Below, in pieces: positions 1 to 64,000 of a stretch of 64,000 nt of DNA; the first letter of the stretch is position 1, and every line of letters starts with the position of its first letter. The position numbers were made by a program, and so were the translations under genes. The notes under the pieces are model-generated. The model was not told the DNA's origin and made no database searches. It worked only from the letters and a program-made list of their open reading frames with translations. This stretch comes from Antrihabitans stalagmiti (GTDB lineage: Bacteria; Actinomycetota; Actinomycetes; Mycobacteriales; Mycobacteriaceae), in contig NZ_JAEMNV010000001.1 of the NCBI RefSeq assembly GCF_016482825.1, positions 620,001 through 684,000 of the forward strand, in the 5' to 3' direction.

Positions 1-1686
1 CAGCAACGATCGCTCGACAAGACTGCTGAGAATGTCGGTCGCGTCGGCAACCGAGCACTCGACCACGGCGGCCGCGCCCGCCGCAGGAAACGGACCGTGA
101 AACACGGAGACGGCCTCGAACAACCTTCGTTCGTCGTCATCGAGAAGTGAGTACGACCATTCGATCGCCGCGCCGAGTGAACTGTGCCTGCCGACCGTTC
201 GCCTGCCGCGCGTCAACATACGCAGCCGATCGTCCAGACCGTCGGCGATCTCATCGAGTGTCAGGGTATGCAGACGTGCGGCAGCCAGCTCGATCGCCAA
301 CGGCAGGCCGTCGAGTCGGCGGCATACCGTTGCGATTACGGCTCGTTCTGCTTCGGAGGGTTCCCACCGTGGCAGCACTGCGTCGGCCCGATCTGTAAAC
401 AGCTGCACCGCAGGCTGATCCGCTGCGTACATCGACGGCAGCGGTAGGGGCGGGACCGGACACAGATGTTCGCCGTCGATTCTCAGGCGTTCACGACTTG
501 TCACCAGAACTGTCACGCCGGGGGCGCGGTGGACGACCGTTTCGGCCAACGCGGCAGCCTCGTCCAGCACGTGCTCGCAGTTGTCGAGCACCAGCAGCGT
601 TTTCTGGTGTTGCAGCACCTCGGCGATACGCTGCACCGGATCGGCACCGCTACGCGGCTCGATATCGAGCACAACCGCGACGGTGAGCGCAACGGTGTCG
701 CTATTCGCCTGCGCGAGCGCGCAGAACCAGACTCCGTCGGGGAAACGTGGCGCAATTCGACGGCACACCTCGCTGGCCAGGCGCGTTTTGCCGACGCCTC
801 CGGTTCCCAGCACCGTGACTATGCGGTGGTCGGTCAACAATCTGTCCAGGTTCGCTACGAGGTCTTCGCGGCCGACGAAGGTGTTGTCGTGCCGACCGAA
901 CCCAACAAGCCGACCTTGATTTTCCTGTGGGGCAACCTCTTCTGCGAGATCGGCCGTTGATGCGGTCAGCATCGAATCGTGCAGTCGTGCGATCTGCGGC
1001 GACGGATCTATCCCAAGTTCCTCACCGAGCCTGCGGCGATAGCGGTCGTACACGGCAAGTGCGTCGGCGTTTCGACCCTCCCGATGCAGAGCGGTCATCA
1101 GGTGCCCCTGTGGTCGCTCCCGTAGCGGGTGCCGTGCCGCGAAAGCATCGAGATCAGCAAGCACGTCGCGATGCCTGCCTGCCGCCAACAGCAGGTCGAA
1201 CTTCACCTCGCTTGCCCTGTTCCGTATCTCGATCAGTCGTTCGGCTTCGATGGCTGCGTCGGCCACGTCGCCCAGTTCCTCGTAGGGCCTCCCTCGCCAC
1301 AACACCTCCGCGCCGTCGAGGATCGTCAGCGCTGCAGTGCCGTCCCGATCAGTTGCGGCGCGAGTGACTGCTGTCTCGAAGACCCGAGCGTCGAGTGCCG
1401 CGGCGTCGACGCTCAACCGGTAGCCCGACGCTGTTCGCTCGATGTCGACGGCAGGCAGCGATCGCCTGAGCCGAAACATGTGGGTATGCAGTGCAGCATG
1501 GTGGTCGGCCGGAAGCTTTGTCGGCCAGAGCGCCTCACAGAGTGCGTCGGCCGAAACGATGGCGTTGGCGTGCAGTACGAGCATCGCGAGCAAACGGCGC
1601 TGCAGGGTGCCTTTCGGTGCGCGGTCGACAGAGTCGATGCTGACCTGCACCGGCCCGAGCACACCGATCACCAGATTCGAAGCCAT
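1..1686 (-). CDS. AfsR/SARP-family transcriptional activator with NB-ARC ATPase (3' end outside window)
   Basis: The reading frame is open from the ATG at 1686 to the window edge, giving 562 codons without a stop. Visible order: an N-terminal winged-helix DNA-binding domain (about residues 1-95), a bacterial transcriptional activation domain with TPR-like helices (about 100-245), then an NB-ARC/STAND ATPase with P-loop GTGGVGKTR near 294-302 and Walker B LLVLDNCEH near 355. This is the AfsR/DnrI class of pathway-specific activators. It diverges from the PIG-L gene at 1792, beside the glycosyltransferase/acyltransferase cluster, so it is a plausible activator of that cluster; this is inference from position only. 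The C-terminal domain, often TPR repeats, lies outside the window. Confidence 0.9.
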   Translation of the reverse strand, partial: MASNLVIGVLGPVQVSIDSVDRAPKGTLQRRLLAMLVLHANAIVSADALCEALWPTKLPADHHAALHTHMFRLRRSLPAVDIERTASGYRLSVDAAALDARVFETAVTRAATDRDGTAALTILDGAEVLWRGRPYEELGDVADAAIEAERLIEIRNRASEVKFDLLLAAGRHRDVLADLDAFAARHPLRERPQGHLMTALHREGRNADALAVYDRYRRRLGEELGIDPSPQIARLHDSMLTASTADLAEEVAPQENQGRLVGFGRHDNTFVGREDLVANLDRLLTDHRIVTVLGTGGVGKTRLASEVCRRIAPRFPDGVWFCALAQANSDTVALTVAVVLDIEPRSGADPVQRIAEVLQHQKTLLVLDNCEHVLDEAAALAETVVHRAPGVTVLVTSRERLRIDGEHLCPVPPLPLPSMYAADQPAVQLFTDRADAVLPRWEPSEAERAVIATVCRRLDGLPLAIELAAARLHTLTLDEIADGLDDRLRMLTRGRRTVGRHSSLGAAIEWSYSLLDDDERRLFEAVSVFHGPFPAAGAAAVVECSVADATDILSSLVERSLL

Positions 1687-1727
1687 CGTCTTCTACCGCC
1701 GAATCGTCACAAAGTGCGCAAATCGTA

Positions 1728-1748
1728 GCTCACCTGGCATATGTGAGC
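1728..1748. promoter_or_regulatory. inverted repeat in the SARP/PIG-L divergent promoter
   Basis: GCTCAC and GTGAGC form perfect 6-bp arms around a 9-nt spacer in the 105-bp gap between the two divergent genes. It may be a regulator site; the arms are short, so chance is not excluded. Confidence 0.3.
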
Positions 1749-1769
1749 CGATGGAAGTTGGATGTGAGT

Positions 1770-1780
1770 ACCTACCGACA
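1770..1780 (+). promoter_or_regulatory. shared ACCTA-type element, copy 1
   Basis: ACCTACCGACA lies 11 nt before the PIG-L start codon. Related sequences occur upstream of four other genes of glycolipid or hydrolase type in this window (3892-3906, 6533-6547, 25574-25587, 26959-26971). Confidence 0.3.
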
Positions 1781-1791
1781 CGATTGCTGAC

Positions 1792-2529
1792 ATGACCACT
1801 TCCTTGCAGAACCATTCCGCACGCAACCTGGTTGCCCGACTCGGCGACATCGTCACCATCTGGGCACACCCCGACGACGAGTCGTATCTAGCCGGCGGCC
1901 TGATGGCGCTTGCCGCTGCCACCGGCGCGAAGGTGACCTGCGTGATCGCTACCGCGGGTGAACTCAACGCACCTGCCGAAGATCGAGCGGCGCTCGGCCG
2001 ACGCCGGACCGACGAGTTGACGGCCGCTCTCGGCGCACTCGGTGTGCAGGACCACGTTCTGCTCGGCTTTCCCGACGGAGGCTGTGCGGCAGTCGATCCC
2101 GAGATCGCAATCGCCGAACTCGTAGCAATACTGAAAGATCGCCGACCGAAGACGGTCATCACTTTCGGTGCGGACGGTTTCACCGGCCATCCGGACCACC
2201 GCACGGTGTCACGCTGGGTCGACGCCGCCGTAGCGCGCTTCGACGACGATGCGCCGAACCTGTTGCACAACACTGGCATCCACGAGCACAGTGCCGCTTT
2301 CGAGGATGTGCACACACAGTTCGATATCTTCGAACCGGGCCTGCCGACCACCACCGCGCCACACGATCTCGCGTTGCTCGTCGAACTCGAAGGACCTCTG
2401 CTCGACGCAAAGTTGCGAGCGTTGGCCGCACACGGAAGCCAGACGACCGACCTCATGGCGGCGATGGGGATCGAAAGATACCGCGACTGGATCTCGTTGG
2501 AGTGCTTTGTCGTTGCACCAGGCCATTGA
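1792..2529 (+). CDS. PIG-L (LmbE-like) family deacetylase
   Basis: A 245-aa protein with the two zinc-binding signatures of the PIG-L family: AHPDDE at residues 25-30 and GHPDH at 132-136. Members remove N-acetyl groups from sugars such as GlcNAc-inositol (MshB), mycothiol conjugates (Mca) or glycolipid and glycopeptide intermediates. Its place between a SARP activator and a block of glycosyl- and acyltransferases suggests it deacetylates an amino sugar of the cluster product, freeing an amine for acylation; that is inference. No clear Shine-Dalgarno precedes the ATG, so a short or leaderless mRNA is possible. It converges on the acyltransferase gene ending at 2532. Confidence 0.8.
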   Translation: MTTSLQNHSARNLVARLGDIVTIWAHPDDESYLAGGLMALAAATGAKVTCVIATAGELNAPAEDRAALGRRRTDELTAALGALGVQDHVLLGFPDGGCAAVDPEIAIAELVAILKDRRPKTVITFGADGFTGHPDHRTVSRWVDAAVARFDDDAPNLLHNTGIHEHSAAFEDVHTQFDIFEPGLPTTTAPHDLALLVELEGPLLDAKLRALAAHGSQTTDLMAAMGIERYRDWISLECFVVAPGH

Positions 2530-2531
2530 CC

Positions 2532-3866
2532 TCACCAGAACGTGGCCGACAACCCCCATGCGGTCAGTTCTTCCGAGATCTGCTTGCGCACAGAGTCGGT
2601 ATCGCCGAAATAGTCCGGATGGATTCCGAAGATCGTCACCGTGACCTTGTCGCCGTATTCGACGGCCCATGCCGCGATCGCAGGACCCTGTCTTCGGCGG
2701 TCGGAGGCCGTGTGGCCGACCATGATTGCGCGAATCGCGAACGACTCGGCGGTGAGTCCACCGAGTTCGATGGACGTAGCGGGTGCGACACCGAGATTGG
2801 AAACCGTCGCATCCGGACCCACCACGGAGCGCATCATCTTCCCGATGAGCTTCTTCGGGAGCAACCGAACGATCGGCTGTAGGTTGTCGGCAACCTTGTC
2901 GTTGCCCGATGTCGCGTACTCCCTGAGCGCGTCTTTGCTGAGCGCTCGTATCTCGCGGAGTCCCCGCTCAGGACCGATCTCGTCGCGGATCCGAATCCAG
3001 ACTCCCCCAGATGCATTGGCGCGGTCGTCGCCGTCTTCGCGCCTGTTCACGGCGATGCAGATCCGCATCTCGTCGTCTGTCAAAGGGCAACCCGCGCGCT
3101 GGACGACTCCGCCGAGAACGGCGATCAGCAACCCGTTCGGTGTACCGCCGTGCTGCTTTGCTGTACCGATCCACTCGCTCTTCGGAATATCGACGATGGC
3201 AAGCGTGGTGTCGGGGGCGGCATCATCGGCAGACGGCGAGGCAAGCATGCTTGCGGGCCGGGTCGGCTTGGCAGTACCGCGTTTTCGCTGGCGCCAGAGT
3301 TCTTTCGCTACCACCCGCATGGCGGAGGCTGCTTCGACCACTTGGCTGCCTGAATCGGCGAGGTCTCCCCGCAGACCCGCCCACCCGCGCACGTCGTCAG
3401 CGGTGGGCAGTGTGGACGTCGAGGTCCCGGCGTGCGCGGCCGCGAGCGCGTTGTACAGCCCTTGACCATCGGTGATCATGTGCGAGACCAACAGGGAGAG
3501 AACGAGTCTCCCCGACTCCGTGTGCGCACACTCCAGCCGCCACCCCGCACCCGCCGCCGGCTCGAGATCGGCCATGCGAAGTCGGGTGTCGGCCCAGTCG
3601 GATACCTCGTCGTCGCCGATGACACGAGCCTCTGTGTAGACGTCGGGGATCTGATGGGCTCGCACCCAACGATGCCTGGCGAGCGGGACTCGCGCTCGGA
3701 CCACCCGGCGATCGAGCACGCCGGCTGCAAGCTCATCTCGCAACCCTGTCACCGCATTCGCACCGGGATCCGTAGCGTAGATCCACAGGTACTGAATCGG
3801 CGCGGAAAGCCCGAAGTTGTTCTCCGCCAACAGGTACGACTCGTCGGCCCCAGCTACTCGACTCAT
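2532..3866 (-). CDS. condensation-fold (PapA/WS-DGAT-like) acyltransferase
   Basis: A 444-aa protein of the CoA-dependent acyltransferase fold. The catalytic motif HxxxDG is present as HMITDG at residue 129, in the spot expected for condensation domains, PapA proteins and WS/DGAT enzymes. I chose the ATG at 3866 because AAGGAG (3873-3878) sits 6 nt upstream; a GTG at 3887 lacks this. It follows 3909-5228 on the same strand with a 42-bp gap and resembles it in length, motif position and C-terminal pattern, so the two look like an ancient duplication. Acceptor and acyl donor cannot be told from sequence; esterifying a sugar hydroxyl is likely given the neighbouring GT1 genes. Confidence 0.7.
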   Translation of the reverse strand: MSRVAGADESYLLAENNFGLSAPIQYLWIYATDPGANAVTGLRDELAAGVLDRRVVRARVPLARHRWVRAHQIPDVYTEARVIGDDEVSDWADTRLRMADLEPAAGAGWRLECAHTESGRLVLSLLVSHMITDGQGLYNALAAAHAGTSTSTLPTADDVRGWAGLRGDLADSGSQVVEAASAMRVVAKELWRQRKRGTAKPTRPASMLASPSADDAAPDTTLAIVDIPKSEWIGTAKQHGGTPNGLLIAVLGGVVQRAGCPLTDDEMRICIAVNRREDGDDRANASGGVWIRIRDEIGPERGLREIRALSKDALREYATSGNDKVADNLQPIVRLLPKKLIGKMMRSVVGPDATVSNLGVAPATSIELGGLTAESFAIRAIMVGHTASDRRRQGPAIAAWAVEYGDKVTVTIFGIHPDYFGDTDSVRKQISEELTAWGLSATFW

Positions 3867-3891
3867 CGAAATCTCCTTGGTCTCCACATAC

Positions 3892-3906
3892 GGTTTGTCG
3901 GTAGGT
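3892..3906 (-). promoter_or_regulatory. shared ACCTA-type element, copy 2
   Basis: ACCTACCGACAAACC on the minus strand, 25 nt before the chosen start of the acyltransferase at 3866. If it is a promoter, the gene may have its own transcript in addition to read-through from 5228. Confidence 0.3.
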
Positions 3907-3908
3907 CC

Positions 3909-5228
3909 TTACGAGATCCGATGCGGCACACCCCACCCGGCTAGCTCTCCGGCAAGAAGGTTTCGCAACACCGCATCGTCGCCGAAGTGCGTCTCGTCGA
4001 ACGCCACGACCGAGAACGACACGTTGTCGCCGACCTCGAGCAGCCACGACTGAACACCGTCGCCGAATCTGAACGGCATCGACGGATCGACGTGCTGCGC
4101 GATCCCCCGAAAGAACACCGATGTCGCAATCTCGTCGCCGATCTCGGCGAGTTCGGCAGGGAAGCTACCCAGGTTCGACACAACTGCGTCCGGCATTCCG
4201 GACCCGGCAGACGCTGCAGTGGCGATCAAGCGCGCAGGCAGCATCTGCAACAGTGGCTGCAGGTGAACGAACGCGGGTCGACGCCCCGCTGACAACGCGG
4301 CGAAGGCACGTTTGCACGCACTCCTGATTCCAGCGAGGTCCCCACCTGCGACCGGCTCTTCCGTGAGATACACCGATACGCCGGCGGTCGCATTGCCGCG
4401 GGTGTCGCCGTCGACCCGCTGACTCACAGGTATTCCGACTTTGACGGTCTGGCCGAGCGGCGCATATCCGGAGGTGCGCAGCAGCCCGGACACGACAGCG
4501 ACGAACAACGAATTCGCCGTCCCGCCATGTCGTTTCGCCACCACCTCCCAATCCTGCCTGTCCACAGTCACCGTTGCCCATACAGGACGAGCCAACGGCG
4601 CGCGCTCATGCAGAGGTGCCTTCTTCACGACGTCGACATTGCCGGCGGCGCCACTGCCACGCGCCACAGCAACGGCGGCTCTGCAGATGCCGAGACCGGC
4701 CGAAACGAACTGCCTGGCAGCGTCTTCCAGATCCGACCCGAGCATCGAAGCGCGACCGAACTGCTGCGGTTGCTGTAGCGGTGCGCTATCTCGGGCACTC
4801 GACGCCGCTGCTACCAACGTCTTTCCGTCGGTTACCAGATGTAACGCGCAGAGCGACAGCACGAATCCCCCGGTGTCGGTGGCGACGCCACGCAGTTGCC
4901 AACACCGCCCGGCCTCCGCATTGAGCGGCACCGTATCGAGCTCCGCAGTCAGCCACTCGTTCGGCGAATCTGTCGCGCCCTCGTCGACGATCACCCCCGG
5001 ACGAACTGTCGACTGTGTCCAATACGGGCGCGCCAGCGGGACTTGCGGTGTCACCAGCCTGCGATTCAGTGGCCCACCGGCGAGTCGAGCGGCCATCTCC
5101 GACAAAGCTTCTCGACTAGGCGGACGCGAGAACGCCCACGCAACCTGCAGTACTACCGACCAACCGAAGGCAGTGTCGACGAATCGGTACACGAAGTCCG
5201 ACGATTCGAGGCGGTGAGGCGCCCTCAC
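3909..5228 (-). CDS. condensation-fold (PapA/WS-DGAT-like) acyltransferase
   Basis: A 439-aa paralogue of the gene at 2532-3866, with the catalytic motif HLVTDG at residue 130 and the same overall layout (ligand-side N-terminal half, second half with VSNLGSFP near the C-terminus). Its ATG overlaps the stop codon of the GT1 gene (ATGA at 5225-5228), so the two are translationally coupled and probably act on the same glycolipid: the transferase adds the sugar, this enzyme acylates the product. Substrates are unknown. The VSNLG-type motif in both paralogues resembles the conserved NxG-type region of WS/DGAT and PapA5 proteins. Confidence 0.7.
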   Translation of the reverse strand: MRAPHRLESSDFVYRFVDTAFGWSVVLQVAWAFSRPPSREALSEMAARLAGGPLNRRLVTPQVPLARPYWTQSTVRPGVIVDEGATDSPNEWLTAELDTVPLNAEAGRCWQLRGVATDTGGFVLSLCALHLVTDGKTLVAAASSARDSAPLQQPQQFGRASMLGSDLEDAARQFVSAGLGICRAAVAVARGSGAAGNVDVVKKAPLHERAPLARPVWATVTVDRQDWEVVAKRHGGTANSLFVAVVSGLLRTSGYAPLGQTVKVGIPVSQRVDGDTRGNATAGVSVYLTEEPVAGGDLAGIRSACKRAFAALSAGRRPAFVHLQPLLQMLPARLIATAASAGSGMPDAVVSNLGSFPAELAEIGDEIATSVFFRGIAQHVDPSMPFRFGDGVQSWLLEVGDNVSFSVVAFDETHFGDDAVLRNLLAGELAGWGVPHRIS

Positions 5229-6511
5229 CGGAGAACTCGTTCGGCGGATAGGACGTGACTCTCGATGGCATCGGCTGCTGCGGCAACGGCGGCGTCGGGT
5301 GGAGTCAACGTCGCGGCAAACGCACGCGCCCTATCTCGACATTCGGCGGTTGCTATCTCGCCCAGACCATCCCGGAGCTTCGCAGCATCGAGCCCCTTCA
5401 ATCTTGTGGACGTTCCGATCCCCATCGTCCGAACGATCTCGCCCCAGAACGGTTGATCCGAACCGACCCAACACACCATCGACGGCACACCTGCCCGTGC
5501 CGCTGCGGCCGTCGTTCCCGCGCCACCGTGATGAACGATCGCGCTGCACATCGGGAAGACGCGATCATGATCTACCGCGCCGATAGCGCGAACGTTCGCA
5601 CTCGGAGTTATCTCGAAGTCGTTCCACCCAGCGCTGATCAGCGCGCGCTCCCCAAGGTCGGCGCATACCTTGGTGATCGCTGCCAGCAACCCCTGTGGGT
5701 CGGGGACCGGCATCGAACCGAAGCCGAAGTAGATCGGCGCAGGTCCGTCGGCAATCCACTCGAGCAGGTCGGGCTCGGGCTCGTTGTCCTCGCCGATCAG
5801 GGTGCGTTGCTCGGCGGTCGGGTCGATGAAGCCAACGAATGGACGCATCGAGTCCCAGCTCTGCGCGAGCTCCGGAACAAGGACGGCGTCGTAAGCCTGG
5901 ATCTGCAGCGTCGGATAGCTCACCAGCCGCACTGCGAGTGCGGATGTGGCCGGCTCGAGCCCGAGGTCGGCCCGCAATCGGTTCTCCCGAGAACGAGTGA
6001 TAAACCAGAACAGACTGTCGAAAAGCTTCCAGCTCGCTCGATTGAGCCAGTGCGGCAACGACAACGACGCGCCGGGAACCGGCGACACGTACGGATTTGC
6101 CAGGATCGGCGCGTGGTGCAGCGTGATCAGCTTCGCGCCCGCAGCCTCGGCATAGCCGATCGCGATCTGTTCGGTCGTGAAACCTGTGACGATGGCGTCG
6201 CAACCGCCCTGGAGCTCCGACATCTCCTCGACCATCTGCGCCCAGCCGTAGTTTCGGATCTCCGCGAGAGCCTTCAGCCGTTGCCTCGGCGTGCCGGTCC
6301 GGGGACCTTGGCGGACGAGATCGGAGTTCATGTGTGCGCGAGTGTCGTAGCCGAAATTTTTCGCATCCAGTCCTGTGCGCGCTGCGAATCCCACCAGATT
6401 GGGCGGCGCACCGAACACCACATCGTGGCCTCGACGTCGCAGCTCGGCTGCGAGGACAACCGCGGGCTGAATATCGCCGCGGGTGCCATTGAATGCGAAA
6501 GCGAACTTCAT
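5225..6511 (-). CDS. GT1/MGT-family glycosyltransferase
   Basis: A 428-aa two-domain GT-B enzyme. The N-terminus shows the acceptor-domain signature GTRGDIQP (residues 9-16) and the C-terminal half the nucleotide-sugar motif HHGGAGT followed by SDQPFWG, as in the mycobacterial Rv1524/Rv1526c and glycopeptidolipid Gtf proteins and in macrolide/glycopeptide transferases. It would move a sugar from an NDP-sugar to a lipid or glycolipid acceptor at the cytoplasmic face. GGAG lies just before the ATG at 6511. It is head-to-head with the paralogous GT1 at 6627 across 115 bp and coupled to the acyltransferase at 5228. Confidence 0.85.
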   Translation of the reverse strand: MKFAFAFNGTRGDIQPAVVLAAELRRRGHDVVFGAPPNLVGFAARTGLDAKNFGYDTRAHMNSDLVRQGPRTGTPRQRLKALAEIRNYGWAQMVEEMSELQGGCDAIVTGFTTEQIAIGYAEAAGAKLITLHHAPILANPYVSPVPGASLSLPHWLNRASWKLFDSLFWFITRSRENRLRADLGLEPATSALAVRLVSYPTLQIQAYDAVLVPELAQSWDSMRPFVGFIDPTAEQRTLIGEDNEPEPDLLEWIADGPAPIYFGFGSMPVPDPQGLLAAITKVCADLGERALISAGWNDFEITPSANVRAIGAVDHDRVFPMCSAIVHHGGAGTTAAAARAGVPSMVCWVGSDQPFWGEIVRTMGIGTSTRLKGLDAAKLRDGLGEIATAECRDRARAFAATLTPPDAAVAAAADAIESHVLSAERVLR

Positions 6512-6532
6512 ACGCGTCTCCGGTTCGATGCT

Positions 6533-6547
6533 ATCTTGTGGATAGGT
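6533..6547 (-). promoter_or_regulatory. shared ACCTA-type element, copy 3, with overlapping palindrome
   Basis: ACCTATCCACAAGAT on the minus strand, 21 nt before the GT1 start at 6511. It overlaps CTATC-TTGTG-GATAG (6531-6545), a 5-bp-arm inverted repeat in the divergent GT1/GT1 promoter region. Confidence 0.3.
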
Positions 6548-6626
6548 TGTCGTCCGTTCCGAAACTCGATCTTAGTCCGGACCCGCCATTTGTGCATTAC
6601 GGCATCGACAGAATGTGATATCGCCC

Positions 6627-7910
6627 ATGAAATTTGTCTTGGCCTTCAATGGTTCGCGTGGTGATATTCAGCCGGCCGTCGCGTTGGGTGTTCGACTTCG
6701 TGAACGAGGGCACACGATAGCCATTGCAGCGCCGCCGAACCTCGTCGAATTCGCCGAATCGTCCGGTCTCGACGCGTATTCCTACGGCCTCGACACCTTG
6801 GAATTGTTGGAATCCGATCTGGTCGGCAAAGATCTGAAATCCGCCAATCCACTCACACGTATCCGGGCGATCAACGAAATCACGATGCGGGGTGGATTGC
6901 AGATGCAGTCCGAACTTCTGGCCATCGGTGCGGAGGCGGACGCGATCGTCGGAGGTAGCGCCGGGCAGGAACGAGCGCTTAACGTCGCAGCATCCCTCGC
7001 TATCCCCTACGTCCCGTTGCACTACTGCCCTGTTCGACGCAACGGCTCGGTGTCACTGTTCGATCCCGCGACGAAGCACCTCCCGCGACTCGTTCGCGAG
7101 CCTGTCACCCGCGCGAGTTGGGCCGCCGTCGAGCATCTGCTGTGGCGAACAGGCAAGTCCGCAGACGATGCGTTGGCAGCCGATCTCGGGCTACCACCCA
7201 GCACGGCTCCCGCTGCAGCGCGTATCGCGCGCCGCGGGACGCCGGAAATCCAGGCCTACGATCCGGTCCTGTTCGGCGATCTCGAAAAGGAGTGGGGTGC
7301 GGGCCGCCCGCTCGTTGGATTTATCGATCTTTCGAAGGAGACGCGAGCGCGGATTGGCGACGACTCCGACGACGGTGAATTGTCGCAGTGGCTCGCCGCC
7401 GGGCCGCCTCCGATCTACGTCGGGTTCGGCAGCATGGCCGTACCCAACGCCACCGAACTTATGAATATCATTGTGGCAGTCTGTATCTCGCTTGGTCACC
7501 GGGTGCTCGTCGCCGCAGGGTGGAGTGCGTGTGCGCTCGAGTCCGACGAGCGCGTCCACGTCACGCGATCTGTCGATCACGACGCCGTCCTGCCGCGCTG
7601 TCGTGCGGCCGTCCACCACGGCGGTGCAGGGACGACGGCCGCGAGCCTGCGGGCGGGAGTGCCAACGGTGGTCTGCTCGATCGGAGCGGACCAACCGATC
7701 TGGGGCGCACGGGTTACCAAGGTGGGTGCGGGCGCAACGCTGCGGCTCACCGATGTGACACCGACGACCTTCGACGCGGCGTTGTCGCGAGCGCTCGACG
7801 CCGCCTGCGTTGCCGCAGCAGGACGAGTCGCCGCAGCGATGATTGCGCCCGCCGCTGCCGCGGATCGTGCAGCGGACATCGTGGAGCAGGCGTGCGTCGG
7901 GGATCGTTAG
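6627..7910 (+). CDS. GT1/MGT-family glycosyltransferase
   Basis: A 427-aa paralogue of the GT1 at 5225-6511. It starts MKFVLAFNGSRGDIQP, nearly the same as its neighbour, and keeps HHGGAGTT plus GADQPIWG in the nucleotide-sugar site. The ATG at 6627 was chosen because it aligns with the paralogue's start; an in-frame GTG at 6615 would add only four residues. The two genes are divergently arranged, so they probably arose by duplication and inversion and could add two sugars in sequence. Its TAG stop directly abuts the stop of the convergent GT2 gene, leaving no intergenic bases. Confidence 0.85.
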   Translation: MKFVLAFNGSRGDIQPAVALGVRLRERGHTIAIAAPPNLVEFAESSGLDAYSYGLDTLELLESDLVGKDLKSANPLTRIRAINEITMRGGLQMQSELLAIGAEADAIVGGSAGQERALNVAASLAIPYVPLHYCPVRRNGSVSLFDPATKHLPRLVREPVTRASWAAVEHLLWRTGKSADDALAADLGLPPSTAPAAARIARRGTPEIQAYDPVLFGDLEKEWGAGRPLVGFIDLSKETRARIGDDSDDGELSQWLAAGPPPIYVGFGSMAVPNATELMNIIVAVCISLGHRVLVAAGWSACALESDERVHVTRSVDHDAVLPRCRAAVHHGGAGTTAASLRAGVPTVVCSIGADQPIWGARVTKVGAGATLRLTDVTPTTFDAALSRALDAACVAAAGRVAAAMIAPAAAADRAADIVEQACVGDR

Positions 7911-8774
7911 CTACGGATTGATTCGATCGACGGTTGCGAGGCGATAGTTTCGCGCCGAGAACGATCCGGACTTCGGATCGTATCCGCGGATCACTGCGAG
8001 CCGACCGGCGTGCAGCACGGTGAGGGCCGGTAGGTAGACAAATGTCGCCAACGCCGCGTACCCGAATCGACGATGCAGCAGGAGCGTCCGAGGCAGGAAA
8101 CTCATATATACGACAAACGCCGACATCCGAGTTTCCATCCGGCGTGGAGAAACACCGACGGTGATATTCGGAAGAAATGCAATGCTGCCGCCGGATTCAC
8201 CTACGCACAGCCCGGTATCGACATCTTCGAAGATATCGCGCCGCATACTCACGGCATCGCGAATCTTGTGCCATACGTCGCGTCGCAGGATCATGTTCGA
8301 GCCATACAAAACCGGTACTTCTCGGACAGCACTATTAGTGTTGCTGCCGAGATAGCGGCGTTTGAAATTGCCGAGCCGATCACCGTACGGGAGTCCGTAG
8401 GCCTCTCCCCTGCCACACGCCGCAGCCCATTTACCGGCGGTGTCTCCTGCAAAGAATTCGACGATCGACTTCGCCCAATGTGGCGGTACCAAAGTATCGG
8501 AATCTATTCGCGCAATCAGGGGGCCCGTGGCCGCGTCGAGGCCCGCGTTTCGGGCGAATACCAGGCCTTGTTCGCGCTCGCTGATCATCTTCACCTCAGC
8601 GAATCGTGACGCGAACGTTTCCACGATGCTGTTCGTGTCGTCGGTCGAGTTGTTGTCGACAACCACGATCTCGGCGATGTGTTCCAGTTGCGCGGTCAGC
8701 CGCTCGAGGCACTCACCGATGATGTCCTCTTCGTTGTAAGTCGGAACAACTATCGACAGACATTTGGTGTCCAC
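7911..8774 (-). CDS. GT2-family glycosyltransferase
   Basis: A 287-aa GT-A enzyme. It opens with LSIVVPTYNEED, carries VVDNNSTD for nucleotide binding, the metal-binding DSD in ARIDSDT near residue 100, and an EDVDTG acceptor-site acidic motif. The C-terminal quarter is hydrophobic and arginine-rich, suggesting membrane association. I placed the start at the GTG at 8774, which has GAAGAAGGG a few bases upstream and lies 17 bp after the permease stop; the longer frame to 8870 overlaps the permease. It follows drrA-drrB-like genes on the same strand, so it is probably in the exporter operon and works on a lipid-linked acceptor. Confidence 0.8.
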   Translation of the reverse strand: MDTKCLSIVVPTYNEEDIIGECLERLTAQLEHIAEIVVVDNNSTDDTNSIVETFASRFAEVKMISEREQGLVFARNAGLDAATGPLIARIDSDTLVPPHWAKSIVEFFAGDTAGKWAAACGRGEAYGLPYGDRLGNFKRRYLGSNTNSAVREVPVLYGSNMILRRDVWHKIRDAVSMRRDIFEDVDTGLCVGESGGSIAFLPNITVGVSPRRMETRMSAFVVYMSFLPRTLLLHRRFGYAALATFVYLPALTVLHAGRLAVIRGYDPKSGSFSARNYRLATVDRINP

Positions 8775-8791
8775 ATCGATCCCTTCTTCGG

Positions 8792-9625
8792 TCAGGCACG
8801 GTGCATGTACACGCGGAGAGTGAGCGGAACGAAGACGGCAAGGACGGTCGCCGCACCGAGCAGTGACCAACCGATCTGCGTGCCGAAGGTCCCGTCGTCA
8901 GCGAGCTCGCGGACAGCCGACACGAGGTGCGAGACAGGGTTGACGTTGGCGAATGCTTGCATCCAGCCCGGCATCGTCGACACGGGCACCAACGCGTTCG
9001 ACATGAAGGTCAGCGGCATCAACACCAGCATCGAGACGCCCTGAACGGTGGATGCCTTGTCCATCAGCACACCCATCAACGCAAAGATCCAGCTCAATGA
9101 AAACGCCACGGCAACAACGAGAACGCAGGCAAACAGCAGACCTGCAACGCTGCCGGGGCGATACCCCATGGCCAGGCCGACTACGACGGTCATCGCCGTA
9201 GCGACGGCGTATCTGACGACGTCGGCCAGCAGCGAACCCGCCAGCGGTGCAATACGCGCGATCGGCAGCGATCTGAACCGATCGAACACACCCTTGTTCA
9301 TGTCCTCGCGTAGTTGCACTCCCGTTGTCACCGACGCCGCGATGGCAACCTGCACCATGACGCCCGGAATCAGAGTGGGGAGATAGGCGCCGACCGACCC
9401 CGCGATGGCACCGCCGAAGATGGCGGAGAACATCACCGCGAACACGACGGGCAGGGCGATCACGTCGAACAGGTGCTGCGGATTGTGGCGCAGCTTGAGC
9501 AGACCGCGCTGGGCCATCGTCGAGGTGTGCGAAATCGATTGGCGCACATCGATGCGGTGCGGAATCACACGCCCGGCAAGCGGATCCGTGCCGACCGACG
9601 ATAGGCGGGCATCCGTAACGGTCAT
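8792..9625 (-). CDS. ABC-2 type exporter permease (DrrB-like)
   Basis: A 277-aa membrane protein with about six hydrophobic segments, beginning with a cytoplasmic stretch and DVIALPVVFAVMFSAIFGG. This is the DrrB/ABC-2 permease layout used for export of lipids such as phthiocerol dimycocerosates, of antibiotics and of polysaccharides. Its start overlaps the ATPase stop by 4 bp (ATGA at 9622-9625), giving strict translational coupling. Sitting between glycosyltransferase and acyltransferase genes, it most likely moves the finished or partly built glycolipid across the membrane; the cargo is inferred. Confidence 0.85.
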   Translation of the reverse strand: MTVTDARLSSVGTDPLAGRVIPHRIDVRQSISHTSTMAQRGLLKLRHNPQHLFDVIALPVVFAVMFSAIFGGAIAGSVGAYLPTLIPGVMVQVAIAASVTTGVQLREDMNKGVFDRFRSLPIARIAPLAGSLLADVVRYAVATAMTVVVGLAMGYRPGSVAGLLFACVLVVAVAFSLSWIFALMGVLMDKASTVQGVSMLVLMPLTFMSNALVPVSTMPGWMQAFANVNPVSHLVSAVRELADDGTFGTQIGWSLLGAATVLAVFVPLTLRVYMHRA

Positions 9626-10581
9626 GCTGCCTCCCCTCGTGCCGACTGGCTCGTTATCGCGAAGAACACTTCGTCGAGGCTGGGCTTCTTGACGTTGACC
9701 TCGCGTATCGCGACCCCGTCGGACCGCAGCGCCAGCAACATCTCCGGAAGTGCGTCCAGGTCGTCGACGGGCGAAGCAACGATCCCACCCGGTGATATGA
9801 CGGCGTCGCCGGTTGTAAAGCGCGATATGACGGCAGCCGCGGTCGCCGCAAGGGCTTCATCGGTCAGAGTGAAGACAAGGAGTTGCGCTCCGACAGCGGA
9901 TTTCAGTTCGTCCGCCGTGCCCTCGGCTACGAGCGAGCCTCGATCGACAACCGCAATTCGGTCGGCGAGTTGGTCGGCTTCGTCGAGGTATTGGGTCGTC
10001 AGCAGGATCGTTGTGCCCTCGGCGACCAACGCGCGCAACCTGTCCCACAGTTGTGCGCGCGTGCGGGGATCCAGTCCGGTTGTCGGTTCGTCGAGAAACA
10101 GCAGCGGCGGAGCAGCGACGAGGCTGGCCGCGAGATCCAATCGACGACGCATGCCGCCGGAGAACTTCTTCAGCGGCCGATCGGCGACGTCGTCGAGACC
10201 GAACTCGCCCAGCAGCGTGGATGCTTTGAGCTGCGCCGCCTTTCGGCCAAGTCCGTGCAACTTGCCGAAGACGACGAGATTTTCCTGCGCGGTCATATCG
10301 TCGTCGACGGACGCATACTGACCCGTCAACCCGATGAGCGACCGCACGGCAGTGGCTTCTTCGACGACGTCGTAGCCGAAGACCTTGGCAGTCCCCGAAT
10401 CCGGCCGTAGCAGTGTCGCGATCATACGAACGAACGTGGTCTTGCCCGCCCCGTTGGGGCCGAGAACCGCATAGACGGAGCCCGCAGGCACCTGCAGATC
10501 TATGCCATCGACTGCGCGGAAGCTTCCGAACGACTTGGTCAGGCCTGCCGTCGCGATGGCGAGGTCGCTCTCCGTACTCAT
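9622..10581 (-). CDS. ABC exporter ATPase subunit (DrrA-like)
   Basis: A 319-aa ATPase with Walker A GPNGAGKTT, signature FSGGMRRRLDLA, Walker B LLFLDEPTTGLD and the C-terminal extension typical of DrrA proteins (KKPSLDEVFF near the end). I set the start at the ATG at 10581, which has GGAGGG 6 nt upstream; the longer frame to 10650 lacks a ribosome site. It is the first gene of the unit drrA-drrB-GT2. The operon faces away from the three PapA-type genes across a 433-bp divergent promoter region, so both sides could answer to one regulator. Confidence 0.9.
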   Translation of the reverse strand: MSTESDLAIATAGLTKSFGSFRAVDGIDLQVPAGSVYAVLGPNGAGKTTFVRMIATLLRPDSGTAKVFGYDVVEEATAVRSLIGLTGQYASVDDDMTAQENLVVFGKLHGLGRKAAQLKASTLLGEFGLDDVADRPLKKFSGGMRRRLDLAASLVAAPPLLFLDEPTTGLDPRTRAQLWDRLRALVAEGTTILLTTQYLDEADQLADRIAVVDRGSLVAEGTADELKSAVGAQLLVFTLTDEALAATAAAVISRFTTGDAVISPGGIVASPVDDLDALPEMLLALRSDGVAIREVNVKKPSLDEVFFAITSQSARGEAA

Positions 10582-11014
10582 GTTCCCTCCATCGTGGGTG
10601 AGGCGGGATCGATCCGAAGTTTGCCGGTCGGACGCTGTGGTGCTCGGCAAACGAATTGGTCACTCGTTGCCGAGCATATGGATGTAACGCGGACCCGCAA
10701 CTGGACCGATACATAGCCAAGATGCGATGTGTCGGCACGCGGCAAACGCCGAAAAGATGCCTGAAGTCGCAGGGTTCATCTCGCGGACATCTTCGCGTCA
10801 TCGCGTCGAAATCGGATCTCGGCAGGCCCGTTGTGGTCTATTCCACATTCATTACTTAGCGTGACAAAAGTTACGCATCGTCGGCTGCGCGCGATCGGCG
10901 CGTCGCGCCTAGCATCGCTTTCGCGTCACTTTCGGGCGGTGTTGCCCACAGGACGCCGCCGGCTTCGTGATCACCGCGAATCACCCTCCTGGTTACAGAA
11001 GTGGATGTGGCCCA
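10582..11014. promoter_or_regulatory. 433-bp divergent intergenic region, exporter operon / PapA genes
   Basis: No gene is seen here. Two symmetric elements stand out: TGTGG-N6-CCACA at 10832-10847 and the 13-bp palindrome GGCGCG-T-CGCGCC at 10897-10909. A locally AT-richer stretch around 10830-10875 is the most promoter-like part. This is the longest gene-free stretch in the window. Confidence 0.45.
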
Positions 11015-12436
11015 ATGCGATTCACCGAACTCTCCGACTATCCGCTACCCGCAGGAAGACTCACAGCCTGGGTGCCGAGCACACGATGCGACGGTGCGAC
11101 CTGGTCCGCAGACGCACGTCCGCTTGCCTACACACACGAGGATCACTGCGCCCGCGGCAGTGGCGATCGCGCCGCAAGCACATCGTGGCTCGGCGGCGTT
11201 TTCGAAATCCACCATCGCTACGACGCCGACAAGGTCGCCAGCGCGCTACGCGCATGGATGCTGCGTCACGAAACGTTCCGCACAACGGTGGTCGAGAATC
11301 TCGATGGTCAAGGTACCGATCGCTTTTCACGACGAACCACCTCGGGCGAACTTCTCGGCGTCGACGCGGTTGCCCACCAGACGTTGACGTCGGAACACAT
11401 GCACGCCAAGGTGATCGACTTCTTCGACAACCACATCTCGCCGTTTGCGTGGCCGCATTGTGTCGCCGCAACCATCGAAACGCCAGAGTCGTTTCTCCTG
11501 ATCTTCGGCGCCGACCACTCGGTGATGGATGCGTACTCGATGTTGTTGGCTATCAGCGAGATCCACCGACTCTACGAATACGAACTGTTCGGCACCGACC
11601 CGGGACTGCCCGACGTCGGTAGCCACCTCGACTTCAGTGTGCACGATCGCGAACTTGGCAATTCGGTCGTTGCAGAGCATCACGCCGTGAAGGCGTGGAG
11701 CCGATTCCTTCGGCAGTCCGGCGGCAAGTTCCCTGCGTTCCCGCTGCCGGTCGACACGTCGGTCGGCTCGGAAGACGCTGCCGCACAGCAAGGTAGCTCC
11801 TCGTCGTGGTTGCTGAACGCAGAGCAGGCAGAAGCCGTCAATGCGTACAGCCGGCAGGCAGGCCACGGAATGCAGTCGGCGATACTCGCCTCGGTCGCCT
11901 TGGCGAACCGCGAGCTCACCGGGGACCCGACCCTGCGCTTCACGATGCCGATGCATACCAGACACGAGTTGGCCTATCGCTTCTCGGTCGGGTGGTACGT
12001 GGGCATCGTCCCTGTCGAGGTGAACCTCCGCGGTGCAACGACATTCGAGGATTGCCTGGTTGCTGCGACGACAGCTGTCGCGTCGGCAAAAGAGCTGGCG
12101 CGCTTTCCCTATCCACGTATTGCCGAACTGCTCGACAATTCTGCGATTCCGCGTTTTGCGTTGTCCTATCTGGATGTTCGATACGTGCCTGACGCCGAAC
12201 AGTGGCCGCAGTGGCGCGCCCGAACGCTGCGCGGTCGTTCGGAATCGAATGACGAAGTCTACTTCTGGATCAGCCGCGCACCGGCCGGACTGACGATCTC
12301 CACTCGCTTTCCCGGCAACACGACGGCGACAGGAAACGTCGAACGCTTGATCAGCACATTCGGGTCGATGCTCACATCGGTCGCCGACGGCGGTAACTTC
12401 GCGCACGCCGCCGACGCAACGCAACGGGCAAGCTGA
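11015..12436 (+). CDS. PapA-type acyltransferase
   Basis: A 473-aa condensation-fold acyltransferase with HSVMDA at residue 168, i.e. the catalytic HxxxD with Ala in place of the usual Gly. The N-terminal LPAGRLTAW pattern matches the PxPGxxxxW start of PapA proteins that acylate trehalose and other glycolipids. Start: ATG at 11015; the open frame extends further upstream but without a ribosome site. It is followed after 9 bp by a second and then a third related gene on the same strand. The three differ strongly outside the motifs, which suggests distinct positions or acyl chains on one acceptor. Confidence 0.7.
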   Translation: MRFTELSDYPLPAGRLTAWVPSTRCDGATWSADARPLAYTHEDHCARGSGDRAASTSWLGGVFEIHHRYDADKVASALRAWMLRHETFRTTVVENLDGQGTDRFSRRTTSGELLGVDAVAHQTLTSEHMHAKVIDFFDNHISPFAWPHCVAATIETPESFLLIFGADHSVMDAYSMLLAISEIHRLYEYELFGTDPGLPDVGSHLDFSVHDRELGNSVVAEHHAVKAWSRFLRQSGGKFPAFPLPVDTSVGSEDAAAQQGSSSSWLLNAEQAEAVNAYSRQAGHGMQSAILASVALANRELTGDPTLRFTMPMHTRHELAYRFSVGWYVGIVPVEVNLRGATTFEDCLVAATTAVASAKELARFPYPRIAELLDNSAIPRFALSYLDVRYVPDAEQWPQWRARTLRGRSESNDEVYFWISRAPAGLTISTRFPGNTTATGNVERLISTFGSMLTSVADGGNFAHAADATQRAS

Positions 12437-12445
12437 GGAGGTCGG

Positions 12446-13912
12446 ATGATCATAACGGCGATGCGAAACTGGCGACCGGAGCCAGGCGACCTGCTCGAGT
12501 GGCGTCCGACCGAGCAAGCGCGGGCGATTGCCGATGCTGCACCTGCCGAGGCCGATCCACCGACCTTCCTGCAGCAGACCCACGTTCGAGGCTTCCTCGC
12601 GAAGCAGCAACGCGGCGGGCCACACAGGGCTTTCCTCGGTGTCACCACCGAGGTCGAGGGCGATCTCGACGAGGCTGCCCTCACCCGGGCACTCACGTCG
12701 TATGTGCATCGCCACGACGGCTTGCAGACCTACTTCTCCGCTGCTGGACCCGCAATCGTTCGACACCGGATTGATTCGACAGCAATCGATTTCGAGGTCC
12801 ACCGTGCGGGCGCACTCGAACACACCGATGCCTTCGCCGAATACATCCATCATCGTTTCGAAAACGAAGCGACGTCCGTTCGGTGGCCAGGGTTTGCCTT
12901 CGGTGCGGTCCGTCGACCTGGCAGCTTCACGATCTACTACGGCTGCGATCACGCTTTCAGCGACGGAGCATCGCAAGTGCTGGCACTGTCGGAGTTGGTC
13001 GATCGCTATCGAGCAGAGGTGGACGGCTCGGAACCCAGCGTCTACACGTCGGCACCAACGGGTGGCTTTCCTGACTACGCCTGCACGGAACATGCACTCG
13101 CACAAGCTCATACGGCCGAGTCCCCCGAACTCGCCGAGTGGCTGCAGATTTTCGAAAACCACGGTTCGACGATGCCGGCGTTTGCCCTCGATCTCGGCCT
13201 GGCACCGGGTGAGACCGCGCCCGTTCGCCCAGTCGAGTTCGATCTCCTCGACACCGCAGGCACCGACGCATTCGACGCCGTGTGCAAAGCAGCGGGCGGC
13301 AAACTGATCAGCGGGATCTATGCTGCTCTGGCGATCACCGACTACGAACTCGCAGGCCGACCCGAGTACTACGGCATGAGCGTCCTCAACAGCCGCGACG
13401 TCGGCAACTACGCGCTTTCGCAGGGTTGGTTCTGCAACTTTGCCCCCGTAACGTTCCGCACCGCCGACGCGTCGTCGTTCCGCGAGCTCGTGCCGCTTGC
13501 CCACGATGGCCACCTTCGTTCGAAGCGCCTCGCTCGGGTACCGGTGCAGGCTGTGATCATGGCACTACTGGCGTCGGGCGCGTCTGCCGAGGAAGTGGCG
13601 AAGAGTCCGCACATGCTGTCCTACATCGATTTTCGTTGGTTTCCCGGAGTCGGATCGACCACCTACGAGAAAGGATTGCTCTTCACGGGAGAAGGCGAGA
13701 CTGCCAATGCCTCGATGTGGATCAACCGCGACCACAGCCATCTCTACTTCGGCAGCCAGACTCCGGACACGCCACAGGCTCGGAACGAATTGTCCAGGTA
13801 TCACACACATTTGCACCGTGTGATTGCTGCGATCGCGCGGGACGGCGACTACGCGATCCCCCGGTCCACGGTTGTCGATGAGGGATTGATCCTTGCACGT
13901 CACAACAATTGA
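12446..13912 (+). CDS. PapA-type acyltransferase
   Basis: A 488-aa protein, second of three tandem PapA-like genes. The catalytic motif is HAFSDG at residue 169, and the N-terminus has WRPEPGDLLEWRP, the typical PapA opening. GAGGAGG lies 5 nt before the ATG at 12446, the best ribosome site in the operon. The gene overlaps the third acyltransferase by 20 bp. Family members transfer acyl groups from CoA or from a PKS to sugar hydroxyls (PapA1, PapA2, PapA3 in trehalose lipids). No PKS is present in the window, so acyl-CoA is the likelier donor here. Confidence 0.75.
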   Translation: MIITAMRNWRPEPGDLLEWRPTEQARAIADAAPAEADPPTFLQQTHVRGFLAKQQRGGPHRAFLGVTTEVEGDLDEAALTRALTSYVHRHDGLQTYFSAAGPAIVRHRIDSTAIDFEVHRAGALEHTDAFAEYIHHRFENEATSVRWPGFAFGAVRRPGSFTIYYGCDHAFSDGASQVLALSELVDRYRAEVDGSEPSVYTSAPTGGFPDYACTEHALAQAHTAESPELAEWLQIFENHGSTMPAFALDLGLAPGETAPVRPVEFDLLDTAGTDAFDAVCKAAGGKLISGIYAALAITDYELAGRPEYYGMSVLNSRDVGNYALSQGWFCNFAPVTFRTADASSFRELVPLAHDGHLRSKRLARVPVQAVIMALLASGASAEEVAKSPHMLSYIDFRWFPGVGSTTYEKGLLFTGEGETANASMWINRDHSHLYFGSQTPDTPQARNELSRYHTHLHRVIAAIARDGDYAIPRSTVVDEGLILARHNN

Positions 13913-15230
13913 CCGCTACTCCCCCGAACCCGGCACAGTTCTGCAGTGGGTCGTGACTCCCGGGAGCCGACCGATCAGGTCCGCGGTGCCGCCTTCGTTC
14001 AACCAGAACTTCCATCTGAACGCGCCCGACGGACCTAGCGTGTGGCTCGCCGGCGGCTTCGATGTCGATGGACCGATCGACAGCAAGGCCCTCGAGCAGG
14101 CGTTCAGCGCGCTCCTCGATCGGCACGGCGCGTTGCGAAATTCCTTCGTACGGAACGATGAAGGAATCGAGCGGCAACTGCATCGGCGCGTACAGCTCAA
14201 ACAACTGCAGGACAGTAGCTTCGACACGTCAGCCGAGATCCGTAACCATCTTCGGACCGCACTCGATACGCATTGCCGACGTTTCGGCAGTTCCACATGC
14301 CTGCTGTCGGCCATCGATCGGCCAGGGCGGTCGACCGTATTCTGCGGCTTCGACCACGCGCATGTCGACGCGTACTCGATCGCCATCATCGTCGCCGAGT
14401 TGCACCACCTGTATTCCGGATACCTTGCCGATGCCAGCGGTCTGAGCATCGAGCCGCTGCCGCATGTCGGGGACTTCATCGACTACTGCGCCGCCGAAGC
14501 GGTCGTCGAGAAGGTCTCTCCCGACGACAGACGAATGCGCGCGTGGCTCGACTTTCTTCGCAAGAACGACTGCGCGCCGCCGAACTTTCCGCTCGACCTC
14601 GGCATCGTGGCGGGTTCGTCGACGGCGCAACGCTCCGACGTTCGTCACCTGCTCGATGCCGACGACACCCAGCGTCTCGCGGAGGTCTGCCAGCGGGCGA
14701 ACACAAGCGTGTTCGCGGGGGTGCTCACCGCGATGGCGCAGTGTGCCTGTGCACCCAGCGAATCCGCGTACATGCCGGTGCTGGTCCCTGTACACACTCG
14801 ACGCTCGGAGCACTGGCACCACGCCGTCGGGTGGTTCACCACCAACGTGCCCATCGAGGTCGCCGCGGGCACCGATTTCATCGATGCCCTCCGCCGCAAT
14901 GGTGGAGAGTTGCGAAATGCTTTGCAGCTGGGTGAGATTCCGCTTGCGCGCGTTGTCGAAGTGTTGGGTGGTCTGAAGGCGACGAGGTCCGACGTCTTCA
15001 TGACGTCCTACGTCGACTACCGGAAGTTGCCCGGTGCCGAACTGCACGGCGCAATCGACGCTCATCATGTCTCGAATGTGACCGCTGCCGACGACGCGCA
15101 GTTCTGGTTCTCGCGAACCGACGATGGCATAACTCTGCGAAGCCGGTATCCCGACACACCGACTGGTCGTGCCACGATGACGAGCTTTCTCGACGACCTG
15201 TCCCGTGTGCTGCGAAGTGCGGTGCAATAG
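13893..15230 (+). CDS. PapA-type acyltransferase
   Basis: A 445-aa protein, third of the tandem set, with YSPEPGTVLQW at the N-terminus and HAHVDA at residue 155 (HxxxD with Ala next, as in 11015-12436). The start is the TTG at 13893, preceded by GAGGGA and lying inside the end of the previous gene; the next in-frame candidates would cut into the conserved opening. Overlap of 20 bp argues for coupled translation. The function is inferred as acylation of the same glycolipid built by the neighbouring glycosyltransferases. Confidence 0.75.
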   Translation: MHVTTIDRYSPEPGTVLQWVVTPGSRPIRSAVPPSFNQNFHLNAPDGPSVWLAGGFDVDGPIDSKALEQAFSALLDRHGALRNSFVRNDEGIERQLHRRVQLKQLQDSSFDTSAEIRNHLRTALDTHCRRFGSSTCLLSAIDRPGRSTVFCGFDHAHVDAYSIAIIVAELHHLYSGYLADASGLSIEPLPHVGDFIDYCAAEAVVEKVSPDDRRMRAWLDFLRKNDCAPPNFPLDLGIVAGSSTAQRSDVRHLLDADDTQRLAEVCQRANTSVFAGVLTAMAQCACAPSESAYMPVLVPVHTRRSEHWHHAVGWFTTNVPIEVAAGTDFIDALRRNGGELRNALQLGEIPLARVVEVLGGLKATRSDVFMTSYVDYRKLPGAELHGAIDAHHVSNVTAADDAQFWFSRTDDGITLRSRYPDTPTGRATMTSFLDDLSRVLRSAVQ

Positions 15231-15270
15231 CCTCTCCCCAAAAACTGCAACACGTTCTATTGTGAAGTGC

Positions 15271-16368
15271 ATGAGCAGCCGAGATCGGATTCGTACGGTC
15301 GTATGGGGTACCGGCAACGTCGGCCGTGCCGCGATCCGCGCGGTCGATGCTCACCCCTTGCTCGAACTCGGTGCCGTCATCGTGCACAACCCAGACAAAG
15401 TAGGACGCGACGCGGGCGAGATTGCCGGGTTGGGGCGCACATCGGGCGTCGCCGCGACAAACGACATCGACGCAGCACTGGCCGTCGCCGATGCCGTCGT
15501 CTACGCCGCGTCCGGCGACATCCGTCCGGACGACGCACTCGCCGACATCACGAGAGCGATCGGTCGCGGCGCCACAGTTGTGACGCCGTCGTTGTATGCG
15601 CTGTACGACCCGCAGTCCGCTCCCCAGGAGGTCCGCGACCCGGTCCTCGCCGCAGTCGCAGATGGTGGCGGTGCGTTGTTCGTATCCGGTATCGATCCGG
15701 GTTGGGGAAACGACATTCTGCCCGTCCTCGCCACGGGCCTCGCGTCGTCGGTCGAGAGCGTGCGATGCCAGGAGATCTTCGACTACACGACCTACGACCA
15801 ACCAGATTCCGTTCGATACCTCATCGGCATGGGCCAACCGATGGACTACGTCGCGCCGATGGTCGCACCGACGATTCCGACGATGGTGTGGGGCGGGCAG
15901 ATTCGGCTGATTGCACGCGCGCTCGGTGTCGAACTGGAGGAGATTCGCGAGACGCTGCTGCGGCGGCCACTCGACAGCACGATCGAAACGCCCAACATGG
16001 GAACTTTCGAGGCCGGAACCCAAGGGGCACTGCGGTTCGAGGTGCAGGGAATCGTCGAGGGAGAACCGCTGATCGTCATCGAACACATCACCAGAATCCA
16101 TCCCTCGTGTGCACCGGACTGGCCGCTGCCGCCCGACGGCGGCGACGGCGTCCACAAGGTGATCATCGAAGGACGCCCGCGCATCGAGATCAGCGTCGAG
16201 GCGACCGACGAGGGTGGAAATCGCGCGGCAGGCGGAAACGCCACTGCCGTCGGCAGATTGGTCAACGCAATTCCCTGGCTCCGGTCGGCCGGGCCAGGAA
16301 TCTACGACGCGCTCGACGTACCTCTCCTACCGGCGCTCGGCAAGTTGAAAAGGATGGCCTCAGCATGA
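15271..16368 (+). CDS. dihydrodipicolinate-reductase-like NAD(P)-dependent oxidoreductase
   Basis: A 365-aa protein with an N-terminal Rossmann motif GTGNVGRAAI (residues 13-22). The length and C-terminal half match the DapB-like family common in mycobacteria and related to 2,4-diaminopentanoate dehydrogenase, rather than true DapB, which is about 250 aa. The substrate is unknown. The start at 15271 was taken from the ATG nearest the Rossmann fold; the longer frame has no ribosome site. Its stop overlaps the next start (ATGA at 16365-16368), so it is co-translated with a CMD-family protein. Confidence 0.7.
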   Translation: MSSRDRIRTVVWGTGNVGRAAIRAVDAHPLLELGAVIVHNPDKVGRDAGEIAGLGRTSGVAATNDIDAALAVADAVVYAASGDIRPDDALADITRAIGRGATVVTPSLYALYDPQSAPQEVRDPVLAAVADGGGALFVSGIDPGWGNDILPVLATGLASSVESVRCQEIFDYTTYDQPDSVRYLIGMGQPMDYVAPMVAPTIPTMVWGGQIRLIARALGVELEEIRETLLRRPLDSTIETPNMGTFEAGTQGALRFEVQGIVEGEPLIVIEHITRIHPSCAPDWPLPPDGGDGVHKVIIEGRPRIEISVEATDEGGNRAAGGNATAVGRLVNAIPWLRSAGPGIYDALDVPLLPALGKLKRMASA

Positions 16369-16844
16369 TGATCGACGTTCCCGACGGCAAAGACCCCATT
16401 GCCTACGTGTGGGGCGAGATGGTGCCAGGCATCGGTGCGGCGGCGGCGAAATTTTCGCTGAAGGTGTACTCCGACACCACACTCGGTCTCAGAGAATTCG
16501 AGGCAGCACGGCTGCGGATAGCTCAGATCAACGGTTGTATCTTCTGCCAGGACTGGCGAACCGAACGCGACGGTACGACGGTAGAGGCGACTTTCGCTGA
16601 GGCGGTTGAGAATTGGCGAACGACCGACGCCTTCGACGATCGCACCAGGTTGGCCGCCGAATACGCTGAGCGGTATGCCCTCGACCATCATGGGCTCGAC
16701 GAAGAATTTTGGGTCCGTATGGCGGCGGCCTACGACCAACGCCAAATAGTCGAGCTGACAATGTGTTTGGGCTCGTGGCTCGCCTTCGGACGGCTCAACC
16801 ACGTGCTCGGGCTCGACACAGTCTGCGTGTTGCCGACGCACTGA
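16365..16844 (+). CDS. carboxymuconolactone decarboxylase (AhpD-like) family protein
   Basis: A 159-aa helical protein with the redox-type CxxC in INGCIFCQDW near residues 48-57. AhpD and CMD proteins share this fold; members act as peroxidase partners or as decarboxylases of small acids. It is coupled by a 4-bp overlap to the upstream oxidoreductase, and such reductase/CMD pairs recur in actinomycetes, hinting that they work in one catabolic step. The His that follows CxxC in AhpD is not evident. Confidence 0.75.
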   Translation: MMIDVPDGKDPIAYVWGEMVPGIGAAAAKFSLKVYSDTTLGLREFEAARLRIAQINGCIFCQDWRTERDGTTVEATFAEAVENWRTTDAFDDRTRLAAEYAERYALDHHGLDEEFWVRMAAAYDQRQIVELTMCLGSWLAFGRLNHVLGLDTVCVLPTH

Positions 16845-16853
16845 TTTTGGTTG

Positions 16854-17246
16854 CTAGTTGCCGTAGTGCGCGACTTCGATCAAATTCCCATCCCGGTCGC
16901 GGCAGTAGATCGACGTCATGGGCCCAAGTGCGCCCATCTTCTCGACCGGGCCGTCGACAACTTCGATTCCGTGCGCTGCGAAATGGTCGACGACTTCCTG
17001 TGGCGCAGCGGCAGTCACGAAGCACAAATCTTCGGAACCAACCGCGTCGACCGCTGCTGTGTGCCAGTCTTCGGCACCAGTGGGACGCAAGTTGATCTTC
17101 TGCCGACCGAACATCAGCGCGACCCGCTGCCGTGGCCCGAATCGTTCGACGGTCATTCCGAGAACCGTTCGATACCACTGCGCGGTCGCCTCGACATCCC
17201 GGCAATTGATGACAACGTGGTCGATGCGGTCGATCGAAAATGTCAT
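16854..17246 (-). CDS. VOC-family (glyoxalase-like) protein
   Basis: A 130-aa single-domain vicinal-oxygen-chelate protein. It opens IDRIDHVVINCRD, placing the first metal-ligand His at residue 10, and ends with DRDGNLIEVAHYGN, with the last ligand Glu in LIEV. Members include glyoxalase I, extradiol dioxygenases and fosfomycin-resistance proteins; the substrate cannot be assigned. It converges on the CMD gene with 9 bp between them, and has its own promoter region facing the HNH gene. Confidence 0.8.
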   Translation of the reverse strand: MTFSIDRIDHVVINCRDVEATAQWYRTVLGMTVERFGPRQRVALMFGRQKINLRPTGAEDWHTAAVDAVGSEDLCFVTAAAPQEVVDHFAAHGIEVVDGPVEKMGALGPMTSIYCRDRDGNLIEVAHYGN

Positions 17247-17345
17247 TGAGCGAGCTTACAATTCGCCGTCTGCGGAGTCTCGCATTCGTATGACCATCGT
17301 CTGAAAGCTATTGCTAATCGGCATTATTCGGGTATTATAGAACGC

Positions 17346-18689
17346 ATGTTCGACACCAAGGAGCAGCAGTCACTCCCCCAGCGAATAGCCGCCATTCGCG
17401 CCGAAATCGCAGACATCGACCGCACCCTCAGCTGCGCCGAACGCAGCGACTCGATCACCGAATTCGACAAACTCCTGTCAGGCTGCACCGCAGCACAAGC
17501 CAAACTCACCGCCGACCTCGCCAAAGAACGACGAACCGAACGAGCCGCCCGAGGACTGTCGAAAAAAGAGCAAGACGCCGGCATCCCCCTCGAGATCGGC
17601 CTCGCACGACGCTGCTCCCACCACAAAGGCAACCAACACCTCGGCTTCGCCCAAGCACTCGACGAAGACATGCCCCACACCCTCGACCGACTCGTCACCG
17701 GCGACCTCACCGAATGGCGCGCCACCCTCCTCGTCCGCGAAACAGCCTGCCTCAGCCGCGAAGACCGCCGCATCGTCGACCGCAGACTCTGCAGCGACCC
17801 CACCACCCTCGCCGGCAAAGGCGACAAACAGATCGCCGCTGCCGCCCTCGCCATCGCGATCGAACTCGACACCGAAGCACTCGTCCGCCGCGCCCGCAAA
17901 GCCACCAACGACCGCTGCGTCACCTCCCGACCCGCACCCGACACCATGGCCTACGTCACCGCGCTGCTACCGGTCAAACAAGCCGTCACCGTCCACGCCA
18001 CCCTGATGCGCGACGCCGCCGCGGTCGTCGCCGCCGGCGGCGACGACCGCACCAAAGCCCAGATCATGGCCGACCTGCTCGTCGAACGCGTCACTGGACT
18101 GTCCACCGCCACCGCTGTCCCGATGACCGTCAACATCGTCATCTCCGACGAAGCGCTGCTCGGGACCAAACCTGCTGCGGCAGAGGTTCCCGGCTACGGT
18201 CCCATCCCCGCCGACCTGGTCAAACACTGGCTCCACGACACCGACGCCACCATCGAACTCCGCAGGCTCTACGCCAACCCCACAACCGGAGCTCTGACCG
18301 CGATGGAATCGAAATCGCGCTGCATCCCTAAAGGAATGCTGCGGATGACCCGATTCCGAGACCGCACCTGCCGAACACCTTGGTGCGACGCACCCATCAA
18401 ACACGGCGACCACCCAAAATCCGTCGCACAAGGCGGCGACACCACCTACGAGAATTCCGCAGGACTCTGCGAAGCGTGCAATTACGCCAAAGAAGCCGAC
18501 GGCTGGTCCACAACACTCGACCAACGCATCCCCGGCGAACTGCACAGCTACACCGTCACCACCCCTACCGGGCATCAACACACCTCCACAGCTCCACCCC
18601 TACCGACACCACTCCCTCTGCCGCGCAACAGAATCGACGCCTGGTTTCCAACCAAACGCGTGCACCTCGAATACATCGAAGCCGCGTAG
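17346..18689 (+). CDS. DUF222/13E12-type HNH endonuclease-domain protein
   Basis: A 447-aa protein with a helical DUF222 region (about residues 30-330) followed by an HNH nuclease motif from about 338 (CRTPWCDAPI, then HGDH and CEACN, giving two zinc-type Cys pairs). This is the 13E12 repeat family, expanded in mycobacteria and rhodococci, whose role is unknown. The codon pattern looks different from its neighbours (many CGA, GAA, CAA and ACC codons), and its upstream 40 bases are AT-rich. That fits spread as a selfish or recombining element, though no terminal repeats are visible. Confidence 0.85.
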   Translation: MFDTKEQQSLPQRIAAIRAEIADIDRTLSCAERSDSITEFDKLLSGCTAAQAKLTADLAKERRTERAARGLSKKEQDAGIPLEIGLARRCSHHKGNQHLGFAQALDEDMPHTLDRLVTGDLTEWRATLLVRETACLSREDRRIVDRRLCSDPTTLAGKGDKQIAAAALAIAIELDTEALVRRARKATNDRCVTSRPAPDTMAYVTALLPVKQAVTVHATLMRDAAAVVAAGGDDRTKAQIMADLLVERVTGLSTATAVPMTVNIVISDEALLGTKPAAAEVPGYGPIPADLVKHWLHDTDATIELRRLYANPTTGALTAMESKSRCIPKGMLRMTRFRDRTCRTPWCDAPIKHGDHPKSVAQGGDTTYENSAGLCEACNYAKEADGWSTTLDQRIPGELHSYTVTTPTGHQHTSTAPPLPTPLPLPRNRIDAWFPTKRVHLEYIEAA

Positions 18690-18716
18690 ACAAGAGGTTC
18701 GGCACCACGAGGCTCG

Positions 18717-20156
18717 TCAAGGTGCGGTGACATCTCCGGCTCTGCGGCGTAACCCGAATCCGGTGACCACGACGGCAGCGAGGACGGCGACAACTGGCAC
18801 AACCAGCGCCGCTCGGTAGCTTTCGAGTAGTCCCTCTGCCGAATCACTGCCTTCGAGGGCCGCCACCTGCACGGCGGTTACGACGGCAAGGCCGAGTGCG
18901 GTTCCGAATTGCCATGAGGTGTAGAGCAATGCGCTTGCGAGGCCCTGCTCGTTCTCGACGATTCCATCGGTCGCGGCGATGGTCAGCGGTCCGTAGACCA
19001 TCGCAAACGAAACCCCGATCAGCACCATCGTCGGCAGCATCGCAGCGTAAGTCCAATCGACTTCGACTCGGACGAACAGCCCGTAGGCAAGCACACCGAT
19101 CAGCAAGCCGCCCAATACAACTCGCACATTGCCGAATCTGTTGACAAGCACCGGAGTGAGTGTCGGCGCAAGTATCGCGTCACCGCCGGAGACAAGCATC
19201 GCCAATCCGGTCTGCAGCGGCGACCATTCACGAAGTTCCTGGAGATAGAGAACAAGGATGAACTGGAACCCCATAAACGACCCGGAGAACAGAATCGCAG
19301 AGACGTTCGCCCGCAGTAGCGGCCCCGACCGCAAGATGCCCAACCGGATCAGCGGCTCAGGAACACGCCTTTCGACCACGACGAAGACAAGAAAGAACGT
19401 CGAGCTTGCAAGCGCCGCAACAACGGTCGACGTGATCGACACGTCGGGTGCACGAACGACAGCAAACACCAGCAAGAGCATCGCCGACGTCGCGGTGAAC
19501 GCACCGGCGAGATCGAAGCTCTGCAGCGAACGCGGCACCGGCCGCGCCTCCACCGGTATCAGCCGGATTGCGGCGACGAGAATGACCGCAGCCATGCCTA
19601 CGGGGGCGAAAAATACCCAGCGCCAATCTATTTCGGTCAGCACACCGCCAACGACGAGACCGAGGGTGAAGCCTGCAGCACCCGTTCCGGCGTAGACGAG
19701 TACCGCCCTGTTGCGCGCCGGACCTTCCGGGAATCGTGTGGTGATGATCGACAATCCGGCCGGCGCCATAAAGGCCGCGGCAATGCCGGTTACGAAGCGT
19801 GCGGTGATGAGCATCCATCCCTCGGTGGCGAATCCACCGAGTCCTGAGAACACGATGAACACACCGAGCCACAGCACGAACATCCGTCGGCGTCCGAGCA
19901 AGTCCGCCGACCGACCGCCGAGCAACATAAAGCCGCCGTAGCCGAGCACGTACGCGCCGACCACCCATTGCAGCGCACTCGTCGACATCCCTAGTTCGGC
20001 ACGAATGGACGGGACAGCGACTCCGACCATCGAGATGTCGATGCCTTCCAAGAAGATCGCTCCACACAAGACGAACAGAATTGCCCAACCTCGGCCGCTT
20101 ATCCGTTCGGCCTTGGCCGCGACGGCTGTCTTGTCCGGAGAGGACAGGCTTGTCAC
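18717..20156 (-). CDS. MFS drug-efflux transporter, DHA2 (EmrB/QacA-like)
   Basis: A 479-aa membrane protein with about 14 hydrophobic segments. Signatures: GGRSADLLGRRR between helices 2 and 3 (motif A) and the GTGAAGFTLGLVVGG stretch of helix 5 (motif C, antiporter type). It should export cationic drugs or toxic metabolites with proton exchange. The GTG at 20156 has GAGGGAGA upstream. It is divergent from an HxlR regulator, with a perfect 25-bp palindrome between them, a classic inducible-pump arrangement. Confidence 0.9.
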   Translation of the reverse strand: MTSLSSPDKTAVAAKAERISGRGWAILFVLCGAIFLEGIDISMVGVAVPSIRAELGMSTSALQWVVGAYVLGYGGFMLLGGRSADLLGRRRMFVLWLGVFIVFSGLGGFATEGWMLITARFVTGIAAAFMAPAGLSIITTRFPEGPARNRAVLVYAGTGAAGFTLGLVVGGVLTEIDWRWVFFAPVGMAAVILVAAIRLIPVEARPVPRSLQSFDLAGAFTATSAMLLLVFAVVRAPDVSITSTVVAALASSTFFLVFVVVERRVPEPLIRLGILRSGPLLRANVSAILFSGSFMGFQFILVLYLQELREWSPLQTGLAMLVSGGDAILAPTLTPVLVNRFGNVRVVLGGLLIGVLAYGLFVRVEVDWTYAAMLPTMVLIGVSFAMVYGPLTIAATDGIVENEQGLASALLYTSWQFGTALGLAVVTAVQVAALEGSDSAEGLLESYRAALVVPVVAVLAAVVVTGFGLRRRAGDVTAP

Positions 20157-20208
20157 AAAACTCTCCCTCTACTCCCGATGCAGAAACCCGTCCGGTTCCT
20201 GTTACGAC

Positions 20209-20233
20209 GGTCAGTTACTTCTTGTAACTGACC
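20209..20233. promoter_or_regulatory. perfect 10-bp-arm palindrome, probable HxlR operator
   Basis: GGTCAGTTAC, 5-nt spacer TTCTT, then GTAACTGACC. It lies centrally in the 102-bp gap between the MFS gene (start 20156) and the HxlR gene (start 20259), so one bound dimer could control both promoters. Confidence 0.65.
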
Positions 20234-20258
20234 TCATCATCGGGCACCATTACAGGTT

Positions 20259-20708
20259 ATGGAAGAAGGCACTTCGAAGGAACCGGGTTACTGCGTGAAT
20301 ACCGTCGGTGACCAGTACGACGACCCGTACGACGCCTTCCAGTGGGACACGCGCGAGGGCTGCGAGGTGCGCCAGATTCTCGATCGGGTCGCCGACAAGT
20401 GGTCGCTCCTCGTCATAGCGCTGCTCGACAACCGCACGTTGCGATTCACCGAACTGCGAAAAATGATCGACGGAATAAGCCAGCGCATGCTCACCGTGAC
20501 GCTGCGCAAACTCGAACGCGACGGGCTCGTCGAGCGGACAGTTCACCCCGTCGTGCCACCGCGGGTGGACTACGTCCTGACCCCGCTCGGGACCACGCTG
20601 CATGCCACTATTCAGTCGTTGGTCACCTGGACCGAGTTGCACCAGGACGAAATTGCGAAGGCGCGATCCGACTACGACGATCGCAATCTCGTCAGTGACG
20701 CGCTGTAA
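20259..20708 (+). CDS. HxlR-family winged-helix regulator
   Basis: A 149-aa protein. The HxlR core starts at CEVRQILDRVADKWSLLVI and runs through the recognition region ISQRMLTVTLRKLERDGLVERTV, with the wing PPRVDYVLTPLG. An N-terminal extension of about 35 residues precedes the core, longer than usual. HxlR proteins often sense reactive carbonyls or quinones through a Cys near the N-terminus; Cys12 and Cys35 are candidates. It most likely represses the divergent MFS pump through the palindrome at 20209-20233. Confidence 0.85.
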   Translation: MEEGTSKEPGYCVNTVGDQYDDPYDAFQWDTREGCEVRQILDRVADKWSLLVIALLDNRTLRFTELRKMIDGISQRMLTVTLRKLERDGLVERTVHPVVPPRVDYVLTPLGTTLHATIQSLVTWTELHQDEIAKARSDYDDRNLVSDAL

Positions 20709-20856
20709 CGCACCCGCGCTCTACACGACATAACCCACGTCCCACAAGCCACTCCAAATAGCGGCTGTTGCACGCGCTGGGTTGCTCATAGGCTCCCACC
20801 GACCCGATCCGTGGCTCGAGCGTGCCGAGCCTGACGACACGAAATCGAGGAACCGT

Positions 20857-21192
20857 ATGAAGAACCGCGTACTCTGCGCGACCGCAGTTGCCGCAGCAAC
20901 GGTCGGCCTGAGCGTCGCACTCGCTCCCTCCGCAAGCGCAGACCCGCGCTGGGGTCCCGATTACCAGTGCAGCAACACGGTCGGGGCACCGTTCAGCGCA
21001 TCAGCACGCTGGCTGATCAGCCCCTACGGCACGGCGAATCTGTGGTGTGGGACCGGCTTCCACGGTTCCGTCGACTACATCTACCAAATAGATCCCGCTG
21101 GCAAACGCCACACCGTCGATGTGCTGTTCGATCCGCAGCAGGCAGGAATCCCGCCGATTCTCGGGATCCCGGCCATCTGGCGGACCAACTAA
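20857..21192 (+). CDS. small secreted protein, unknown function
   Basis: A 111-aa protein with a Sec signal peptide: MKNRVLC, a hydrophobic core, and a cleavage site after ASA, before DPRWG, near residue 28. The mature part, about 84 aa, has two cysteines (in YQCSN and LWCGT) that could form one disulfide. The start at 20857 has CGAGG upstream; the longer frame lacks a signal sequence. I do not recognise the family. It has its own upstream region of about 150 bp and converges on the lipoprotein gene. Confidence 0.65.
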   Translation: MKNRVLCATAVAAATVGLSVALAPSASADPRWGPDYQCSNTVGAPFSASARWLISPYGTANLWCGTGFHGSVDYIYQIDPAGKRHTVDVLFDPQQAGIPPILGIPAIWRTN

Positions 21193-21861
21193 CTATTGCC
21201 CACTTCGGCCGGGAACGACGGGACCGATCTTCAACTGAGTGGTCACAGGGGCCGCGATGCTGCAGGCGGTCCCGTCGCGTTCGACGTAGACCGAGCCTAT
21301 GTCGTTCGGTGGATAGATTCGCAAGCCGCGCACCGGAACCGGCTTGCAATCAGCCTCCGGGAAGTTCGCGACGACCGTCGCTACAACGAGCGCCGACGCT
21401 GATTCGCCGGGCGCAAGCCGCACGACGCCGCCTCGTTCGCCAGTCCGCTCAGCCGGAGCGCCGACCGGCGGATCACTCGGTCCGTTGGCGTACGAAACGC
21501 CAGGAAACCCATCCAGCTCACACACCAAGTCGCTCGAGTTCGTAAGAATAATCGGGAATCCGACACTTCCCGCGGCCCCTGAGCTCTCACCGAGCTCGGG
21601 CCGCAATTGCGACGCCTCGCATCGGATCGACGACTGCTGGGCTTCCGTCGTCTTCGGCGACCCCTCAACAGGCGACTCCTCAACAGGCGACTCGTCAGCA
21701 GGCGACTCCACAGCAGGCGGAGCACTCGCAGCGCTCGTCACCGCCTCCCCTGAACCTTCGGAACTGCAACCGATCACAACAGCAGTACACGCCGCGAAAA
21801 CACCCACGATGACGCCACTTTTGCCTTCATCGGCGATACCGTACGCCGAAGTCTCGGTCAC
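21193..21861 (-). CDS. DUF4232-type lipoprotein
   Basis: A 222-aa exported protein with a hydrophobic leader ending in the lipobox VVIGC (Cys near residue 32), so it should be lipid-anchored on the outer face of the membrane. After a low-complexity Ser/Pro/Glu linker, the rest matches the DUF4232 pattern: CEASQL, GESSGAAGS, an ...LVCELDGFPGVSY core, and a late Cys pair. The role is unknown. It starts at a GTG divergent from the tam gene. The linker is encoded by a 15-bp tandem repeat. Confidence 0.7.
   Translation of the reverse strand: MTETSAYGIADEGKSGVIVGVFAACTAVVIGCSSEGSGEAVTSAASAPPAVESPADESPVEESPVEGSPKTTEAQQSSIRCEASQLRPELGESSGAAGSVGFPIILTNSSDLVCELDGFPGVSYANGPSDPPVGAPAERTGERGGVVRLAPGESASALVVATVVANFPEADCKPVPVRGLRIYPPNDIGSVYVERDGTACSIAAPVTTQLKIGPVVPGRSGQ
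21665..21719. repeat. 15-bp tandem repeat in lipoprotein linker, about 3.7 copies
   Basis: The unit TCAACAGGCGACTCC repeats with one or two changes per copy and encodes repeated (D/E)SPxE blocks. It is in frame, so copy-number change would only alter linker length. Confidence 0.75.
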
Positions 21862-21902
21862 ACTGAGGCAAATGCGTCGACGGAGTAGGAGTGTGGAAAC
21901 AC

Positions 21903-22667
21903 ATGTGGGACCCCAATCAATATCTTGCGTTCGCAGATCATCGCGGCCGACCCTTCTACGAACTGACGTCGAGGACCGGAGCGACCGCGCCCCGTAGAGT
22001 TGCTGACTTGGGCTGCGGCCCAGGCAATCTCACTGTCAGCCTCGCGAAGCGGTGGCCGGAGGCAACGATCGAAGCGGTCGACAGCTCGCCGGAGATGGTC
22101 GACGCTGCACGCCTACTCGGTCTCGACGCTCGAGTACTGGATCTGCGGGACTGGACTCCCGAACCGGACACCGACGTCCTCGTCAGCAACGCAGCATTGC
22201 AGTGGATCCCCGAGCATCGTGAACTGATCCGGCGCTGGGCAGGCCTGCTTCCGTCGCAAGCCTGGATCGCCATCCAGGTTCCCGGCAACTTCGACGCCCC
22301 GTCACACGCGGCCGTGCGCGAGCTCGCAAGTACCGAACGCTGGCTTCCGCAGCTGTCGGACATACCGTTTCGCGTCGGGAAAGTGGTGGACACGCCAACC
22401 GAATACGCCGACCTGCTCAGCGACGCAGGATGTTCGGTCGACGCGTGGGAGACGACCTACATCCAGCAACTCGACGGTGCGCATCCGGTTCTCGAATGGA
22501 TCAAGGGCACTGCCCTCGTTCCCGTCAAAGCTGCACTCTCCGAGGAAGACTGGAGTCGATTTCGGGACGAGTTGGTGCCGCTGCTCGACCAGGAATACCC
22601 GAGGCGACCCGACGGTTCGACCTTCTACGAGTTCCGGCGGATCTTCGTTGTGGCGCAGGTTCGGTAA
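21903..22667 (+). CDS. tam: trans-aconitate 2-methyltransferase
   Basis: A 254-aa SAM-dependent methyltransferase that starts [10 protein letters not shown], as the mycobacterial Tam protein does. Motif I is ADLGCGPGN, and the family-specific stretches [24 protein letters not shown] and ETTYIQQL are all present. It methylates trans-aconitate, which forms spontaneously from cis-aconitate and inhibits aconitase. I chose the ATG at 21903 over the GTG at 21891 because the family begins at MWDP; AGGAG lies upstream of both. It stands alone, divergent from the lipoprotein. Confidence 0.9.
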
Positions 22668-22767
22668 CTGTCACTAGCCTGGACGAGGTGAAGGACTATC
22701 CGAGCAGGCACTGGTGTTGATCAGTCTGTATGGGTAATCGGAGAAACTCGAACGAGGAGAGCACTGT

Positions 22768-23286
22768 ATGAGCACTGCACACGAGAAGGCCATCCTCGCA
22801 GGCGGCTGCTTCTGGGGTGTGCAGGACCTGATCCGCAAGCAGACGGGTGTCATTTCGACGCGTGTCGGCTACACCGGCGGCGAAGTTCCGAACGCGACCT
22901 ACCGCAACCACGGCAACCATGCCGAGGCCATCGAGATCACTTTCGATCCAGAGAAGATCACCTACCGAACGCTGCTCGAGTTCTTCTTCCAGATCCACGA
23001 CCCGTCGACCAAAAATCGACAGGGCAACGACATGGGCGCGAGCTACCGTTCCGCGATCTTCTACGCGAACGACGCGCAGAAGGAAACGGCGCTCGACACG
23101 ATCGCCGACGTCGACGCCTCCGGTCTGTGGCCAGGAAAGGTTGTCACCGAGGTGAGCCCGGCAGGCGACTTCTGGGAAGCCGAGCCCGAGCATCAGGACT
23201 ACCTCGAGCGCTATCCAGACGGTTACACCTGCCACTTCATTCGACCCGGCTGGAAGCTGCCGGTGCGGAGCGCGCAGGTCGGGTAA
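22768..23286 (+). CDS. msrA: peptide-methionine (S)-S-oxide reductase
   Basis: A 172-aa MsrA with the catalytic GCFWG at residues 13-17 and the conserved [15 protein letters not shown] and [13 protein letters not shown] stretches. It repairs methionine S-sulfoxide in oxidised proteins. The ATG at 22768 has GAGGAG upstream. A VOC protein gene starts 6 bp after it on the same strand and may be co-transcribed. The length is normal for the family. Confidence 0.95.
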
Positions 23287-23292
23287 CGAGTC

Positions 23293-24138
23293 GTGATTCG
23301 GACCTACCCCGAGGGCATCACGTCGTGGATCGACGTCGAGCAAAATGACGTCGAAAGCGCGAAGATGTTCTACGGCAGCGTATTCGGCTGGACGTTTACC
23401 GATGCGACCCCGCCCGAATCACCGTTCCGCTACGCCATCGCTCAACTCGACGGCAAGGATGTAGCTGCTATCGGCGGACCGGCGCAGCCACCCGAGACAA
23501 GCACAACCGCGGACTCTTCGTGGAATACCTACGTGGCGGTCGATGACGCGCACGCCGCTTCCGAGCGTGTCACGGCCGCCGGTGGGCGCATCGTCGATCC
23601 TCCTACGCCTGCCGGCGAGGGCGGAATCTCTGTGGTTTGCACCGACGCGACCGGGGCTCGGTTTCGGCTGTGGCAGGCCAAGCGACGGCCGGGTGCCCAA
23701 GTCACCAACACACCTGGATCGTGGAACTTCAGCAACCTCCACGCCAGTGACTCGACGACTGCGATCGCCTTCTACACAGAGGTGTTCGGCTGGTCGTTCG
23801 ACGATATCGGCTACGCGACGATGATTCGGCAGCCCGGCTACGGCGAGCACCTGGCCGCGACCGTCGATCCCGACATCTACGAACGGCAATCGGGCGAGCT
23901 GGTGCCGCCCGGATTCTCCGACGCCATCGGTTGGCTCGCACCGGTCCAGGACGGCGAGCCACCGCACTGGCACGTTGCCTTCACGGTTGCCGACCGCGAC
24001 GAGACTGTCACGATTGCACAGCGCCTCGGTGCCACCATCCTGACGACCGAAGACACCGACTGGACGAAGGACGCACTGATACGCGATCCACAAGGCGCCG
24101 TCTTCACCGCGAGCCAGTTCACGCCGCCCGGCGACTGA
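23293..24138 (+). CDS. two-domain VOC-family protein (Cfp30B/Rv0577-like)
   Basis: A 281-aa protein made of two glyoxalase-like halves: residues about 7-125 (ITSWIDVEQNDVESAKMFYGSVFGW) and about 145-275 (WNFSNLHASDSTTAIAFYTEVFGW). This tandem layout matches the mycobacterial 27-30 kDa antigen Cfp30B/Rv0577, reported to be a methylglyoxal-related glyoxalase-fold protein. It starts with GTG at 23293 just after msrA, so a shared stress-response transcript is plausible. It converges on the P450 gene with a single base between stop codons. Confidence 0.8.
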   Translation: MIRTYPEGITSWIDVEQNDVESAKMFYGSVFGWTFTDATPPESPFRYAIAQLDGKDVAAIGGPAQPPETSTTADSSWNTYVAVDDAHAASERVTAAGGRIVDPPTPAGEGGISVVCTDATGARFRLWQAKRRPGAQVTNTPGSWNFSNLHASDSTTAIAFYTEVFGWSFDDIGYATMIRQPGYGEHLAATVDPDIYERQSGELVPPGFSDAIGWLAPVQDGEPPHWHVAFTVADRDETVTIAQRLGATILTTEDTDWTKDALIRDPQGAVFTASQFTPPGD

Positions 24139-24139
24139 C

Positions 24140-25477
24140 TCAGGCGCGCAAACGCATTCGCACGGGAACTGCGGACGGTGACAGCACGAAGTCCTTGTTC
24201 GACGGCTTCACGACGTACTTGGGATCTGCGACGGGCTGCCAGCGCGCGAGAAACGCCGCCGCTTGGATCGAGATTGCCAGCATCGAGTAGTGGTTGCCCG
24301 GGCAACGCCGTGGTCCGATACCGAAGGTGAACGACGTGCGCTGTTCCGCGGTCGCCGCTCGTTCAGGGGTCCAGCGCTCGGGATCGAAATCGTTTGCGTT
24401 CTCGTAGTATTCGTCGTCGCGATGGATCATGTACGGGCTGTAGGCAACGATCGCTCCGTCCGGCAGAGTCCGATCCCCAAGTGTCACTTCGCCGTTTGTC
24501 GTACGGGTGCTCACCCACGGCGCCCACATCCGTAGCGTTTCGCGCAGTACGAGACGCAGGTAGGGAAGCGCCGGAATATGTTCCGGCCGTACAGGTCCGG
24601 CACCGACGACGTCGTCGAGTTCGCGGTACAACTTCTCCGCCACGTCGGGTTTGGAAATGACTTCGTGCAGGATCCAGCCGAGCAGCGACGCCTGCGAACC
24701 GACGCCTCCCGCCATTACGAGGATCAGTTCGTCGATGATCTCCTCATCCGACAGGGTTGTGCCGGTGAGTTGATCGGTATGGCGGATCAACGCAGAAAGC
24801 ACATCGCTCTGATCGGTGTCGTTGCGCCGATACTGCGTGACCACCTCGCCGATCGCTTCGCGTAGCCGCTTCGATCGGACTTTGAAACGCCAGTTCGCGA
24901 GAAGCCGTGCATTCCGGACACTCGCAGGCAGCGATCCTCGTCGCACGACCTCGGTTAGCAGCCACGGAATGTCTTCGCGGATCTGGTCCTGCGCATGCGC
25001 GGTGAAATCACCGGTGAACAACGTCGACGACACCGTCTCCAACACAACACGATGCGCCGACGACATCAGGTTGACATCCTGACCGTCTTCGAAGGACGCG
25101 GCCCACCTGTTCGCGATCTCGGCTGTAACCACGGCGTAGTCGGCGAGCCTTGCCTGTTTGAAGGCGGGCGCGATCATCCTTCGACGTAGCTCGTGCTCCT
25201 TGCCCGTGAGGATGTTCACCGAGTTGACGCAGATGTCCTTGATCGACTCGGCCAGCTCGTCGCGTCGAAAATTGTTCTCGTTCAAGCTGACCTGTCGAAT
25301 CAACTCGGGCGTCGTGACCAAGTACACCGGGCGCGGACCGAGAAAGATCTGTACGACGTCGCCGACGTCGGACAGTGACGCCATAAATTCGAGCGGGTTG
25401 CGGATGATGGCCACGCTGTGGCCGATGAGCGGCAATCGATCGGGAGCAACAGGTACACCCGAAAGTTGGTCCGTCAT
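24140..25477 (-). CDS. cytochrome P450 with atypical I-helix
   Basis: A 445-aa soluble-type P450 with ExxR as ETLR and the heme-binding loop FGIGPRRCPG, Cys at residue 392. The I-helix reads AGGVGSQAS, where the usual acid-Thr pair of (A/G)GxxT is replaced by Gly-Ser. That pair delivers protons for oxygen activation, so the enzyme may use a peroxygenase or other route, or a different residue. Layout resembles CYP families with a long N-terminal substrate region rather than CYP105/107. It diverges from a GT1 glycosyltransferase gene at 25618 across 140 bp, which suggests oxidation of the lipid or aglycone that is then glycosylated. Confidence 0.85.
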   Translation of the reverse strand: MTDQLSGVPVAPDRLPLIGHSVAIIRNPLEFMASLSDVGDVVQIFLGPRPVYLVTTPELIRQVSLNENNFRRDELAESIKDICVNSVNILTGKEHELRRRMIAPAFKQARLADYAVVTAEIANRWAASFEDGQDVNLMSSAHRVVLETVSSTLFTGDFTAHAQDQIREDIPWLLTEVVRRGSLPASVRNARLLANWRFKVRSKRLREAIGEVVTQYRRNDTDQSDVLSALIRHTDQLTGTTLSDEEIIDELILVMAGGVGSQASLLGWILHEVISKPDVAEKLYRELDDVVGAGPVRPEHIPALPYLRLVLRETLRMWAPWVSTRTTNGEVTLGDRTLPDGAIVAYSPYMIHRDDEYYENANDFDPERWTPERAATAEQRTSFTFGIGPRRCPGNHYSMLAISIQAAAFLARWQPVADPKYVVKPSNKDFVLSPSAVPVRMRLRA

Positions 25478-25573
25478 GTGAAATCCTCCGCCACTAGTCG
25501 CACGGGCACCCGTCCACCCCCTTCTTTAACTATCGTCTCCAACAGTCGTCTTGATAACAAACCGGCCGAGTCC

Positions 25574-25587
25574 ACCTATGACAAACC
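25574..25587 (+). promoter_or_regulatory. shared ACCTA-type element, copy 4
   Basis: ACCTATGACAAACC, 30 nt before the GT1 start at 25618. It closely matches the copy before the hydrolase at 26997. Confidence 0.35.
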
Positions 25588-25617
25588 GATCTCTCAACCC
25601 GACCGAAAGTAGAGCCG

Positions 25618-26901
25618 ATGCGAATTGCGCTGCCGTTAGCGGGAACCCGCGGCGACGTCCAACCTGCCGTGGCACTCGGTGTCGAACTGAAGGGACGCGG
25701 ACACGACGTAGTGATCGGAGCACCACCGAATCTGGTCGAATTCGCTACGCGTGCGGGCCTGAAAACCAAAGCGTGTGGCCCTGACGTGCAGAAGCTGTAC
25801 GAATCCGACGAAGGTCAACGCGCTCTCGCGTCCGGCAGCACGTTCAAGCTCATGCCGATGGTCGCAAAACAGATGGCGGAATACGCGGATCGCTTCGACG
25901 ACGAGATGATCGACGTGTGCAGCGGCGCGGACCTGATCGTGTCGACGACGATGACGGAAGATCGCGGGCAATCGATCGCAGAAGCGATGTCGATACCGTT
26001 GATCAGCTTGCACACGTTCCCGTGCCGCAAGAACAGCAAATATCCGTTCCCGAACGGTCTTCCTGCTCAGTGGAGTCCGCCGGGTCCGGTGAACAGCGCG
26101 ACGTGGGTGGTTGCCGAGAACGTTCGGCGCGTCGTGTTCATGAAGTACCTCAACAAACTTCGCGCGAAGCTGGATCTACCGTCCACGCGGCAGTCCGTCG
26201 CGGCGGCGCTGCACAGGGACGGCGTGCCCGAAGTGCAGATCTACGACCCGGTGCTCCTCCCGGGGCTCGCGGACGAATGGGCAGGCCAACGGCCCTTCAC
26301 CGGCTTCCTCGAGCTGACCCGGGCAACCCGCGAAGCGGTCGGCGAACTCGCTGACGCACACGACGACGTGCTGTCGTGGATCACGGCAGGTCCCCCGCCC
26401 ATCTACTTCGGGTTCGGCAGCATGCCCATTCGCGACGCTGCCACCGTCGTCGCGCAGGTCGACGACGTGACTCGCCGACTCGGCCAGCGGGCGCTGGTGA
26501 GCGCGGGGTGGAGTGACCTCGATCGCGCCAACGCCGCAACGGGAGACCACGTGAAGATCGTCGGAGCGCTCGCACACGACATCGTGTTTCAGCACTGCGC
26601 CGGAGCCGTTCATCACGGCGGCGTCGGCACGTTGTTCGAAAGTCTGCGCGCGGGCTTGCCGACGATGGTGTGTTCGGTGTCTTTCGAACAACCGATGTGG
26701 GGCACTCAGGTCGAACGACTCGGCTTGGGATCGCATGTCCGCTTCACCAAACTCGATGCTGCCACGCTCGAATCAGGCCTACGTGTGCTGCTGGAGGACT
26801 CGACAATCGAGCATGCGCGTGACATGGGAGCGCAGCTGGCGAAGTCGGCCCAGGCGTGTGCCACGGTTGCGGACATCGTGGAAGCGCACGCCGCGAAGTA
26901 G
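25618..26901 (+). CDS. GT1/MGT-family glycosyltransferase
   Basis: A 427-aa third member of the GT1 set in this window, beginning MRIALPLAGTRGDVQP and carrying HHGGVGT in the nucleotide-sugar domain. In the sugar-contact motif it has FEQPMWG where the two cluster paralogues have DQP(F/I)WG, so the Asp is Glu; this may alter the donor sugar. Length and domain layout are otherwise the same. It diverges from the P450 gene and is followed by a hydrolase after 95 bp. This small locus looks like a satellite of the glycolipid cluster at 1-15230. Confidence 0.85.
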   Translation: MRIALPLAGTRGDVQPAVALGVELKGRGHDVVIGAPPNLVEFATRAGLKTKACGPDVQKLYESDEGQRALASGSTFKLMPMVAKQMAEYADRFDDEMIDVCSGADLIVSTTMTEDRGQSIAEAMSIPLISLHTFPCRKNSKYPFPNGLPAQWSPPGPVNSATWVVAENVRRVVFMKYLNKLRAKLDLPSTRQSVAAALHRDGVPEVQIYDPVLLPGLADEWAGQRPFTGFLELTRATREAVGELADAHDDVLSWITAGPPPIYFGFGSMPIRDAATVVAQVDDVTRRLGQRALVSAGWSDLDRANAATGDHVKIVGALAHDIVFQHCAGAVHHGGVGTLFESLRAGLPTMVCSVSFEQPMWGTQVERLGLGSHVRFTKLDAATLESGLRVLLEDSTIEHARDMGAQLAKSAQACATVADIVEAHAAK

Positions 26902-26958
26902 AAAAGCCAAGTAGAAATCTGGCCGGCAGCGATGAGTTCTGCGGATACCGGGGGTCTT

Positions 26959-26971
26959 ACCTACGACAAAC
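26959..26971 (+). promoter_or_regulatory. shared ACCTA-type element, copy 5
   Basis: ACCTACGACAAAC, 25 nt before the hydrolase start at 26997, a spacing close to that of copies 2, 3 and 4. Confidence 0.35.
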
Positions 26972-26996
26972 ATTCCCCCCGGCAGCTGGAGGACCC

Positions 26997-27842
26997 ATGG
27001 CCACCACATCCACCGTCACCCCCGTCGTCGACGTACTCGAAGTCCCCGGAGCTCGGTTGCACTACGAGGTCCGCGGATCCGGGCCGTTGGTCGCACTGAT
27101 CGGCGCGCCGATGCACGCAGACTCGTTTGCTCCGATCGCCGACCTGCTTGCCGGCGAGTTCACCGTCCTCACGGCCGATCCCCGCGGCATCAACCGCAGC
27201 CCGGTCACAGACCCGACACGGGATTCGACGCCCGAATTGCGAGCCGACGATCTGGCTCGATTGCTGACGCACATCGATGCCGGCCCTGCGACCGTCTTCG
27301 GGTCGAGTGGCGGCGCGATCACCGCGCTGGCCTTCGCGCAAGCCCGGCCCGACCTTGCGCGAGCTGTCATCGCGCACGAACCGCCGTTGAACGAATTGCT
27401 CGAAGACCGTGCCCAACTGCACGCGAACACCGAGGACATGATTGCGACGTACGCAGCTGGGGACCGCGTCGGTGCGTGGCGCAAGTTCATGGCGGCTGCC
27501 AACATTGCGCTGCCCGACGAGGTGTTCATGATGATGTTCGGCAACGACCCCGAACCACAGCAGGCGGCCGACGAAGCCAGGTGGTTCGCGCACGAACTGC
27601 TGCCGAGCACGACCTGGGTTCCCGACCTGAATCTGCTCTGTGCAGTACCGACGACCATCGTCGTCGGGGTGGGCGCAGAGTCGACCGGGCAATTGTGTGT
27701 GCGCACGTCGACCGCGCTGTCCGAAGCGATCGGCGCAGAACTGACGTCCTTCCCCGGTGGACATACCGGATTTGCCGACGACCCAACAGCATTCGCGCCT
27801 CGCCTGGCCGAACTCCTGCACAGCATCCTGCGGGGCGGTTGA
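26997..27842 (+). CDS. alpha/beta-hydrolase
   Basis: A 281-aa alpha/beta-hydrolase with nucleophile elbow GSSGG (Ser near residue 103) and a C-terminal GGHTGF carrying the catalytic His. An oxyanion-type stretch GAPMHADSF follows strand 3. GGAGGA lies 4 nt before the ATG at 26997. It shares an upstream motif with the preceding GT1 gene; it could remove acyl or ester groups from the same product, but the substrate is unknown. Confidence 0.8.
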   Translation: MATTSTVTPVVDVLEVPGARLHYEVRGSGPLVALIGAPMHADSFAPIADLLAGEFTVLTADPRGINRSPVTDPTRDSTPELRADDLARLLTHIDAGPATVFGSSGGAITALAFAQARPDLARAVIAHEPPLNELLEDRAQLHANTEDMIATYAAGDRVGAWRKFMAAANIALPDEVFMMMFGNDPEPQQAADEARWFAHELLPSTTWVPDLNLLCAVPTTIVVGVGAESTGQLCVRTSTALSEAIGAELTSFPGGHTGFADDPTAFAPRLAELLHSILRGG

Positions 27843-27871
27843 TCCGAAAGGCAGCGTGCCAGACTGGACTT

Positions 27872-28531
27872 ATGACCACCGATCGTGAGGCCGACGCAAA
27901 TCGACTTGCCGCGCAGTCCTTGGCACAGGACGATCCGACAGGTTGGTTCGAACGCCTGTATGCGGAGGCAAGCACCGGCTCAGCCGTCGTACCGTGGGAT
28001 CGCGGCGGGCCCAATCCACTGCTCGTGGATTGGGCTGCAGAACGGCAGGTGGTCGGCAGTTGCCGGCGCGCGCTCGTCGTCGGCTGCGGCCCCGGCTACG
28101 ACGCGGAGTTCTTCTCGACCCTCGGGTTCGAAACGACGGCATTCGACATCTCCCCCACCGCAATCGAACTGGTGCAGAAGCGTTTTCCGGATTCTGCCGT
28201 GGAATACCGCAGTGCGGATCTGCTCGATCCGCCAGCCGAGTGGGACGCCGATTTCGATCTTGTGGTCGAGTCGTTCACCGTCCAATCCATGCCGGTGTCG
28301 GTGCGTGCCAAAGCGATCGAACAACTAAGGCGACTCGTCGCAGTCGGCGGAGAATTACTGGTCGTCGCAGGGATCCGTGGCGAAGGCGAACAGGTCGACG
28401 GACCACCGTGGCCGCTCACGGAAACCGAGATCCGATCGTTCGCGCGTGCTGGTCTCCAAGTGCAGACCCTCGAGCAAGTCGAGTCTCGGTGGCGCGCCGT
28501 CTTCGTTCGCAGCGACCACATCTCGTCGTGA
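27872..28531 (+). CDS. SAM-dependent methyltransferase (TPMT-like)
   Basis: A 219-aa class I methyltransferase with motif I VVGCGPGYD and the acidic FDIS after strand 2. The opening DPTGWFERLYAEA...PWDRGGPNPLL resembles the thiopurine-methyltransferase-like family that methylates thiols or halides. Its stop overlaps the next start (GTGA at 28528-28531), so it is translated with the SigG-like sigma factor. That coupling suggests a role in a stress response rather than in the glycolipid cluster. Confidence 0.75.
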   Translation: MTTDREADANRLAAQSLAQDDPTGWFERLYAEASTGSAVVPWDRGGPNPLLVDWAAERQVVGSCRRALVVGCGPGYDAEFFSTLGFETTAFDISPTAIELVQKRFPDSAVEYRSADLLDPPAEWDADFDLVVESFTVQSMPVSVRAKAIEQLRRLVAVGGELLVVAGIRGEGEQVDGPPWPLTETEIRSFARAGLQVQTLEQVESRWRAVFVRSDHISS

Positions 28532-29541
28532 GCGATCACGACCACGATCTCGCACTGGCCCGTGGCGGCGACGACGACGCGTTCACCCGCCTCGTCGCAC
28601 CTCGGCGGCGCGAACTCCATGCGCACTGCTATCGAATGCTCGGTTCGACGCACGACGCCGACGATGCGTTGCAAGACGCTCTGCTGCGGGCGTGGCGTGG
28701 TCTCCCCCGGTTCGAAGGCCGTAGTTCCCTTCGCTCCTGGCTGTACACCGTCGCGACGCGCACCTGTCTGGACCTGGTCGAAGGTCGAAAGAAGCGGGCA
28801 CTGCCGGTCGACCTCGGTCCGTCGAGCGATCATGCGGTCCTCGGCGACATCCCGCTGACCGAGATCTCGTGGCTCACGCCGTACCCGGATTCGGGGCTGT
28901 CCGACGATCCTGCGGGTCCACCCGCTCGGTACGAACAGCGGGAAGCTGTCGAACTCGCGTTCGTTGCTGCGCTGCAACATATTCCGGGCAATCAGCGTGC
29001 GGCGCTGTTGCTTTTCGAGGTGCTCGGCTTCTCCGCTGCCGAGATAGCTACGACGATGGACACGTCCGTTGCGTCGGTCAACAGTGCCTTGCAGCGCGCG
29101 CGTCGGATCGTGTCGGAGACGGTTCCTGCGGCTACTCAGCAGCAGACGCTGCGCGACATCGGCGATCTGCGGATGCGGGAGGTTGTTGCCGGCTATTCGT
29201 CCGCGCTCGAGCGCGGGGACGCCGATGCCCTCGTCGCGCTGCTGACCGAAGATGTCACCTGGTCGATGCCCCCGTTGGCGCATTGGTACCGCGGTCTCGA
29301 CGCCGTCACCGACTTCGCAACGAAAGTCCCACTCGACAGTTGTGGTGCGTGGCGTCGGCTGCCGACTCACGCGAACGGTCAGCCTGCGGTGGGCTCGTAT
29401 CTATGGAACGAGGCTGCCGGTACCCACGTGAGCTTCGCGATCGATGTGCTGACGCTGCGCGGAGACCGAATCGCGGAGGTAACGACGTTCATCGGAGCCG
29501 AGAATTTCGACGGGTTCGGCCTGCCCTCGTCGGTGGCGTAG
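28528..29541 (+). CDS. ECF sigma factor of the SigG/SigX5 type with SnoaL-like C-terminal domain
   Basis: A 337-aa sigma factor. Region 2 has YRMLGSTHDADDALQDALLRAWRGL, region 4 has HIPGNQRAALLLFEVLGFSAAEIA, and between them stands WLTPYPD, characteristic of the mycobacterial SigG group (TIGR02960). The last 120 residues form an NTF2/SnoaL-like domain that in such sigma factors replaces an anti-sigma factor as the control element. The GTG start at 28528 overlaps the upstream stop. No anti-sigma gene is adjacent. Confidence 0.85.
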   Translation: MSDHDHDLALARGGDDDAFTRLVAPRRRELHAHCYRMLGSTHDADDALQDALLRAWRGLPRFEGRSSLRSWLYTVATRTCLDLVEGRKKRALPVDLGPSSDHAVLGDIPLTEISWLTPYPDSGLSDDPAGPPARYEQREAVELAFVAALQHIPGNQRAALLLFEVLGFSAAEIATTMDTSVASVNSALQRARRIVSETVPAATQQQTLRDIGDLRMREVVAGYSSALERGDADALVALLTEDVTWSMPPLAHWYRGLDAVTDFATKVPLDSCGAWRRLPTHANGQPAVGSYLWNEAAGTHVSFAIDVLTLRGDRIAEVTTFIGAENFDGFGLPSSVA

Positions 29542-29545
29542 GCGT

Positions 29546-29911
29546 TCACGCGTCCAAGGCGCAGGCCTGCCGAAGCCAGTCTTCGAACAGTTCGATGTCG
29601 ATATCGGCCGACGTCCGCAGCTTGACGACCGCCATTCGACCACTGCCGCTCGGTGCCAACCTGCCGGATACGTCCTCGATCTCCTGGCCTCGCCAGAAGC
29701 CGAGTGTGATGTGCTTCGGATACACCTTCAGCAAGCACACCGGCGTCTTGCCTGGTGCGCCACCCAGACTCCACGTTGCGTGCCCGTGCCAGATCGCCGC
29801 AACACCGGGCGGCATGGTCGAGTCGATGAGTTCCTGTACCGGTATTCCGATTGCACGCAGCGAATCGGGCTGTTCGTCGAGGTAGTCGGTGACTGTCTTG
29901 GTGGTCGCCAT
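29546..29911 (-). CDS. DUF1801-domain protein
   Basis: A 121-aa protein of the DUF1801 group (YdhG-like fold): TVTDYLDEQPDSLRAIGIPVQELI, then MPPGVAAIWHGHATW and a conserved VCLLKVYPKHITLGFWRG core. Function is unknown; the fold is related to iron chaperone-like proteins. The ATG at 29911 has AAAGGA upstream and was preferred to the GTG at 29938, which lies in the palindrome at 29922-29938. It converges on the sigma factor gene with 4 bp between. Confidence 0.75.
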   Translation of the reverse strand: MATTKTVTDYLDEQPDSLRAIGIPVQELIDSTMPPGVAAIWHGHATWSLGGAPGKTPVCLLKVYPKHITLGFWRGQEIEDVSGRLAPSGSGRMAVVKLRTSADIDIELFEDWLRQACALDA

Positions 29912-29921
29912 CGCGTGTCCT

Positions 29922-29938
29922 TTGGTAGTGGTTACCAA
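29922..29938. promoter_or_regulatory. TTGGTA-N5-TACCAA inverted repeat
   Basis: Perfect 6-bp arms immediately upstream of the DUF1801 start, where a repressor would block transcription or translation. A regulator is not identifiable nearby. Confidence 0.4.
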
Positions 29939-29986
29939 TACGTCGAACAGCGATGCCTGTTTTCGACATACACGCGACTACGAATT

Positions 29987-30643
29987 TCACCAACGATCGA
30001 TATGCAGGACCGAGTCGATGGGCTCGCGCGCAGCGGGCTTGAACGTCTCGCCGGTGTAGTAGGCCGTCGGGATCAAGGCAGCCTGGTGGTAACCGGGCGG
30101 TATGCCGAGCAACTCCGCGACCTCGGCTTCACGTTCCAGATGCAGTGTCGTCCACGCTGTCCCGAGGCCACGGGCACGTGCGGCCAGCGCGTAACTCCAC
30201 GCTGCGGGGAGCAGCGACCCCCATAGACCGGCCTGGTTTCCCGCTGGCAACGTCGTTCCGGCTTTGATGCATGGAATCACCAGGACGGGCACCTCGCCCA
30301 TTCGCTCGCCAAGCCAGGCGACGCTGTCACCTACTCGGTGTTGCACCTTCGCGCGCTCCGGATCGTCGGCGAACAATTTTGCCGCCGATGCACGCGAGGC
30401 GAGATACGCCTCGGTGGTCTCGCGATAGATCTGTCCGAGCCGTGCGCGTGTTTCGGCATCTGTCACGACGATCCATTGCCACGCTTGGCGATTCGAGCCC
30501 GACGGTGCCTGCAACGCAATCTGCAGGCATTCCTTGATCAACTCGATCGGCACGTCTCTGGTGAGGTCGAGCCGCTTGCGTACGGTTCGCGTTGTCGAGA
30601 GCAACTCGTCGGGCGTCAGATCCAGAACCGGGTACGAGGTCAT
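29987..30643 (-). CDS. nitroreductase-family flavoprotein
   Basis: A 218-aa FMN-dependent nitroreductase: RTVRKRLDLTRDVP near residues 20-33 and APSGSNRQAWQWIVV for flavin contacts, then the C-terminal GLGTAWTTLHL. Such enzymes reduce nitroaromatics, quinones or enones with NAD(P)H. It shares orientation with the HadAB-like gene upstream (15 bp gap to its stop), so the two may be one transcript. Confidence 0.85.
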   Translation of the reverse strand: MTSYPVLDLTPDELLSTTRTVRKRLDLTRDVPIELIKECLQIALQAPSGSNRQAWQWIVVTDAETRARLGQIYRETTEAYLASRASAAKLFADDPERAKVQHRVGDSVAWLGERMGEVPVLVIPCIKAGTTLPAGNQAGLWGSLLPAAWSYALAARARGLGTAWTTLHLEREAEVAELLGIPPGYHQAALIPTAYYTGETFKPAAREPIDSVLHIDRW

Positions 30644-30658
30644 AGCTCACTGTAAAGC

Positions 30659-31741
30659 TCAGGCTAGCTGCACCGTTACGTTCGCTCGGTGGCCGAAGAT
30701 GCGTTTGTTGTTGTTCGTCGCGTTGAGTGCGATGACCGCTGTACGCGTTTCCGGGTCGACCGACTTCACCTTGCCGGTGTACTCGATCTCAGCGGGCGCG
30801 CTCGAGTCGACGTACACCGGACTTGTGAAGCGAACGGTGTACTCCTTCACCGCACCGGGATCACCGAGCCACGACGACACGTAGCTGCCGCCGAGACCCA
30901 TGGTCAGCATGCCGTGGGCAACGACGTTCTCCAGCCCCGCTGCCTTCGCGAACTCCTCGTGCCAGTGGATCGGATTCACATCCCCGACGACACCCGCGTA
31001 ATTGACGAGATCGCCCCGACTCACGCGAAACACCTTGGCGGGCAGCTCATCACCGACCGCAACGTCGTCGAACCGCTGCGTTGCCGCCGACGGACGCTCG
31101 ACGACGATCGGCGGGTCGATGGGCTGCGCGGGTGCTGTCGTGTCGTCGAGTAGGCCGGCCGCGGCCTCGGCTTCCGCCTGCTCGCTGAGCGCGGTACTGG
31201 ACATGTCGTGCATGACGATTCGGTCGACCATCGCGGCGATGGATTCGTCGATCTCGCCACTACGCCCGACGAACAGCGTCGTATAGGTCGTCTGGACCAA
31301 CTCGTTGTTCTGATTGGTCGACACGTTTTTGGTGACCATCATGTCGCGTCCCATGATCTGGCGGAACGAGTCGAGGTAGACGTCGCACACAAGTCGGTCG
31401 CCTGCCTTGATCGGCTGGTGGTACTGATGAACCTGGTCGGTGTGGAGGATCTGACTCAGGTCGTAGCCGGTGGCGATGGTTTCGAGAAGGTGTCGCTGCG
31501 ACAACATTCCGACCAAGGAGAAGAAGGTCAGCGGCGCAAGCAGGCCGTCGTACCCAAGAGCGTTCGCGGCATCTTCGCTTCGATGCGCCGGGTGCTCGTC
31601 CTGGACGGCCCTTGCGTACTCGCGGATCTTCTCGCGGCCGACCTCGTAAGCGTCTGCGGTTCGATAGTGATTGCCGACCATCGCCAGCGCGTGCTCGGCA
31701 GGATCGAACGTCTCTTGTGCGGCTTCCCCGGATGATTCCAC
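30659..31741 (-). CDS. fused HadA-HadB-type (3R)-hydroxyacyl-ACP dehydratase
   Basis: A 360-aa protein joining two hotdog domains that are separate subunits in mycobacteria. Residues 20-160 match HadA (VGNHYRTADAYEVGREKIREYA, GYDGLLAPLTF, VTKNVSTNQNNELVQTTYTTL). Residues about 222-360 match HadB (FDDVAVGDELPAKVF, LVNYAGVVGDVNPIHW with the hydratase-2 Asp254 and His259, AHGMLTMGLGGSYV). In mycolic-acid bacteria HadAB dehydrates 3-hydroxyacyl-ACP in FAS-II elongation. A linker of about 60 acidic/Ala-rich residues separates the halves. The start at GTG 31741 is uncertain; residue 21 (Met) would also fit. Confidence 0.85.
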   Translation of the reverse strand: MESSGEAAQETFDPAEHALAMVGNHYRTADAYEVGREKIREYARAVQDEHPAHRSEDAANALGYDGLLAPLTFFSLVGMLSQRHLLETIATGYDLSQILHTDQVHQYHQPIKAGDRLVCDVYLDSFRQIMGRDMMVTKNVSTNQNNELVQTTYTTLFVGRSGEIDESIAAMVDRIVMHDMSSTALSEQAEAEAAAGLLDDTTAPAQPIDPPIVVERPSAATQRFDDVAVGDELPAKVFRVSRGDLVNYAGVVGDVNPIHWHEEFAKAAGLENVVAHGMLTMGLGGSYVSSWLGDPGAVKEYTVRFTSPVYVDSSAPAEIEYTGKVKSVDPETRTAVIALNATNNNKRIFGHRANVTVQLA

Positions 31742-31774
31742 CCCAGCGAATCTACCCGCTGGTAAGTTCGCCGC

Positions 31775-32218
31775 TTATCGGCGCGTCAGCGATCTGTCGG
31801 CCGCAGCAAGGATCGAGCGAAACGAGCGCTCGAGGATCGGGGCGATCGCGGCCGCCAACAATGCTCCGCCGGACCGAAGTGGCAACTCGTATTCGGTCGT
31901 CCACGTCACGTGGGTGCCGTTCTCGAATGGCGTCAATTGCACACTGCCGCCGCGATGTTCGATCGCCGGGATCGACTCGACGATGAGGTACCTGAACTCG
32001 TTCGGCCTGTCGTAGTGCGTGATCGACTCGCGGAACCAGGCGCCGACCGCGGTTATCTCCCTGATCGCGCCGACGCCGTAGAGCGCGCCCTCGCCATCTT
32101 TGGTTCGGCGGGCACGGATCACTGTCCGCGTCTGCACGTAGTTACTGACGTCGGTCAGCCAATCGAAGACGGCTGCCGGAGGCGCTGCGATTCTGCGTTC
32201 GACTGTCAGTCTGGTCAC
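31775..32218 (-). CDS. SRPBCC-family (polyketide-cyclase/START-like) protein
   Basis: A 147-aa single-domain SRPBCC protein: VERRIAAPPAAVFDWLTDVSNY at the N-terminus and a long C-terminal helix ending ILAAADRSL. Such proteins bind hydrophobic ligands in a central cavity; many in actinomycetes have no known ligand. It precedes the HadAB gene on the same strand by 33 bp, so it may be co-expressed and handle acyl chains, which is only a guess. Confidence 0.75.
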   Translation of the reverse strand: MTRLTVERRIAAPPAAVFDWLTDVSNYVQTRTVIRARRTKDGEGALYGVGAIREITAVGAWFRESITHYDRPNEFRYLIVESIPAIEHRGGSVQLTPFENGTHVTWTTEYELPLRSGGALLAAAIAPILERSFRSILAAADRSLTRR

Positions 32219-32236
32219 GCACGTCAGTTTAGGCGA

Positions 32237-34447
32237 GTGACGCCACCCGGTAGCGTTGTCCGCGTGGCAAGAATCGGTGGACGACGACGTTCACTCGCCC
32301 GAACGTTGGGCAGACTGCCGCGTGTCGGGCAGACCGTTCGGCCTATCGGTCTGCAGGACAAAGATCTTGTCCCACTGTTCACCGATTCACGACAGATCCG
32401 TAGTGGTCTCGCGGACGTGGGATACATCGCCAGCCGAGAAACAGCGTTCGCGGTCCATCTGGCCGACCTCACCGGTAGGCCGTTGCTGCTCGAAGGAAAC
32501 ACCGGCGTCGGCAAAACCGAACTGGCGCGTGCACTTGCGCAGAGCGCAGGCGCTCGTCTGATTCGGCTGCAATGTTACGAAGGGGTCGGCGAACAGGAGG
32601 CCCTGTTTGCCTGGAATCACGCGAAACAGATTCTGCGGCTGCAAAGTTCGACCCACGCAGTCGACGTCGGCATCTTCTCCGACGAGTTTCTACTCGAACG
32701 CCCGCTGCTTACCGCACTGCGAAGCGAGCAACCGACCGTCTTACTCGTCGACGAAGTCGACAAGGCACAGATCGAGTTCGATGCGCTGCTGCTCGAGGTA
32801 CTCGGTGACTTCGCCATCACCATCGGCGAGTACGGCACCGTGTCTGCCGTTCGGCGACCACTCGTCATCCTCACCTCGGGTGGTAAACGCGAACTGTCGG
32901 AAGCGCTTCGGCGGCGGTGTCACTTCAGCCGGCTACCCAACCCGAGTTCGGGGATGGAGCGTCGAATCCTCGCGTACAGGATCCCGGACGCCGAAGCTGG
33001 CTTCGCGATCACACGCGACACCGCCGGACAGTCGTCGGCCGATCCGACCGAACTCGGGTGGCACGACCTGCTCGACTCGCTGCGCCGCCGTGGACTTTTG
33101 AATCATGTGATCGGGTTCGTCGATGCGCTCCGGGACAACGGCCTGCCCTGCGGGCCAGCCGCACTCGTCGACGCCGTGGCAGCGCTGCAGTGCATCGATC
33201 TGTACGACCGCGGTCAGGTACGCGGTGCCCTGTGTGCCACCTTGGTGCATCGTGAAGTCGAATTACTTACGTTCGCAGCGCTTTTCGACCTGTGGTTTGC
33301 CGTCGCACGACCCGATCGTCGGACGGATCGCGACAAGGACACCACCCCCTCCGCACTTGCGGAACGAATGGCGGCAGCGTCCGACGACCTGGACGCCTCG
33401 GCATTCGGCGATGCGGTCGGCAGCATTGCAGCCGATCTGGTTTCGGAGTTCGGTGAGTATCGAAGTGCAGACGGCGATTCCTACTCCGCCATGCAGGCGA
33501 TGCGCGGACTCGACACCGCGGAGACGACGAACCGGATCGCAATGCACATCGCGGCGGGCCTACCACCTACCGCGATGAGTTCGGTCATCGCGGAACGGAC
33601 CGCGCAGGCGCAGCTGGACCTACTGCAGCGCGCCGTGACGTTGGAGACCAACAGGCTGGTCGCACAGCGTCGTGGCCGGGACCGGGTCGCGCGATACGCG
33701 GTCCCGAGGACGGCGGGGATGGACGAGCCGGATGCTGGCGACACGTCCGAACTCGCCGCGGTCCGTAGGGCGGTCGTCGACCTCGGCCGCACACTTGCGG
33801 TTCGCCAGGCAACCACGCGACGCCGGGCGCGGGCGGGTGAGATCGACCTGCGTTCGACCTTGCGCAGGTCCATGTCGACGGGCGGTGTTCCGATCACGCT
33901 CGTGCGGCGCAAGCCGCGGATCGCGAAGCCCGAACTCGTTGTGCTGTGCGATATGTCGAGTTCGGTCGCGGAGTTCAGCTACTTCACACTCATCCTCGTC
34001 GACGCACTACGCAAGGCGTTCTCCCGAGTGCGGATCTTCGCCTTCATCGACACGGTCGACGAGGTCACCGACCTCTTCGCGCCTGGCACCGACCTACGAG
34101 TCGCAGTGGCGAAGCTGAACTCCGAGGCAGCTATCGACATCGACGGCCGTTCCGACTACGGACGCGCTCTGGAATCGTTCGCCTCCGCGTACCCGAATGC
34201 GATGACATCGAGAACATCGCTCATCGTCATAGGCGACGCACGCAGCAACTACAGCGATCCGCGTGCTGCGGTGCTCCGTGATCTTGTCGCGTCCGCCAAG
34301 CACGCTCGGTGGCTCAATCCTGAACCTCGAAGCCGCTGGGGCACGGGAGATTCGGCCGCGGAGGCATACCGCGAGCAGATAACGATGTGCGAGTGCCGCA
34401 ACGCCGACCAGCTCTCCTCGGTAGTGGCAGAGCTACTGGACAGCTGA
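32237..34447 (+). CDS. MoxR-type AAA+ ATPase fused to a CoxE-like VWA domain
   Basis: A 736-aa protein that joins two partners normally encoded separately. The N-terminal AAA+ module has Walker A GNTGVGKTE (residues about 87-95), Walker B VLLVDEVDKA and the RRRCHFSRL sensor region. The C-terminal VWA domain has a complete MIDAS start DMSSS near residue 572, after a basic linker (RQATTRRRARAG). MoxR/VWA pairs insert metals or remodel enzymes, for example CoxD/CoxE in CO-dehydrogenase maturation. The GTG at 32237 has AGG nearby; a GTG at 32264 is the alternative. No obvious target enzyme is adjacent. Confidence 0.8.
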   Translation: MTPPGSVVRVARIGGRRRSLARTLGRLPRVGQTVRPIGLQDKDLVPLFTDSRQIRSGLADVGYIASRETAFAVHLADLTGRPLLLEGNTGVGKTELARALAQSAGARLIRLQCYEGVGEQEALFAWNHAKQILRLQSSTHAVDVGIFSDEFLLERPLLTALRSEQPTVLLVDEVDKAQIEFDALLLEVLGDFAITIGEYGTVSAVRRPLVILTSGGKRELSEALRRRCHFSRLPNPSSGMERRILAYRIPDAEAGFAITRDTAGQSSADPTELGWHDLLDSLRRRGLLNHVIGFVDALRDNGLPCGPAALVDAVAALQCIDLYDRGQVRGALCATLVHREVELLTFAALFDLWFAVARPDRRTDRDKDTTPSALAERMAAASDDLDASAFGDAVGSIAADLVSEFGEYRSADGDSYSAMQAMRGLDTAETTNRIAMHIAAGLPPTAMSSVIAERTAQAQLDLLQRAVTLETNRLVAQRRGRDRVARYAVPRTAGMDEPDAGDTSELAAVRRAVVDLGRTLAVRQATTRRRARAGEIDLRSTLRRSMSTGGVPITLVRRKPRIAKPELVVLCDMSSSVAEFSYFTLILVDALRKAFSRVRIFAFIDTVDEVTDLFAPGTDLRVAVAKLNSEAAIDIDGRSDYGRALESFASAYPNAMTSRTSLIVIGDARSNYSDPRAAVLRDLVASAKHARWLNPEPRSRWGTGDSAAEAYREQITMCECRNADQLSSVVAELLDS

Positions 34448-34477
34448 GCTTGCCGACCGCGGCGTACCGTTTCCGAC

Positions 34478-35278
34478 ATGGCCAACCTCGATCACGGCGA
34501 CCCCGGCGACGCACCGACCGTCCCGCCGCCGTTGACTCCAGTCGCAGATTCCGCGCGACCATCAGCAGCCGAAGAGGCGCGAACTCTGGCTGCATCGACC
34601 AACGTCGCTACATTGGCGAGTCTGACCAGCAGCGGTGATCCGTGGGCGTCGTTCGTGACCTACGGTCTGCTCGATGGCGCACCGGTCCTGTGTGTGTCTC
34701 GGATGGCCGAGCACGGCCGAAATCTTGCGGGCGATCCTCGTGCGAGCCTTGCGATCGTGACGCCCGACCAACCGGCGGATCCACTTGCGAGCACCCGCAT
34801 CACCTTGGCCGGGATTGTCGAACGCCCGAGCGGCGACGAGTTGGCCGCCGCGCGCGCAGCCCACCTCGCCGCGGTGCCTGCGGCACACATCTACGTCGAC
34901 TTCTCCGACTTCTCACTCTGGGTGTTGCGAGTGCAGCGTGTGCGGTGGGTCGGCGGCTACGGTCGAATGGATTCGGCGACCGCCGAGGCGTACTCCGCGG
35001 CGACACCGGATCCTGTCGTGCCGAAGGCTGCGGGAGCTATCACTCACCTCAACGACGACCACAGCGCTTCGTTGCTCGCCATGGTCCAGGAGCTCGGCGG
35101 CTTCCCCGATGCAACCGAGGCGACCTGCGTAGGCGCCGACCGGTACGGCTTGGATCTGCGGGTGACTACACCACGCGGCGTCGCGATGACGCGGGTCGGA
35201 TACTCGAAGCCGATCGATTCGATCGGCGAACTCCGTGCAGCCACAGTCGATCTCGCGCAGCGGGCACGTCGGAGTTGA
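34478..35278 (+). CDS. HugZ-like pyridoxamine-5'-phosphate-oxidase-fold protein with DUF2470
   Basis: A 266-aa protein with a split-barrel FMN-binding-type domain (residues about 30-165: NVATLASLTSSGDPWASFVTYGLLDGAPVL, FSDFSLWVLRVQRVRWVGGYG) and a C-terminal DUF2470 with HLNDDH near 189. This is the layout of heme-utilising HugZ/HutZ proteins, so it may bind or degrade heme. It starts 30 bp after the MoxR-VWA gene and ends 4 bp before a threonine aldolase gene. Confidence 0.8.
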   Translation: MANLDHGDPGDAPTVPPPLTPVADSARPSAAEEARTLAASTNVATLASLTSSGDPWASFVTYGLLDGAPVLCVSRMAEHGRNLAGDPRASLAIVTPDQPADPLASTRITLAGIVERPSGDELAAARAAHLAAVPAAHIYVDFSDFSLWVLRVQRVRWVGGYGRMDSATAEAYSAATPDPVVPKAAGAITHLNDDHSASLLAMVQELGGFPDATEATCVGADRYGLDLRVTTPRGVAMTRVGYSKPIDSIGELRAATVDLAQRARRS

Positions 35279-35282
35279 TCGG

Positions 35283-36338
35283 GTGACCCGACTTCACGAT
35301 CCGTCCTCGCGTGGTTTCGCAAGTGACAACTACGCCGGCGCTCACCCCGAGATCCTCGAAGCAATAGCCGACGCCAACCTCGGCCACCAGGTCTCCTACG
35401 GCGAGGACGACTACACCGGCAGGCTCGCCGCCGTGATGCGCTCGCATTTCGGCGAGCAGGCAGAGACGTTTCCCGTTTTCAACGGAACCGGCGCCAACGT
35501 CATTGCGCTCACGTCGATGCTTCCCCGGTGGGCCGGAATCATCTGCGCAACAACAGCACACCTCAATTCCGACGAGGGCGGCGCACCCGAGCGAATGACC
35601 GGCCTGAAGTTGCTGACGGTGGATACACCCGACGGCAAGCTGACGCCCGACATCGTCGATCGTCAGGCATGGGGTTGGGGCGACGAACATCGTGCGCAGC
35701 CATTGGCCGTTAGCATCACCAACACCACCGAACTCGGGACGCTGTACACGGTCGACGAGATTCGAGCCATCGCCGATCATGCGCACGACCGCGGCATGAA
35801 AGTGCACCTCGACGGTGCCAGAATCTCGAATGCCGCTGCCGCGCTTGGAGTTCCGCTCCGCGAGTTCACCTCCGCGGCAGGCGTCGACGTCGTCAGCTTC
35901 GGCGGGACAAAAAACGGAATGCTGTTCGGCGAGGCTGTTGTCGTACTCGATCCGGCGGCATCGGACGGCCTGCGATATCTCCGCAAGTCGACGATGCAAT
36001 TGGCGTCGAAGATGCGATTCATCTCTGCGCAGTTCATCGCTCTCCTCGCCGACGACCTCTATCTCCGTGCGGCGGGGCATTCGAATGCGATGGCGGCCAG
36101 ACTTCGCGAGCGCCTCGAAGCCGCTGCGCCGCAGGGTCTGTCGTTCACGCAGAAGACCGAAGCCAACGCGGTGTTCGCCGCACTCCCCAATGCGGCAGCA
36201 GACCGAATTCGGGAGAAGTTCCGCTTCTACGATTGGAACCGTGCCGCCGGCGAGGTGCGGTGGATGTGCTCGTTCGACACAACCGAAGCCGACGTCGACG
36301 CATTTGTGGACACGATCATGGCGGAACTGTCGCGCTGA
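35283..36338 (+). CDS. low-specificity threonine aldolase
   Basis: A 351-aa PLP fold-type I enzyme. It opens GFASDNYAGAHPEIL, has VFNGTGANVIAL for the phosphate site, HLDGARISNAAAALG (Asp to PLP nitrogen) and the PLP lysine in SFGGTKNGML. This is the threonine aldolase/beta-eliminating lyase family, cleaving L-threonine to glycine and acetaldehyde. Start is the GTG at 35283, 4 bp after the upstream stop. The following XRE gene converges on it. Confidence 0.85.
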   Translation: MTRLHDPSSRGFASDNYAGAHPEILEAIADANLGHQVSYGEDDYTGRLAAVMRSHFGEQAETFPVFNGTGANVIALTSMLPRWAGIICATTAHLNSDEGGAPERMTGLKLLTVDTPDGKLTPDIVDRQAWGWGDEHRAQPLAVSITNTTELGTLYTVDEIRAIADHAHDRGMKVHLDGARISNAAAALGVPLREFTSAAGVDVVSFGGTKNGMLFGEAVVVLDPAASDGLRYLRKSTMQLASKMRFISAQFIALLADDLYLRAAGHSNAMAARLRERLEAAAPQGLSFTQKTEANAVFAALPNAAADRIREKFRFYDWNRAAGEVRWMCSFDTTEADVDAFVDTIMAELSR

Positions 36339-36353
36339 TCGCCTGCAGCAGGC

Positions 36354-36620
36354 TCAGGCGGTCGCCGCGACAGCAGCATCGGCCAGCCACGCGTCCGCGA
36401 GCTGCTGGATCGGCAGCCCGAGCGCCGCAGCGAGACCGACGATCGTCCCGAACGACGACGTCGGCATTCTTCCGGTTTCGATCTTGCGCAACGTTTCCGG
36501 CGATATGCCTGCGGCCGTAGCAACTTCGGTTAGCGCACGCTCGCCCCTTGCGTCTCGCAGCATCGACCCGAGACGTCTGCCTGCGCTGAACTGTTCGGGA
36601 GTGAGAGGGCGTCTTACCAT
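36354..36620 (-). CDS. small XRE-family transcriptional regulator
   Basis: An 88-aa protein that is little more than a helix-turn-helix: LGSMLRDARGERALTEVATAAGISPETLRKIETGRMPTS, followed by a helical tail likely used for dimerisation. It diverges from the methionine aminopeptidase gene, with a pair of GGTATT-type palindromes between them. It is a strong candidate to bind these sites and repress both genes. The start ATG at 36620 has no clear ribosome site, so the mRNA may be leaderless or weakly translated. Confidence 0.85.
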   Translation of the reverse strand: MVRRPLTPEQFSAGRRLGSMLRDARGERALTEVATAAGISPETLRKIETGRMPTSSFGTIVGLAAALGLPIQQLADAWLADAAVAATA

Positions 36621-36640
36621 GGCCGAAGCCTAGCCGAGTT

Positions 36641-36678
36641 GGTATTTTAATACCAGCGTGCGATGGTATTAAAATACC
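36641..36678. promoter_or_regulatory. paired XRE operators GGTATT-N2-AATACC
   Basis: GGTATTTTAATACC at 36641-36654 and its exact reverse complement GGTATTAAAATACC at 36665-36678. Each is itself a palindrome with 2 central bases. The two centres are 24 bp apart, in the gap between the divergent XRE and map genes. Confidence 0.7.
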
Positions 36679-36706
36679 GATGCAGATCACACTCCGAGAG
36701 GCACGA

Positions 36707-37477
36707 ATGCTGGAACTCAAGTCGCCCGCAGAGATCGAACGAATGCGGATCACCGGCACATTCGTCGCCGACGTGCTCGTCGCCGTCGGCGAACGCGCGA
36801 AGCCCGGCGTCAACCTCCTCGAGTTGGAACAGCACGCGCGAACGATGATCGACGCACGTGGAGCGGTTTCCTGCTACTGGGACTACGCACCGTCGTTCGG
36901 CCGCGGACCCTTCCGCAACGTCATCTGCCTGTCCGTCAACGACGCTGTGCTGCATGGACTTCCGTTCGACTACACCCTGCGCGACGGCGATCTGCTCAGC
37001 CTGGACCTCGCGGTCTCGATCGACGGCTGGGTCGCCGACTCGGCGCGCAGCCTCATCGTCGGAACAGCCGATCCAGCCGATGCGCGATTGATCGATGCCA
37101 CCGAAGTTGCGTTGGCTGCTGGAATCGCCGCCGCGACACCCGGAAACAAGTTGGGCGACATCTCGTGTGCCATCGGATCGGTCTGCACCGACTACGGATA
37201 CTCGGTCAACACCCAATTCGGCGGCCACGGACTCGGCCGCACGATGCACGAGGATCCGCACGTGTCCAACAGCGGCCGACCCAACCGCGGGCTGACACTC
37301 CGGCCCGGAATGACGCTGGCACTGGAGCCGTGGCTGGCCCAGACGACGGACCGGATCGTCTTCGACGACGACGGTTGGACAATCCGATCGGCAGACGGAT
37401 CTCGAACGGCACACTCGGAGCACACGATTGCTGTCACCGACGACGGACCCACGGTGCTCACGCTGCCCACTGCATAG
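36707..37477 (+). CDS. map: methionine aminopeptidase, type I
   Basis: A 256-aa MetAP with the full metal site: Asp in SLDLAV and DSARS, His in GGHGLGRTMHEDP, Glu in ALEPWL and SEHTIAV. It removes the initiator Met from nascent proteins. The ATG at 36707 is preferred over 36680: GAGAGG lies just upstream, and 36680 abuts the operator at 36678. Control by a dedicated XRE regulator through twin operators is unusual for a housekeeping enzyme, so this may be an accessory MetAP induced under a particular condition. Confidence 0.9.
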   Translation: MLELKSPAEIERMRITGTFVADVLVAVGERAKPGVNLLELEQHARTMIDARGAVSCYWDYAPSFGRGPFRNVICLSVNDAVLHGLPFDYTLRDGDLLSLDLAVSIDGWVADSARSLIVGTADPADARLIDATEVALAAGIAAATPGNKLGDISCAIGSVCTDYGYSVNTQFGGHGLGRTMHEDPHVSNSGRPNRGLTLRPGMTLALEPWLAQTTDRIVFDDDGWTIRSADGSRTAHSEHTIAVTDDGPTVLTLPTA

Positions 37478-37486
37478 CTGGAGACG

Positions 37487-38392
37487 TTACGCACCCAGTT
37501 CCTTGGCCGCGATGGCGAAGATGTCGTCACCGGCGCCGATCGCAACAAAATGGCCGGCGCCGTCGACTGGATGCCACACAGCTCCGGGCATTCGATCAGC
37601 CACCGCTTTGTTGATCGGATCAGGGACCAGAAGGTCATCCAGACCCTGCCACATATGGACTTCCCGTTCGATCGTTGTCACATCGAATTCCCATCGCCGA
37701 TACAACGGGATGGCGTCACGAACCAATCCCCCGGACCCCTGAGCGAAGCATTCGACGGTCGCGTCGTAGAAGGCGGATTCGAAATCCGGCCGACGCACGA
37801 TCTCCTTGTCGTAGCTATTGACGGCCTTGTCCAGTTGGCTGAAGTACGTTTTGCGGAAGCGCTTGGCTGTGAGGCCAAGAGTCATGTACATGAGTCGGAA
37901 GGCAGGCGTGAAACGCAGGGCGAGTGCTCCGCCCATCGCGTCTACCTTCGAAAGGTACTGCGCTGCAGAGTTATCCCCGAACGTTCCATAGCTTGCACCA
38001 GCGATGCTGCTGACGTGACGCAGTCGAGCGGGATCGATGTAGGCGGCTGCCGCAAGTGCCCAAGGACCGCCTTCCGACCATCCCGTCACACCGAATTCTT
38101 GGTAGCCAAGCGCGTCGGCGACGACCGTGAGGTCGTCGGCCCAGCCAGCGAAGGTGCGTTTCTGTTGCGGACTGGATTGGCCAATTCCTGGTCGGTCGAC
38201 ACAGACGAACCGCAGCCGATTCGTCGCCGCAAAACGTGCGAAAAGGCGTGCTTCCAGACGGCTGCTGGGTCCGCCGTGATTGTGCAGAACAAGCGGTCCG
38301 TCGGGATCTCCCACTTCGACGTACGCGAGGTTGCGACCGTCAGGAGTCAGTACCGTCGTGGTTTCTCCGCTGGGCGCAGGCGCGCTGTCCAT
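37487..38392 (-). CDS. alpha/beta-hydrolase
   Basis: A 301-aa hydrolase with HNHGGPSSR oxyanion region (His-Gly-Gly-Pro), nucleophile elbow GWSEGG (Ser near 104) and GAGHFVAIG with the catalytic His near the C-terminus. The DGRNLAYVEVGDPDGPLVL opening is typical of epoxide-hydrolase/proline-iminopeptidase-like proteins. The cap domain spans about residues 130-220. Substrate unknown. It converges on map with 9 bp between and shares strand with the exported flavoprotein operon upstream. Confidence 0.8.
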   Translation of the reverse strand: MDSAPAPSGETTTVLTPDGRNLAYVEVGDPDGPLVLHNHGGPSSRLEARLFARFAATNRLRFVCVDRPGIGQSSPQQKRTFAGWADDLTVVADALGYQEFGVTGWSEGGPWALAAAAYIDPARLRHVSSIAGASYGTFGDNSAAQYLSKVDAMGGALALRFTPAFRLMYMTLGLTAKRFRKTYFSQLDKAVNSYDKEIVRRPDFESAFYDATVECFAQGSGGLVRDAIPLYRRWEFDVTTIEREVHMWQGLDDLLVPDPINKAVADRMPGAVWHPVDGAGHFVAIGAGDDIFAIAAKELGA

Positions 38393-38486
38393 TGCTGATC
38401 ATCACCTTCGTCAGTGGCCGGATTTCATCCAAGCGCTGCGTGACGGGTTTGTCCAGATCGCGAGGGTGGCCTTCCGAACCCGGAGA

Positions 38487-40307
38487 TCAGAGGTCGAGCA
38501 AGTTCGGCTGTCCTTGCGCGAAACGCTGCGCGTCCAACTCCTGCGCGGCGTTCATCGCCGATGGGACGTAGTAGTCGAATCTGGTCACCCTCTCCGCATT
38601 GCTGGACTCCGCATCGAGAACTGCCTGGGCCGCAATGCGACCCGACTCGTTGGCACCTTCCATACAGCCGACGTTGGCGTTGGTCTGCGTCCAGTCGCCG
38701 CACACGAATAGGTTGCGGATCGCGGTCGGCCCCTTCGGGCGCTTGCTCCGAGTGTCGACAGTGAAAACCGACAGCGGTTCGTCGTTTCGCACGGTGCCGT
38801 CACGCCACGATATTGCAGGGTCGAGGAACCAGGAGTGCACGTTGTCGTCCCTCATCGCAGGATCGAGCGCCGCGAACCGCACCTTCAAGGTTTCCCAGAC
38901 TTCGGTGAAGACTTCCTCCCGTGTGCACTCCCGTGCCGGCTTCCGAACAGCGGTCGTTCCGGCTGCGTCCCAGGTCGAAATATCGACGGACACAACCTCG
39001 TTGACCGAGCCGTCGCCGAACGATCGAGGTATCGAGCGGGTCCACAGCGTGGACTGGGTGACTGCGCTCAACGTCCACGGATGGTCCAGGGTCCCGACGA
39101 TTCCGCGGACGACGTCGAGGGGTCGGCGCAGATAGATCTGCATACCGTTCATCCAGTCGTCACGCAGGTCGGCGATGCCGTCGAGGGTCGGGTCGAGCGC
39201 GAGCAACTCGGCAGTGCGAAGCATGGCCTTCGCCCGATCGAGTGGTATTGCCGAAATATAATGGTCCGCATCGACATTCGTCGCTGCGCCTGACCGATCG
39301 ACGACGGTTGCGCCGCCGATTGCGCCGTCGGCTGTCGTCAACGACCGTAACGCGTGTCCGTGGTGGAACCGCACTCCCCTCTCCGCCAGCAGGGCGGTCC
39401 ACGGGTCGATCCACGACTCCGACGTCGGGCCGTCGAGAAAGCGCAAGGCAAACGCATCGTCCGGACCAGGTCTGGGCGCCAACACATTCCACAGGAAAGC
39501 CTCGACGATGTTGCCCGCGGAATAGACGCTGCACACCTCCGGCTTCACGGCGACCAGGTCCATCGTCGTTGCCTTGACAACGGCATTACGAAAGAACGCG
39601 CTCTTGTTGTCCGCGTCGAGAAAGTTCCACCACGACACCGAATCCCACTGCGACTGGCGTCGCTCGAGGCAACTTGTCAGGTACACCAGCACACATCGGG
39701 TGAAGTCGGCCATCTCGAGCGGATAGCGATCCAACGGGATGCCGAGCACGATACGAAAAGCCTGTGTGAACGACTCCGCGAGATAGGTCAGGTCGGTCAA
39801 TCTGCCGGGATCGACCGGCGCGAGTTTTCGGAAGTTCAGCGGAACGAACCCCGCCGAGGACTGGCCTGTACCGAGCGAGAGAGCGCCACCGAAACCGTCT
39901 TTACCTGCAAGTTCATCGAGCCCACGCAGATTGTCGACGACGGAACCACCGCCGGGCAGCGGGATCCGCCTCATCGACTCGGGAACGTTGCGATAGAAGC
40001 CGGGGAAGAATCGGAAGCCGTGCTCGGCAGGCAACTCGGCGGGTCCGCCTGCTCGCGAGCCTGGGACGCCGAAACTTCGGGCTTTGCCGCCCAACCGGTC
40101 ACGACTGTCGAAGACGTCGACCCGAAATCCACGCTCGACGAGTTCGTGTGCGGCAGTGAGCCCCGACATCCCGCCGCCGAACACGGCGACCCGCTTTCCG
40201 GACGATCTCATCGGTGCGGCGTCAGCCTGCGGCAACAACGTCGCAGCACCCAACGCCGCGACTCCCCCGACGAACGCACGCCGAGACAGGCGCGAACTGT
40301 CCGTCAA
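38487..40307 (-). CDS. Tat-exported FAD-dependent amine-oxidase/desaturase-like protein
   Basis: A 606-aa protein. The N-terminus has a twin-arginine motif SRRAFVG (Arg9-Arg10) and a hydrophobic stretch ending PQADA, so the folded holoenzyme should be exported by Tat. The dinucleotide motif VAVFGGGMSGLTAAHELVERG follows at about 43-63, and the C-terminal FAD motif is NLFVCGDWTQTNANVGCMEGANESG. The family includes phytoene desaturases and hydroxysqualene dehydroxylases, but the substrate is not known. It starts at TTG 40307, overlapping the stop of the CrtC-like gene (TTGA), which means tight coupling. No other carotenoid genes are nearby. Confidence 0.75.
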   Translation of the reverse strand: MTDSSRLSRRAFVGGVAALGAATLLPQADAAPMRSSGKRVAVFGGGMSGLTAAHELVERGFRVDVFDSRDRLGGKARSFGVPGSRAGGPAELPAEHGFRFFPGFYRNVPESMRRIPLPGGGSVVDNLRGLDELAGKDGFGGALSLGTGQSSAGFVPLNFRKLAPVDPGRLTDLTYLAESFTQAFRIVLGIPLDRYPLEMADFTRCVLVYLTSCLERRQSQWDSVSWWNFLDADNKSAFFRNAVVKATTMDLVAVKPEVCSVYSAGNIVEAFLWNVLAPRPGPDDAFALRFLDGPTSESWIDPWTALLAERGVRFHHGHALRSLTTADGAIGGATVVDRSGAATNVDADHYISAIPLDRAKAMLRTAELLALDPTLDGIADLRDDWMNGMQIYLRRPLDVVRGIVGTLDHPWTLSAVTQSTLWTRSIPRSFGDGSVNEVVSVDISTWDAAGTTAVRKPARECTREEVFTEVWETLKVRFAALDPAMRDDNVHSWFLDPAISWRDGTVRNDEPLSVFTVDTRSKRPKGPTAIRNLFVCGDWTQTNANVGCMEGANESGRIAAQAVLDAESSNAERVTRFDYYVPSAMNAAQELDAQRFAQGQPNLLDL

Positions 40308-41380
40308 CGTTGGGACTGTTCGATGCGTGCGAGCAAGCTCCGGACGTGCTCGAGCATGCCGAACGAGCCTGGGACCGTGTGATACGGAGCCTCGAGCGTC
40401 AGGGCAAGGATTCCTGCGTCGGCGACGATCGGGTCGGTCACGTAGAAGGTCTTCGAAAATTGATGTGGCTCGTTCGGCCCGCACGTAGCAGTGACTTTGC
40501 CAGGGACCGAGAACGTGGACCCGTGCAGAAAGTCGGGGCGATCGGTCCACTCGGACACCTCGAGAATGCTCGACGAACACACGCGGGTTCCTGACGGTCT
40601 GACATCGGTGATCGAGCCGGTCCATTCACCACCGCGACGAACGAGGCCACCCAAAAGCGCTGCCCCGCCATCGGGTTCGTGCGATACGGCCCATTCCCAG
40701 CCGTCGGCGGCCTGGTCGATCATCGTGAAGTTGCCCCAGTTGTGATCGTGGTAGCCCCGCCAGCCCGTCACATCGACGCGGCCGGCACCCGGCAATCCGA
40801 AGCTGCCCCGCGCTGTACTCGTCGCGACCGGGGACGTCCATCCCATCCACTCACCTGCGTTCTTCAGATCGATGCGACCTGTCGCACCGGGAAGTGGATT
40901 GCCGTCGAGCCAGACGTCGATGTCGAACGGCGCGGTCAGAGCGAGGTGATAGGCACCTGCCGCGACGTCGAAGTTCAGCGCTCCGAGGTTGGTCCGTACG
41001 CCCGGCAGTCCATCGAGCACAGCGCCAGTGTGTGGAAACGAGAAGGACGGCAGTCCGTTCGCCAACGAGATCGGCTCGGCACCGTCCGGGTACATGAAGA
41101 CCCCGCCGACCATCGGTACGGGTGCATTGAAGATTGCGACGACGATCTGTCGCATGGACGCCGGGTCCATCAGGTGTACGTACCACCATTCCGTCCAGAC
41201 TCCCGGATGCGCGACATCGTCGGACGGCTCTGCAATCTTCGCCGACGGATTCACCGTCAGATCGTTCGACAGATTGGGCGTTGCCGGTGGAAACGGGGCT
41301 GCCGGTGCAGCAGCAGCATTCGCCAGGAACACAAGCACGCTTGCAACGACGACTACCAACCGAAGACTCGTTGACGGCAC
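40304..41380 (-). CDS. exported CrtC/AttH-like lipocalin-fold protein
   Basis: A 358-aa protein with a Sec-type signal (VPSTSLRLVVVVASVLVFLA, cleavage within the following Ala-rich stretch). The mature part has two family marks: WTEWWYVHL near residues 62-70 and GYHDHNWGNF near 215. These are the carotenoid 1,2-hydratase CrtC and AttH signatures, where HDHNWG lies at the active site. It may hydrate an isoprenoid or similar lipid outside the membrane. Start: GTG at 41380, since only this gives a clean signal peptide. It overlaps the downstream flavoprotein by 4 bp. Confidence 0.7.
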   Translation of the reverse strand: MPSTSLRLVVVVASVLVFLANAAAAPAAPFPPATPNLSNDLTVNPSAKIAEPSDDVAHPGVWTEWWYVHLMDPASMRQIVVAIFNAPVPMVGGVFMYPDGAEPISLANGLPSFSFPHTGAVLDGLPGVRTNLGALNFDVAAGAYHLALTAPFDIDVWLDGNPLPGATGRIDLKNAGEWMGWTSPVATSTARGSFGLPGAGRVDVTGWRGYHDHNWGNFTMIDQAADGWEWAVSHEPDGGAALLGGLVRRGGEWTGSITDVRPSGTRVCSSSILEVSEWTDRPDFLHGSTFSVPGKVTATCGPNEPHQFSKTFYVTDPIVADAGILALTLEAPYHTVPGSFGMLEHVRSLLARIEQSQR

Positions 41381-41513
41381 GCGGTGATCTTTGCACGCAG
41401 CCGTGCTGGACGTGCTGAAAACAGGCAGGCGCTCGGAGCTGCGATCGCGTCCGAAATGTCGGTACGTCGCGTTAGTGTCCAACCGACGCAGCTCACCATC
41501 GAAGGAGCAGATC

Positions 41514-41921
41514 GTGGTTTCTCGACTCAATCCGTACATCAGTTTTGCGGGCAATGCCAAGGAGGCTCTGGAGTTCTACAAGTCGGTCTTCGGCGGCAGT
41601 TTGGTCATGAACAGCTTTGCCGACTTCGGCGCTCCCGACGGTACCGAAGGCATCATGCACGGAATGCTCGAAGCCGACAACGGCTTCACACTCATGGCTT
41701 CGGACACGCCGCCCGGCATGGAACACAACCCCGGAACCAACATCACGATCAGCCTCAGCGGCGAAGATGCTGCCGAGTTGCGCGGATACTGGGACGCACT
41801 CGGCGATGGCGCCACGGTCACCGTCCCGCTCGAGAAGCAGATGTGGGGCGACGAATTCGGCTCGCTGATCGACAGATTCGGCATCGGCTGGCTCGTGAAC
41901 ATCAGCTCGCCTCAGGGTTGA
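41514..41921 (+). CDS. PhnB-like VOC-family protein
   Basis: A 135-aa protein of the PhnB/3-demethylubiquinone-methyltransferase-like VOC group: LNPYISFAGNAKEALEFYKSVFGG at the N-terminus and MWGDEFGSLIDRFGIGWLVNI at the end. The GTG at 41514 has AAGGAG 7 nt upstream. No ligand can be assigned. Its 3' end overlaps the convergent LysR gene by 20 bp. Confidence 0.85.
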   Translation: MVSRLNPYISFAGNAKEALEFYKSVFGGSLVMNSFADFGAPDGTEGIMHGMLEADNGFTLMASDTPPGMEHNPGTNITISLSGEDAAELRGYWDALGDGATVTVPLEKQMWGDEFGSLIDRFGIGWLVNISSPQG

Positions 41922-42828
41922 GTGGAACATCCGCTGGATATTGCGACACGACGTGTGAGCGAACCAGCTCGATCAGCGCGGTCGCAGCACGCCACGTCTG
42001 TGTGCCTGCTCGCGTCACACTCCACATTCGGCGCTCGACGTTCCCCAGTTCCAGCGCGACTGTTCGTACCCGTTTCGCTTCCTGCGATTCGGCGGGGAGC
42101 ACGCTGACGCCCTGTCCGGCCAGGACCAGATCGGCGACCAGGTCGAGGTCGTCGGCCCGATGTCGGATGTCCGGTGCCCATCCAGCGAGCGCGCACAGCC
42201 GCGCCGCGAGCTCGTCGTCGCCGGTGTCCCGAGAGTTGGCGATCCAGGGTGTGTCCCGGAAGACGTCGAGATCGGACGATTCGGATATACGGTCGGCCAC
42301 CTTTGCATCGGCGGGTACCGCAAGAACGACTCGACTCGTCGAGAGCAAGGTGTGCGGATGTCGCCAGACGCGTGGCACGAGTGTGTAGTCGTAGACGAAG
42401 CCGACATCTATCCCATCGTCGTCCAGAAGCGTCAGCGTCTCCGGCGGTTCGTACTCCTGTAGCTCGAGACTCATAGTCGGGTATCGGTCGGCGATCTCGG
42501 CGAGCGCCGGGATCAGATGTCGCCGCATCGCTGTTCCATAGGCCGCAACACGGACGACTCCGCTCGGTGCGGCCTGTTCGGCCAAATCGAGCTGTGCTGC
42601 GGTTACTGCCGCGAGAATGGTCTTGCCGTGCGCTGCGAGTCGTCGTCCCGCGGGCGTCAGGCGTACTCGACGACCATGGGCCTCGAGCAGATCGACTCCG
42701 AGTTGGCGTTCCAGACCGGCAAGCTGCTGACTGACCGCCGAGGTGCCGTAGCCCGTCGCATCCGCAACGGCCGACATTGTGCCCAGACGTGACAACTCGA
42801 CCAGTGCTCGCAGCTTTTCCAGGTCCAC
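41902..42828 (-). CDS. LysR-family regulator
   Basis: A 308-aa LysR protein: helix-turn-helix DLEKLRALVELSRLGTMSAVADATGYGTSAVSQQLAGLERQLG at the N-terminus and an effector-binding domain from about residue 85. The GTG at 42828 gives the normal LysR length; the frame runs to 42867 but that adds 13 residues across the palindrome. It diverges from an EamA exporter gene across 74 bp that contains a 14-bp palindrome, the usual arrangement for a LysR protein and its target. Confidence 0.85.
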   Translation of the reverse strand: MDLEKLRALVELSRLGTMSAVADATGYGTSAVSQQLAGLERQLGVDLLEAHGRRVRLTPAGRRLAAHGKTILAAVTAAQLDLAEQAAPSGVVRVAAYGTAMRRHLIPALAEIADRYPTMSLELQEYEPPETLTLLDDDGIDVGFVYDYTLVPRVWRHPHTLLSTSRVVLAVPADAKVADRISESSDLDVFRDTPWIANSRDTGDDELAARLCALAGWAPDIRHRADDLDLVADLVLAGQGVSVLPAESQEAKRVRTVALELGNVERRMWSVTRAGTQTWRAATALIELVRSHVVSQYPADVPLNPEAS

Positions 42829-42850
42829 CAGCCAATCATCCACCTTTTGT

Positions 42851-42864
42851 GAACAATATTGTTC
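42851..42864. promoter_or_regulatory. 14-bp palindrome, probable LysR site
   Basis: GAACAATATTGTTC, a perfect palindrome, between the LysR start and the EamA start at 42903. Flanking bases extend the symmetry partly (TTGT before, CAAA after). Confidence 0.55.
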
Positions 42865-42902
42865 CAAACATGCGCTGGACGCGGACAGCGCTGATCCTTT
42901 GA

Positions 42903-43799
42903 ATGGGTCAGGTGAAGATTCCCGCGCCCGCCCTCGCCGTGTCTGCGATGCTCGCCATTCAATTGGGAGCGGCGTTGAGCACGCACCTCTTCGACGCCCT
43001 CACTCCCGCGGGCGCGGCTTGGTTGCGACTGTCGATCGCCGCTGCGCTGCTGATGGCGATCACTCGTCCGGCCATTCGATCGATCCCGCGCCGCACCCTG
43101 CTCAGCACTCTGCTACTCGGAACCGCGACCGGCCTGATGACGCTGATGTTCATGGAAGCGATCGCACGAATCCCACTCGGCACAGCCGTTGCGATCGAGT
43201 TCCTCGGTCCACTCGGCGTCGCCGCGATCAGGAGCCATCGGCGATTGGCGTTGATCTGGCCCGCACTCGGACTGGTCGGCGTCGTCGGTTTGACCCAGCC
43301 GTGGCTCGGCGAACTCGATGTCGTGGGCCTACTCTTCGCCCTCGCCGCCGCCGTCGGCTGGGGTTCCTACATCATGCTGACCCACCGGGTCGGGTCCCAA
43401 CTCGACGGCTTCGGCGGCCTCGCGATCTCGCTGTCGGTCGGCGCCGTAGTCATCGCCCCGTTCGGTATCGCGAACGCGGTCGGCGGCTTGACTCCCACAC
43501 TGGCAGCGCAAAGTCTCGGCCTGGCCATCCTCGTCCCGCTGTTGCCGTTCACGCTCGAACTGCTCGCGCTGCGACGGATGCCCATCGCTGCATTCGGAAC
43601 ACTTATGGCACTCGAGCCTGGCATTGCAACGGTGCTGGGACTCGCGATCCTCACTCAGATACCGAACCCACTTCAAATCGCCGGGATCGTTCTTGTCATC
43701 TCCGCGGGAATCGGTGCCCAACAGGCGAATACGTCGATGGAACGCCAAACACCTGGCAAAAACTCACGCAACGAAGGGTTGGAACCGCTCTTTCCATAG
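42903..43799 (+). CDS. EamA/RhtA-family exporter
   Basis: A 298-aa membrane protein with about ten hydrophobic segments in two EamA halves. The stretches ALTPAGAAWLRLSIAAALL and IPLGTAVAIEFLGPLGVA are typical of RhtA-type threonine/homoserine exporters. The C-terminal 25 residues are hydrophilic and overlap the convergent FUSC gene by 36 bp. It is probably controlled by the divergent LysR regulator, perhaps in response to an amino acid; that is inference. Confidence 0.85.
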   Translation: MGQVKIPAPALAVSAMLAIQLGAALSTHLFDALTPAGAAWLRLSIAAALLMAITRPAIRSIPRRTLLSTLLLGTATGLMTLMFMEAIARIPLGTAVAIEFLGPLGVAAIRSHRRLALIWPALGLVGVVGLTQPWLGELDVVGLLFALAAAVGWGSYIMLTHRVGSQLDGFGGLAISLSVGAVVIAPFGIANAVGGLTPTLAAQSLGLAILVPLLPFTLELLALRRMPIAAFGTLMALEPGIATVLGLAILTQIPNPLQIAGIVLVISAGIGAQQANTSMERQTPGKNSRNEGLEPLFP

Positions 43800-45389
43800 G
43801 TCGACACCAGCCAATTTCCCGCCTGCTTGGACCGACCAACAGTCGGCGAGAAGTTCGTACCCCAAGTCCTGGATCGCGCTGTGCTCGCGCCAGTGCTGTT
43901 GCGCCCAGCCACTTTCGGTGCGGACGACATCGGCACCGCTCTTGGCCGATTCGATCAGTTCGTACTGCAGGTCGCGGCGCTGTGCGAGCGCGATGCCGTC
44001 GACGGCCGCGACAGCGAGCGTGTCCAGGAGTGCGGCCGCAGTGTTTACGACGCGCCCGTCGGTCCACTCGAAAGTCGCTCTGTGCGCGTGGCGCAACACG
44101 GCCCACATCGCGAGCAGCGCCACGACGACTCCGACGACCGTCTCGACCAGCCGATCCAGAACTATCGGACCGACAGGTGCGTCGGGATGGCTTGCGCCGC
44201 CGACAAGGAGAGCGACCGGCGTGATGAACACGACCGCCAGCCAGTAGCGGTTGACGACGAGCAGTTCGATCGAGAACTGCAGCAACATCAACAGCGCGAC
44301 GAAGGCGTACCCGGTCAGCGCCAGCTGATGCAACGCCGCGAACAGGCCGAGGCCGATGACCGTGCCCGCGAAACGATGAAACCCACGAGCGGTGCCCTGC
44401 ATGCGATCGAGGCCCTGATGCAGCACAAGGACCGCGGAAATGATCGCCCAATCCGGACGGTCCAGACCGACGGCAATGCTGATCCCGCCGCCGAGCACAC
44501 ACGCAATGCCGACACGTACGGCGGTGCTGACAGCATGCGAATCGGGTGTAAGCGAGCGCCGCAGCCGATAGCCGATGCCCGGCGGCCCGAAAGGAACGTA
44601 GGTGTACCGCAACATCGTTGCGGTCTCGACACTGTCACCGGAACTAACCGATCCGACTGCTCCGGCAAAAGCGCGATGCGCACGCTGCAGCGTTGCGAGC
44701 AACTCGGATTCGGGGTCACGGGTGGGAAGTCCGGCTGCGTGCACCATTGCCCACGCATTCCAGAGCGCCGCGGCAGCCGCACTCCGATCCCCGTCGTCAC
44801 CTCGGTCGGCTGCAACCGACTCGACGTACGCGTCGATCAGTTCCACGGCACGAAGGACCGCTGTGCGCTCCGGTTTGCGGGGGTCACGAACGACGCCGGC
44901 CATCGACACGACAAGCGAGGATCCGACGCCGATAGCGGTGCATACCAGGATCGATGCCGTCGAGACACCGGCACTCGACAGACCGATGCCGATCGAACAG
45001 ACGAGAACGAAGAAGAACGAGCCAGGTGGACCCAACTGGCCTGCGTCGTTGACATACGTGCCGAATACCGCGACTGCCGTCAGCACCACGACCTCGACGA
45101 GCTGGACGGACGTCACGTCGTCGGCAAACGCAGTGCCACCGACCACGTCGCCGGCAAGAGCTCCGAGACCGACCGCGACGAGAATGGTTGCTCCGGCGCT
45201 GAGCACTCTGCCTGCACGAGCACGGTAGGGCTGCCCTTCGCCGTAGAGCACGGCGAAGGCTCCACAGAAGATGATCAACGCCTGGTGTGGAAACCCCATG
45301 GCTACCGCGATGACGGCGGGAAGCCCGAAGGCGATCGAGGCTCGTATTCCCGCGCTCCAGCGGCCGAACACCGACTGCAGAACGCTCAC
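43764..45389 (-). CDS. FUSC-family (fusaric-acid-resistance-like) transporter
   Basis: A 541-aa membrane protein in the two-half FUSC layout: about five to six segments in residues 15-160, a cytoplasmic helical region (about 165-275), then a second set in about 290-440 with VLVLHQGLDRMQGTARGFHRFAGTVIG, the most conserved stretch of the family. A long soluble tail follows. Relatives export aromatic acids and similar compounds, but many are unassigned. Start: GTG at 45389. It diverges from an MFS gene. Confidence 0.8.
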   Translation of the reverse strand: MSVLQSVFGRWSAGIRASIAFGLPAVIAVAMGFPHQALIIFCGAFAVLYGEGQPYRARAGRVLSAGATILVAVGLGALAGDVVGGTAFADDVTSVQLVEVVVLTAVAVFGTYVNDAGQLGPPGSFFFVLVCSIGIGLSSAGVSTASILVCTAIGVGSSLVVSMAGVVRDPRKPERTAVLRAVELIDAYVESVAADRGDDGDRSAAAAALWNAWAMVHAAGLPTRDPESELLATLQRAHRAFAGAVGSVSSGDSVETATMLRYTYVPFGPPGIGYRLRRSLTPDSHAVSTAVRVGIACVLGGGISIAVGLDRPDWAIISAVLVLHQGLDRMQGTARGFHRFAGTVIGLGLFAALHQLALTGYAFVALLMLLQFSIELLVVNRYWLAVVFITPVALLVGGASHPDAPVGPIVLDRLVETVVGVVVALLAMWAVLRHAHRATFEWTDGRVVNTAAALLDTLAVAAVDGIALAQRRDLQYELIESAKSGADVVRTESGWAQQHWREHSAIQDLGYELLADCWSVQAGGKLAGVDLWKERFQPFVA

Positions 45390-45519
45390 CTGTGCCTACC
45401 TCCCGGAGGGTCGTCGGTGCGGCATCTCGAGCACCGCCGCGACCGTGAAATGTGTCGACACGGCTCGACGCATGGCGGTAGCTTCGTCAGCAATCATTCT
45501 CGACCACAGAAGGCTCCCC

Positions 45520-46758
45520 GTGACCACCGACACGGCGACGATCACTCGCCGGCGCACTCCACTAGTCCTCGTCAATCTCGCAGCACTGTTGTCCGCGACC
45601 GGCAACGGCATCACCATCGTCGCGTTGCCCTGGCTCGTCCTCGAGCAGACGGGTCGAGCCACCGATGCCGGAATCGTCGCTGGCGCAGCGACATTGCCGC
45701 TGTTGCTGGCGAGTTTGTTCTCCGGCACGGTCATCGACCGCTTCGGGCGGCGACTGACGTCGTTGGTGTCGGATTCGCTGTCTGCCGTTTCCGTTGCCGC
45801 AATTCCCATCCTTGCCGCGACGGTCGGGCTCTCCGTGCCCCTGATTGCGCTGCTTGCGGCAATCGGTGCGGTCTTCGATCCCGCGGGAATCGCAGCCCGC
45901 GAATCGATGCTTCCCGCCGCCGCGGCCGAAGCCGGCTGGAGCCTCGACCGGTCCAACAGTGTCTACGAGGCGACATACAGCACGGCCTACCTCATCGGTC
46001 CCGGTGTCGGCGGAATGTTGATCGCGATCACCGGTGCCGTCGACACGCTGTGGGTGACGGCCGGTTGCTTCGCTCTGTCGATCGCAACCATTGCGCTGCT
46101 TCGGCTCGACGGATCGGGCAAGCCCGACCCCGAGACGCGTCCGACGTCCATCTGGTCGGGAACCTTGGAAGGTGTGAAGTTCGTGTGGCGCAGTCGGCTG
46201 CTGCGGACCATCGCCCTGGTGGACATGGCACTCGTTGCGCTCTACATGCCGGTCGAAGGGGTGTTGTATCCCGCGTACTTCACCGAACTCGGTAAGCCTG
46301 CACATCTCGGTTGGGTGTTGGCAGCGATGAGTGTCGGCGGTGTCATCGGCGCACTCGCCTACGGCGCGCTGGCTGCCGTCGCCAAGCGACGGACGTTGAT
46401 GCTGCTCGCCGTCGGCGGTCTCGGAATCTGCATGGTCGGCATGGCATTTCTGCCACCGATCTGGTTGACGCTCACGCTCGCGTTTCTCATCGGGCTGGTG
46501 TTCGGTCCGGTCGGGCCGATCGCGAACTACGCAATGCAGACGTTGAGTCCGGAACATATGCGCGGACGTGTCGTCGGCGTCATGACGTCGTCCGCATACG
46601 CGGCCGGACCCCTCGGCTACCTGGCTGCTGGACCGCTGATCGATGCGTTCGGCATCAGACCGACGTTTTTCGCGCTGGCGATACCTGTCGTCGTGATTTC
46701 GTTGGTGTGCTTCGCGTTACCCGCGCTGCGCGATCTCGACCTGCCGCAGAAGGCCTAG
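45520..46758 (+). CDS. MFS exporter (EntS/MFS_3-like)
   Basis: A 412-aa protein with about 12 hydrophobic segments. VIDRFGRRLTSLVSD is the loop 2-3 motif, and NSVYEATYSTAYLIGPGVGG in helix 5 is typical of the EntS/MFS_3 group. Such pumps export siderophores or macrolide-like drugs. The GTG at 45520 has AAGG upstream; the much longer open frame to 45271 is read-through of the opposite FUSC gene. It overlaps the convergent SRPBCC gene by 4 bp. Confidence 0.85.
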   Translation: MTTDTATITRRRTPLVLVNLAALLSATGNGITIVALPWLVLEQTGRATDAGIVAGAATLPLLLASLFSGTVIDRFGRRLTSLVSDSLSAVSVAAIPILAATVGLSVPLIALLAAIGAVFDPAGIAARESMLPAAAAEAGWSLDRSNSVYEATYSTAYLIGPGVGGMLIAITGAVDTLWVTAGCFALSIATIALLRLDGSGKPDPETRPTSIWSGTLEGVKFVWRSRLLRTIALVDMALVALYMPVEGVLYPAYFTELGKPAHLGWVLAAMSVGGVIGALAYGALAAVAKRRTLMLLAVGGLGICMVGMAFLPPIWLTLTLAFLIGLVFGPVGPIANYAMQTLSPEHMRGRVVGVMTSSAYAAGPLGYLAAGPLIDAFGIRPTFFALAIPVVVISLVCFALPALRDLDLPQKA

Positions 46759-47252
46759 ACGGGTCGCGGCAGGCCCGGTGCAACCGTGCGGGCGAGGATT
46801 CCGAGCGTCGACCGTAATGCGTTCTCCGACAGCACCGGAAAGATCGCGCGTTCACGCCAGTACGGGTCGATGGTCGACCAGTCGTAGTAGGACGTGACCA
46901 TCGACGCTGCGGCATCCTCGGTGTCTCCGATCGGCTCGATCCGGTAGCCGTAGCGGTGCCCGATCGGCGGCTTGATCGCGCCGATGATCGTCCAGGAGAT
47001 GTCACGGTTTTCCACGAACGTCTCGATCGTCACCGTCACGTCGTACAAACCGAGTGGATAGTCGTTGAGCGCCTCGCGGTCCATGTGCACGACGAAGGTG
47101 TCACCGACTGCGGCGACCCGTGCGCCCTCTGCCGACATCAACATTCCGGACGCGTCGATCGCGACGTGGCCGGCAGGTTCGCACAGCAATCCGAAGATCG
47201 TCGACGGCGATGCCGAGATTGCGCGTTGGACCTCGATGCGTTCGGTAGTCAC
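46755..47252 (-). CDS. SRPBCC-family protein
   Basis: A 165-aa START-like protein: VTTERIEVQRAISASPSTIFGLLCEPAGHVAIDASG, then a central sheet and a long C-terminal helix with ALRSTLGILART. These proteins bind lipids or aromatic ligands. Start: GTG at 47252; a GTG at 47297 would add 15 residues without a conserved pattern. It diverges from a lipoprotein gene, with a 60-bp gap. Confidence 0.7.
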   Translation of the reverse strand: MTTERIEVQRAISASPSTIFGLLCEPAGHVAIDASGMLMSAEGARVAAVGDTFVVHMDREALNDYPLGLYDVTVTIETFVENRDISWTIIGAIKPPIGHRYGYRIEPIGDTEDAAASMVTSYYDWSTIDPYWRERAIFPVLSENALRSTLGILARTVAPGLPRPV

Positions 47253-47312
47253 CTGCCCATACTGCACGCATTGTGGAGCCGTGGACTCGTCCGTCACGGC
47301 CGCAATGGCAAG

Positions 47313-47741
47313 ATGGCTGTCGTGGTCCGAACAATTCTGTGCACCGTCGCCGTCCTCGCCGTAACTGTCGTCGGGTGCGGATCCGACAACGATTCAGCAG
47401 CAAGGGAGGCGACCTCGACGGTCGCATCGGTCGCCGGATCTGCCACATCGGCCCCGCCGGCAACGTCGACGCTCCCGGAACTCACTCCGGTCGAGGGTGT
47501 CGAGCCTGAAGCGGCATTCGTCGCGGCGCTGGGTCCGTACGGTGTGCCGGTACGCAACGAAGAATCGGCGGTCGGTACCGGGCAACGGATCTGCAAGGCG
47601 CTCACCGGTGGTGAATCGGCGGAAGCCGCAACGAGATTCGGCATCGAAGAGCAGTTGTGGACGCCAGAGGAGTCGGGTAAGGCAGTTGTCGTCGCTGCGA
47701 AGCTGCTATGCCCCGAGAATGCGGACAAGGTCGGCAACTAG
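47313..47741 (+). CDS. DUF732-type lipoprotein
   Basis: A 142-aa exported protein with a lipobox VVGC (Cys near residue 22) after a hydrophobic leader, a Ser/Thr/Ala linker, and a C-terminal helical domain with two cysteines (in GQRICKAL and AKLLCPEN) as in DUF732. This family is abundant in mycobacteria and rhodococci and has no known function. It should be anchored on the outer face of the cell membrane. Confidence 0.75.
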   Translation: MAVVVRTILCTVAVLAVTVVGCGSDNDSAAREATSTVASVAGSATSAPPATSTLPELTPVEGVEPEAAFVAALGPYGVPVRNEESAVGTGQRICKALTGGESAEAATRFGIEEQLWTPEESGKAVVVAAKLLCPENADKVGN

Positions 47742-47808
47742 CACCTCACGAGTTCGTTCCCCGCACGCAGTCGGGAATACGTCGGAAGTAGTAGAAGTTT
47801 CAAGCACC

Positions 47809-48564
47809 ATGGGATCCGAACCGACCGCATCGAACGCAATGCTCGTACCGAGCGCGAGTCGCGGTCACTGGTGGAACGAGTGGCTCGATTCGAAGCAGTC
47901 GTTTCCTGCCACCGGAAACTTCGATCTCGCCGCGAACGCCCACGGCCTGTTGCTGATCCACAACGATGACACTGTCGATGCGGGCGAAGGGTTCGACACC
48001 CACCAGCATCGCGACATGGAAATCATCACGTGGGTCCTCGAAGGCACTGTTGTGCATCAGGATTCGATGGGTAACTCCGGCATGATCCACCCCGGTCTTG
48101 CGCAACGGATGAGTGCGGGGACAGGACTTCTGCACTCGGAGCGAAACGGCGCAACCCGCAGTGAGCGCACTCCCCTGCGGGTGGTGCAGATGTGGGTGCC
48201 GCCGAGCGAAGCAGGAGGCGCGCCGAGTTACGAAGAACTCGATGTGACCGCCGACCTCACAAACTCGACGATGTTCACTCTCGCCTCCGGCATGGCTGCG
48301 CACCGGGACACGTCAGCGATCCGGATCGGAAATCGCGATGCCGCTCTACACGTTGCACGCCTGGGGCCGGGCCAGTCCGTGCAGATCCCCGACGCGCCCT
48401 TCGGACATGTCTACCTCGCCGATGGCGCGGCAACGTTCGAAGACGTCGGCGACATCAACGCAGGCGACGCTGTTCGACTCACCGCGACCGGCGGCCACCG
48501 TGTGACCGCGACCGAGCCGAGCGAACTTCTGATCTGGGAGATGCATTCCGCCGCTGCGCATTAG
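47809..48564 (+). CDS. pirin-family bicupin
   Basis: A 251-aa pirin with the metal-binding cluster HQHRDMEIITWVLEG (His residues near 65 and 67), then HxxSMGN and GMIHPGLAQRMSAGTGLLHSE carrying the further His and Glu ligands. Some relatives are quercetin dioxygenases; in bacteria the role varies. The ATG at 47809 is the only good start. Its last codons overlap the convergent TetR gene by 4 bp. Confidence 0.85.
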   Translation: MGSEPTASNAMLVPSASRGHWWNEWLDSKQSFPATGNFDLAANAHGLLLIHNDDTVDAGEGFDTHQHRDMEIITWVLEGTVVHQDSMGNSGMIHPGLAQRMSAGTGLLHSERNGATRSERTPLRVVQMWVPPSEAGGAPSYEELDVTADLTNSTMFTLASGMAAHRDTSAIRIGNRDAALHVARLGPGQSVQIPDAPFGHVYLADGAATFEDVGDINAGDAVRLTATGGHRVTATEPSELLIWEMHSAAAH

Positions 48565-49142
48565 CGCGCGGCAGCTACCTGGACATCGTGTTCGACGAGT
48601 TCGGTCAGATGCAGTTGGGTGCGCTCGAGCGGTTGCATGGAACGCGACGCGATCGCGAGCACGATCGCGCCCTCCACCGAGCCGATCGTCATCGTCGCAA
48701 GCGAATCCGCCCGCGCCGTCGGCACACCGAGTCGAACGAGTTGGGCGGAAATCAGCCGCTCCCAGTCCCGAAAAACAGCAGCGGCTGCAGCCGGCGCGGA
48801 CTGCGCCTCGGACCCACCCAGAGCTGCTGCAACGACAGGGCAACCCGCGGTGAAATCGCTGTCGGCGAGGATCGACCGCCACATCCGGACGAAGGCTTCG
48901 ATGCTCTGCGCCGGATCGTCGGAGGCTGTGAGCCGCGCGATCGTCGCACTCATCAACGTGCCTGCGGCACGGGTCGACGTCTCGATCAGCTCGTCCTTGC
49001 CGCGGGGAAAATGCATGTAGATCGACCGTCGCGCGGTCTTGCTGTGTTCGAGCAACTCCGCAATTCCGGTACCTGCCAGCCCGTTTCGTCGCACAAGGTG
49101 TATTGCACTGTTGATCAGCCGCTCGCGAGGTCCGTCGACCAT
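48561..49142 (-). CDS. TetR-family regulator
   Basis: A 193-aa TetR protein with helix-turn-helix LVRRNGLAGTGIAELLEHSKTARRSIYMHFPRGKDELI (residues 16-52) and a C-terminal ligand-binding domain. Its target is not obvious: the nearest gene is the convergent pirin. An imperfect TGGAC-N6-GTCTA repeat at 49183-49198, in its own upstream region, could be an autoregulatory site. Confidence 0.85.
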   Translation of the reverse strand: MVDGPRERLINSAIHLVRRNGLAGTGIAELLEHSKTARRSIYMHFPRGKDELIETSTRAAGTLMSATIARLTASDDPAQSIEAFVRMWRSILADSDFTAGCPVVAAALGGSEAQSAPAAAAAVFRDWERLISAQLVRLGVPTARADSLATMTIGSVEGAIVLAIASRSMQPLERTQLHLTELVEHDVQVAAAR

Positions 49143-49190
49143 CTACCTACCTCCACTCGAGTCGTGCTGCCGCGAATACACGTGGACCAA

Positions 49191-49811
49191 TCAGTCTACC
49201 CTGGGGTTCGGCGGTTCGGGCCGTGCGGTCGTTGGCTGCGCCCGCACATGCATCCGCTCCCCCTGCGGACCGTACAAGCTGAGCAACTCCGCCGGACCGG
49301 GCCCCGGATTGCCGAACCAGTGCGGCACCCGCGTGTCGAACTCGGCAACTTCACCGGCCGACAGCACGAAGTCCCGCGCACCGAGAACCAGCCGAATTCG
49401 TCCCGAAAGGACATACATCCACTCGTACCCCTCGTGCACCTTCGGTTCGGGCTCCCGATCGAAATTGCGGGGCGGCAGGATCTGCTTGAACGCCTGGACC
49501 CCACCCGGCCGCTTCGTGAGAGGGATAAACGTCATCCCACCTCGCTCGAAGGGTTTCAAGTGCAGCCGCGGGTCGCCCGTCGCCGGTGCGTCGACCAATC
49601 GATCCAGCGGAACCTGATGAGCCGAAGCGAGGAGCAACAACAACTCTAGGGTCGGTCGCCGTTGGCCGGACTCCAAGCGCGACAACGTACTCGACGAGAT
49701 TCCAGTTGTCTCGGCCAGTTGCGCCAACGTCGCACCACGTTCTTGCCTGAGCGCCCGCAGGCGTGGCCCGACCGCACCGAGGACCTGGTCGAGGGTTGCG
49801 TCGTCTGTCAT
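49191..49811 (-). CDS. XRE-cupin regulator
   Basis: A 206-aa protein with an N-terminal helix-turn-helix (RLRALRQERGATLAQLAETTGISSSTLSRLESGQRRPT, residues 17-54) and a C-terminal cupin barrel (EGYEWMYVLSGRIRLVLGARDFVL, HWFGNPGPGPAELLSLYG). Such regulators sense small metabolites through the cupin. GGAGG lies just before the ATG at 49811. It starts 2 bp after the stop of the upstream TetR gene, so two regulators form one transcript divergent from a P450 gene. Confidence 0.85.
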   Translation of the reverse strand: MTDDATLDQVLGAVGPRLRALRQERGATLAQLAETTGISSSTLSRLESGQRRPTLELLLLLASAHQVPLDRLVDAPATGDPRLHLKPFERGGMTFIPLTKRPGGVQAFKQILPPRNFDREPEPKVHEGYEWMYVLSGRIRLVLGARDFVLSAGEVAEFDTRVPHWFGNPGPGPAELLSLYGPQGERMHVRAQPTTARPEPPNPRVD

Positions 49812-49813
49812 CT

Positions 49814-50368
49814 TCAGGCCTCCGTGCGGAACGAATCGGCGACGAACCGCTCGATGATCCGACGTTCGATCGCGTCGTCCGCGGCGGGCCAGAACAGAAA
49901 CGAAAGCACCACGCGAACGATCCATTGCGCGGCCAGCGGGTCGTTCGCCACCCCTGTCAATTCTTTCGCGATGCTCGTCAGCTCAGGCGATCCGATCAGC
50001 GTCCGGGTCACGGTTTTCGGCGTGATCCGGTCGATCATCTGCCCGGCGACACGATCGGAACGCACGGCCGCCAACGACGCCGTCATTGCCACGACGACCC
50101 GCTCGGCTCCGTCGAGCGGCTTTACCTGTCGTGCCACGTCCTCGGCAATTCGTGCACCCGCGTCGGCGAGCACAGCGTCGGCAAGTGCTGACTTTCCACC
50201 GACGTAGCGGTAGACCGTCGCGCGCGAGCAGCCGACCGATTCGGCGATGACATCGATATCGACGGCATCGATACCGTCGCGTGCAATGAGGTCGGCTGCT
50301 CCGTCGATGATGCGACGCACGGCGAGCCTTCGTCTGTTGTCGCCGACCAGCCAGTCCTGCTGCGCCAC
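49814..50368 (-). CDS. TetR-family regulator
   Basis: A 184-aa TetR protein with helix-turn-helix ARDGIDAVDIDVIAESVGCSRATVYRYVGGKSALADAV (residues 29-66). Start: GTG at 50368 with AGGA upstream. It diverges from the P450 at 50559 across 190 bp, where a GAGGTGA/TCACCTC repeat sits, so it most likely controls that gene and its own operon with the XRE-cupin gene. Confidence 0.85.
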   Translation of the reverse strand: MAQQDWLVGDNRRRLAVRRIIDGAADLIARDGIDAVDIDVIAESVGCSRATVYRYVGGKSALADAVLADAGARIAEDVARQVKPLDGAERVVVAMTASLAAVRSDRVAGQMIDRITPKTVTRTLIGSPELTSIAKELTGVANDPLAAQWIVRVVLSFLFWPAADDAIERRIIERFVADSFRTEA

Positions 50369-50384
50369 TGAGCCCGCTTTCCTA

Positions 50385-50417
50385 GAGGTGATACCGACGT
50401 TCCATTATTCTCACCTC
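50385..50417. promoter_or_regulatory. inverted repeat in TetR/P450 promoter
   Basis: GAGGTGA (50385-50391) and TCACCTC (50411-50417), 7-bp arms around 19 nt, 17 nt upstream of the TetR start. A second shorter repeat CTCGA-N7-TCGAG overlaps its end (50415-50431). Confidence 0.4.
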
Positions 50418-50558
50418 GAGACAATATCGAGTTCATGCTACAACGTGTTCGCAGGTCGGCGTGTCGCGCTGAGACAAGCGTCTGCGGCCTCTGAACAGGC
50501 ACTTCTCAATATTTGCGAATGCTTGACCGGCCGTTCCTGTCCACCACATGCTTGGGAA

Positions 50559-51815
50559 ATGCCGACAAGCCACGTATCTCTCAGCGACGTAGTGGGAGGC
50601 GCCCAACTCGACGTGTTCGCCGCCGCGGCGATCGACGATCCCTACCCACTTTTCGGCGAGCTGCGTCGTCGCGCACCTGTCTTTCGTGTTCCCGGCTCGG
50701 ACTTCTATCTCGTGTCGACGTGGGATCTGGTCCTCGAGGCGACGCAACGAGTCGCCGACTTCTCGTCCCACCTCACCGGCGTTCTGGTGCAGCGACCCAG
50801 TGCAGCGCCGACCACCTTCGATCTCGACGGTGCCGGTAGAGCCGTCCACGTACTGGCTACCGCCGACGACGCCGTTCACCGTGACCAGCGCAAGCTTGTG
50901 CTGCCCACACTTGTGGCCAAACGGGTGCGCGCGTTGGAGCCGTCGATACTTGCGGTGGCCCGAGACCTGTTCGACGAACACCTGACCGGCGATCGAATCG
51001 AGTGGATGGCCGCGATCGCCGACCGACTCCCGATGACGATGGTCGACCTCCTGCTCGGGCTACCCGGCGAGGACGTGCCGAAGCTCGTCGAATGGGGTTA
51101 TGCCAGCACGGAACTTCTCGGCGGCGTCCTCGACGAAGGACGGTTTGTTGCGGTTGTGACGGCGGCTGCCGAACTAGCCGACTATTTGCATGCGCACTTC
51201 GAGCGCGCATGCGACGAGCCCGGGGACGACCTCGTCGGTGATCTTGCGCGAGAATGTTCGGCGGGCAATCTCGATCACGATGCAGCCGTCCTGATGCTCG
51301 TCCAGCTTGTCGGCGCGGGCGGCGAATCGACGGCGGGTTTGCTCGGCAACGCAGTTCGACTGTTGGCCACCGATCCGGCTCTGCAACAACAGATCCGAGC
51401 CAACCGGGCGGCGTTGGTGCCGTTTCTCGAGGAGTCGTTGCGACTCGAATCGCCTTTTCGCGGCCATCACCGCCATGTCGTCGCCGATACGACAATCGGA
51501 GACGTTCGACTCCCCGCCGGAAGCCATCTGATGTTGCTGTGGGGGTCGGCGAATCGTGACAGTAGCCAATTCGCCGACCCTGACGCGGTGGTGCTGGACC
51601 GTCCGCGCCCACGTGGACACCTGGCTTTCGGTGCCGGCGTGCACTTTTGTGTCGGAGCAGCACTCGCACTGCTGGAAGCGCGGGTGGTGCTCGACGAACT
51701 TCTCACGCGTACAAGCTATTTCGGTATCGCCGAACCGAGTCACGCGAGCTGGCTGCCGAGCATCTTCGTTCGGCGACACGTCCGACTCGAGTTGACCACG
51801 TCGCCGCAAGCGTGA
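50559..51815 (+). CDS. cytochrome P450 (CYP bacterial class I)
   Basis: A 418-aa soluble P450. The I-helix is normal here (GAGGEST: acid and Thr present), ExxR is EESLR and the heme loop is FGAGVHFCVGAALA with Cys at 364. It therefore contrasts with the atypical P450 at 24140. Start: ATG at 50559; the frame continues upstream but without coding-like sequence. No ferredoxin gene is nearby. It is followed by an SDR/FAD-dehydrogenase pair on the opposite strand. Confidence 0.9.
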   Translation: MPTSHVSLSDVVGGAQLDVFAAAAIDDPYPLFGELRRRAPVFRVPGSDFYLVSTWDLVLEATQRVADFSSHLTGVLVQRPSAAPTTFDLDGAGRAVHVLATADDAVHRDQRKLVLPTLVAKRVRALEPSILAVARDLFDEHLTGDRIEWMAAIADRLPMTMVDLLLGLPGEDVPKLVEWGYASTELLGGVLDEGRFVAVVTAAAELADYLHAHFERACDEPGDDLVGDLARECSAGNLDHDAAVLMLVQLVGAGGESTAGLLGNAVRLLATDPALQQQIRANRAALVPFLEESLRLESPFRGHHRHVVADTTIGDVRLPAGSHLMLLWGSANRDSSQFADPDAVVLDRPRPRGHLAFGAGVHFCVGAALALLEARVVLDELLTRTSYFGIAEPSHASWLPSIFVRRHVRLELTTSPQA

Positions 51816-51822
51816 CGAGTAG

Positions 51823-52626
51823 CTATCTGCTCAACCCGTGCGCGCGGGCGATCATCTTCTCGACGAACGTCCGCGGCGCAATTCGTTTGAGCGCGAACAC
51901 AAGCGGCGAACGACTGCCGACCGCATACAACGGCTTCGGCTTCTCGGCCGTTATCGCCGCGACAATCGTGTTCGCAACCTTTTCGGCCGCAATACCTTTC
52001 GACTCGTTGTCGTCGAGTCGCCCTATCGCGGTGTGGAAGTCCTCGCGGTAAGGCGAATTGTCGCCGATGTACTTGGTGCGTCGTTCGCTGATACCGGTGT
52101 TGATCGAACCCGGCTCGACCGTCGTGATCCACACTCCGAAGGGCGACACCTCGAACCGCGCCGCCTCGGCGAACCCTTTGATCGCAGCTTTTGTCGAGAC
52201 GTAGGACGACCGATACGCCAGCGGGAAGCTCGCAAGCATCGATCCGACCATCACGACACGGCCGTATCCACGTTCGCGCATTCCGGGGAGGACCTGTTGC
52301 AGCAGTTGCACCGGACCGAACACGTTCAGAGCGAAGATGCGCTCGATCGCATCGGCAGGAAGCTCCTCGATCGGACCTGACTGACTCTCCCCCGCGTTGT
52401 TGACGAGAACATCCACCTCACCGAGTTCGGCGACGAAACGTTCGATCGACGCCGCGTCGGTGAGGTCGAGTGCGCGGTAGTCGACGCCGTCGAGACGGTC
52501 GGCGTCGGGAATGTTCGTCGGATTCCGGCTTGTCCCGATCACGCGGTAGCCGCGTGCTGAAAGTGCTGCGGCCGTTGCTTTTCCGATCCCCGACGAGGCA
52601 CCGGTGACCAGGGCTGTACGCGTCAT
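51823..52626 (-). CDS. short-chain dehydrogenase/reductase
   Basis: A 267-aa classical SDR: TGASSGIG at residues 8-15, NNAG, and the catalytic YVSTK. Its start overlaps the stop of the FAD-dehydrogenase gene (ATGA at 52623-52626), so the two are coupled, giving a flavin desaturation and an NAD(P)-linked carbonyl/alcohol step in one pathway. The C-terminal KRIAPRTFVEKMIARAHGL resembles membrane-associated SDRs acting on lipids or steroids. Confidence 0.85.
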   Translation of the reverse strand: MTRTALVTGASSGIGKATAAALSARGYRVIGTSRNPTNIPDADRLDGVDYRALDLTDAASIERFVAELGEVDVLVNNAGESQSGPIEELPADAIERIFALNVFGPVQLLQQVLPGMRERGYGRVVMVGSMLASFPLAYRSSYVSTKAAIKGFAEAARFEVSPFGVWITTVEPGSINTGISERRTKYIGDNSPYREDFHTAIGRLDDNESKGIAAEKVANTIVAAITAEKPKPLYAVGSRSPLVFALKRIAPRTFVEKMIARAHGLSR

Positions 52627-54287
52627 GCGAGCTTCTTCGCCAGCGCGAGCCCGGCCGCGCGGCCCGAGAAGATGCAACCACCGAGGAACGTGCCCTCTAG
52701 AGCGTTGTAGCCGTGCACCCCGCCACCGCCGAACCCTGCGACCTCACCTGCGGCATACAGTCCGTCGAAGGCAGAACCGTCGGGGTGCATAACCTGCGAA
52801 TCGAGATTGGTCTCCAGACCACCAAGTGTCTTACGGCTCAGGATGTTCAGTCGCACTGCGATCAACGGCCCGTGCGCGGGGTCGAGAATCTTGTGTGGTT
52901 TTGCGGTGCGCGCGACCTTGTCCCCCAGGTACTGACGTGCGTTGTTGACCGCCATCAATTGCAGATCCTTGGAGAACTTGTTCGTGACTTCTCTATCGCG
53001 AGCGACGATCTGGCGTTCGATGACCTCGAGGTCGAGTTGCGGCCCGCGAGCGATCTTGTTCATTCCCGCGACGAGGTCGGCGAGATTGTCGGCGACAACG
53101 AAATCCTCACCCTTGTCCTTGAACGCCTCGACGGGACCCGGCGCACCCTTTGCCACCCGACTCTTCAGGGTGAGCTTGAGGTCCTTGTTCGTGATGTCCG
53201 GATTCTGCTCGGAGCCCGACAGCGCGAACTCTTTCTCGATGATCGACTGAGTCAGGACGAACCACGAGTAGTCGTACCCGGTCGCAAGAATTTCCTTCAG
53301 TGTCGCGTTGTTGTTGAATCCTGGGAAGTTGGGTGCGGCCAAACGCTTTCCGGTGGCGTCGAACCACAGCGACGACGGTCCCGGAATGATGCGAATCGCA
53401 TGCTTGGGCCAGATCGGGTCCCAGTTGTTGATGCCTTCGGTGTAGTGCCACATCCGGTCGCGGTTCACGATGGAGCCACCAGCGGATTCGGAGATGGCAA
53501 GCATCCGACCGTCGACGTGAGCAGGTACCCCCGCGATCATCGTTTCCGGGCACTTGCCGAGACGTTCGGTCGGCCAGTTCTTGCGCACCAGATCGAAATT
53601 GTGGCCGATACCGCCCGACGTGACGACAACCGCCTTGGCGCGAAGGTCGAACTCGCCGACCGCCTCTCGCGACGACGCCTTGCCGCGTTCGAGATCGCTC
53701 GGCTCCAGGACGGTGCCACGAACACCGACGACTGCGTCGTTCTCGACGATCAGTTCGTCGACCTGATGCCTGAAGGCAAACGTGACCAGCCCGGCCTTCT
53801 CGCCTTCGAGCACAGGTTCTGCGAAGACCCGCACCACCTCGGGACCCGTCCCCCACGTCAGGTGAAAACGCGGTACAGAGTTGCCGTGGCCGTCCGCCGC
53901 GCCGCCGCCTCGTTCGGCCCACCCGAGGATCGGAGTAATTCGAAGTCCGAGATCGTGCAGGTACTGCCGCTTTTCTGTTGCCGCGAACTCGACGTAGGCC
54001 TTGGCCCACTGCTTGCCCCAATGATCCTCGCGGTCACGGTCGAAGGCTGCCGAGCCCATCCAGTCCTGCAGCGCAAGCTCTTTCGAGTCCTTGATACCGA
54101 GCCGGCGTTGCTCGGGACTGTCGACCATGAACAGCCCGCCGAGCGACCAGAACGCCTGCCCGCCGAGGTTGTTGCGATTTTCCTGCTCGACGATCAGCAC
54201 CTTCCGTCCAGCTTTGACAAGTTCGTGGGTCGCGACGAGGCCGGCGAGGCCTGCGCCGACGACGATGACGTCCGGCTGATCGGTCAT
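52623..54287 (-). CDS. FAD-binding dehydrogenase, KstD-like (Rv0785 type)
   Basis: A 554-aa flavoprotein with VVGAGLAGLVATHELVKAG at residues 9-27 and the C-terminal FAD motif GLYAAGEVAGFGGGGVHGYNALEG. It belongs to the fumarate-reductase/3-ketosteroid-delta1-dehydrogenase superfamily, in the branch of mycobacterial Rv0785, whose substrate is not settled. I chose the ATG at 54287 (GAAGG seven bases upstream) over 54293, where GAAGG would touch the start codon. It lies between a TetR gene and an SDR gene in one tight operon. Confidence 0.85.
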   Translation of the reverse strand: MTDQPDVIVVGAGLAGLVATHELVKAGRKVLIVEQENRNNLGGQAFWSLGGLFMVDSPEQRRLGIKDSKELALQDWMGSAAFDRDREDHWGKQWAKAYVEFAATEKRQYLHDLGLRITPILGWAERGGGAADGHGNSVPRFHLTWGTGPEVVRVFAEPVLEGEKAGLVTFAFRHQVDELIVENDAVVGVRGTVLEPSDLERGKASSREAVGEFDLRAKAVVVTSGGIGHNFDLVRKNWPTERLGKCPETMIAGVPAHVDGRMLAISESAGGSIVNRDRMWHYTEGINNWDPIWPKHAIRIIPGPSSLWFDATGKRLAAPNFPGFNNNATLKEILATGYDYSWFVLTQSIIEKEFALSGSEQNPDITNKDLKLTLKSRVAKGAPGPVEAFKDKGEDFVVADNLADLVAGMNKIARGPQLDLEVIERQIVARDREVTNKFSKDLQLMAVNNARQYLGDKVARTAKPHKILDPAHGPLIAVRLNILSRKTLGGLETNLDSQVMHPDGSAFDGLYAAGEVAGFGGGGVHGYNALEGTFLGGCIFSGRAAGLALAKKLA

Positions 54288-54289
54288 GT

Positions 54290-54931
54290 TCATCCTTCGA
54301 TTCGAGTGCTGTAGGCGATGACGACGTGCGTGAAGAGGTCCACGCGGCGAGCGCGGACCGCAGGATTATCGGGTTCGAGCAGGCATTGAATGCTGGTGCC
54401 GTCGTGGACTGCGACTAGGGCTTGCCCGAGCGCGAGGCGATCGGGAACCGTGCGACCTGCTCGGTCCAACAGATCGGTGAGGATGGGAGTGAGGGTCGCA
54501 ACGATCACGTCTTCTCGACCCGCCATCACCTGTCGCAGCGCCGGATTTCGCAACGCGTGCGCCGTGAACTCCGCAGTGATCCGGTACCAGCCGTCGTCGA
54601 CGGGGACGGCGCCGAGCAGACGTTCGACCACATCCCGAACGTCGCCGAGTTCGTTCAGGTCTTCTTGCGCGAGTATCGCTTCCACATCGGCGACGAGCCG
54701 GGTAGATCGCTGCTCCCACATGGCGAGAAACAACTCGTCCAATGCCTCGAAGTTCGAATAGAACGCGCCTCGGGTGAAGCCGGCACGCTCGCAGATCTGC
54801 TCGACGGTCGACCGCCCGAAACCTTCCTCGGCGAATACCTCGAAGGCAGCGTCGAGCAGTCGCTGACGGGTCTCACCACGCCGCTTGGTCACCCGTTTGG
54901 CGGCGCTGCGAGGTTCGATGTCGGTCGTCAT
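54290..54931 (-). CDS. TetR-family regulator
   Basis: A 213-aa TetR protein: AFEVFAEEGFGRSTVEQICERAGFTRGAFYSNFEALDELF is the helix-turn-helix (residues about 28-67). The ATG at 54931 has GGAAGGGG upstream; the alternative at 54955 lies inside an operator and is rejected. It is the first gene of the TetR, FAD-dehydrogenase, SDR operon and most likely controls the operon through the twin sites at 54946-54978. Confidence 0.85.
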   Translation of the reverse strand: MTTDIEPRSAAKRVTKRRGETRQRLLDAAFEVFAEEGFGRSTVEQICERAGFTRGAFYSNFEALDELFLAMWEQRSTRLVADVEAILAQEDLNELGDVRDVVERLLGAVPVDDGWYRITAEFTAHALRNPALRQVMAGREDVIVATLTPILTDLLDRAGRTVPDRLALGQALVAVHDGTSIQCLLEPDNPAVRARRVDLFTHVVIAYSTRIEG

Positions 54932-54945
54932 CCCACCCCTTCCTC

Positions 54946-54978
54946 GATACATCACCGTATCGGATACATCTGCGTATC
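54946..54978. promoter_or_regulatory. two tandem TetR operators GATAC-N6-GTATC
   Basis: Sites at 54946-54961 and 54963-54978, each 16 bp with perfect 5-bp arms and 6 central bases, separated by one base. They lie just before the TetR start at 54931. Confidence 0.65.
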
Positions 54979-54986
54979 GGAAGGGG

Positions 54987-55030
54987 TCGTGCGTCTTTTC
55001 GGAGGGTGGGCGCGCCGAAAAGACGCACGA
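54987..55030. terminator. 16-bp-stem hairpin, terminator-like dispersed element (copy 1)
   Basis: TCGTGCGTCTTTTCGG and its exact complement, with a 12-nt loop (55003-55014). It lies 12 nt downstream of the reductase gene ending at 55043 and upstream of the TetR promoter. A near-identical hairpin is at 58537-58580. Confidence 0.65.
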
Positions 55031-55042
55031 GCCGCTTGCGGC

Positions 55043-55909
55043 CTACAGATGTTCGAACACGCTCGACCAGCCGAGGTCGCCGTCTCCGGCGTCGACACTC
55101 CGTGCTCCAAGATTGCGCATCGACTCGGCGAGGCTGGTGTCCAGACCGGCAGCGCGACCGGCCTCGACGATGTGTTCGAGCGCAGCGAGATCCATGGCGA
55201 CGCGGTCCTCGTCGCCGGGGTAGGTCGACGTATCGATATCTCGCGCAACACCTTCCAGCGACGCAGGCACGATCGACAGCGCGCTGAGCGCATACGGCAG
55301 AAACCGTTGCGCAGCAACGCCGGAATGCTTCATGACCGCAGCCGCATGAACGAAACTGGTCAGCCCCGCGAAGAACACCTCGAGCATGCCCACGTCGAAC
55401 GACGGAGCGAGGCCGTGGTCCGTGCCGAGGAAATCGCCCGCACCAGCAACGTGGTCGAGGGTCGCGCGATGACGGCGGTAAGCGGCTTCGTTTCCGGAGT
55501 ACAAAATCAGCGACTCACGATCACCGATCAGCGGAACCGGCACCATGATCGCGGCGGTGACGTAATTGTCGAATCCGACAGCACGCGCCCACTCGGCGGT
55601 CGCTCGCGCTTGATCAGGCGTTGCCGACGAGAAGTTCACAACGGCCGTGACCGTGCATACCCCGTCGAGGACTTCACGCACCGCGGCATGGTCGCGCAGA
55701 CAAACAAGAACGAGGTCGACGCCGTTGATCGCCTCGGCCGGCGTTCGCGCGACCGAAGCGCCGAGTGAAGCGAGGACTTTCGCTGCCTCGGCCGTGCGAT
55801 TCCACACCGTAACTCGCAGACCGGCGTCGAGCAGCGTTCGTGCCAACGCGGCACCCATCGGACCGAGACCGACGACTGCGACGGATACTGGATTGTGTTG
55901 TTGTGTCAT
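55043..55909 (-). CDS. NAD(P)-dependent beta-hydroxyacid-dehydrogenase/imine-reductase-like protein
   Basis: A 288-aa enzyme with N-terminal Rossmann motif VAVVGLGPMGAALARTLLDAG (residues 9-29), followed by VTVWNRTAEAA (NADPH-type Arg), and an all-helical C-terminal dimerisation domain. This is the 6-phosphogluconate-dehydrogenase-like family that includes imine reductases. It diverges from an HxlR regulator; a GTACC/GGTAC repeat lies between them. Start: ATG at 55909; no clear Shine-Dalgarno precedes it. Confidence 0.8.
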   Translation of the reverse strand: MTQQHNPVSVAVVGLGPMGAALARTLLDAGLRVTVWNRTAEAAKVLASLGASVARTPAEAINGVDLVLVCLRDHAAVREVLDGVCTVTAVVNFSSATPDQARATAEWARAVGFDNYVTAAIMVPVPLIGDRESLILYSGNEAAYRRHRATLDHVAGAGDFLGTDHGLAPSFDVGMLEVFFAGLTSFVHAAAVMKHSGVAAQRFLPYALSALSIVPASLEGVARDIDTSTYPGDEDRVAMDLAALEHIVEAGRAAGLDTSLAESMRNLGARSVDAGDGDLGWSSVFEHL

Positions 55910-55944
55910 ACGTACAAGCCTGCTGAGTCCGCACACACCACCGC

Positions 55945-55971
55945 AAGTACCCACTATTTTGTAAGGTACTT
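55945..55971. promoter_or_regulatory. AAGTACC-N13-GGTACTT inverted repeat, probable HxlR operator
   Basis: Perfect 7-bp arms in the 88-bp gap between the reductase (55909) and HxlR (55998) genes. A smaller GTAAG-GTA-CTTAC repeat (55961-55973) overlaps the right half. Confidence 0.55.
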
Positions 55972-55997
55972 ACATATTCGATAGTGAGGAGCTCACC

Positions 55998-56336
55998 GTG
56001 CCTTGCCCCGACTACCTGTGCGGTCTCGACGCGGCGATCGACGTCGTAGGAGGCAAATGGAAAGCGCTGATCCTGTGGGCGCTGAGCGTCGAACCCCGAC
56101 GTTTCGGCGAACTGCGCCGAGAACTCGACGGGGTCACCGAACGTGTTCTCACCCAACAATTGCGCGAACTCGAACGCGATGGAGTCGTCCACCGCGAGGT
56201 GCACTCACAAGTACCACCCAAGGTGGTCTACTCGCTGACCGAGTCAGGCATTGCTCTCGACCGAGCGATGTCGGACCTTGGTCGCTGGGGTGAAGAGAAC
56301 ATGTCGCGCCTCGCCGCCGCGCGTGCGCACTCGTAG
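55998..56336 (+). CDS. HxlR-family winged-helix regulator
   Basis: A 112-aa compact HxlR protein: MPCPDYLCGLDAAIDVVGGKWKALIL, then FGELRRELDGVTERVLTQQLRELERDGVVHRE and a PPKVVYSLTESG wing. Cys3 and Cys8 near the N-terminus are the type of residues used by redox-sensing HxlR proteins (HypR, QorR). GAGGAG precedes the start. It probably represses the divergent reductase. Confidence 0.85.
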   Translation: MPCPDYLCGLDAAIDVVGGKWKALILWALSVEPRRFGELRRELDGVTERVLTQQLRELERDGVVHREVHSQVPPKVVYSLTESGIALDRAMSDLGRWGEENMSRLAAARAHS

Positions 56337-56339
56337 AAC

Positions 56340-56954
56340 TCAGATCGCGACAGGAATGTCGGATTCGCCGGAGGCCGGGCGTAAGGGACCACTCACGAAC
56401 GCGCCGGATTCCCAGGCGCGGTCGAGGAGTTCGGCAACATCGATCCGCCGCATCGCGACGATGTCATCCCGTTGCAGTAGTTCGTTGATGAAGGTCACCA
56501 CGTAATCGTCTACGACAGCGGTGATGTTGCGCATCCAGCCGATCAGGCGTGACGGCATCCCGCACGGATCGATCGTAGAAAGGACATCGTCGGCACAGAG
56601 CTCTTTCAGGTCGATCAGAACCGAGCACGGCGGCTCCAAAACGAGCCTTATCCGGGCACGCACAGCAAGATCGACGTCGTAGGCGACGACCCTGATTCCG
56701 GCGTCCACTCGAGCGTGAATCGCAACAGGAACAAGAACTTCGATATCCCAATCCGGGTCGTCGCAGTGACTCGCGACCACCTGGCCGACAACGCCGACCG
56801 CTTGCGCGGTGCCGAGACCAGCCGGTCCCACCCGAATGCTCCCCGTGTCGAACGAGTCACCGATCAACTGCGCGACCATGACACCGACTCGGTCCGGCGA
56901 TGCTGCGGCGGCGAGCATGTTCGTCGCGAAATCCGCGGCTGAGATTGCTCCCAT
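56340..56954 (-). CDS. conserved-looking protein of unknown function
   Basis: A 204-aa protein I do not recognise. It has no signal peptide or membrane segment. Alternating beta-rich stretches (VEVLVPVAIHARVDAGIRVVAYDVDLAVRARIRLVLEPPCSVLIDL-like) suggest a domain with antiparallel strands; the C-terminal third is helical. GAAGGAG lies 7 nt before the ATG at 56954 and is partly buried in a large hairpin (56962-57010). It has the codon pattern of its neighbours. Confidence 0.6.
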   Translation of the reverse strand: MGAISAADFATNMLAAAASPDRVGVMVAQLIGDSFDTGSIRVGPAGLGTAQAVGVVGQVVASHCDDPDWDIEVLVPVAIHARVDAGIRVVAYDVDLAVRARIRLVLEPPCSVLIDLKELCADDVLSTIDPCGMPSRLIGWMRNITAVVDDYVVTFINELLQRDDIVAMRRIDVAELLDRAWESGAFVSGPLRPASGESDIPVAI

Positions 56955-56961
56955 TGAGTCT

Positions 56962-57010
56962 CCTTCGACCGGACCTGCGTATCTGTAGATACCCACAGCC
57001 CGGTCGAAGG
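56962..57010 (-). promoter_or_regulatory. nested hairpin covering the ribosome site of the 56954 gene
   Basis: Outer arms CCTTCGACCGG (56962-56972) and CCGGTCGAAGG (57000-57010) are perfect complements; inside, GTATCT-GT-AGATAC (56979-56992) is a second palindrome with nearly the same centre. On the minus-strand RNA the AAGG of the Shine-Dalgarno lies in the outer stem. Confidence 0.5.
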
Positions 57011-57072
57011 CAAACATGCAGGTCATCGGCGCAGGTCAGCGCCGGACCGTTGGTCGGAACAGAGTGCGAGCC

Positions 57073-57543
57073 CTACCACGCAGAGCCCGCGATCTGCCGT
57101 GTCGTTGCGTTGCGACGGTTGAACATGTTGGTCACCCCGATCATAAGAACGATCGCAGCCAACTGGGCTTCGTCGTAGTGATCGGCGGCCGCGTCCCAGA
57201 TGTCGTCGGTGACGGCATCGCCACGGTCGGCGAGGCGGGTCGCGGCTTCAGCCATGGCCAGCGCTGCCCGCTCCGCGTCGTCGAAGTGCGGCGACTCCCG
57301 CCACGCGGAAACTGCCAACAGGCGTTCTGTCGTCTCCCCCGCCTTCTGAGCCGATTTGGACCCGGCGTCGACGCAGGCACTGCACCCATTGATCTGACTC
57401 ACCCGAAGGTGGACCAATTCCAGAGTTGTTTCGGCGACGCCGCCCTGCCGCGTTGCCTGCAGGAGGGTACGAATCGGCTGCAGCGCGTCAGGCAGTACGT
57501 TGACCGGGTTTCTCATGCGTGCTTGCATTGTCGTCGCATTCAT
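57073..57543 (-). CDS. carboxymuconolactone decarboxylase-family protein, ECF41 partner
   Basis: A 156-aa AhpD-like protein with LVHLRVSQINGCSACVDAGSK, which holds the CxxC near residues 54-57. The His usually found four residues after the second Cys is Gly/Ser here, which may change or remove the peroxidase-type proton relay. CMD genes are the commonest partners of ECF41 sigma factors, and this gene diverges from one at 57639 with an ECF41-like promoter (57611-57637) reading toward it. It is thus the likely main target of that sigma factor. Confidence 0.8.
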   Translation of the reverse strand: MNATTMQARMRNPVNVLPDALQPIRTLLQATRQGGVAETTLELVHLRVSQINGCSACVDAGSKSAQKAGETTERLLAVSAWRESPHFDDAERAALAMAEAATRLADRGDAVTDDIWDAAADHYDEAQLAAIVLMIGVTNMFNRRNATTRQIAGSAW

Positions 57544-57610
57544 AGTGGTTCTCTTTCAAGTGGTTTCGTTACCGTGTCGGCAACGCGTGATTTTGAACGG
57601 TCACTGTTAC

Positions 57611-57637
57611 GACACGCGGCGACGAAGGAATGTGACA
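57611..57637 (-). promoter_or_regulatory. ECF41-type promoter, TGTCACA-N16-TGTC
   Basis: On the minus strand TGTCACA (57637-57631) is followed after 16 bases by TGTC (57614-57611), reading toward the CMD gene. The known ECF41 motif is TGTCACA with CGTC about 16 nt downstream, so three of four -10 bases match. Confidence 0.55.
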
Positions 57638-57638
57638 G

Positions 57639-58523
57639 ATGAACCACAACGATTTTCTGGCAGCCCAGTTCGAGGAGCACCGACCGCACCTTCGGATGGT
57701 CGCCTACCGCACGCTCGGTTCGGTTGCCGAAGCCGACGATGCGGTGCAAGAGGCCTGGATCCGAGCCAGCGCGGCAGGCAGTAGCGGCGTCGAGAACATC
57801 GCGGGCTGGCTGACGACGATTGTCGCGCGAGTTTCGCTGAACCTGCTCCGCGCCAGCAAATCTCGCGCCGAGGTACTCGTCGACGCTCATCCGTCGGTGC
57901 CTCGAGGTGATCGCCCGGCGAGCGTCGATCCAGCGGAGGAAGCTGCGCTGGCAGACTCCGTCGGGCTCGCGATGCTCGTCGTCCTCGACACCTTGGGTCC
58001 GGCCGAACGGCTCGCTTTCGTCCTGCACGACATGTTCGCGGTGTCGTTCGACGACATTGCCGAGATCATCGAGCGGACTCCGGCCTCCGCTCGGCAGTTG
58101 GCAAGTCGCGCACGCAGGCGAGTACGAGGCACACGGTCGGTGCCGGACTTCGACTTAGCGAGGCAGCGACAGGTTGTCGACGCCTATCTCTCTGCTGCTC
58201 GCGGCGGCGACTTCGACGCGCTGCTTTCGTTGCTGGACCCCGATGTCGTTCTACGCGCCGATACCGCTGCCAGTGCAACGGACACGGCACGCGAAGTCCG
58301 AGGCGCGCTGGCCGTGGTTCGTCGTGCGCTCACGTTCACCTCGCGCGCGAGTGTCACAGCAATCGCGCTCGTCAACGGTGGGGTCGGGGTCGTCGTCGCG
58401 CCCGGTGGTCGCCTGCTCGTTGTATTCGTCTACGAATTCGCCGCTGGGAAGATCTCCGGGATCGAAGTCGTCACGGACCCGAAGCGCTTCGCCGAGTACG
58501 AGATCGCGGTCTTGGACGAGTAG
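57639..58523 (+). CDS. ECF41-group sigma factor (SigJ-like)
   Basis: A 294-aa sigma factor with region 2 (RPHLRMVAYRTLGSVAEADDAVQEAWIR), region 4 (LGPAERLAFVLHDMFAVSFDDIAEIIERTPASARQLASRARRR) and a C-terminal SnoaL-like domain (about residues 175-290) ending VTDPKRFAEYE, in the place of the conserved NPDKL of ECF41 proteins. This domain replaces an anti-sigma factor and controls activity. The ATG at 57639 has GAAGGA upstream. It diverges from its CMD partner gene. Confidence 0.9.
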   Translation: MNHNDFLAAQFEEHRPHLRMVAYRTLGSVAEADDAVQEAWIRASAAGSSGVENIAGWLTTIVARVSLNLLRASKSRAEVLVDAHPSVPRGDRPASVDPAEEAALADSVGLAMLVVLDTLGPAERLAFVLHDMFAVSFDDIAEIIERTPASARQLASRARRRVRGTRSVPDFDLARQRQVVDAYLSAARGGDFDALLSLLDPDVVLRADTAASATDTAREVRGALAVVRRALTFTSRASVTAIALVNGGVGVVVAPGGRLLVVFVYEFAAGKISGIEVVTDPKRFAEYEIAVLDE

Positions 58524-58536
58524 GCCGCTCCGCGGC

Positions 58537-58580
58537 TCGTGCGTCCTTTCGGCGCCCCCGCCCTCCGAAAGGACTCACGA
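58537..58580. terminator. 16-bp-stem hairpin, terminator-like dispersed element (copy 2)
   Basis: TCGTGCGTCCTTTCGG and CCGAAAGGACTCACGA pair at 15 of 16 positions around a 12-nt loop. It lies between the convergent sigma-factor and TetR genes and would serve both. It closely matches the hairpin at 54987-55030. Confidence 0.65.
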
Positions 58581-58594
58581 CCTGCGTAGCAGCA

Positions 58595-59200
58595 CTACGA
58601 CCTGTGTAGCGGCATCAAGACCGCCGACACGAAGTCGACGACGGTCGGCGCGATCGCATCGAGGTCGCCTGCTCGCTGTTCTACCGACCGAATGATCAGC
58701 TCTCCGATTCCCGCGACCACGGCTGCTGCCATCATCGGCGTCGGTACCTGAATCCGGTCGTCGACCTGTTTGGCTTGGGCGGCGAGGTGTTGCAGCTGGG
58801 CGGCGACGTTGCTCTGCACCGCGCGCCGTGCGGGAGACGTTGTCAGACCGGCGGAACGCATGGCAGCAAAGTAGGCGTAGGTAAGGTCAGGGTGCGCAGC
58901 GAGGGTACTTAGCAGAGCACCTACCGACTCTCGAACGAACTCCTCCGGCGGCGAAGTGCCGACCTCCACACTCGACATCGATTCCAGCATGTACTGGCCG
59001 AGCATCTCGTGACAGGCGAGTAGGCAGGCTGCCTTGTCTGCGAACTCCTCGTAGAAGGTGCGCCTGGAGACACGTGCGCGAGCAACGATGTCAGCAATGG
59101 TCGTCGCCGGGTAGCCCTTCTCCGCGACGACCGCTGCCATCGCGTCGACCAATCGCATACGTGCTCCGCGCGCACCACCTGCGTCGTCGACCTCGCTCAT
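58595..59200 (-). CDS. TetR-family regulator
   Basis: A 201-aa TetR protein with helix-turn-helix VDAMAAVVAEKGYPATTIADIVARARVSRRTFYEEFADKAACLLAC (residues about 18-63). The open frame runs far upstream (to 60442) only because it mirrors the opposite SDR gene; the ATG at 59200 is the start. It diverges from the SDR operon at 59393, with three GGTAC-N6-GTACC sites between, so it is the likely repressor of that operon. Confidence 0.85.
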   Translation of the reverse strand: MSEVDDAGGARGARMRLVDAMAAVVAEKGYPATTIADIVARARVSRRTFYEEFADKAACLLACHEMLGQYMLESMSSVEVGTSPPEEFVRESVGALLSTLAAHPDLTYAYFAAMRSAGLTTSPARRAVQSNVAAQLQHLAAQAKQVDDRIQVPTPMMAAAVVAGIGELIIRSVEQRAGDLDAIAPTVVDFVSAVLMPLHRS

Positions 59201-59222
59201 GCATGCTCCGATCCGTATCGCT

Positions 59223-59334
59223 GGTACCTCAGCGTACCGCAGGCTGACCTGCGCTTTGAGACAAGCGCCACAACCACTTGCCAGGTGGTACTCCGACGTA
59301 CCATCATTCTTTTCAGGCGGTACGTCACAGTACC
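59223..59334. promoter_or_regulatory. three TetR operators GGTAC-N6-GTACC
   Basis: 16-bp sites at 59223-59238, 59287-59302 and 59319-59334, all with perfect 5-bp arms and unrelated central bases. Their starts are 64 and 32 bp apart, close to six and three helical turns, so all face the same side of DNA. Confidence 0.75.
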
Positions 59335-59392
59335 AACAGCAACGTGATCCACCTCTCACCGCTCGTCCACCACGCCAGCCAGGAGCAACACA

Positions 59393-60394
59393 GTGATCGT
59401 CGAAACCCTCTCCGCAATCGCCGACCTCCCCATCGTTCGCGACATCGTCGGCACCGACTCGAAGCCGCTGGCGAACCGACGGGTCGTCATCACCGGTGCG
59501 TCGTCCGGCATCGGAGCGGCAGCAGCAATCCAGATCGCCGAGGCCGGCGGCACGCCGATCCTCGTCGCCCGCAGCCTCGACAAGCTGACCGAGGTCAAGG
59601 AGACCATCGAAGCAGCGGGTGGAACCGCCTTCGTCTACAGCTGCGACGTCACCGACGCAGAATCGGTCACCAACCTCGTCGCCACTCTCGTTGCAGAGCA
59701 CGAGTCGATCGACATGCTCGTCAACAACGCAGGACGCTCGATTCGACGGTCTCTTGCGCTGTCCCACGACCGCTTCCACGACTTCGAACGCACCATGGCA
59801 CTCAACTACTTCGGCGCAGTTCGATTGATCATGGAACTGCTCCCCCACATGCGCCGACACGGCTTCGGCCACATCGTCAACATCTCGTCGATCGGCGTGC
59901 AGACCAACACACCCCGCTTCGCCGCCTACGTTGCATCCAAGTCTGCACTCGACGCATTCAGCCGCGTCGCGGCGAGCGAGGTCCACGGCGACGGTGTCAC
60001 CTTCACCACCATCCATATGCCCCTCGTCCGCACTCCGATGATCGCACCGACATCCATGTACGACGCGTTCCCGACACTCTCCCCCGACGAGGCAGGCGAA
60101 ATGGTGCTGCGCGCACTCGTCAAGCGCCCCAAGGAAATCGGAACACCGATCGGCACGCTCGGCGAGCTCACCTACACACTTGTCCCCGGCGTGGTCGACC
60201 GAATCCTCAACAAGGCCTACGACGTCTTCCCGGATTCGCATGCCGCTCAGGGTGTTACACCGATCTCCGACGAAGCCGGCAAGCCGAGTAGCCGAACGAA
60301 GGCAATCGCCAAGGCGTCGATTGCACTGACCGATCAGCCGCTGTCCCGTGGCGCAAAGCGGATGGTCCGGTTGCTGCCGGGCATCCACTGGTGA
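59393..60394 (+). CDS. short-chain dehydrogenase/reductase (lipid-type)
   Basis: A 333-aa SDR with TGASSGIG at residues 34-41, NNAG, NISSIG with the catalytic Ser, and YVASK. The 30-residue N-terminal lead and long C-terminal tail (RTKAIAKASIALTDQPLSRGAKRMVRLLPGIHW) match SDRs related to fatty-acyl-CoA reductase C-terminal domains in actinomycetes. The GTG at 59393 has AGGAG upstream. First gene of an SDR-SDR-hydrolase operon facing a TetR repressor. Confidence 0.85.
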   Translation: MIVETLSAIADLPIVRDIVGTDSKPLANRRVVITGASSGIGAAAAIQIAEAGGTPILVARSLDKLTEVKETIEAAGGTAFVYSCDVTDAESVTNLVATLVAEHESIDMLVNNAGRSIRRSLALSHDRFHDFERTMALNYFGAVRLIMELLPHMRRHGFGHIVNISSIGVQTNTPRFAAYVASKSALDAFSRVAASEVHGDGVTFTTIHMPLVRTPMIAPTSMYDAFPTLSPDEAGEMVLRALVKRPKEIGTPIGTLGELTYTLVPGVVDRILNKAYDVFPDSHAAQGVTPISDEAGKPSSRTKAIAKASIALTDQPLSRGAKRMVRLLPGIHW

Positions 60395-60441
60395 CCAGAA
60401 CTCTTCCAGCATTCCGAATACCCGAACCGAAAGAGAAGACA

Positions 60442-61263
60442 ATGAAGAACGTTGCAGGCAAGAAGGTCCTGATCACCGGTGCGGCCATGGGAATGGGCAA
60501 GATGTACGCCCAACTCGCGGTCAAGGAACGCGCCGCCGAAGTGATCCTGTGGGACATCAACGAATCCGCCCTCGAGGAGACCGCAGCCGGTCTTCGCGGA
60601 GCCGGCGGCAGCGTGACGACCTACGTCGTCGACGTCGCTGATCGTATGCAGATCGAAAAGGCAGCAGCCGCAGTGCGTGCCGATGTCGGCGACCCCGACA
60701 TCGTGTTCAACAATGCCGGTGTCGTCCGTGGCAATTCCTACTTCTGGGAAACGGACAACGCCCGCGACACCGAGTTCACGATGAAGATCAATTCGCTCGC
60801 ACCGATGTTCATCGCCCGCGAGTTCCTTCCCGCAATGATCGCTTCGGGCAACGAATCCCGGCTGATCAACGTCGCGTCGGCCGCAGGCTTGTCGGCCAAC
60901 CCCCGCATGGCGTCGTACTGCGGATCCAAATGGGCAGCGGTCGGGTGGTCCGATTCCGTTCGGCTGGAACTCGATCAGGCCGGTCACCATCACGTCAAGG
61001 TGACCACAGTGTGCCCGTACTACATCAGCACCGGAATGTTCGAGGGTGCGAAATCGGCTCCGCTGCTTCCGATCCTGAAGCCCGAGGACGTCGTCGACGA
61101 GGCCTGGAAGCACATGAAGAAGGGTTCGCCCTTCGTCATCCTGCCCAAGACCGTCATGCTCGGCGAGGCCTTCAAAGTGCTGCCGACAAGCGTGCGCGAC
61201 TTCGTCGCAGGTCGCGTCCTCGGAATCTACAAGACGATGGACGACTTCACCGGACGCAAGTAG
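60442..61263 (+). CDS. short-chain dehydrogenase/reductase
   Basis: A 273-aa SDR with TGAAMGMG at residues 12-19 (Met in place of the usual Ile in GIG), NNAG, and YCGSK. Start: ATG at 60442 with AGAGAAG upstream; the open frame to 60391 overlaps the previous stop. The C-terminal GEAFKVLPTSVRDFVAGRVLGIYKTMDDFTGRK is typical of actinobacterial SDRs that act on long-chain or lipid substrates. Second gene of the operon. Confidence 0.85.
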   Translation: MKNVAGKKVLITGAAMGMGKMYAQLAVKERAAEVILWDINESALEETAAGLRGAGGSVTTYVVDVADRMQIEKAAAAVRADVGDPDIVFNNAGVVRGNSYFWETDNARDTEFTMKINSLAPMFIAREFLPAMIASGNESRLINVASAAGLSANPRMASYCGSKWAAVGWSDSVRLELDQAGHHHVKVTTVCPYYISTGMFEGAKSAPLLPILKPEDVVDEAWKHMKKGSPFVILPKTVMLGEAFKVLPTSVRDFVAGRVLGIYKTMDDFTGRK

Positions 61264-61310
61264 AGCTCCGCCCCCAACACCGAACGACTCAGCGCAGCAG
61301 GGACTTTCAG

Positions 61311-62381
61311 ATGACTCTCGCACTCGTGGCACCGCAGACCGATACCAACCGATTCTCCGACGCAGTCGCCAACGCCGGCAGTAAATTGCTCTACCACGGG
61401 GTCGCGGATCTGCGACGGTCCCCGCGCACACTGATCGACCTCGGTCCGCAGCGTGCTGTGTATCGGTATCAGCCGACCGCAGAGGTGCGATCGGGACCCG
61501 TTCTTCTCGTCCCACCGCTCGCTGTCGCGGACACGTGCTTCGATCTGCGACGCGGGTGCAGCCTGGTATCGCACCTCGTCGACGGCGGCCGGGCAACGTA
61601 CGTCGTCGACTACGGCCGGATCTCCTTCGACGACCGCCGCCTTGGCATGGAGCATTGGATCGACGACGTCCTTCCCGCAGCGATTCGGGCAGTCAGTGCC
61701 GATGCGGGCGGGCAGCCGGTGCATCTCGTGAGCTGGAGTCTCGGCGGTGTGTTCTGTCTGCTGACGGCAGCCGAGCACGCGGACTTGCCGATCGCGTCGA
61801 TAACGCCGATCGCGAGCCCAGTCGATTTCCATGCGGTCCCGATGGCGGCGCCACTGCTTCCGGTCGCGAAACTGACCGGCGGAGCCATCCTCACACAGCT
61901 GACTCGATTGCTCGGCGGCGCACCGAAGCCCATGGTGCAGAGGGCATTCCAGCTCAGTAGCGTGACGAGATATCTGACCAAGCCATTGACCGTCGCCACC
62001 AACCTGCACGATCGCGACTTCCTCGCGCAGATGGAAGCCGTCGACGAATTCACTCGGAACATGACGGCGTACCCGGCACGCACGTTCGGGCAGATCTATC
62101 AACGTCTGTTCCGGCACAACGATTTGGCGGACGGCACACTCGTACTGTCGGCAGGCAGAATCATCCGACTCGCCGACGTCACCGTGCCGGTCCTCGTCGT
62201 GGCAGGAAAGGGAGACACCATCGCACCGCTCGCGTCGGTCAACCGGGTGGTCGACCTGCTCACGGGTTCACCACGTGTGCGCTCGCGGGTTGCCCCCGGT
62301 GGGCATCTCGGTGTGCTGACCGGCAGGGCTGCCCAGACATCGACCTGGGCCTACCTGGACGAATTCCTCGATGAGGTCTAG
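61311..62381 (+). CDS. alpha/beta-hydrolase (PhaC/PhaB-like acyltransferase fold)
   Basis: A 356-aa protein with nucleophile elbow SWSLGG (Ser near 143), a PhaC-type lead (PVLLVPPLAVADTCFDLRRGCSLVSHLVDGGRATYVVDYG) and VAPGGHLGVLTG carrying the catalytic His. PHA-synthase-like hydrolases use Cys at the elbow; here it is Ser, so an esterase, lipase or acyltransferase is more likely. It is the last gene of the TetR-controlled operon and converges on the crotonase gene. Confidence 0.8.
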   Translation: MTLALVAPQTDTNRFSDAVANAGSKLLYHGVADLRRSPRTLIDLGPQRAVYRYQPTAEVRSGPVLLVPPLAVADTCFDLRRGCSLVSHLVDGGRATYVVDYGRISFDDRRLGMEHWIDDVLPAAIRAVSADAGGQPVHLVSWSLGGVFCLLTAAEHADLPIASITPIASPVDFHAVPMAAPLLPVAKLTGGAILTQLTRLLGGAPKPMVQRAFQLSSVTRYLTKPLTVATNLHDRDFLAQMEAVDEFTRNMTAYPARTFGQIYQRLFRHNDLADGTLVLSAGRIIRLADVTVPVLVVAGKGDTIAPLASVNRVVDLLTGSPRVRSRVAPGGHLGVLTGRAAQTSTWAYLDEFLDEV

Positions 62382-62393
62382 GGCGCTGCGGGC

Positions 62394-63155
62394 CTAGGTT
62401 CCGTGGCGCCCTGCGCCTGCCGCGAATCGACTTGCACCTTCGAAGGTCCCGTTTGCGAGAGAGATTGCGCCGTGGCGTAATTCGTTGAGGATGGCCTGGT
62501 CCTCGTCGAGTCCGTCTTGCTCGAGCAGCGACAGCCGATCCTGCCGCATACAGACCTGAGGAAGCGCGGCCAACTCGCGCCCGAGTTGTTGGGCCGCCGC
62601 CAGCGCGGTGCCCTTCGGAACCTTGCGATTGATGAGTCCGATTCGCAATGCTTCGTCTGCATCGACCGGTCTTCCGGTGAGAATCAGGTCCATCGCGACG
62701 CTGGTTCCGATCAACCGCGGCAACCGGACAGTGCCGCCATCGATCAGCGGCACACCCCAGCGCCGGCAGAAGACGCCGAGCACTGCGTCCTCTTCGGCGA
62801 CTCGCAGGTCTGCCCAGAGCGCGAATTCGAGACCACCCGCGACGGCGTAGCCATTGATCGCTGCGATCACCGGCTTGCCGAGCCGCATGCGGGTCGGCCC
62901 CATCGGCCCGTCGCCGTCGGGGGCGAAGCGGTTGCCGCCACCCGAACTGATCGCCTTCAGATCGGCTCCAGCGCAGAAAGTTCCACCCTCACCGGCAAAG
63001 ACTGCGACGGCGGCGTCCTCGTCCGCATCGAACGCCCGGAAAGCCGCTGCGAGTGCCTCTGCGGTCTCGCGATCGACCGCATTGCGCACCTCCGGTCGAT
63101 TGATCGAGATCGTCGTGACCGGGCCGTCGTGGCTGACCAGCACTGTTGTCGCCAT
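62394..63155 (-). CDS. enoyl-CoA hydratase/isomerase (crotonase) family protein
   Basis: A 253-aa crotonase: RPEVRNAVDRETAEAL, oxyanion loop AGEGGTFCAGADLKAI and GYAVAGGLEFALWADLRVAEEDAVLGVFCRRWGVPLIDGG. Start: ATG at 63155, just after the stop of the upstream crotonase at 63157, so the two are coupled. Substrate is an acyl-CoA of unknown chain. It converges on the hydrolase operon. Confidence 0.85.
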   Translation of the reverse strand: MATTVLVSHDGPVTTISINRPEVRNAVDRETAEALAAAFRAFDADEDAAVAVFAGEGGTFCAGADLKAISSGGGNRFAPDGDGPMGPTRMRLGKPVIAAINGYAVAGGLEFALWADLRVAEEDAVLGVFCRRWGVPLIDGGTVRLPRLIGTSVAMDLILTGRPVDADEALRIGLINRKVPKGTALAAAQQLGRELAALPQVCMRQDRLSLLEQDGLDEDQAILNELRHGAISLANGTFEGASRFAAGAGRHGT

Positions 63156-63156
63156 G

Positions 63157-64000
63157 TCAGGACTCGACTTTCGGTTCCGTCGCATCACGTGCTTCGAACT
63201 GCGCACGCTTCCAGTCGCCGTTGGGCTCGTCGCGCTCACGGACGGCTTCGCGGAAACCTACTGTGGCCGAGCGTAGTTGGAAGGCATAACCCTCGCGGGT
63301 GTGCCGCGAGACGCCGTCGAAGACGGTGCTGATCATCGCCGAGTTCGCGACGCCCTGCGCCAGCAGCACGCTGTTGAGTGCCAGCTTCGCCATCACCAAC
63401 TGGTTGATCGGCATTCGCGAAATACGTTCCAGCAGTGCCTCGGTCCGCTCGTCGAGTTGGTCGGCGGGCGGCGCCTCGACCGCGAGACCCCACTCCTCCG
63501 CCTGTTTGCCCGTCAAACAGTCACCGGTGAACAGCAACCGTTTAGCGCGTTGGTCTCCGAGCCGATGTGCCCACATTCCCGCAGCGGGGATGCCCCACAC
63601 CCGAGTCGGTGGGTAGCCGATCTTCGTGTCGTCGGCGCAGATGATCTGGTCGGCGTACAGCGCGATGTCTGTTCCACCCGCGATGGCGAAACCGTGGAGC
63701 TTGGCCACTGTCGGCTTGTTTGCGTGCAGCAGGCTGGCGAACCCCCGATTGAAGCGGCTCATCATGGCGTAGTCGACCATCGGATCCCACGTTCCCCATG
63801 GATTGTGGTTGCGGGCCTGCACCATCGGATCGAGGACAGTCCCCTCGGTGGAGGTCTGACCCGTCTCCGGATCCGCGCTGTTCTCTGCGAAGATCGACAG
63901 GTCGTATCCACCGCAGAAACCCTTGCCGCGTCCCGAGAGCACCATCACGTGGACCCGCGGATCCAGGTCGGCGCGTTCGACGGCAGCAGCGAGTTCGATC
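63157..64000 (-). CDS. enoyl-CoA hydratase/isomerase (crotonase) family protein, 5' end outside window
   Basis: The frame is open to the window edge; 281 codons including the stop are visible. Oxyanion loop MVLSGRGKGFCGGYDLSIF and GFAIAGGTDIALYADQIICADDTKIGYPPTRVWGIP mark the crotonase fold. A long insert (ENSADPETGQTSTEGTVLDPMVQARNHNPWGTWDPMVDYAMM) between the first oxyanion element and the second is unusual. In the place where the first paralogue has LEFAL, this one has TDIAL, so the two probably differ in acid catalyst and reaction. Confidence 0.8.
   Translation of the reverse strand, partial: IELAAAVERADLDPRVHVMVLSGRGKGFCGGYDLSIFAENSADPETGQTSTEGTVLDPMVQARNHNPWGTWDPMVDYAMMSRFNRGFASLLHANKPTVAKLHGFAIAGGTDIALYADQIICADDTKIGYPPTRVWGIPAAGMWAHRLGDQRAKRLLFTGDCLTGKQAEEWGLAVEAPPADQLDERTEALLERISRMPINQLVMAKLALNSVLLAQGVANSAMISTVFDGVSRHTREGYAFQLRSATVGFREAVRERDEPNGDWKRAQFEARDATEPKVES

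Follow-up and report, generated by a model that had tools for sequence, protein, structure and literature searches.

Relation to described acyltrehalose systems

Chemical descriptions of trehalose-oligosaccharide surfactants from Rhodococcus, Nocardia and Tsukamurella go back at least to 1989, according to the available part of a survey (PMC4365757). For Rhodococcus sp. I2R, whose succinic esters are built on a disaccharide and on a trisaccharide interpreted as trehalose plus glucose, four papA genes were proposed, without experiment, for the succinic saccharide esters (PMC8396431, in the portion accessible to us). That portion names papA, trehalose, sucT-like and phenylacetate genes, refers to glycosyltransferases only generally and names no exporter. 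It also cites TlsA of Rhodococcus sp. SD-74, an acyltransferase with a key role in succinoyl trehalose lipid formation that is about 30% similar to the I2R papA genes; by this description TlsA is a single gene for succinoyl trehalose lipids, unlike the ten-gene block described here. In a literature search, neither an assignment of genes to the oligosaccharide part nor a test of the cluster was found.

The mycobacterial acyltrehalose pathways (PapA1/PapA2 and Chp, for sulfolipid and DAT/PAT) resemble the pathway proposed below in PapA2-like acylation of a trehalose core and in export after synthesis. The acyl chains of the mycobacterial acyltrehaloses are Pks-made, and these lipids are not known to carry an oligosaccharide extension. 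Formation of DAT/PAT requires FadD21 and the transporter MmpL10 (PMC4183827, available part). The block described here differs from these pathways in being without PKS or FadD and in having DrrAB and three glycosyltransferases.

Gene content and conservation of the block

The window analysed here is a stretch of 64,000 nucleotides of Antrihabitans stalagmiti DNA (contig NZ_JAEMNV010000001.1). At 2532-15230 it harbors a ten-gene core that codes for five acyltransferases (two WS/DGAT-like, three PapA2-like), three glycosyltransferases (two GT1, one GT2) and DrrAB. Open reading frames and domains were found where an earlier note on this DNA had placed them, and its statement that PKS and NRPS genes are lacking agrees with the scan of the 17 gene products in 1-20156, which gave no PKS, NRPS, FadD or MmpL. 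The locus is thus without the hallmark set (PKS, FadD, MmpL) of a mycobacterial PKS-dependent glycolipid cluster. No trehalose gene lies inside the block. The AT2/GT1a and DrrB/DrrA junctions overlap by 4 nt each and the C2/C3 junction by 20 nt, if C3 starts at the TTG at 13893; these overlaps support the several coupled starts that had been claimed, with the start of C3 uncertain. In the window genome the block sits within about 23 kb of DNA specific to its lineage, and large NRPSs are present elsewhere in that genome.

The earlier note had suggested comparing gene order with relatives. Using C1, 73 named loci were gathered, and all ten core genes occur in one order in 15 of them, from Williamsia, Rhodococcoides, Nocardia, Millisia and Gordonia; the arrangement is therefore not a chance assembly. 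The strand of GT2 is the sole variation and no extra gene was called inside these 15 blocks, eight of which are located at the housekeeping accD5-accA3 locus. Five of the 73 loci have no DrrAB and retain the other eight core genes. Three candidates were not accepted as full blocks: in L072 the supposed GT1a is out of its usual place and groups with a different clade in the GT1 tree, in L085 it is likewise out of place (this locus is outside the GT1 tree sample), and L088 shares sequence with L042 and combines pieces of two adjacent clusters.

Gtf, Pap and Drr enzyme kinds co-occur in mycobacterial loci, and in one family genome (G053, locus L036) genes for GT1, PapA-like and Drr proteins are grouped, though diverged. 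The block could on these grounds be a variant of the mycobacterial lipooligosaccharide/GPL machinery, modifying a cell-wall glycolipid with polyketide acyl chains supplied from elsewhere. We regard this as the least probable of the alternatives considered: PKS and FadD are missing from the scanned products, no additional gene was called inside the 15 conserved blocks, and the compared producer lipids bear C2-C11, phenylacetyl and succinyl esters (available parts of PMC4365757 and PMC8396431).

Flanking genes and exporter

To the left of the core are a SARP-family regulator gene with BTAD and NB-ARC domains (1..1686, minus strand), which is cut by the window edge and encodes 972 amino acids at full length (L009:16768-19686), and a gene for a PIG-L family deacetylase (1792..2529, plus strand; Pfam PF02585, 101.9 bits) that is convergent with AT1. 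SARP-like genes occur in 4 of the 73 related loci, at 30-34% identity, and in none of the 15 with full order, the left flanks being mostly short; SARP was accordingly rejected as a conserved cluster regulator. A search for PIG-L at E 1e-10 gave no match in the cluster in any of 14 genomes, nine of which have a match elsewhere, and at E 1e-8 none was found in the 73 loci, again with mostly short left flanks. The nearest, in N. harenae, is on the contig of the cluster at a distance of about 60 kb. PIG-L was therefore rejected as a core step, and is probably accessory or unrelated.

The exporter genes encode a DrrB-type ABC-2 permease (8792..9625, minus strand), with the DrrB family TIGR00025 as best match, below its cut-off (89.7 versus 146.9 bits), and a DrrA-type ATPase (9622..10650, minus strand; the start may be 10581) that scores above the NCBIfam drrA cut-off (343.2 versus 312.45 bits). 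Judged by these sequence models, with the drrA cut-off passed and a DrrB-type permease alongside, the pair is a DrrAB-type exporter.

Both SARP regulators and DrrAB are frequent in antibiotic clusters. Together with the position of SARP and PIG-L in the same lineage-specific stretch as the block, and with the large NRPSs encoded elsewhere in the genome, this fits a block that performs the last steps towards a glycosylated antibiotic or another small molecule, the GT1 enzymes decorating an aglycone made elsewhere, with SARP as regulator, PIG-L as deacetylase and DrrAB as self-resistance pump. Such a role appears quite improbable, since the ten genes are conserved as a unit that includes neither PIG-L nor SARP and in which no additional gene was called, five acyltransferases are many for tailoring, and eight of the 15 loci with full order have the block at accD5-accA3.

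Acyltransferases

Three consecutive plus-strand genes encode Condensation-domain proteins that are PapA2-like: C1 (10967..12436, or from 11015; H184-x3-D188), C2 (12446..13912; H169-x3-D173-G174) and C3 (13893..15230; H155-x3-D159). The best solved relative of all three is PapA2, the trehalose-2-sulfate acyltransferase. In profile searches against the PDB it scored 127 bits for C1 (next 55), 225 for C2 (next 52.5) and 187 for C3 (next 75), so that it leads the following hits, NRPS C domains, by 72 to 173 bits. Catalytic H166 of PapA2 is aligned with H184 of C1, and the H-x3-D motif is invariant (8/8 for each protein). From sequence comparison, C1, C2 and C3 are most likely putative PapA-type trehalose acyltransferases.

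The other two acyltransferases are AT1 (2532..3887; H136-x3-D140-G141) and AT2 (3909..5228; H130-x3-D134-G135), both on the minus strand. Neither has a Pfam match at E 0.001, PapA_C included, the WS/DGAT model is matched weakly (28.7 and 33.6 bits, respectively), and the sequence profile of AT1 finds no match in the PDB at E 0.1. The structures predicted for AT1 and AT2 (mean pLDDT 88 and 87) align with PDB entries of the condensation, WS/DGAT and BAHD folds, with best Foldseek E-values of 9e-18 and 7e-19 and TM-scores of 0.6-0.7 for the best hit. The H-x3-D motif is invariant in 30/30 homologues of AT1 and 24/24 of AT2. By predicted fold and H-x3-D-G motif, AT1 and AT2 are members of the condensation/WS-DGAT superfamily. 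The five condensation-fold acyltransferases announced in the earlier note can thus be recognised, three by the Condensation domain and two by predicted fold plus H-x3-D.

Many relatives possess a further PapA2-like gene, which we call C1', about 1.4-2.5 kb after C3. It was rejected as a member of the block, as it lies behind sseA and sufE, adjoins accA3, and is also found at that place in four block-less loci (L096, L103, L105 and L112); in the L096 genome, searched whole, C1' is the one PapA2-like match, and the other three were judged at the locus only. C1' is absent from the window genome. A plasmid search with C3 gave matches that were all below 60% identity, and plasmid hit H2 proved to be an unrelated region, while hit H10 was informative. 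The I2R papA set, compared by listing, resembles the R. fascians-type locus: gene lengths and positions listed in the accessible part of PMC8396431 look like C1-C2-C3, a gap of 1.5 kb and C1'. The description of the cluster as new thus holds in part, since papA genes with a similar listed layout had already been proposed for succinic saccharide esters. In contrast to that proposal, the window combines three glycosyltransferases with DrrAB and is without C1'.

Glycosyltransferases and sugar number

GT1a (5225..6511, minus strand) overlaps AT2 by 4 nt and is divergent from GT1b (6627..7910, or from 6630; plus strand). The GT2 enzyme (about 7911..8804, or starting at 8774; minus strand) has a conserved D-x-D. 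GT1a matches GtfB (E 1e-30), and its best solved relatives are the glycopeptide enzyme GtfB and a sterol 3-beta-glucosyltransferase; in the GT1 tree it falls in its own supported clade, with bootstrap not fully settled. Homologues of the cluster-type GT2 (at least 440 bits) are present in 46 of 401 family genomes. Two kinds of core-gene fusion, GT1b-GT2 in two Nocardia and GT1a-AT2 in Millisia brevis, count in favour of the pathway proposed below.

Two reported producers can be compared, with GT counts limited to homologues of GT1a and of the GT2 of the block, so that further glycosyltransferases may contribute. R. fascians NBRC 12155, listed for a trisaccharide succinic ester, has one GT1a match genome-wide at E 1e-30, located in the cluster, no cluster-type GT2 (best 216 bits), and a fifth PapA2-like gene elsewhere in the genome. 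Rhodococcoides corynebacterioides, listed under its old name for a pentasaccharide ester (both in the available part of PMC4365757), has in strain NBRC 14404 two GT1 matches and one cluster-type GT2 (474 bits), none of them outside the block. Its four PapA2-like matches at E 1e-10 are C1, C2, C3 and, 2.5 kb behind C3, C1'. The pentasaccharide itself is known from strain SM1, whereas the genome compared is that of NBRC 14404. In strain BP-281 the numbers of GT1 and GT2 matches are identical to these. The R. corynebacterioides locus (L102) resembles the window in having AT1, AT2, GT1a, GT1b, GT2, C1, C2 and C3 in order, and differs in its C1' beside accA3, the opposite strand of GT2 and its seat at accD5-accA3. 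DrrAB is missing there and at the R. fascians locus (L062).

A rule that the number of glycosyltransferases equals the sugars beyond trehalose fits both producers; being few, they could agree by chance. Tsukamurella tyrosinosolvens is listed, as strain DSM 44370, as a producer of tri- and tetrasaccharide lipids (PMC4365757, available part), and strain NCTC 13231 has a different PapA/GT1 set at accD5-accA3 with one GT1. The rule is therefore inexact, as one GT1 stands against tetrasaccharides as well. Three Tsukamurella proteins match PapA_C. Since the window has the three-glycosyltransferase set, a pentasaccharide-type lipid is predicted. A beta linkage is expected of GT1 enzymes, which are inverting. 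The third glucose of known trisaccharide lipids is beta in the accessible part of PMC8396431, which counts for the pathway proposed below. A rule of one enzyme per ester was rejected: it fits the R. fascians lipid (six genes with C1', six ester bonds counted from the available part of PMC4365757) and fails for the R. corynebacterioides pentasaccharide octaester (six genes with C1').

Proposed pathway and genomic seat

The product made and exported by block 2532-15230 is probably, though by no means certainly, a trehalose-oligosaccharide lipid with acyl groups, which would be a biosurfactant or a glycolipid of the outer envelope. The trehalose backbone is favoured because C1, C2 and C3 are closest to PapA2 and because reported producers have matching gene content. 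The same enzymes could build an acylated oligosaccharide lipid on another core, for example glucosyl-glycerol, glucose or a hydroxy-fatty-acid glycoside; the best solved relatives of GT1a act on other acceptors, homology to PapA does not determine what is acylated, and the block itself has no trehalose gene. We consider such a core unlikely, as three acyltransferases are tied to PapA2 and the lipids reported for species with related loci have a trehalose core in the parts of the sources available.

For the trehalose-based lipid, we infer the acceptor, the identity and linkages of the sugars, the donors, the sequence of reactions and what DrrAB transports. Trehalose would be supplied by central metabolism, and GT1a, GT1b and GT2 may add up to three glucose units, presumably beta-linked and from UDP-glucose, to give a pentasaccharide. 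C1, C2, C3, AT1 and AT2 would esterify hydroxyls from acyl-CoA donors, for which medium-chain, 3-hydroxyacyl, short-chain or succinyl-CoA are candidates, and DrrAB would export the finished lipid. With acyl-CoA donors and export by DrrAB, a PKS would therefore not be needed. The predicted product is similar to that of I2R, which in the accessible text is acylated trehalose with or without one added hexose. Of the sugar-lipid function suggested in the earlier note, glycosylation, multiple acylation and export are thus probable for this PKS/NRPS-free block of conserved order, whereas deacetylation does not stand as a core step, PIG-L not being conserved.

More tentatively, and as a possibility that we do not favour strongly, the block may represent a PKS-free ten-gene pathway for an acylated trehalose pentasaccharide lipid with its natural seat at the acyl-CoA carboxylase locus (accD5-accE-maf-sseA-sufE-accA3). 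This site would hold, throughout Mycobacteriales, interchangeable glycosyl- and acyltransferase sets, the glycosyltransferase content setting the length of the sugar chain, and the copy in the window would have moved out, without C1', into a lineage otherwise lacking it. If true, mycolic-acid bacteria can build surface glycolipids without PKS, the glycosyltransferase content of the block predicts sugar number, and gene handles become available for biosurfactant work.

Protein distances of the ten genes correlate (r 0.71-0.96 for 13 loci and the window); these values lack a control for shared ancestry and are not counted as evidence. Among the loci compared, AccA3 of the window is closest to that of R. 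maanshanensis (91%) and AccD5 to that of R. gordoniae (92%).

Gene content and enzyme relatives

ORF calling and domain searches recovered every component named in the earlier note, which had proposed an acylated-glycolipid cluster without PKS or NRPS: a SARP regulator (1-1686), a PIG-L deacetylase (1792-2529) and, in the adjoining block (2532-15230), two GT1 and one GT2 glycosyltransferases, a DrrAB exporter and five acyltransferases. The SARP gene is truncated at the window edge; the complete gene encodes 972 amino acids. A domain scan of positions 1-20156 revealed no PKS, NRPS or FadD among 17 gene products. An HNH endonuclease domain gene (Pfam PF01844) lies shortly past the block, at 17346-18689.

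The five acyltransferases had been described as one condensation-fold group; their number and fold were borne out, but they are of two kinds. C1, C2 and C3 have PapA2, a trehalose-2-sulfate acyltransferase, as best PDB profile match (127, 225 and 187 bits, respectively; second-best matches 55, 52.5 and 75 bits). The PapA2 residue H166, which is catalytic according to the accessible text of PMC6996325, aligns to H184 of C1. AT1 and AT2 were matched weakly by the WS/DGAT model and by no family in the Pfam search. Structure models from AlphaFold (mean pLDDT 88 for AT1, 87 for AT2) gave condensation, WS/DGAT and BAHD enzymes as structural matches, and every homologue keeps the motif H-x3-D-G (30 of 30 for AT1, 24 of 24 for AT2), so the condensation-fold assignment is correct for all five.

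GT1a is closest to the glycopeptide glycosyltransferase GtfB, followed by GtfA and sterol 3-beta-glucosyltransferases. In the GT1 tree, GT1a and GT1b form two distinct supported clades (17 and 23 rows), both with representatives from the window and Rhodococcoides corynebacterioides; the sole R. fascians GT1 belongs to a third clade. Gene fusions join GT1b to GT2 in N. harenae and N. takedensis, and GT1a to AT2 in Millisia brevis.

Conservation of gene order

Of 121 genomes searched with GT1a, 27 had a match at E 1e-40, the window genome among them. Among the regions of ten other GT1a-positive genomes, four (L030, L031, L032 and L035) carry the complete set of ten core genes in a single order, and L039 contains eight, DrrAB being absent. 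In named genomes, a C1 profile scan detected 156 relatives, and the top 80 of these represent 73 distinct loci; since all were selected by a C1 relative, these loci do not measure how frequently C1 occurs without the other genes. All ten core genes were matched in 18 of the 73, and 15 share the order AT1 AT2 GT1a GT1b GT2 DrrB DrrA C1 C2 C3; the orientation of GT2 is their sole difference, with 8 loci having it on one strand and 7 on the opposite strand. Seven to nine core genes are found in 14 further loci, and some have only C1-type genes or other gene sets. Cluster-type GT2 occurs at 440 bits or more in 46 of 401 family genomes, the next match scoring 294 bits. The block is a real, conserved PKS-free cluster of glycolipid type.

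GT2 (7911-8804 in the window) inverts as a lone gene within the otherwise fixed order, in loci within the range L041-L082. L072 and L085 were excluded as full-order blocks because their 'GT1a' sits elsewhere, and L088 because it overlaps L042. One full-order locus, L050, comes from a record doubtfully named Kitasatospora arboriphila; its block and accD5-accA3 context have the layout of Williamsia muralis with nearly equal scores, and the assembly is perhaps mislabelled or contaminated. Several Williamsia loci (L042/L088, L045, L046, L064, L073, L079 and L083) have a second, more diverged C-gene set upstream of the block, showing two or more of C1-C2-C3, so that two glycolipid pathways may lie side by side.

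Genomic context

Among the 15 full-order loci, eight (L050, the Rhodococcoides trifolii locus and six named Williamsia) have sseA-sufE and then accA3 after the block, with C1', a further PapA2-like gene, between sufE and accA3. In seven of the eight, accD5 is visible on the left flank, ahead of the block, and maf lies on either side, varying among the eight. The accD5-accA3 site also houses the R. corynebacterioides sets and the reduced sets of R. fascians type. In Tsukamurella tyrosinosolvens NCTC 13231 this site is occupied by a different set, made up of C1', three PapA_C acyltransferases, an AT1-like protein and one GT1. This context was not seen in the remaining full-order loci (four Nocardia, one Millisia, two Gordonia). 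In four Rhodococcus loci showing no block (L096, L103, L105 and L112), C1' (47-51% to the R. corynebacterioides copy) likewise adjoins accA3, between sufE and accA3, and is perhaps an older, independent trehalose acyltransferase. Two records labelled as Tsukamurella plasmids, L138 (NZ_LR134451) and L114 (NZ_LR134454), contain acyl-CoA carboxylase, biotin ligase and pntB, and given these housekeeping-type genes look like chromosome pieces.

In the window genome (6.39 Mb; the window is bases 620001-684000 of its contig C1) the carboxylase locus is intact and lacks both the block and C1'. C1-type genes reach E 1e-30 in this genome but in none of the three others compared from the genus; beyond C1, C2 and C3 the PapA2-like genes of the window genome comprise one distant copy (28%) on contig C5. 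Two genus mates, G001 and G003, share neighbouring genes with the window genome to the left and right of the block. The left flank is shared with gaps (6 of 10 genes at 602.0-612.0 kb have a counterpart in one or both mates), and in the regions compared the genes at about 612.5-635.2 kb had no mate match save two weak ones (28% and 23% identity). The block therefore lies within a lineage-specific stretch of about 23 kb, whose right edge falls between C3 and the following gene (15271). Acquisition in the window lineage and loss by the mates are both possible. The stretch also contains SARP, PIG-L, an acyl-CoA dehydrogenase, a TetR regulator and a 606-residue SDR/hydrolase; PIG-L and SARP may provide regulation or modification in the window lineage only.

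Proposed pathway and reported producers

For bacteria other than Mycobacterium, the accessible text of the review PMC4365757 lists oligosaccharide lipids of three kinds. R. fascians NBRC 12155 and a Rhodococcus sp. are given as producers of a trisaccharide succinic tetraester, Nocardia corynebacteroides SM1 (a species at present named Rhodococcoides corynebacterioides) as producer of a pentasaccharide succinic octaester, and T. tyrosinosolvens DSM 44370 as producer of esters of both tri- and tetrasaccharides. The genome of R. fascians NBRC 12155 has one GT1 match at E 1e-30, inside the cluster, no cluster-type GT2, and five PapA2-like matches, four at the locus and one elsewhere. That of R. 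corynebacterioides NBRC 14404, a different strain from the pentasaccharide producer SM1, has two GT1 matches and one cluster-type GT2, all inside the block, and four PapA2-like matches, namely C1, C2, C3 and C1' close by. If each of the GT1 and cluster-type GT2 enzymes counted adds one sugar to trehalose, the chains have 3 sugars in R. fascians and 5 in R. corynebacterioides, equal to the reported lipids. Tsukamurella, the third case, fits loosely. The argument is weakened by its base of two matching producers, by a count confined to GT1 matches and cluster-type GT2, by the strain difference from SM1 and by the absence of DrrAB from the loci of both producers. The window has GT1a, GT1b and GT2, the pentasaccharide set.

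The block is best read, with fair probability, as a pathway for a trehalose-oligosaccharide lipid; the pentasaccharide form of the product is somewhat less certain. Trehalose would be glucosylated by GT1a, GT1b and GT2, the product acylated by the five acyltransferases with acyl-CoA donors, and the finished lipid exported by DrrAB. The basis in hand is gene content, order, motifs, homology, fusions and count matches, from which we infer the glucosylation, acylation and export steps. Inverting glycosyltransferases are expected to form beta linkages. The closest publication found is PMC8396431, whose accessible text gives the third glucose of known lipids as beta, describes Rhodococcus sp. I2R as a producer of succinic esters built on a disaccharide and on a trisaccharide interpreted as trehalose plus glucose, and tabulates four papA genes spaced like C1-C2-C3-gap-C1'. 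The accessible part of PMC13206832 places one papA3 next to a glycosyltransferase, within an NRPS cluster. No publication assigning or testing the block was found in a search of mainly non-subscription journals, so such work may exist.

A divergent cytochrome P450 and a third GT1 (GT1c) at 24140-26901 form a pair separate from the block; GT1c and its relatives in two genus mates (61-65% identity) make up a clade of their own, and in one of these mates a related P450 (56%) lies near the GT1c relative.
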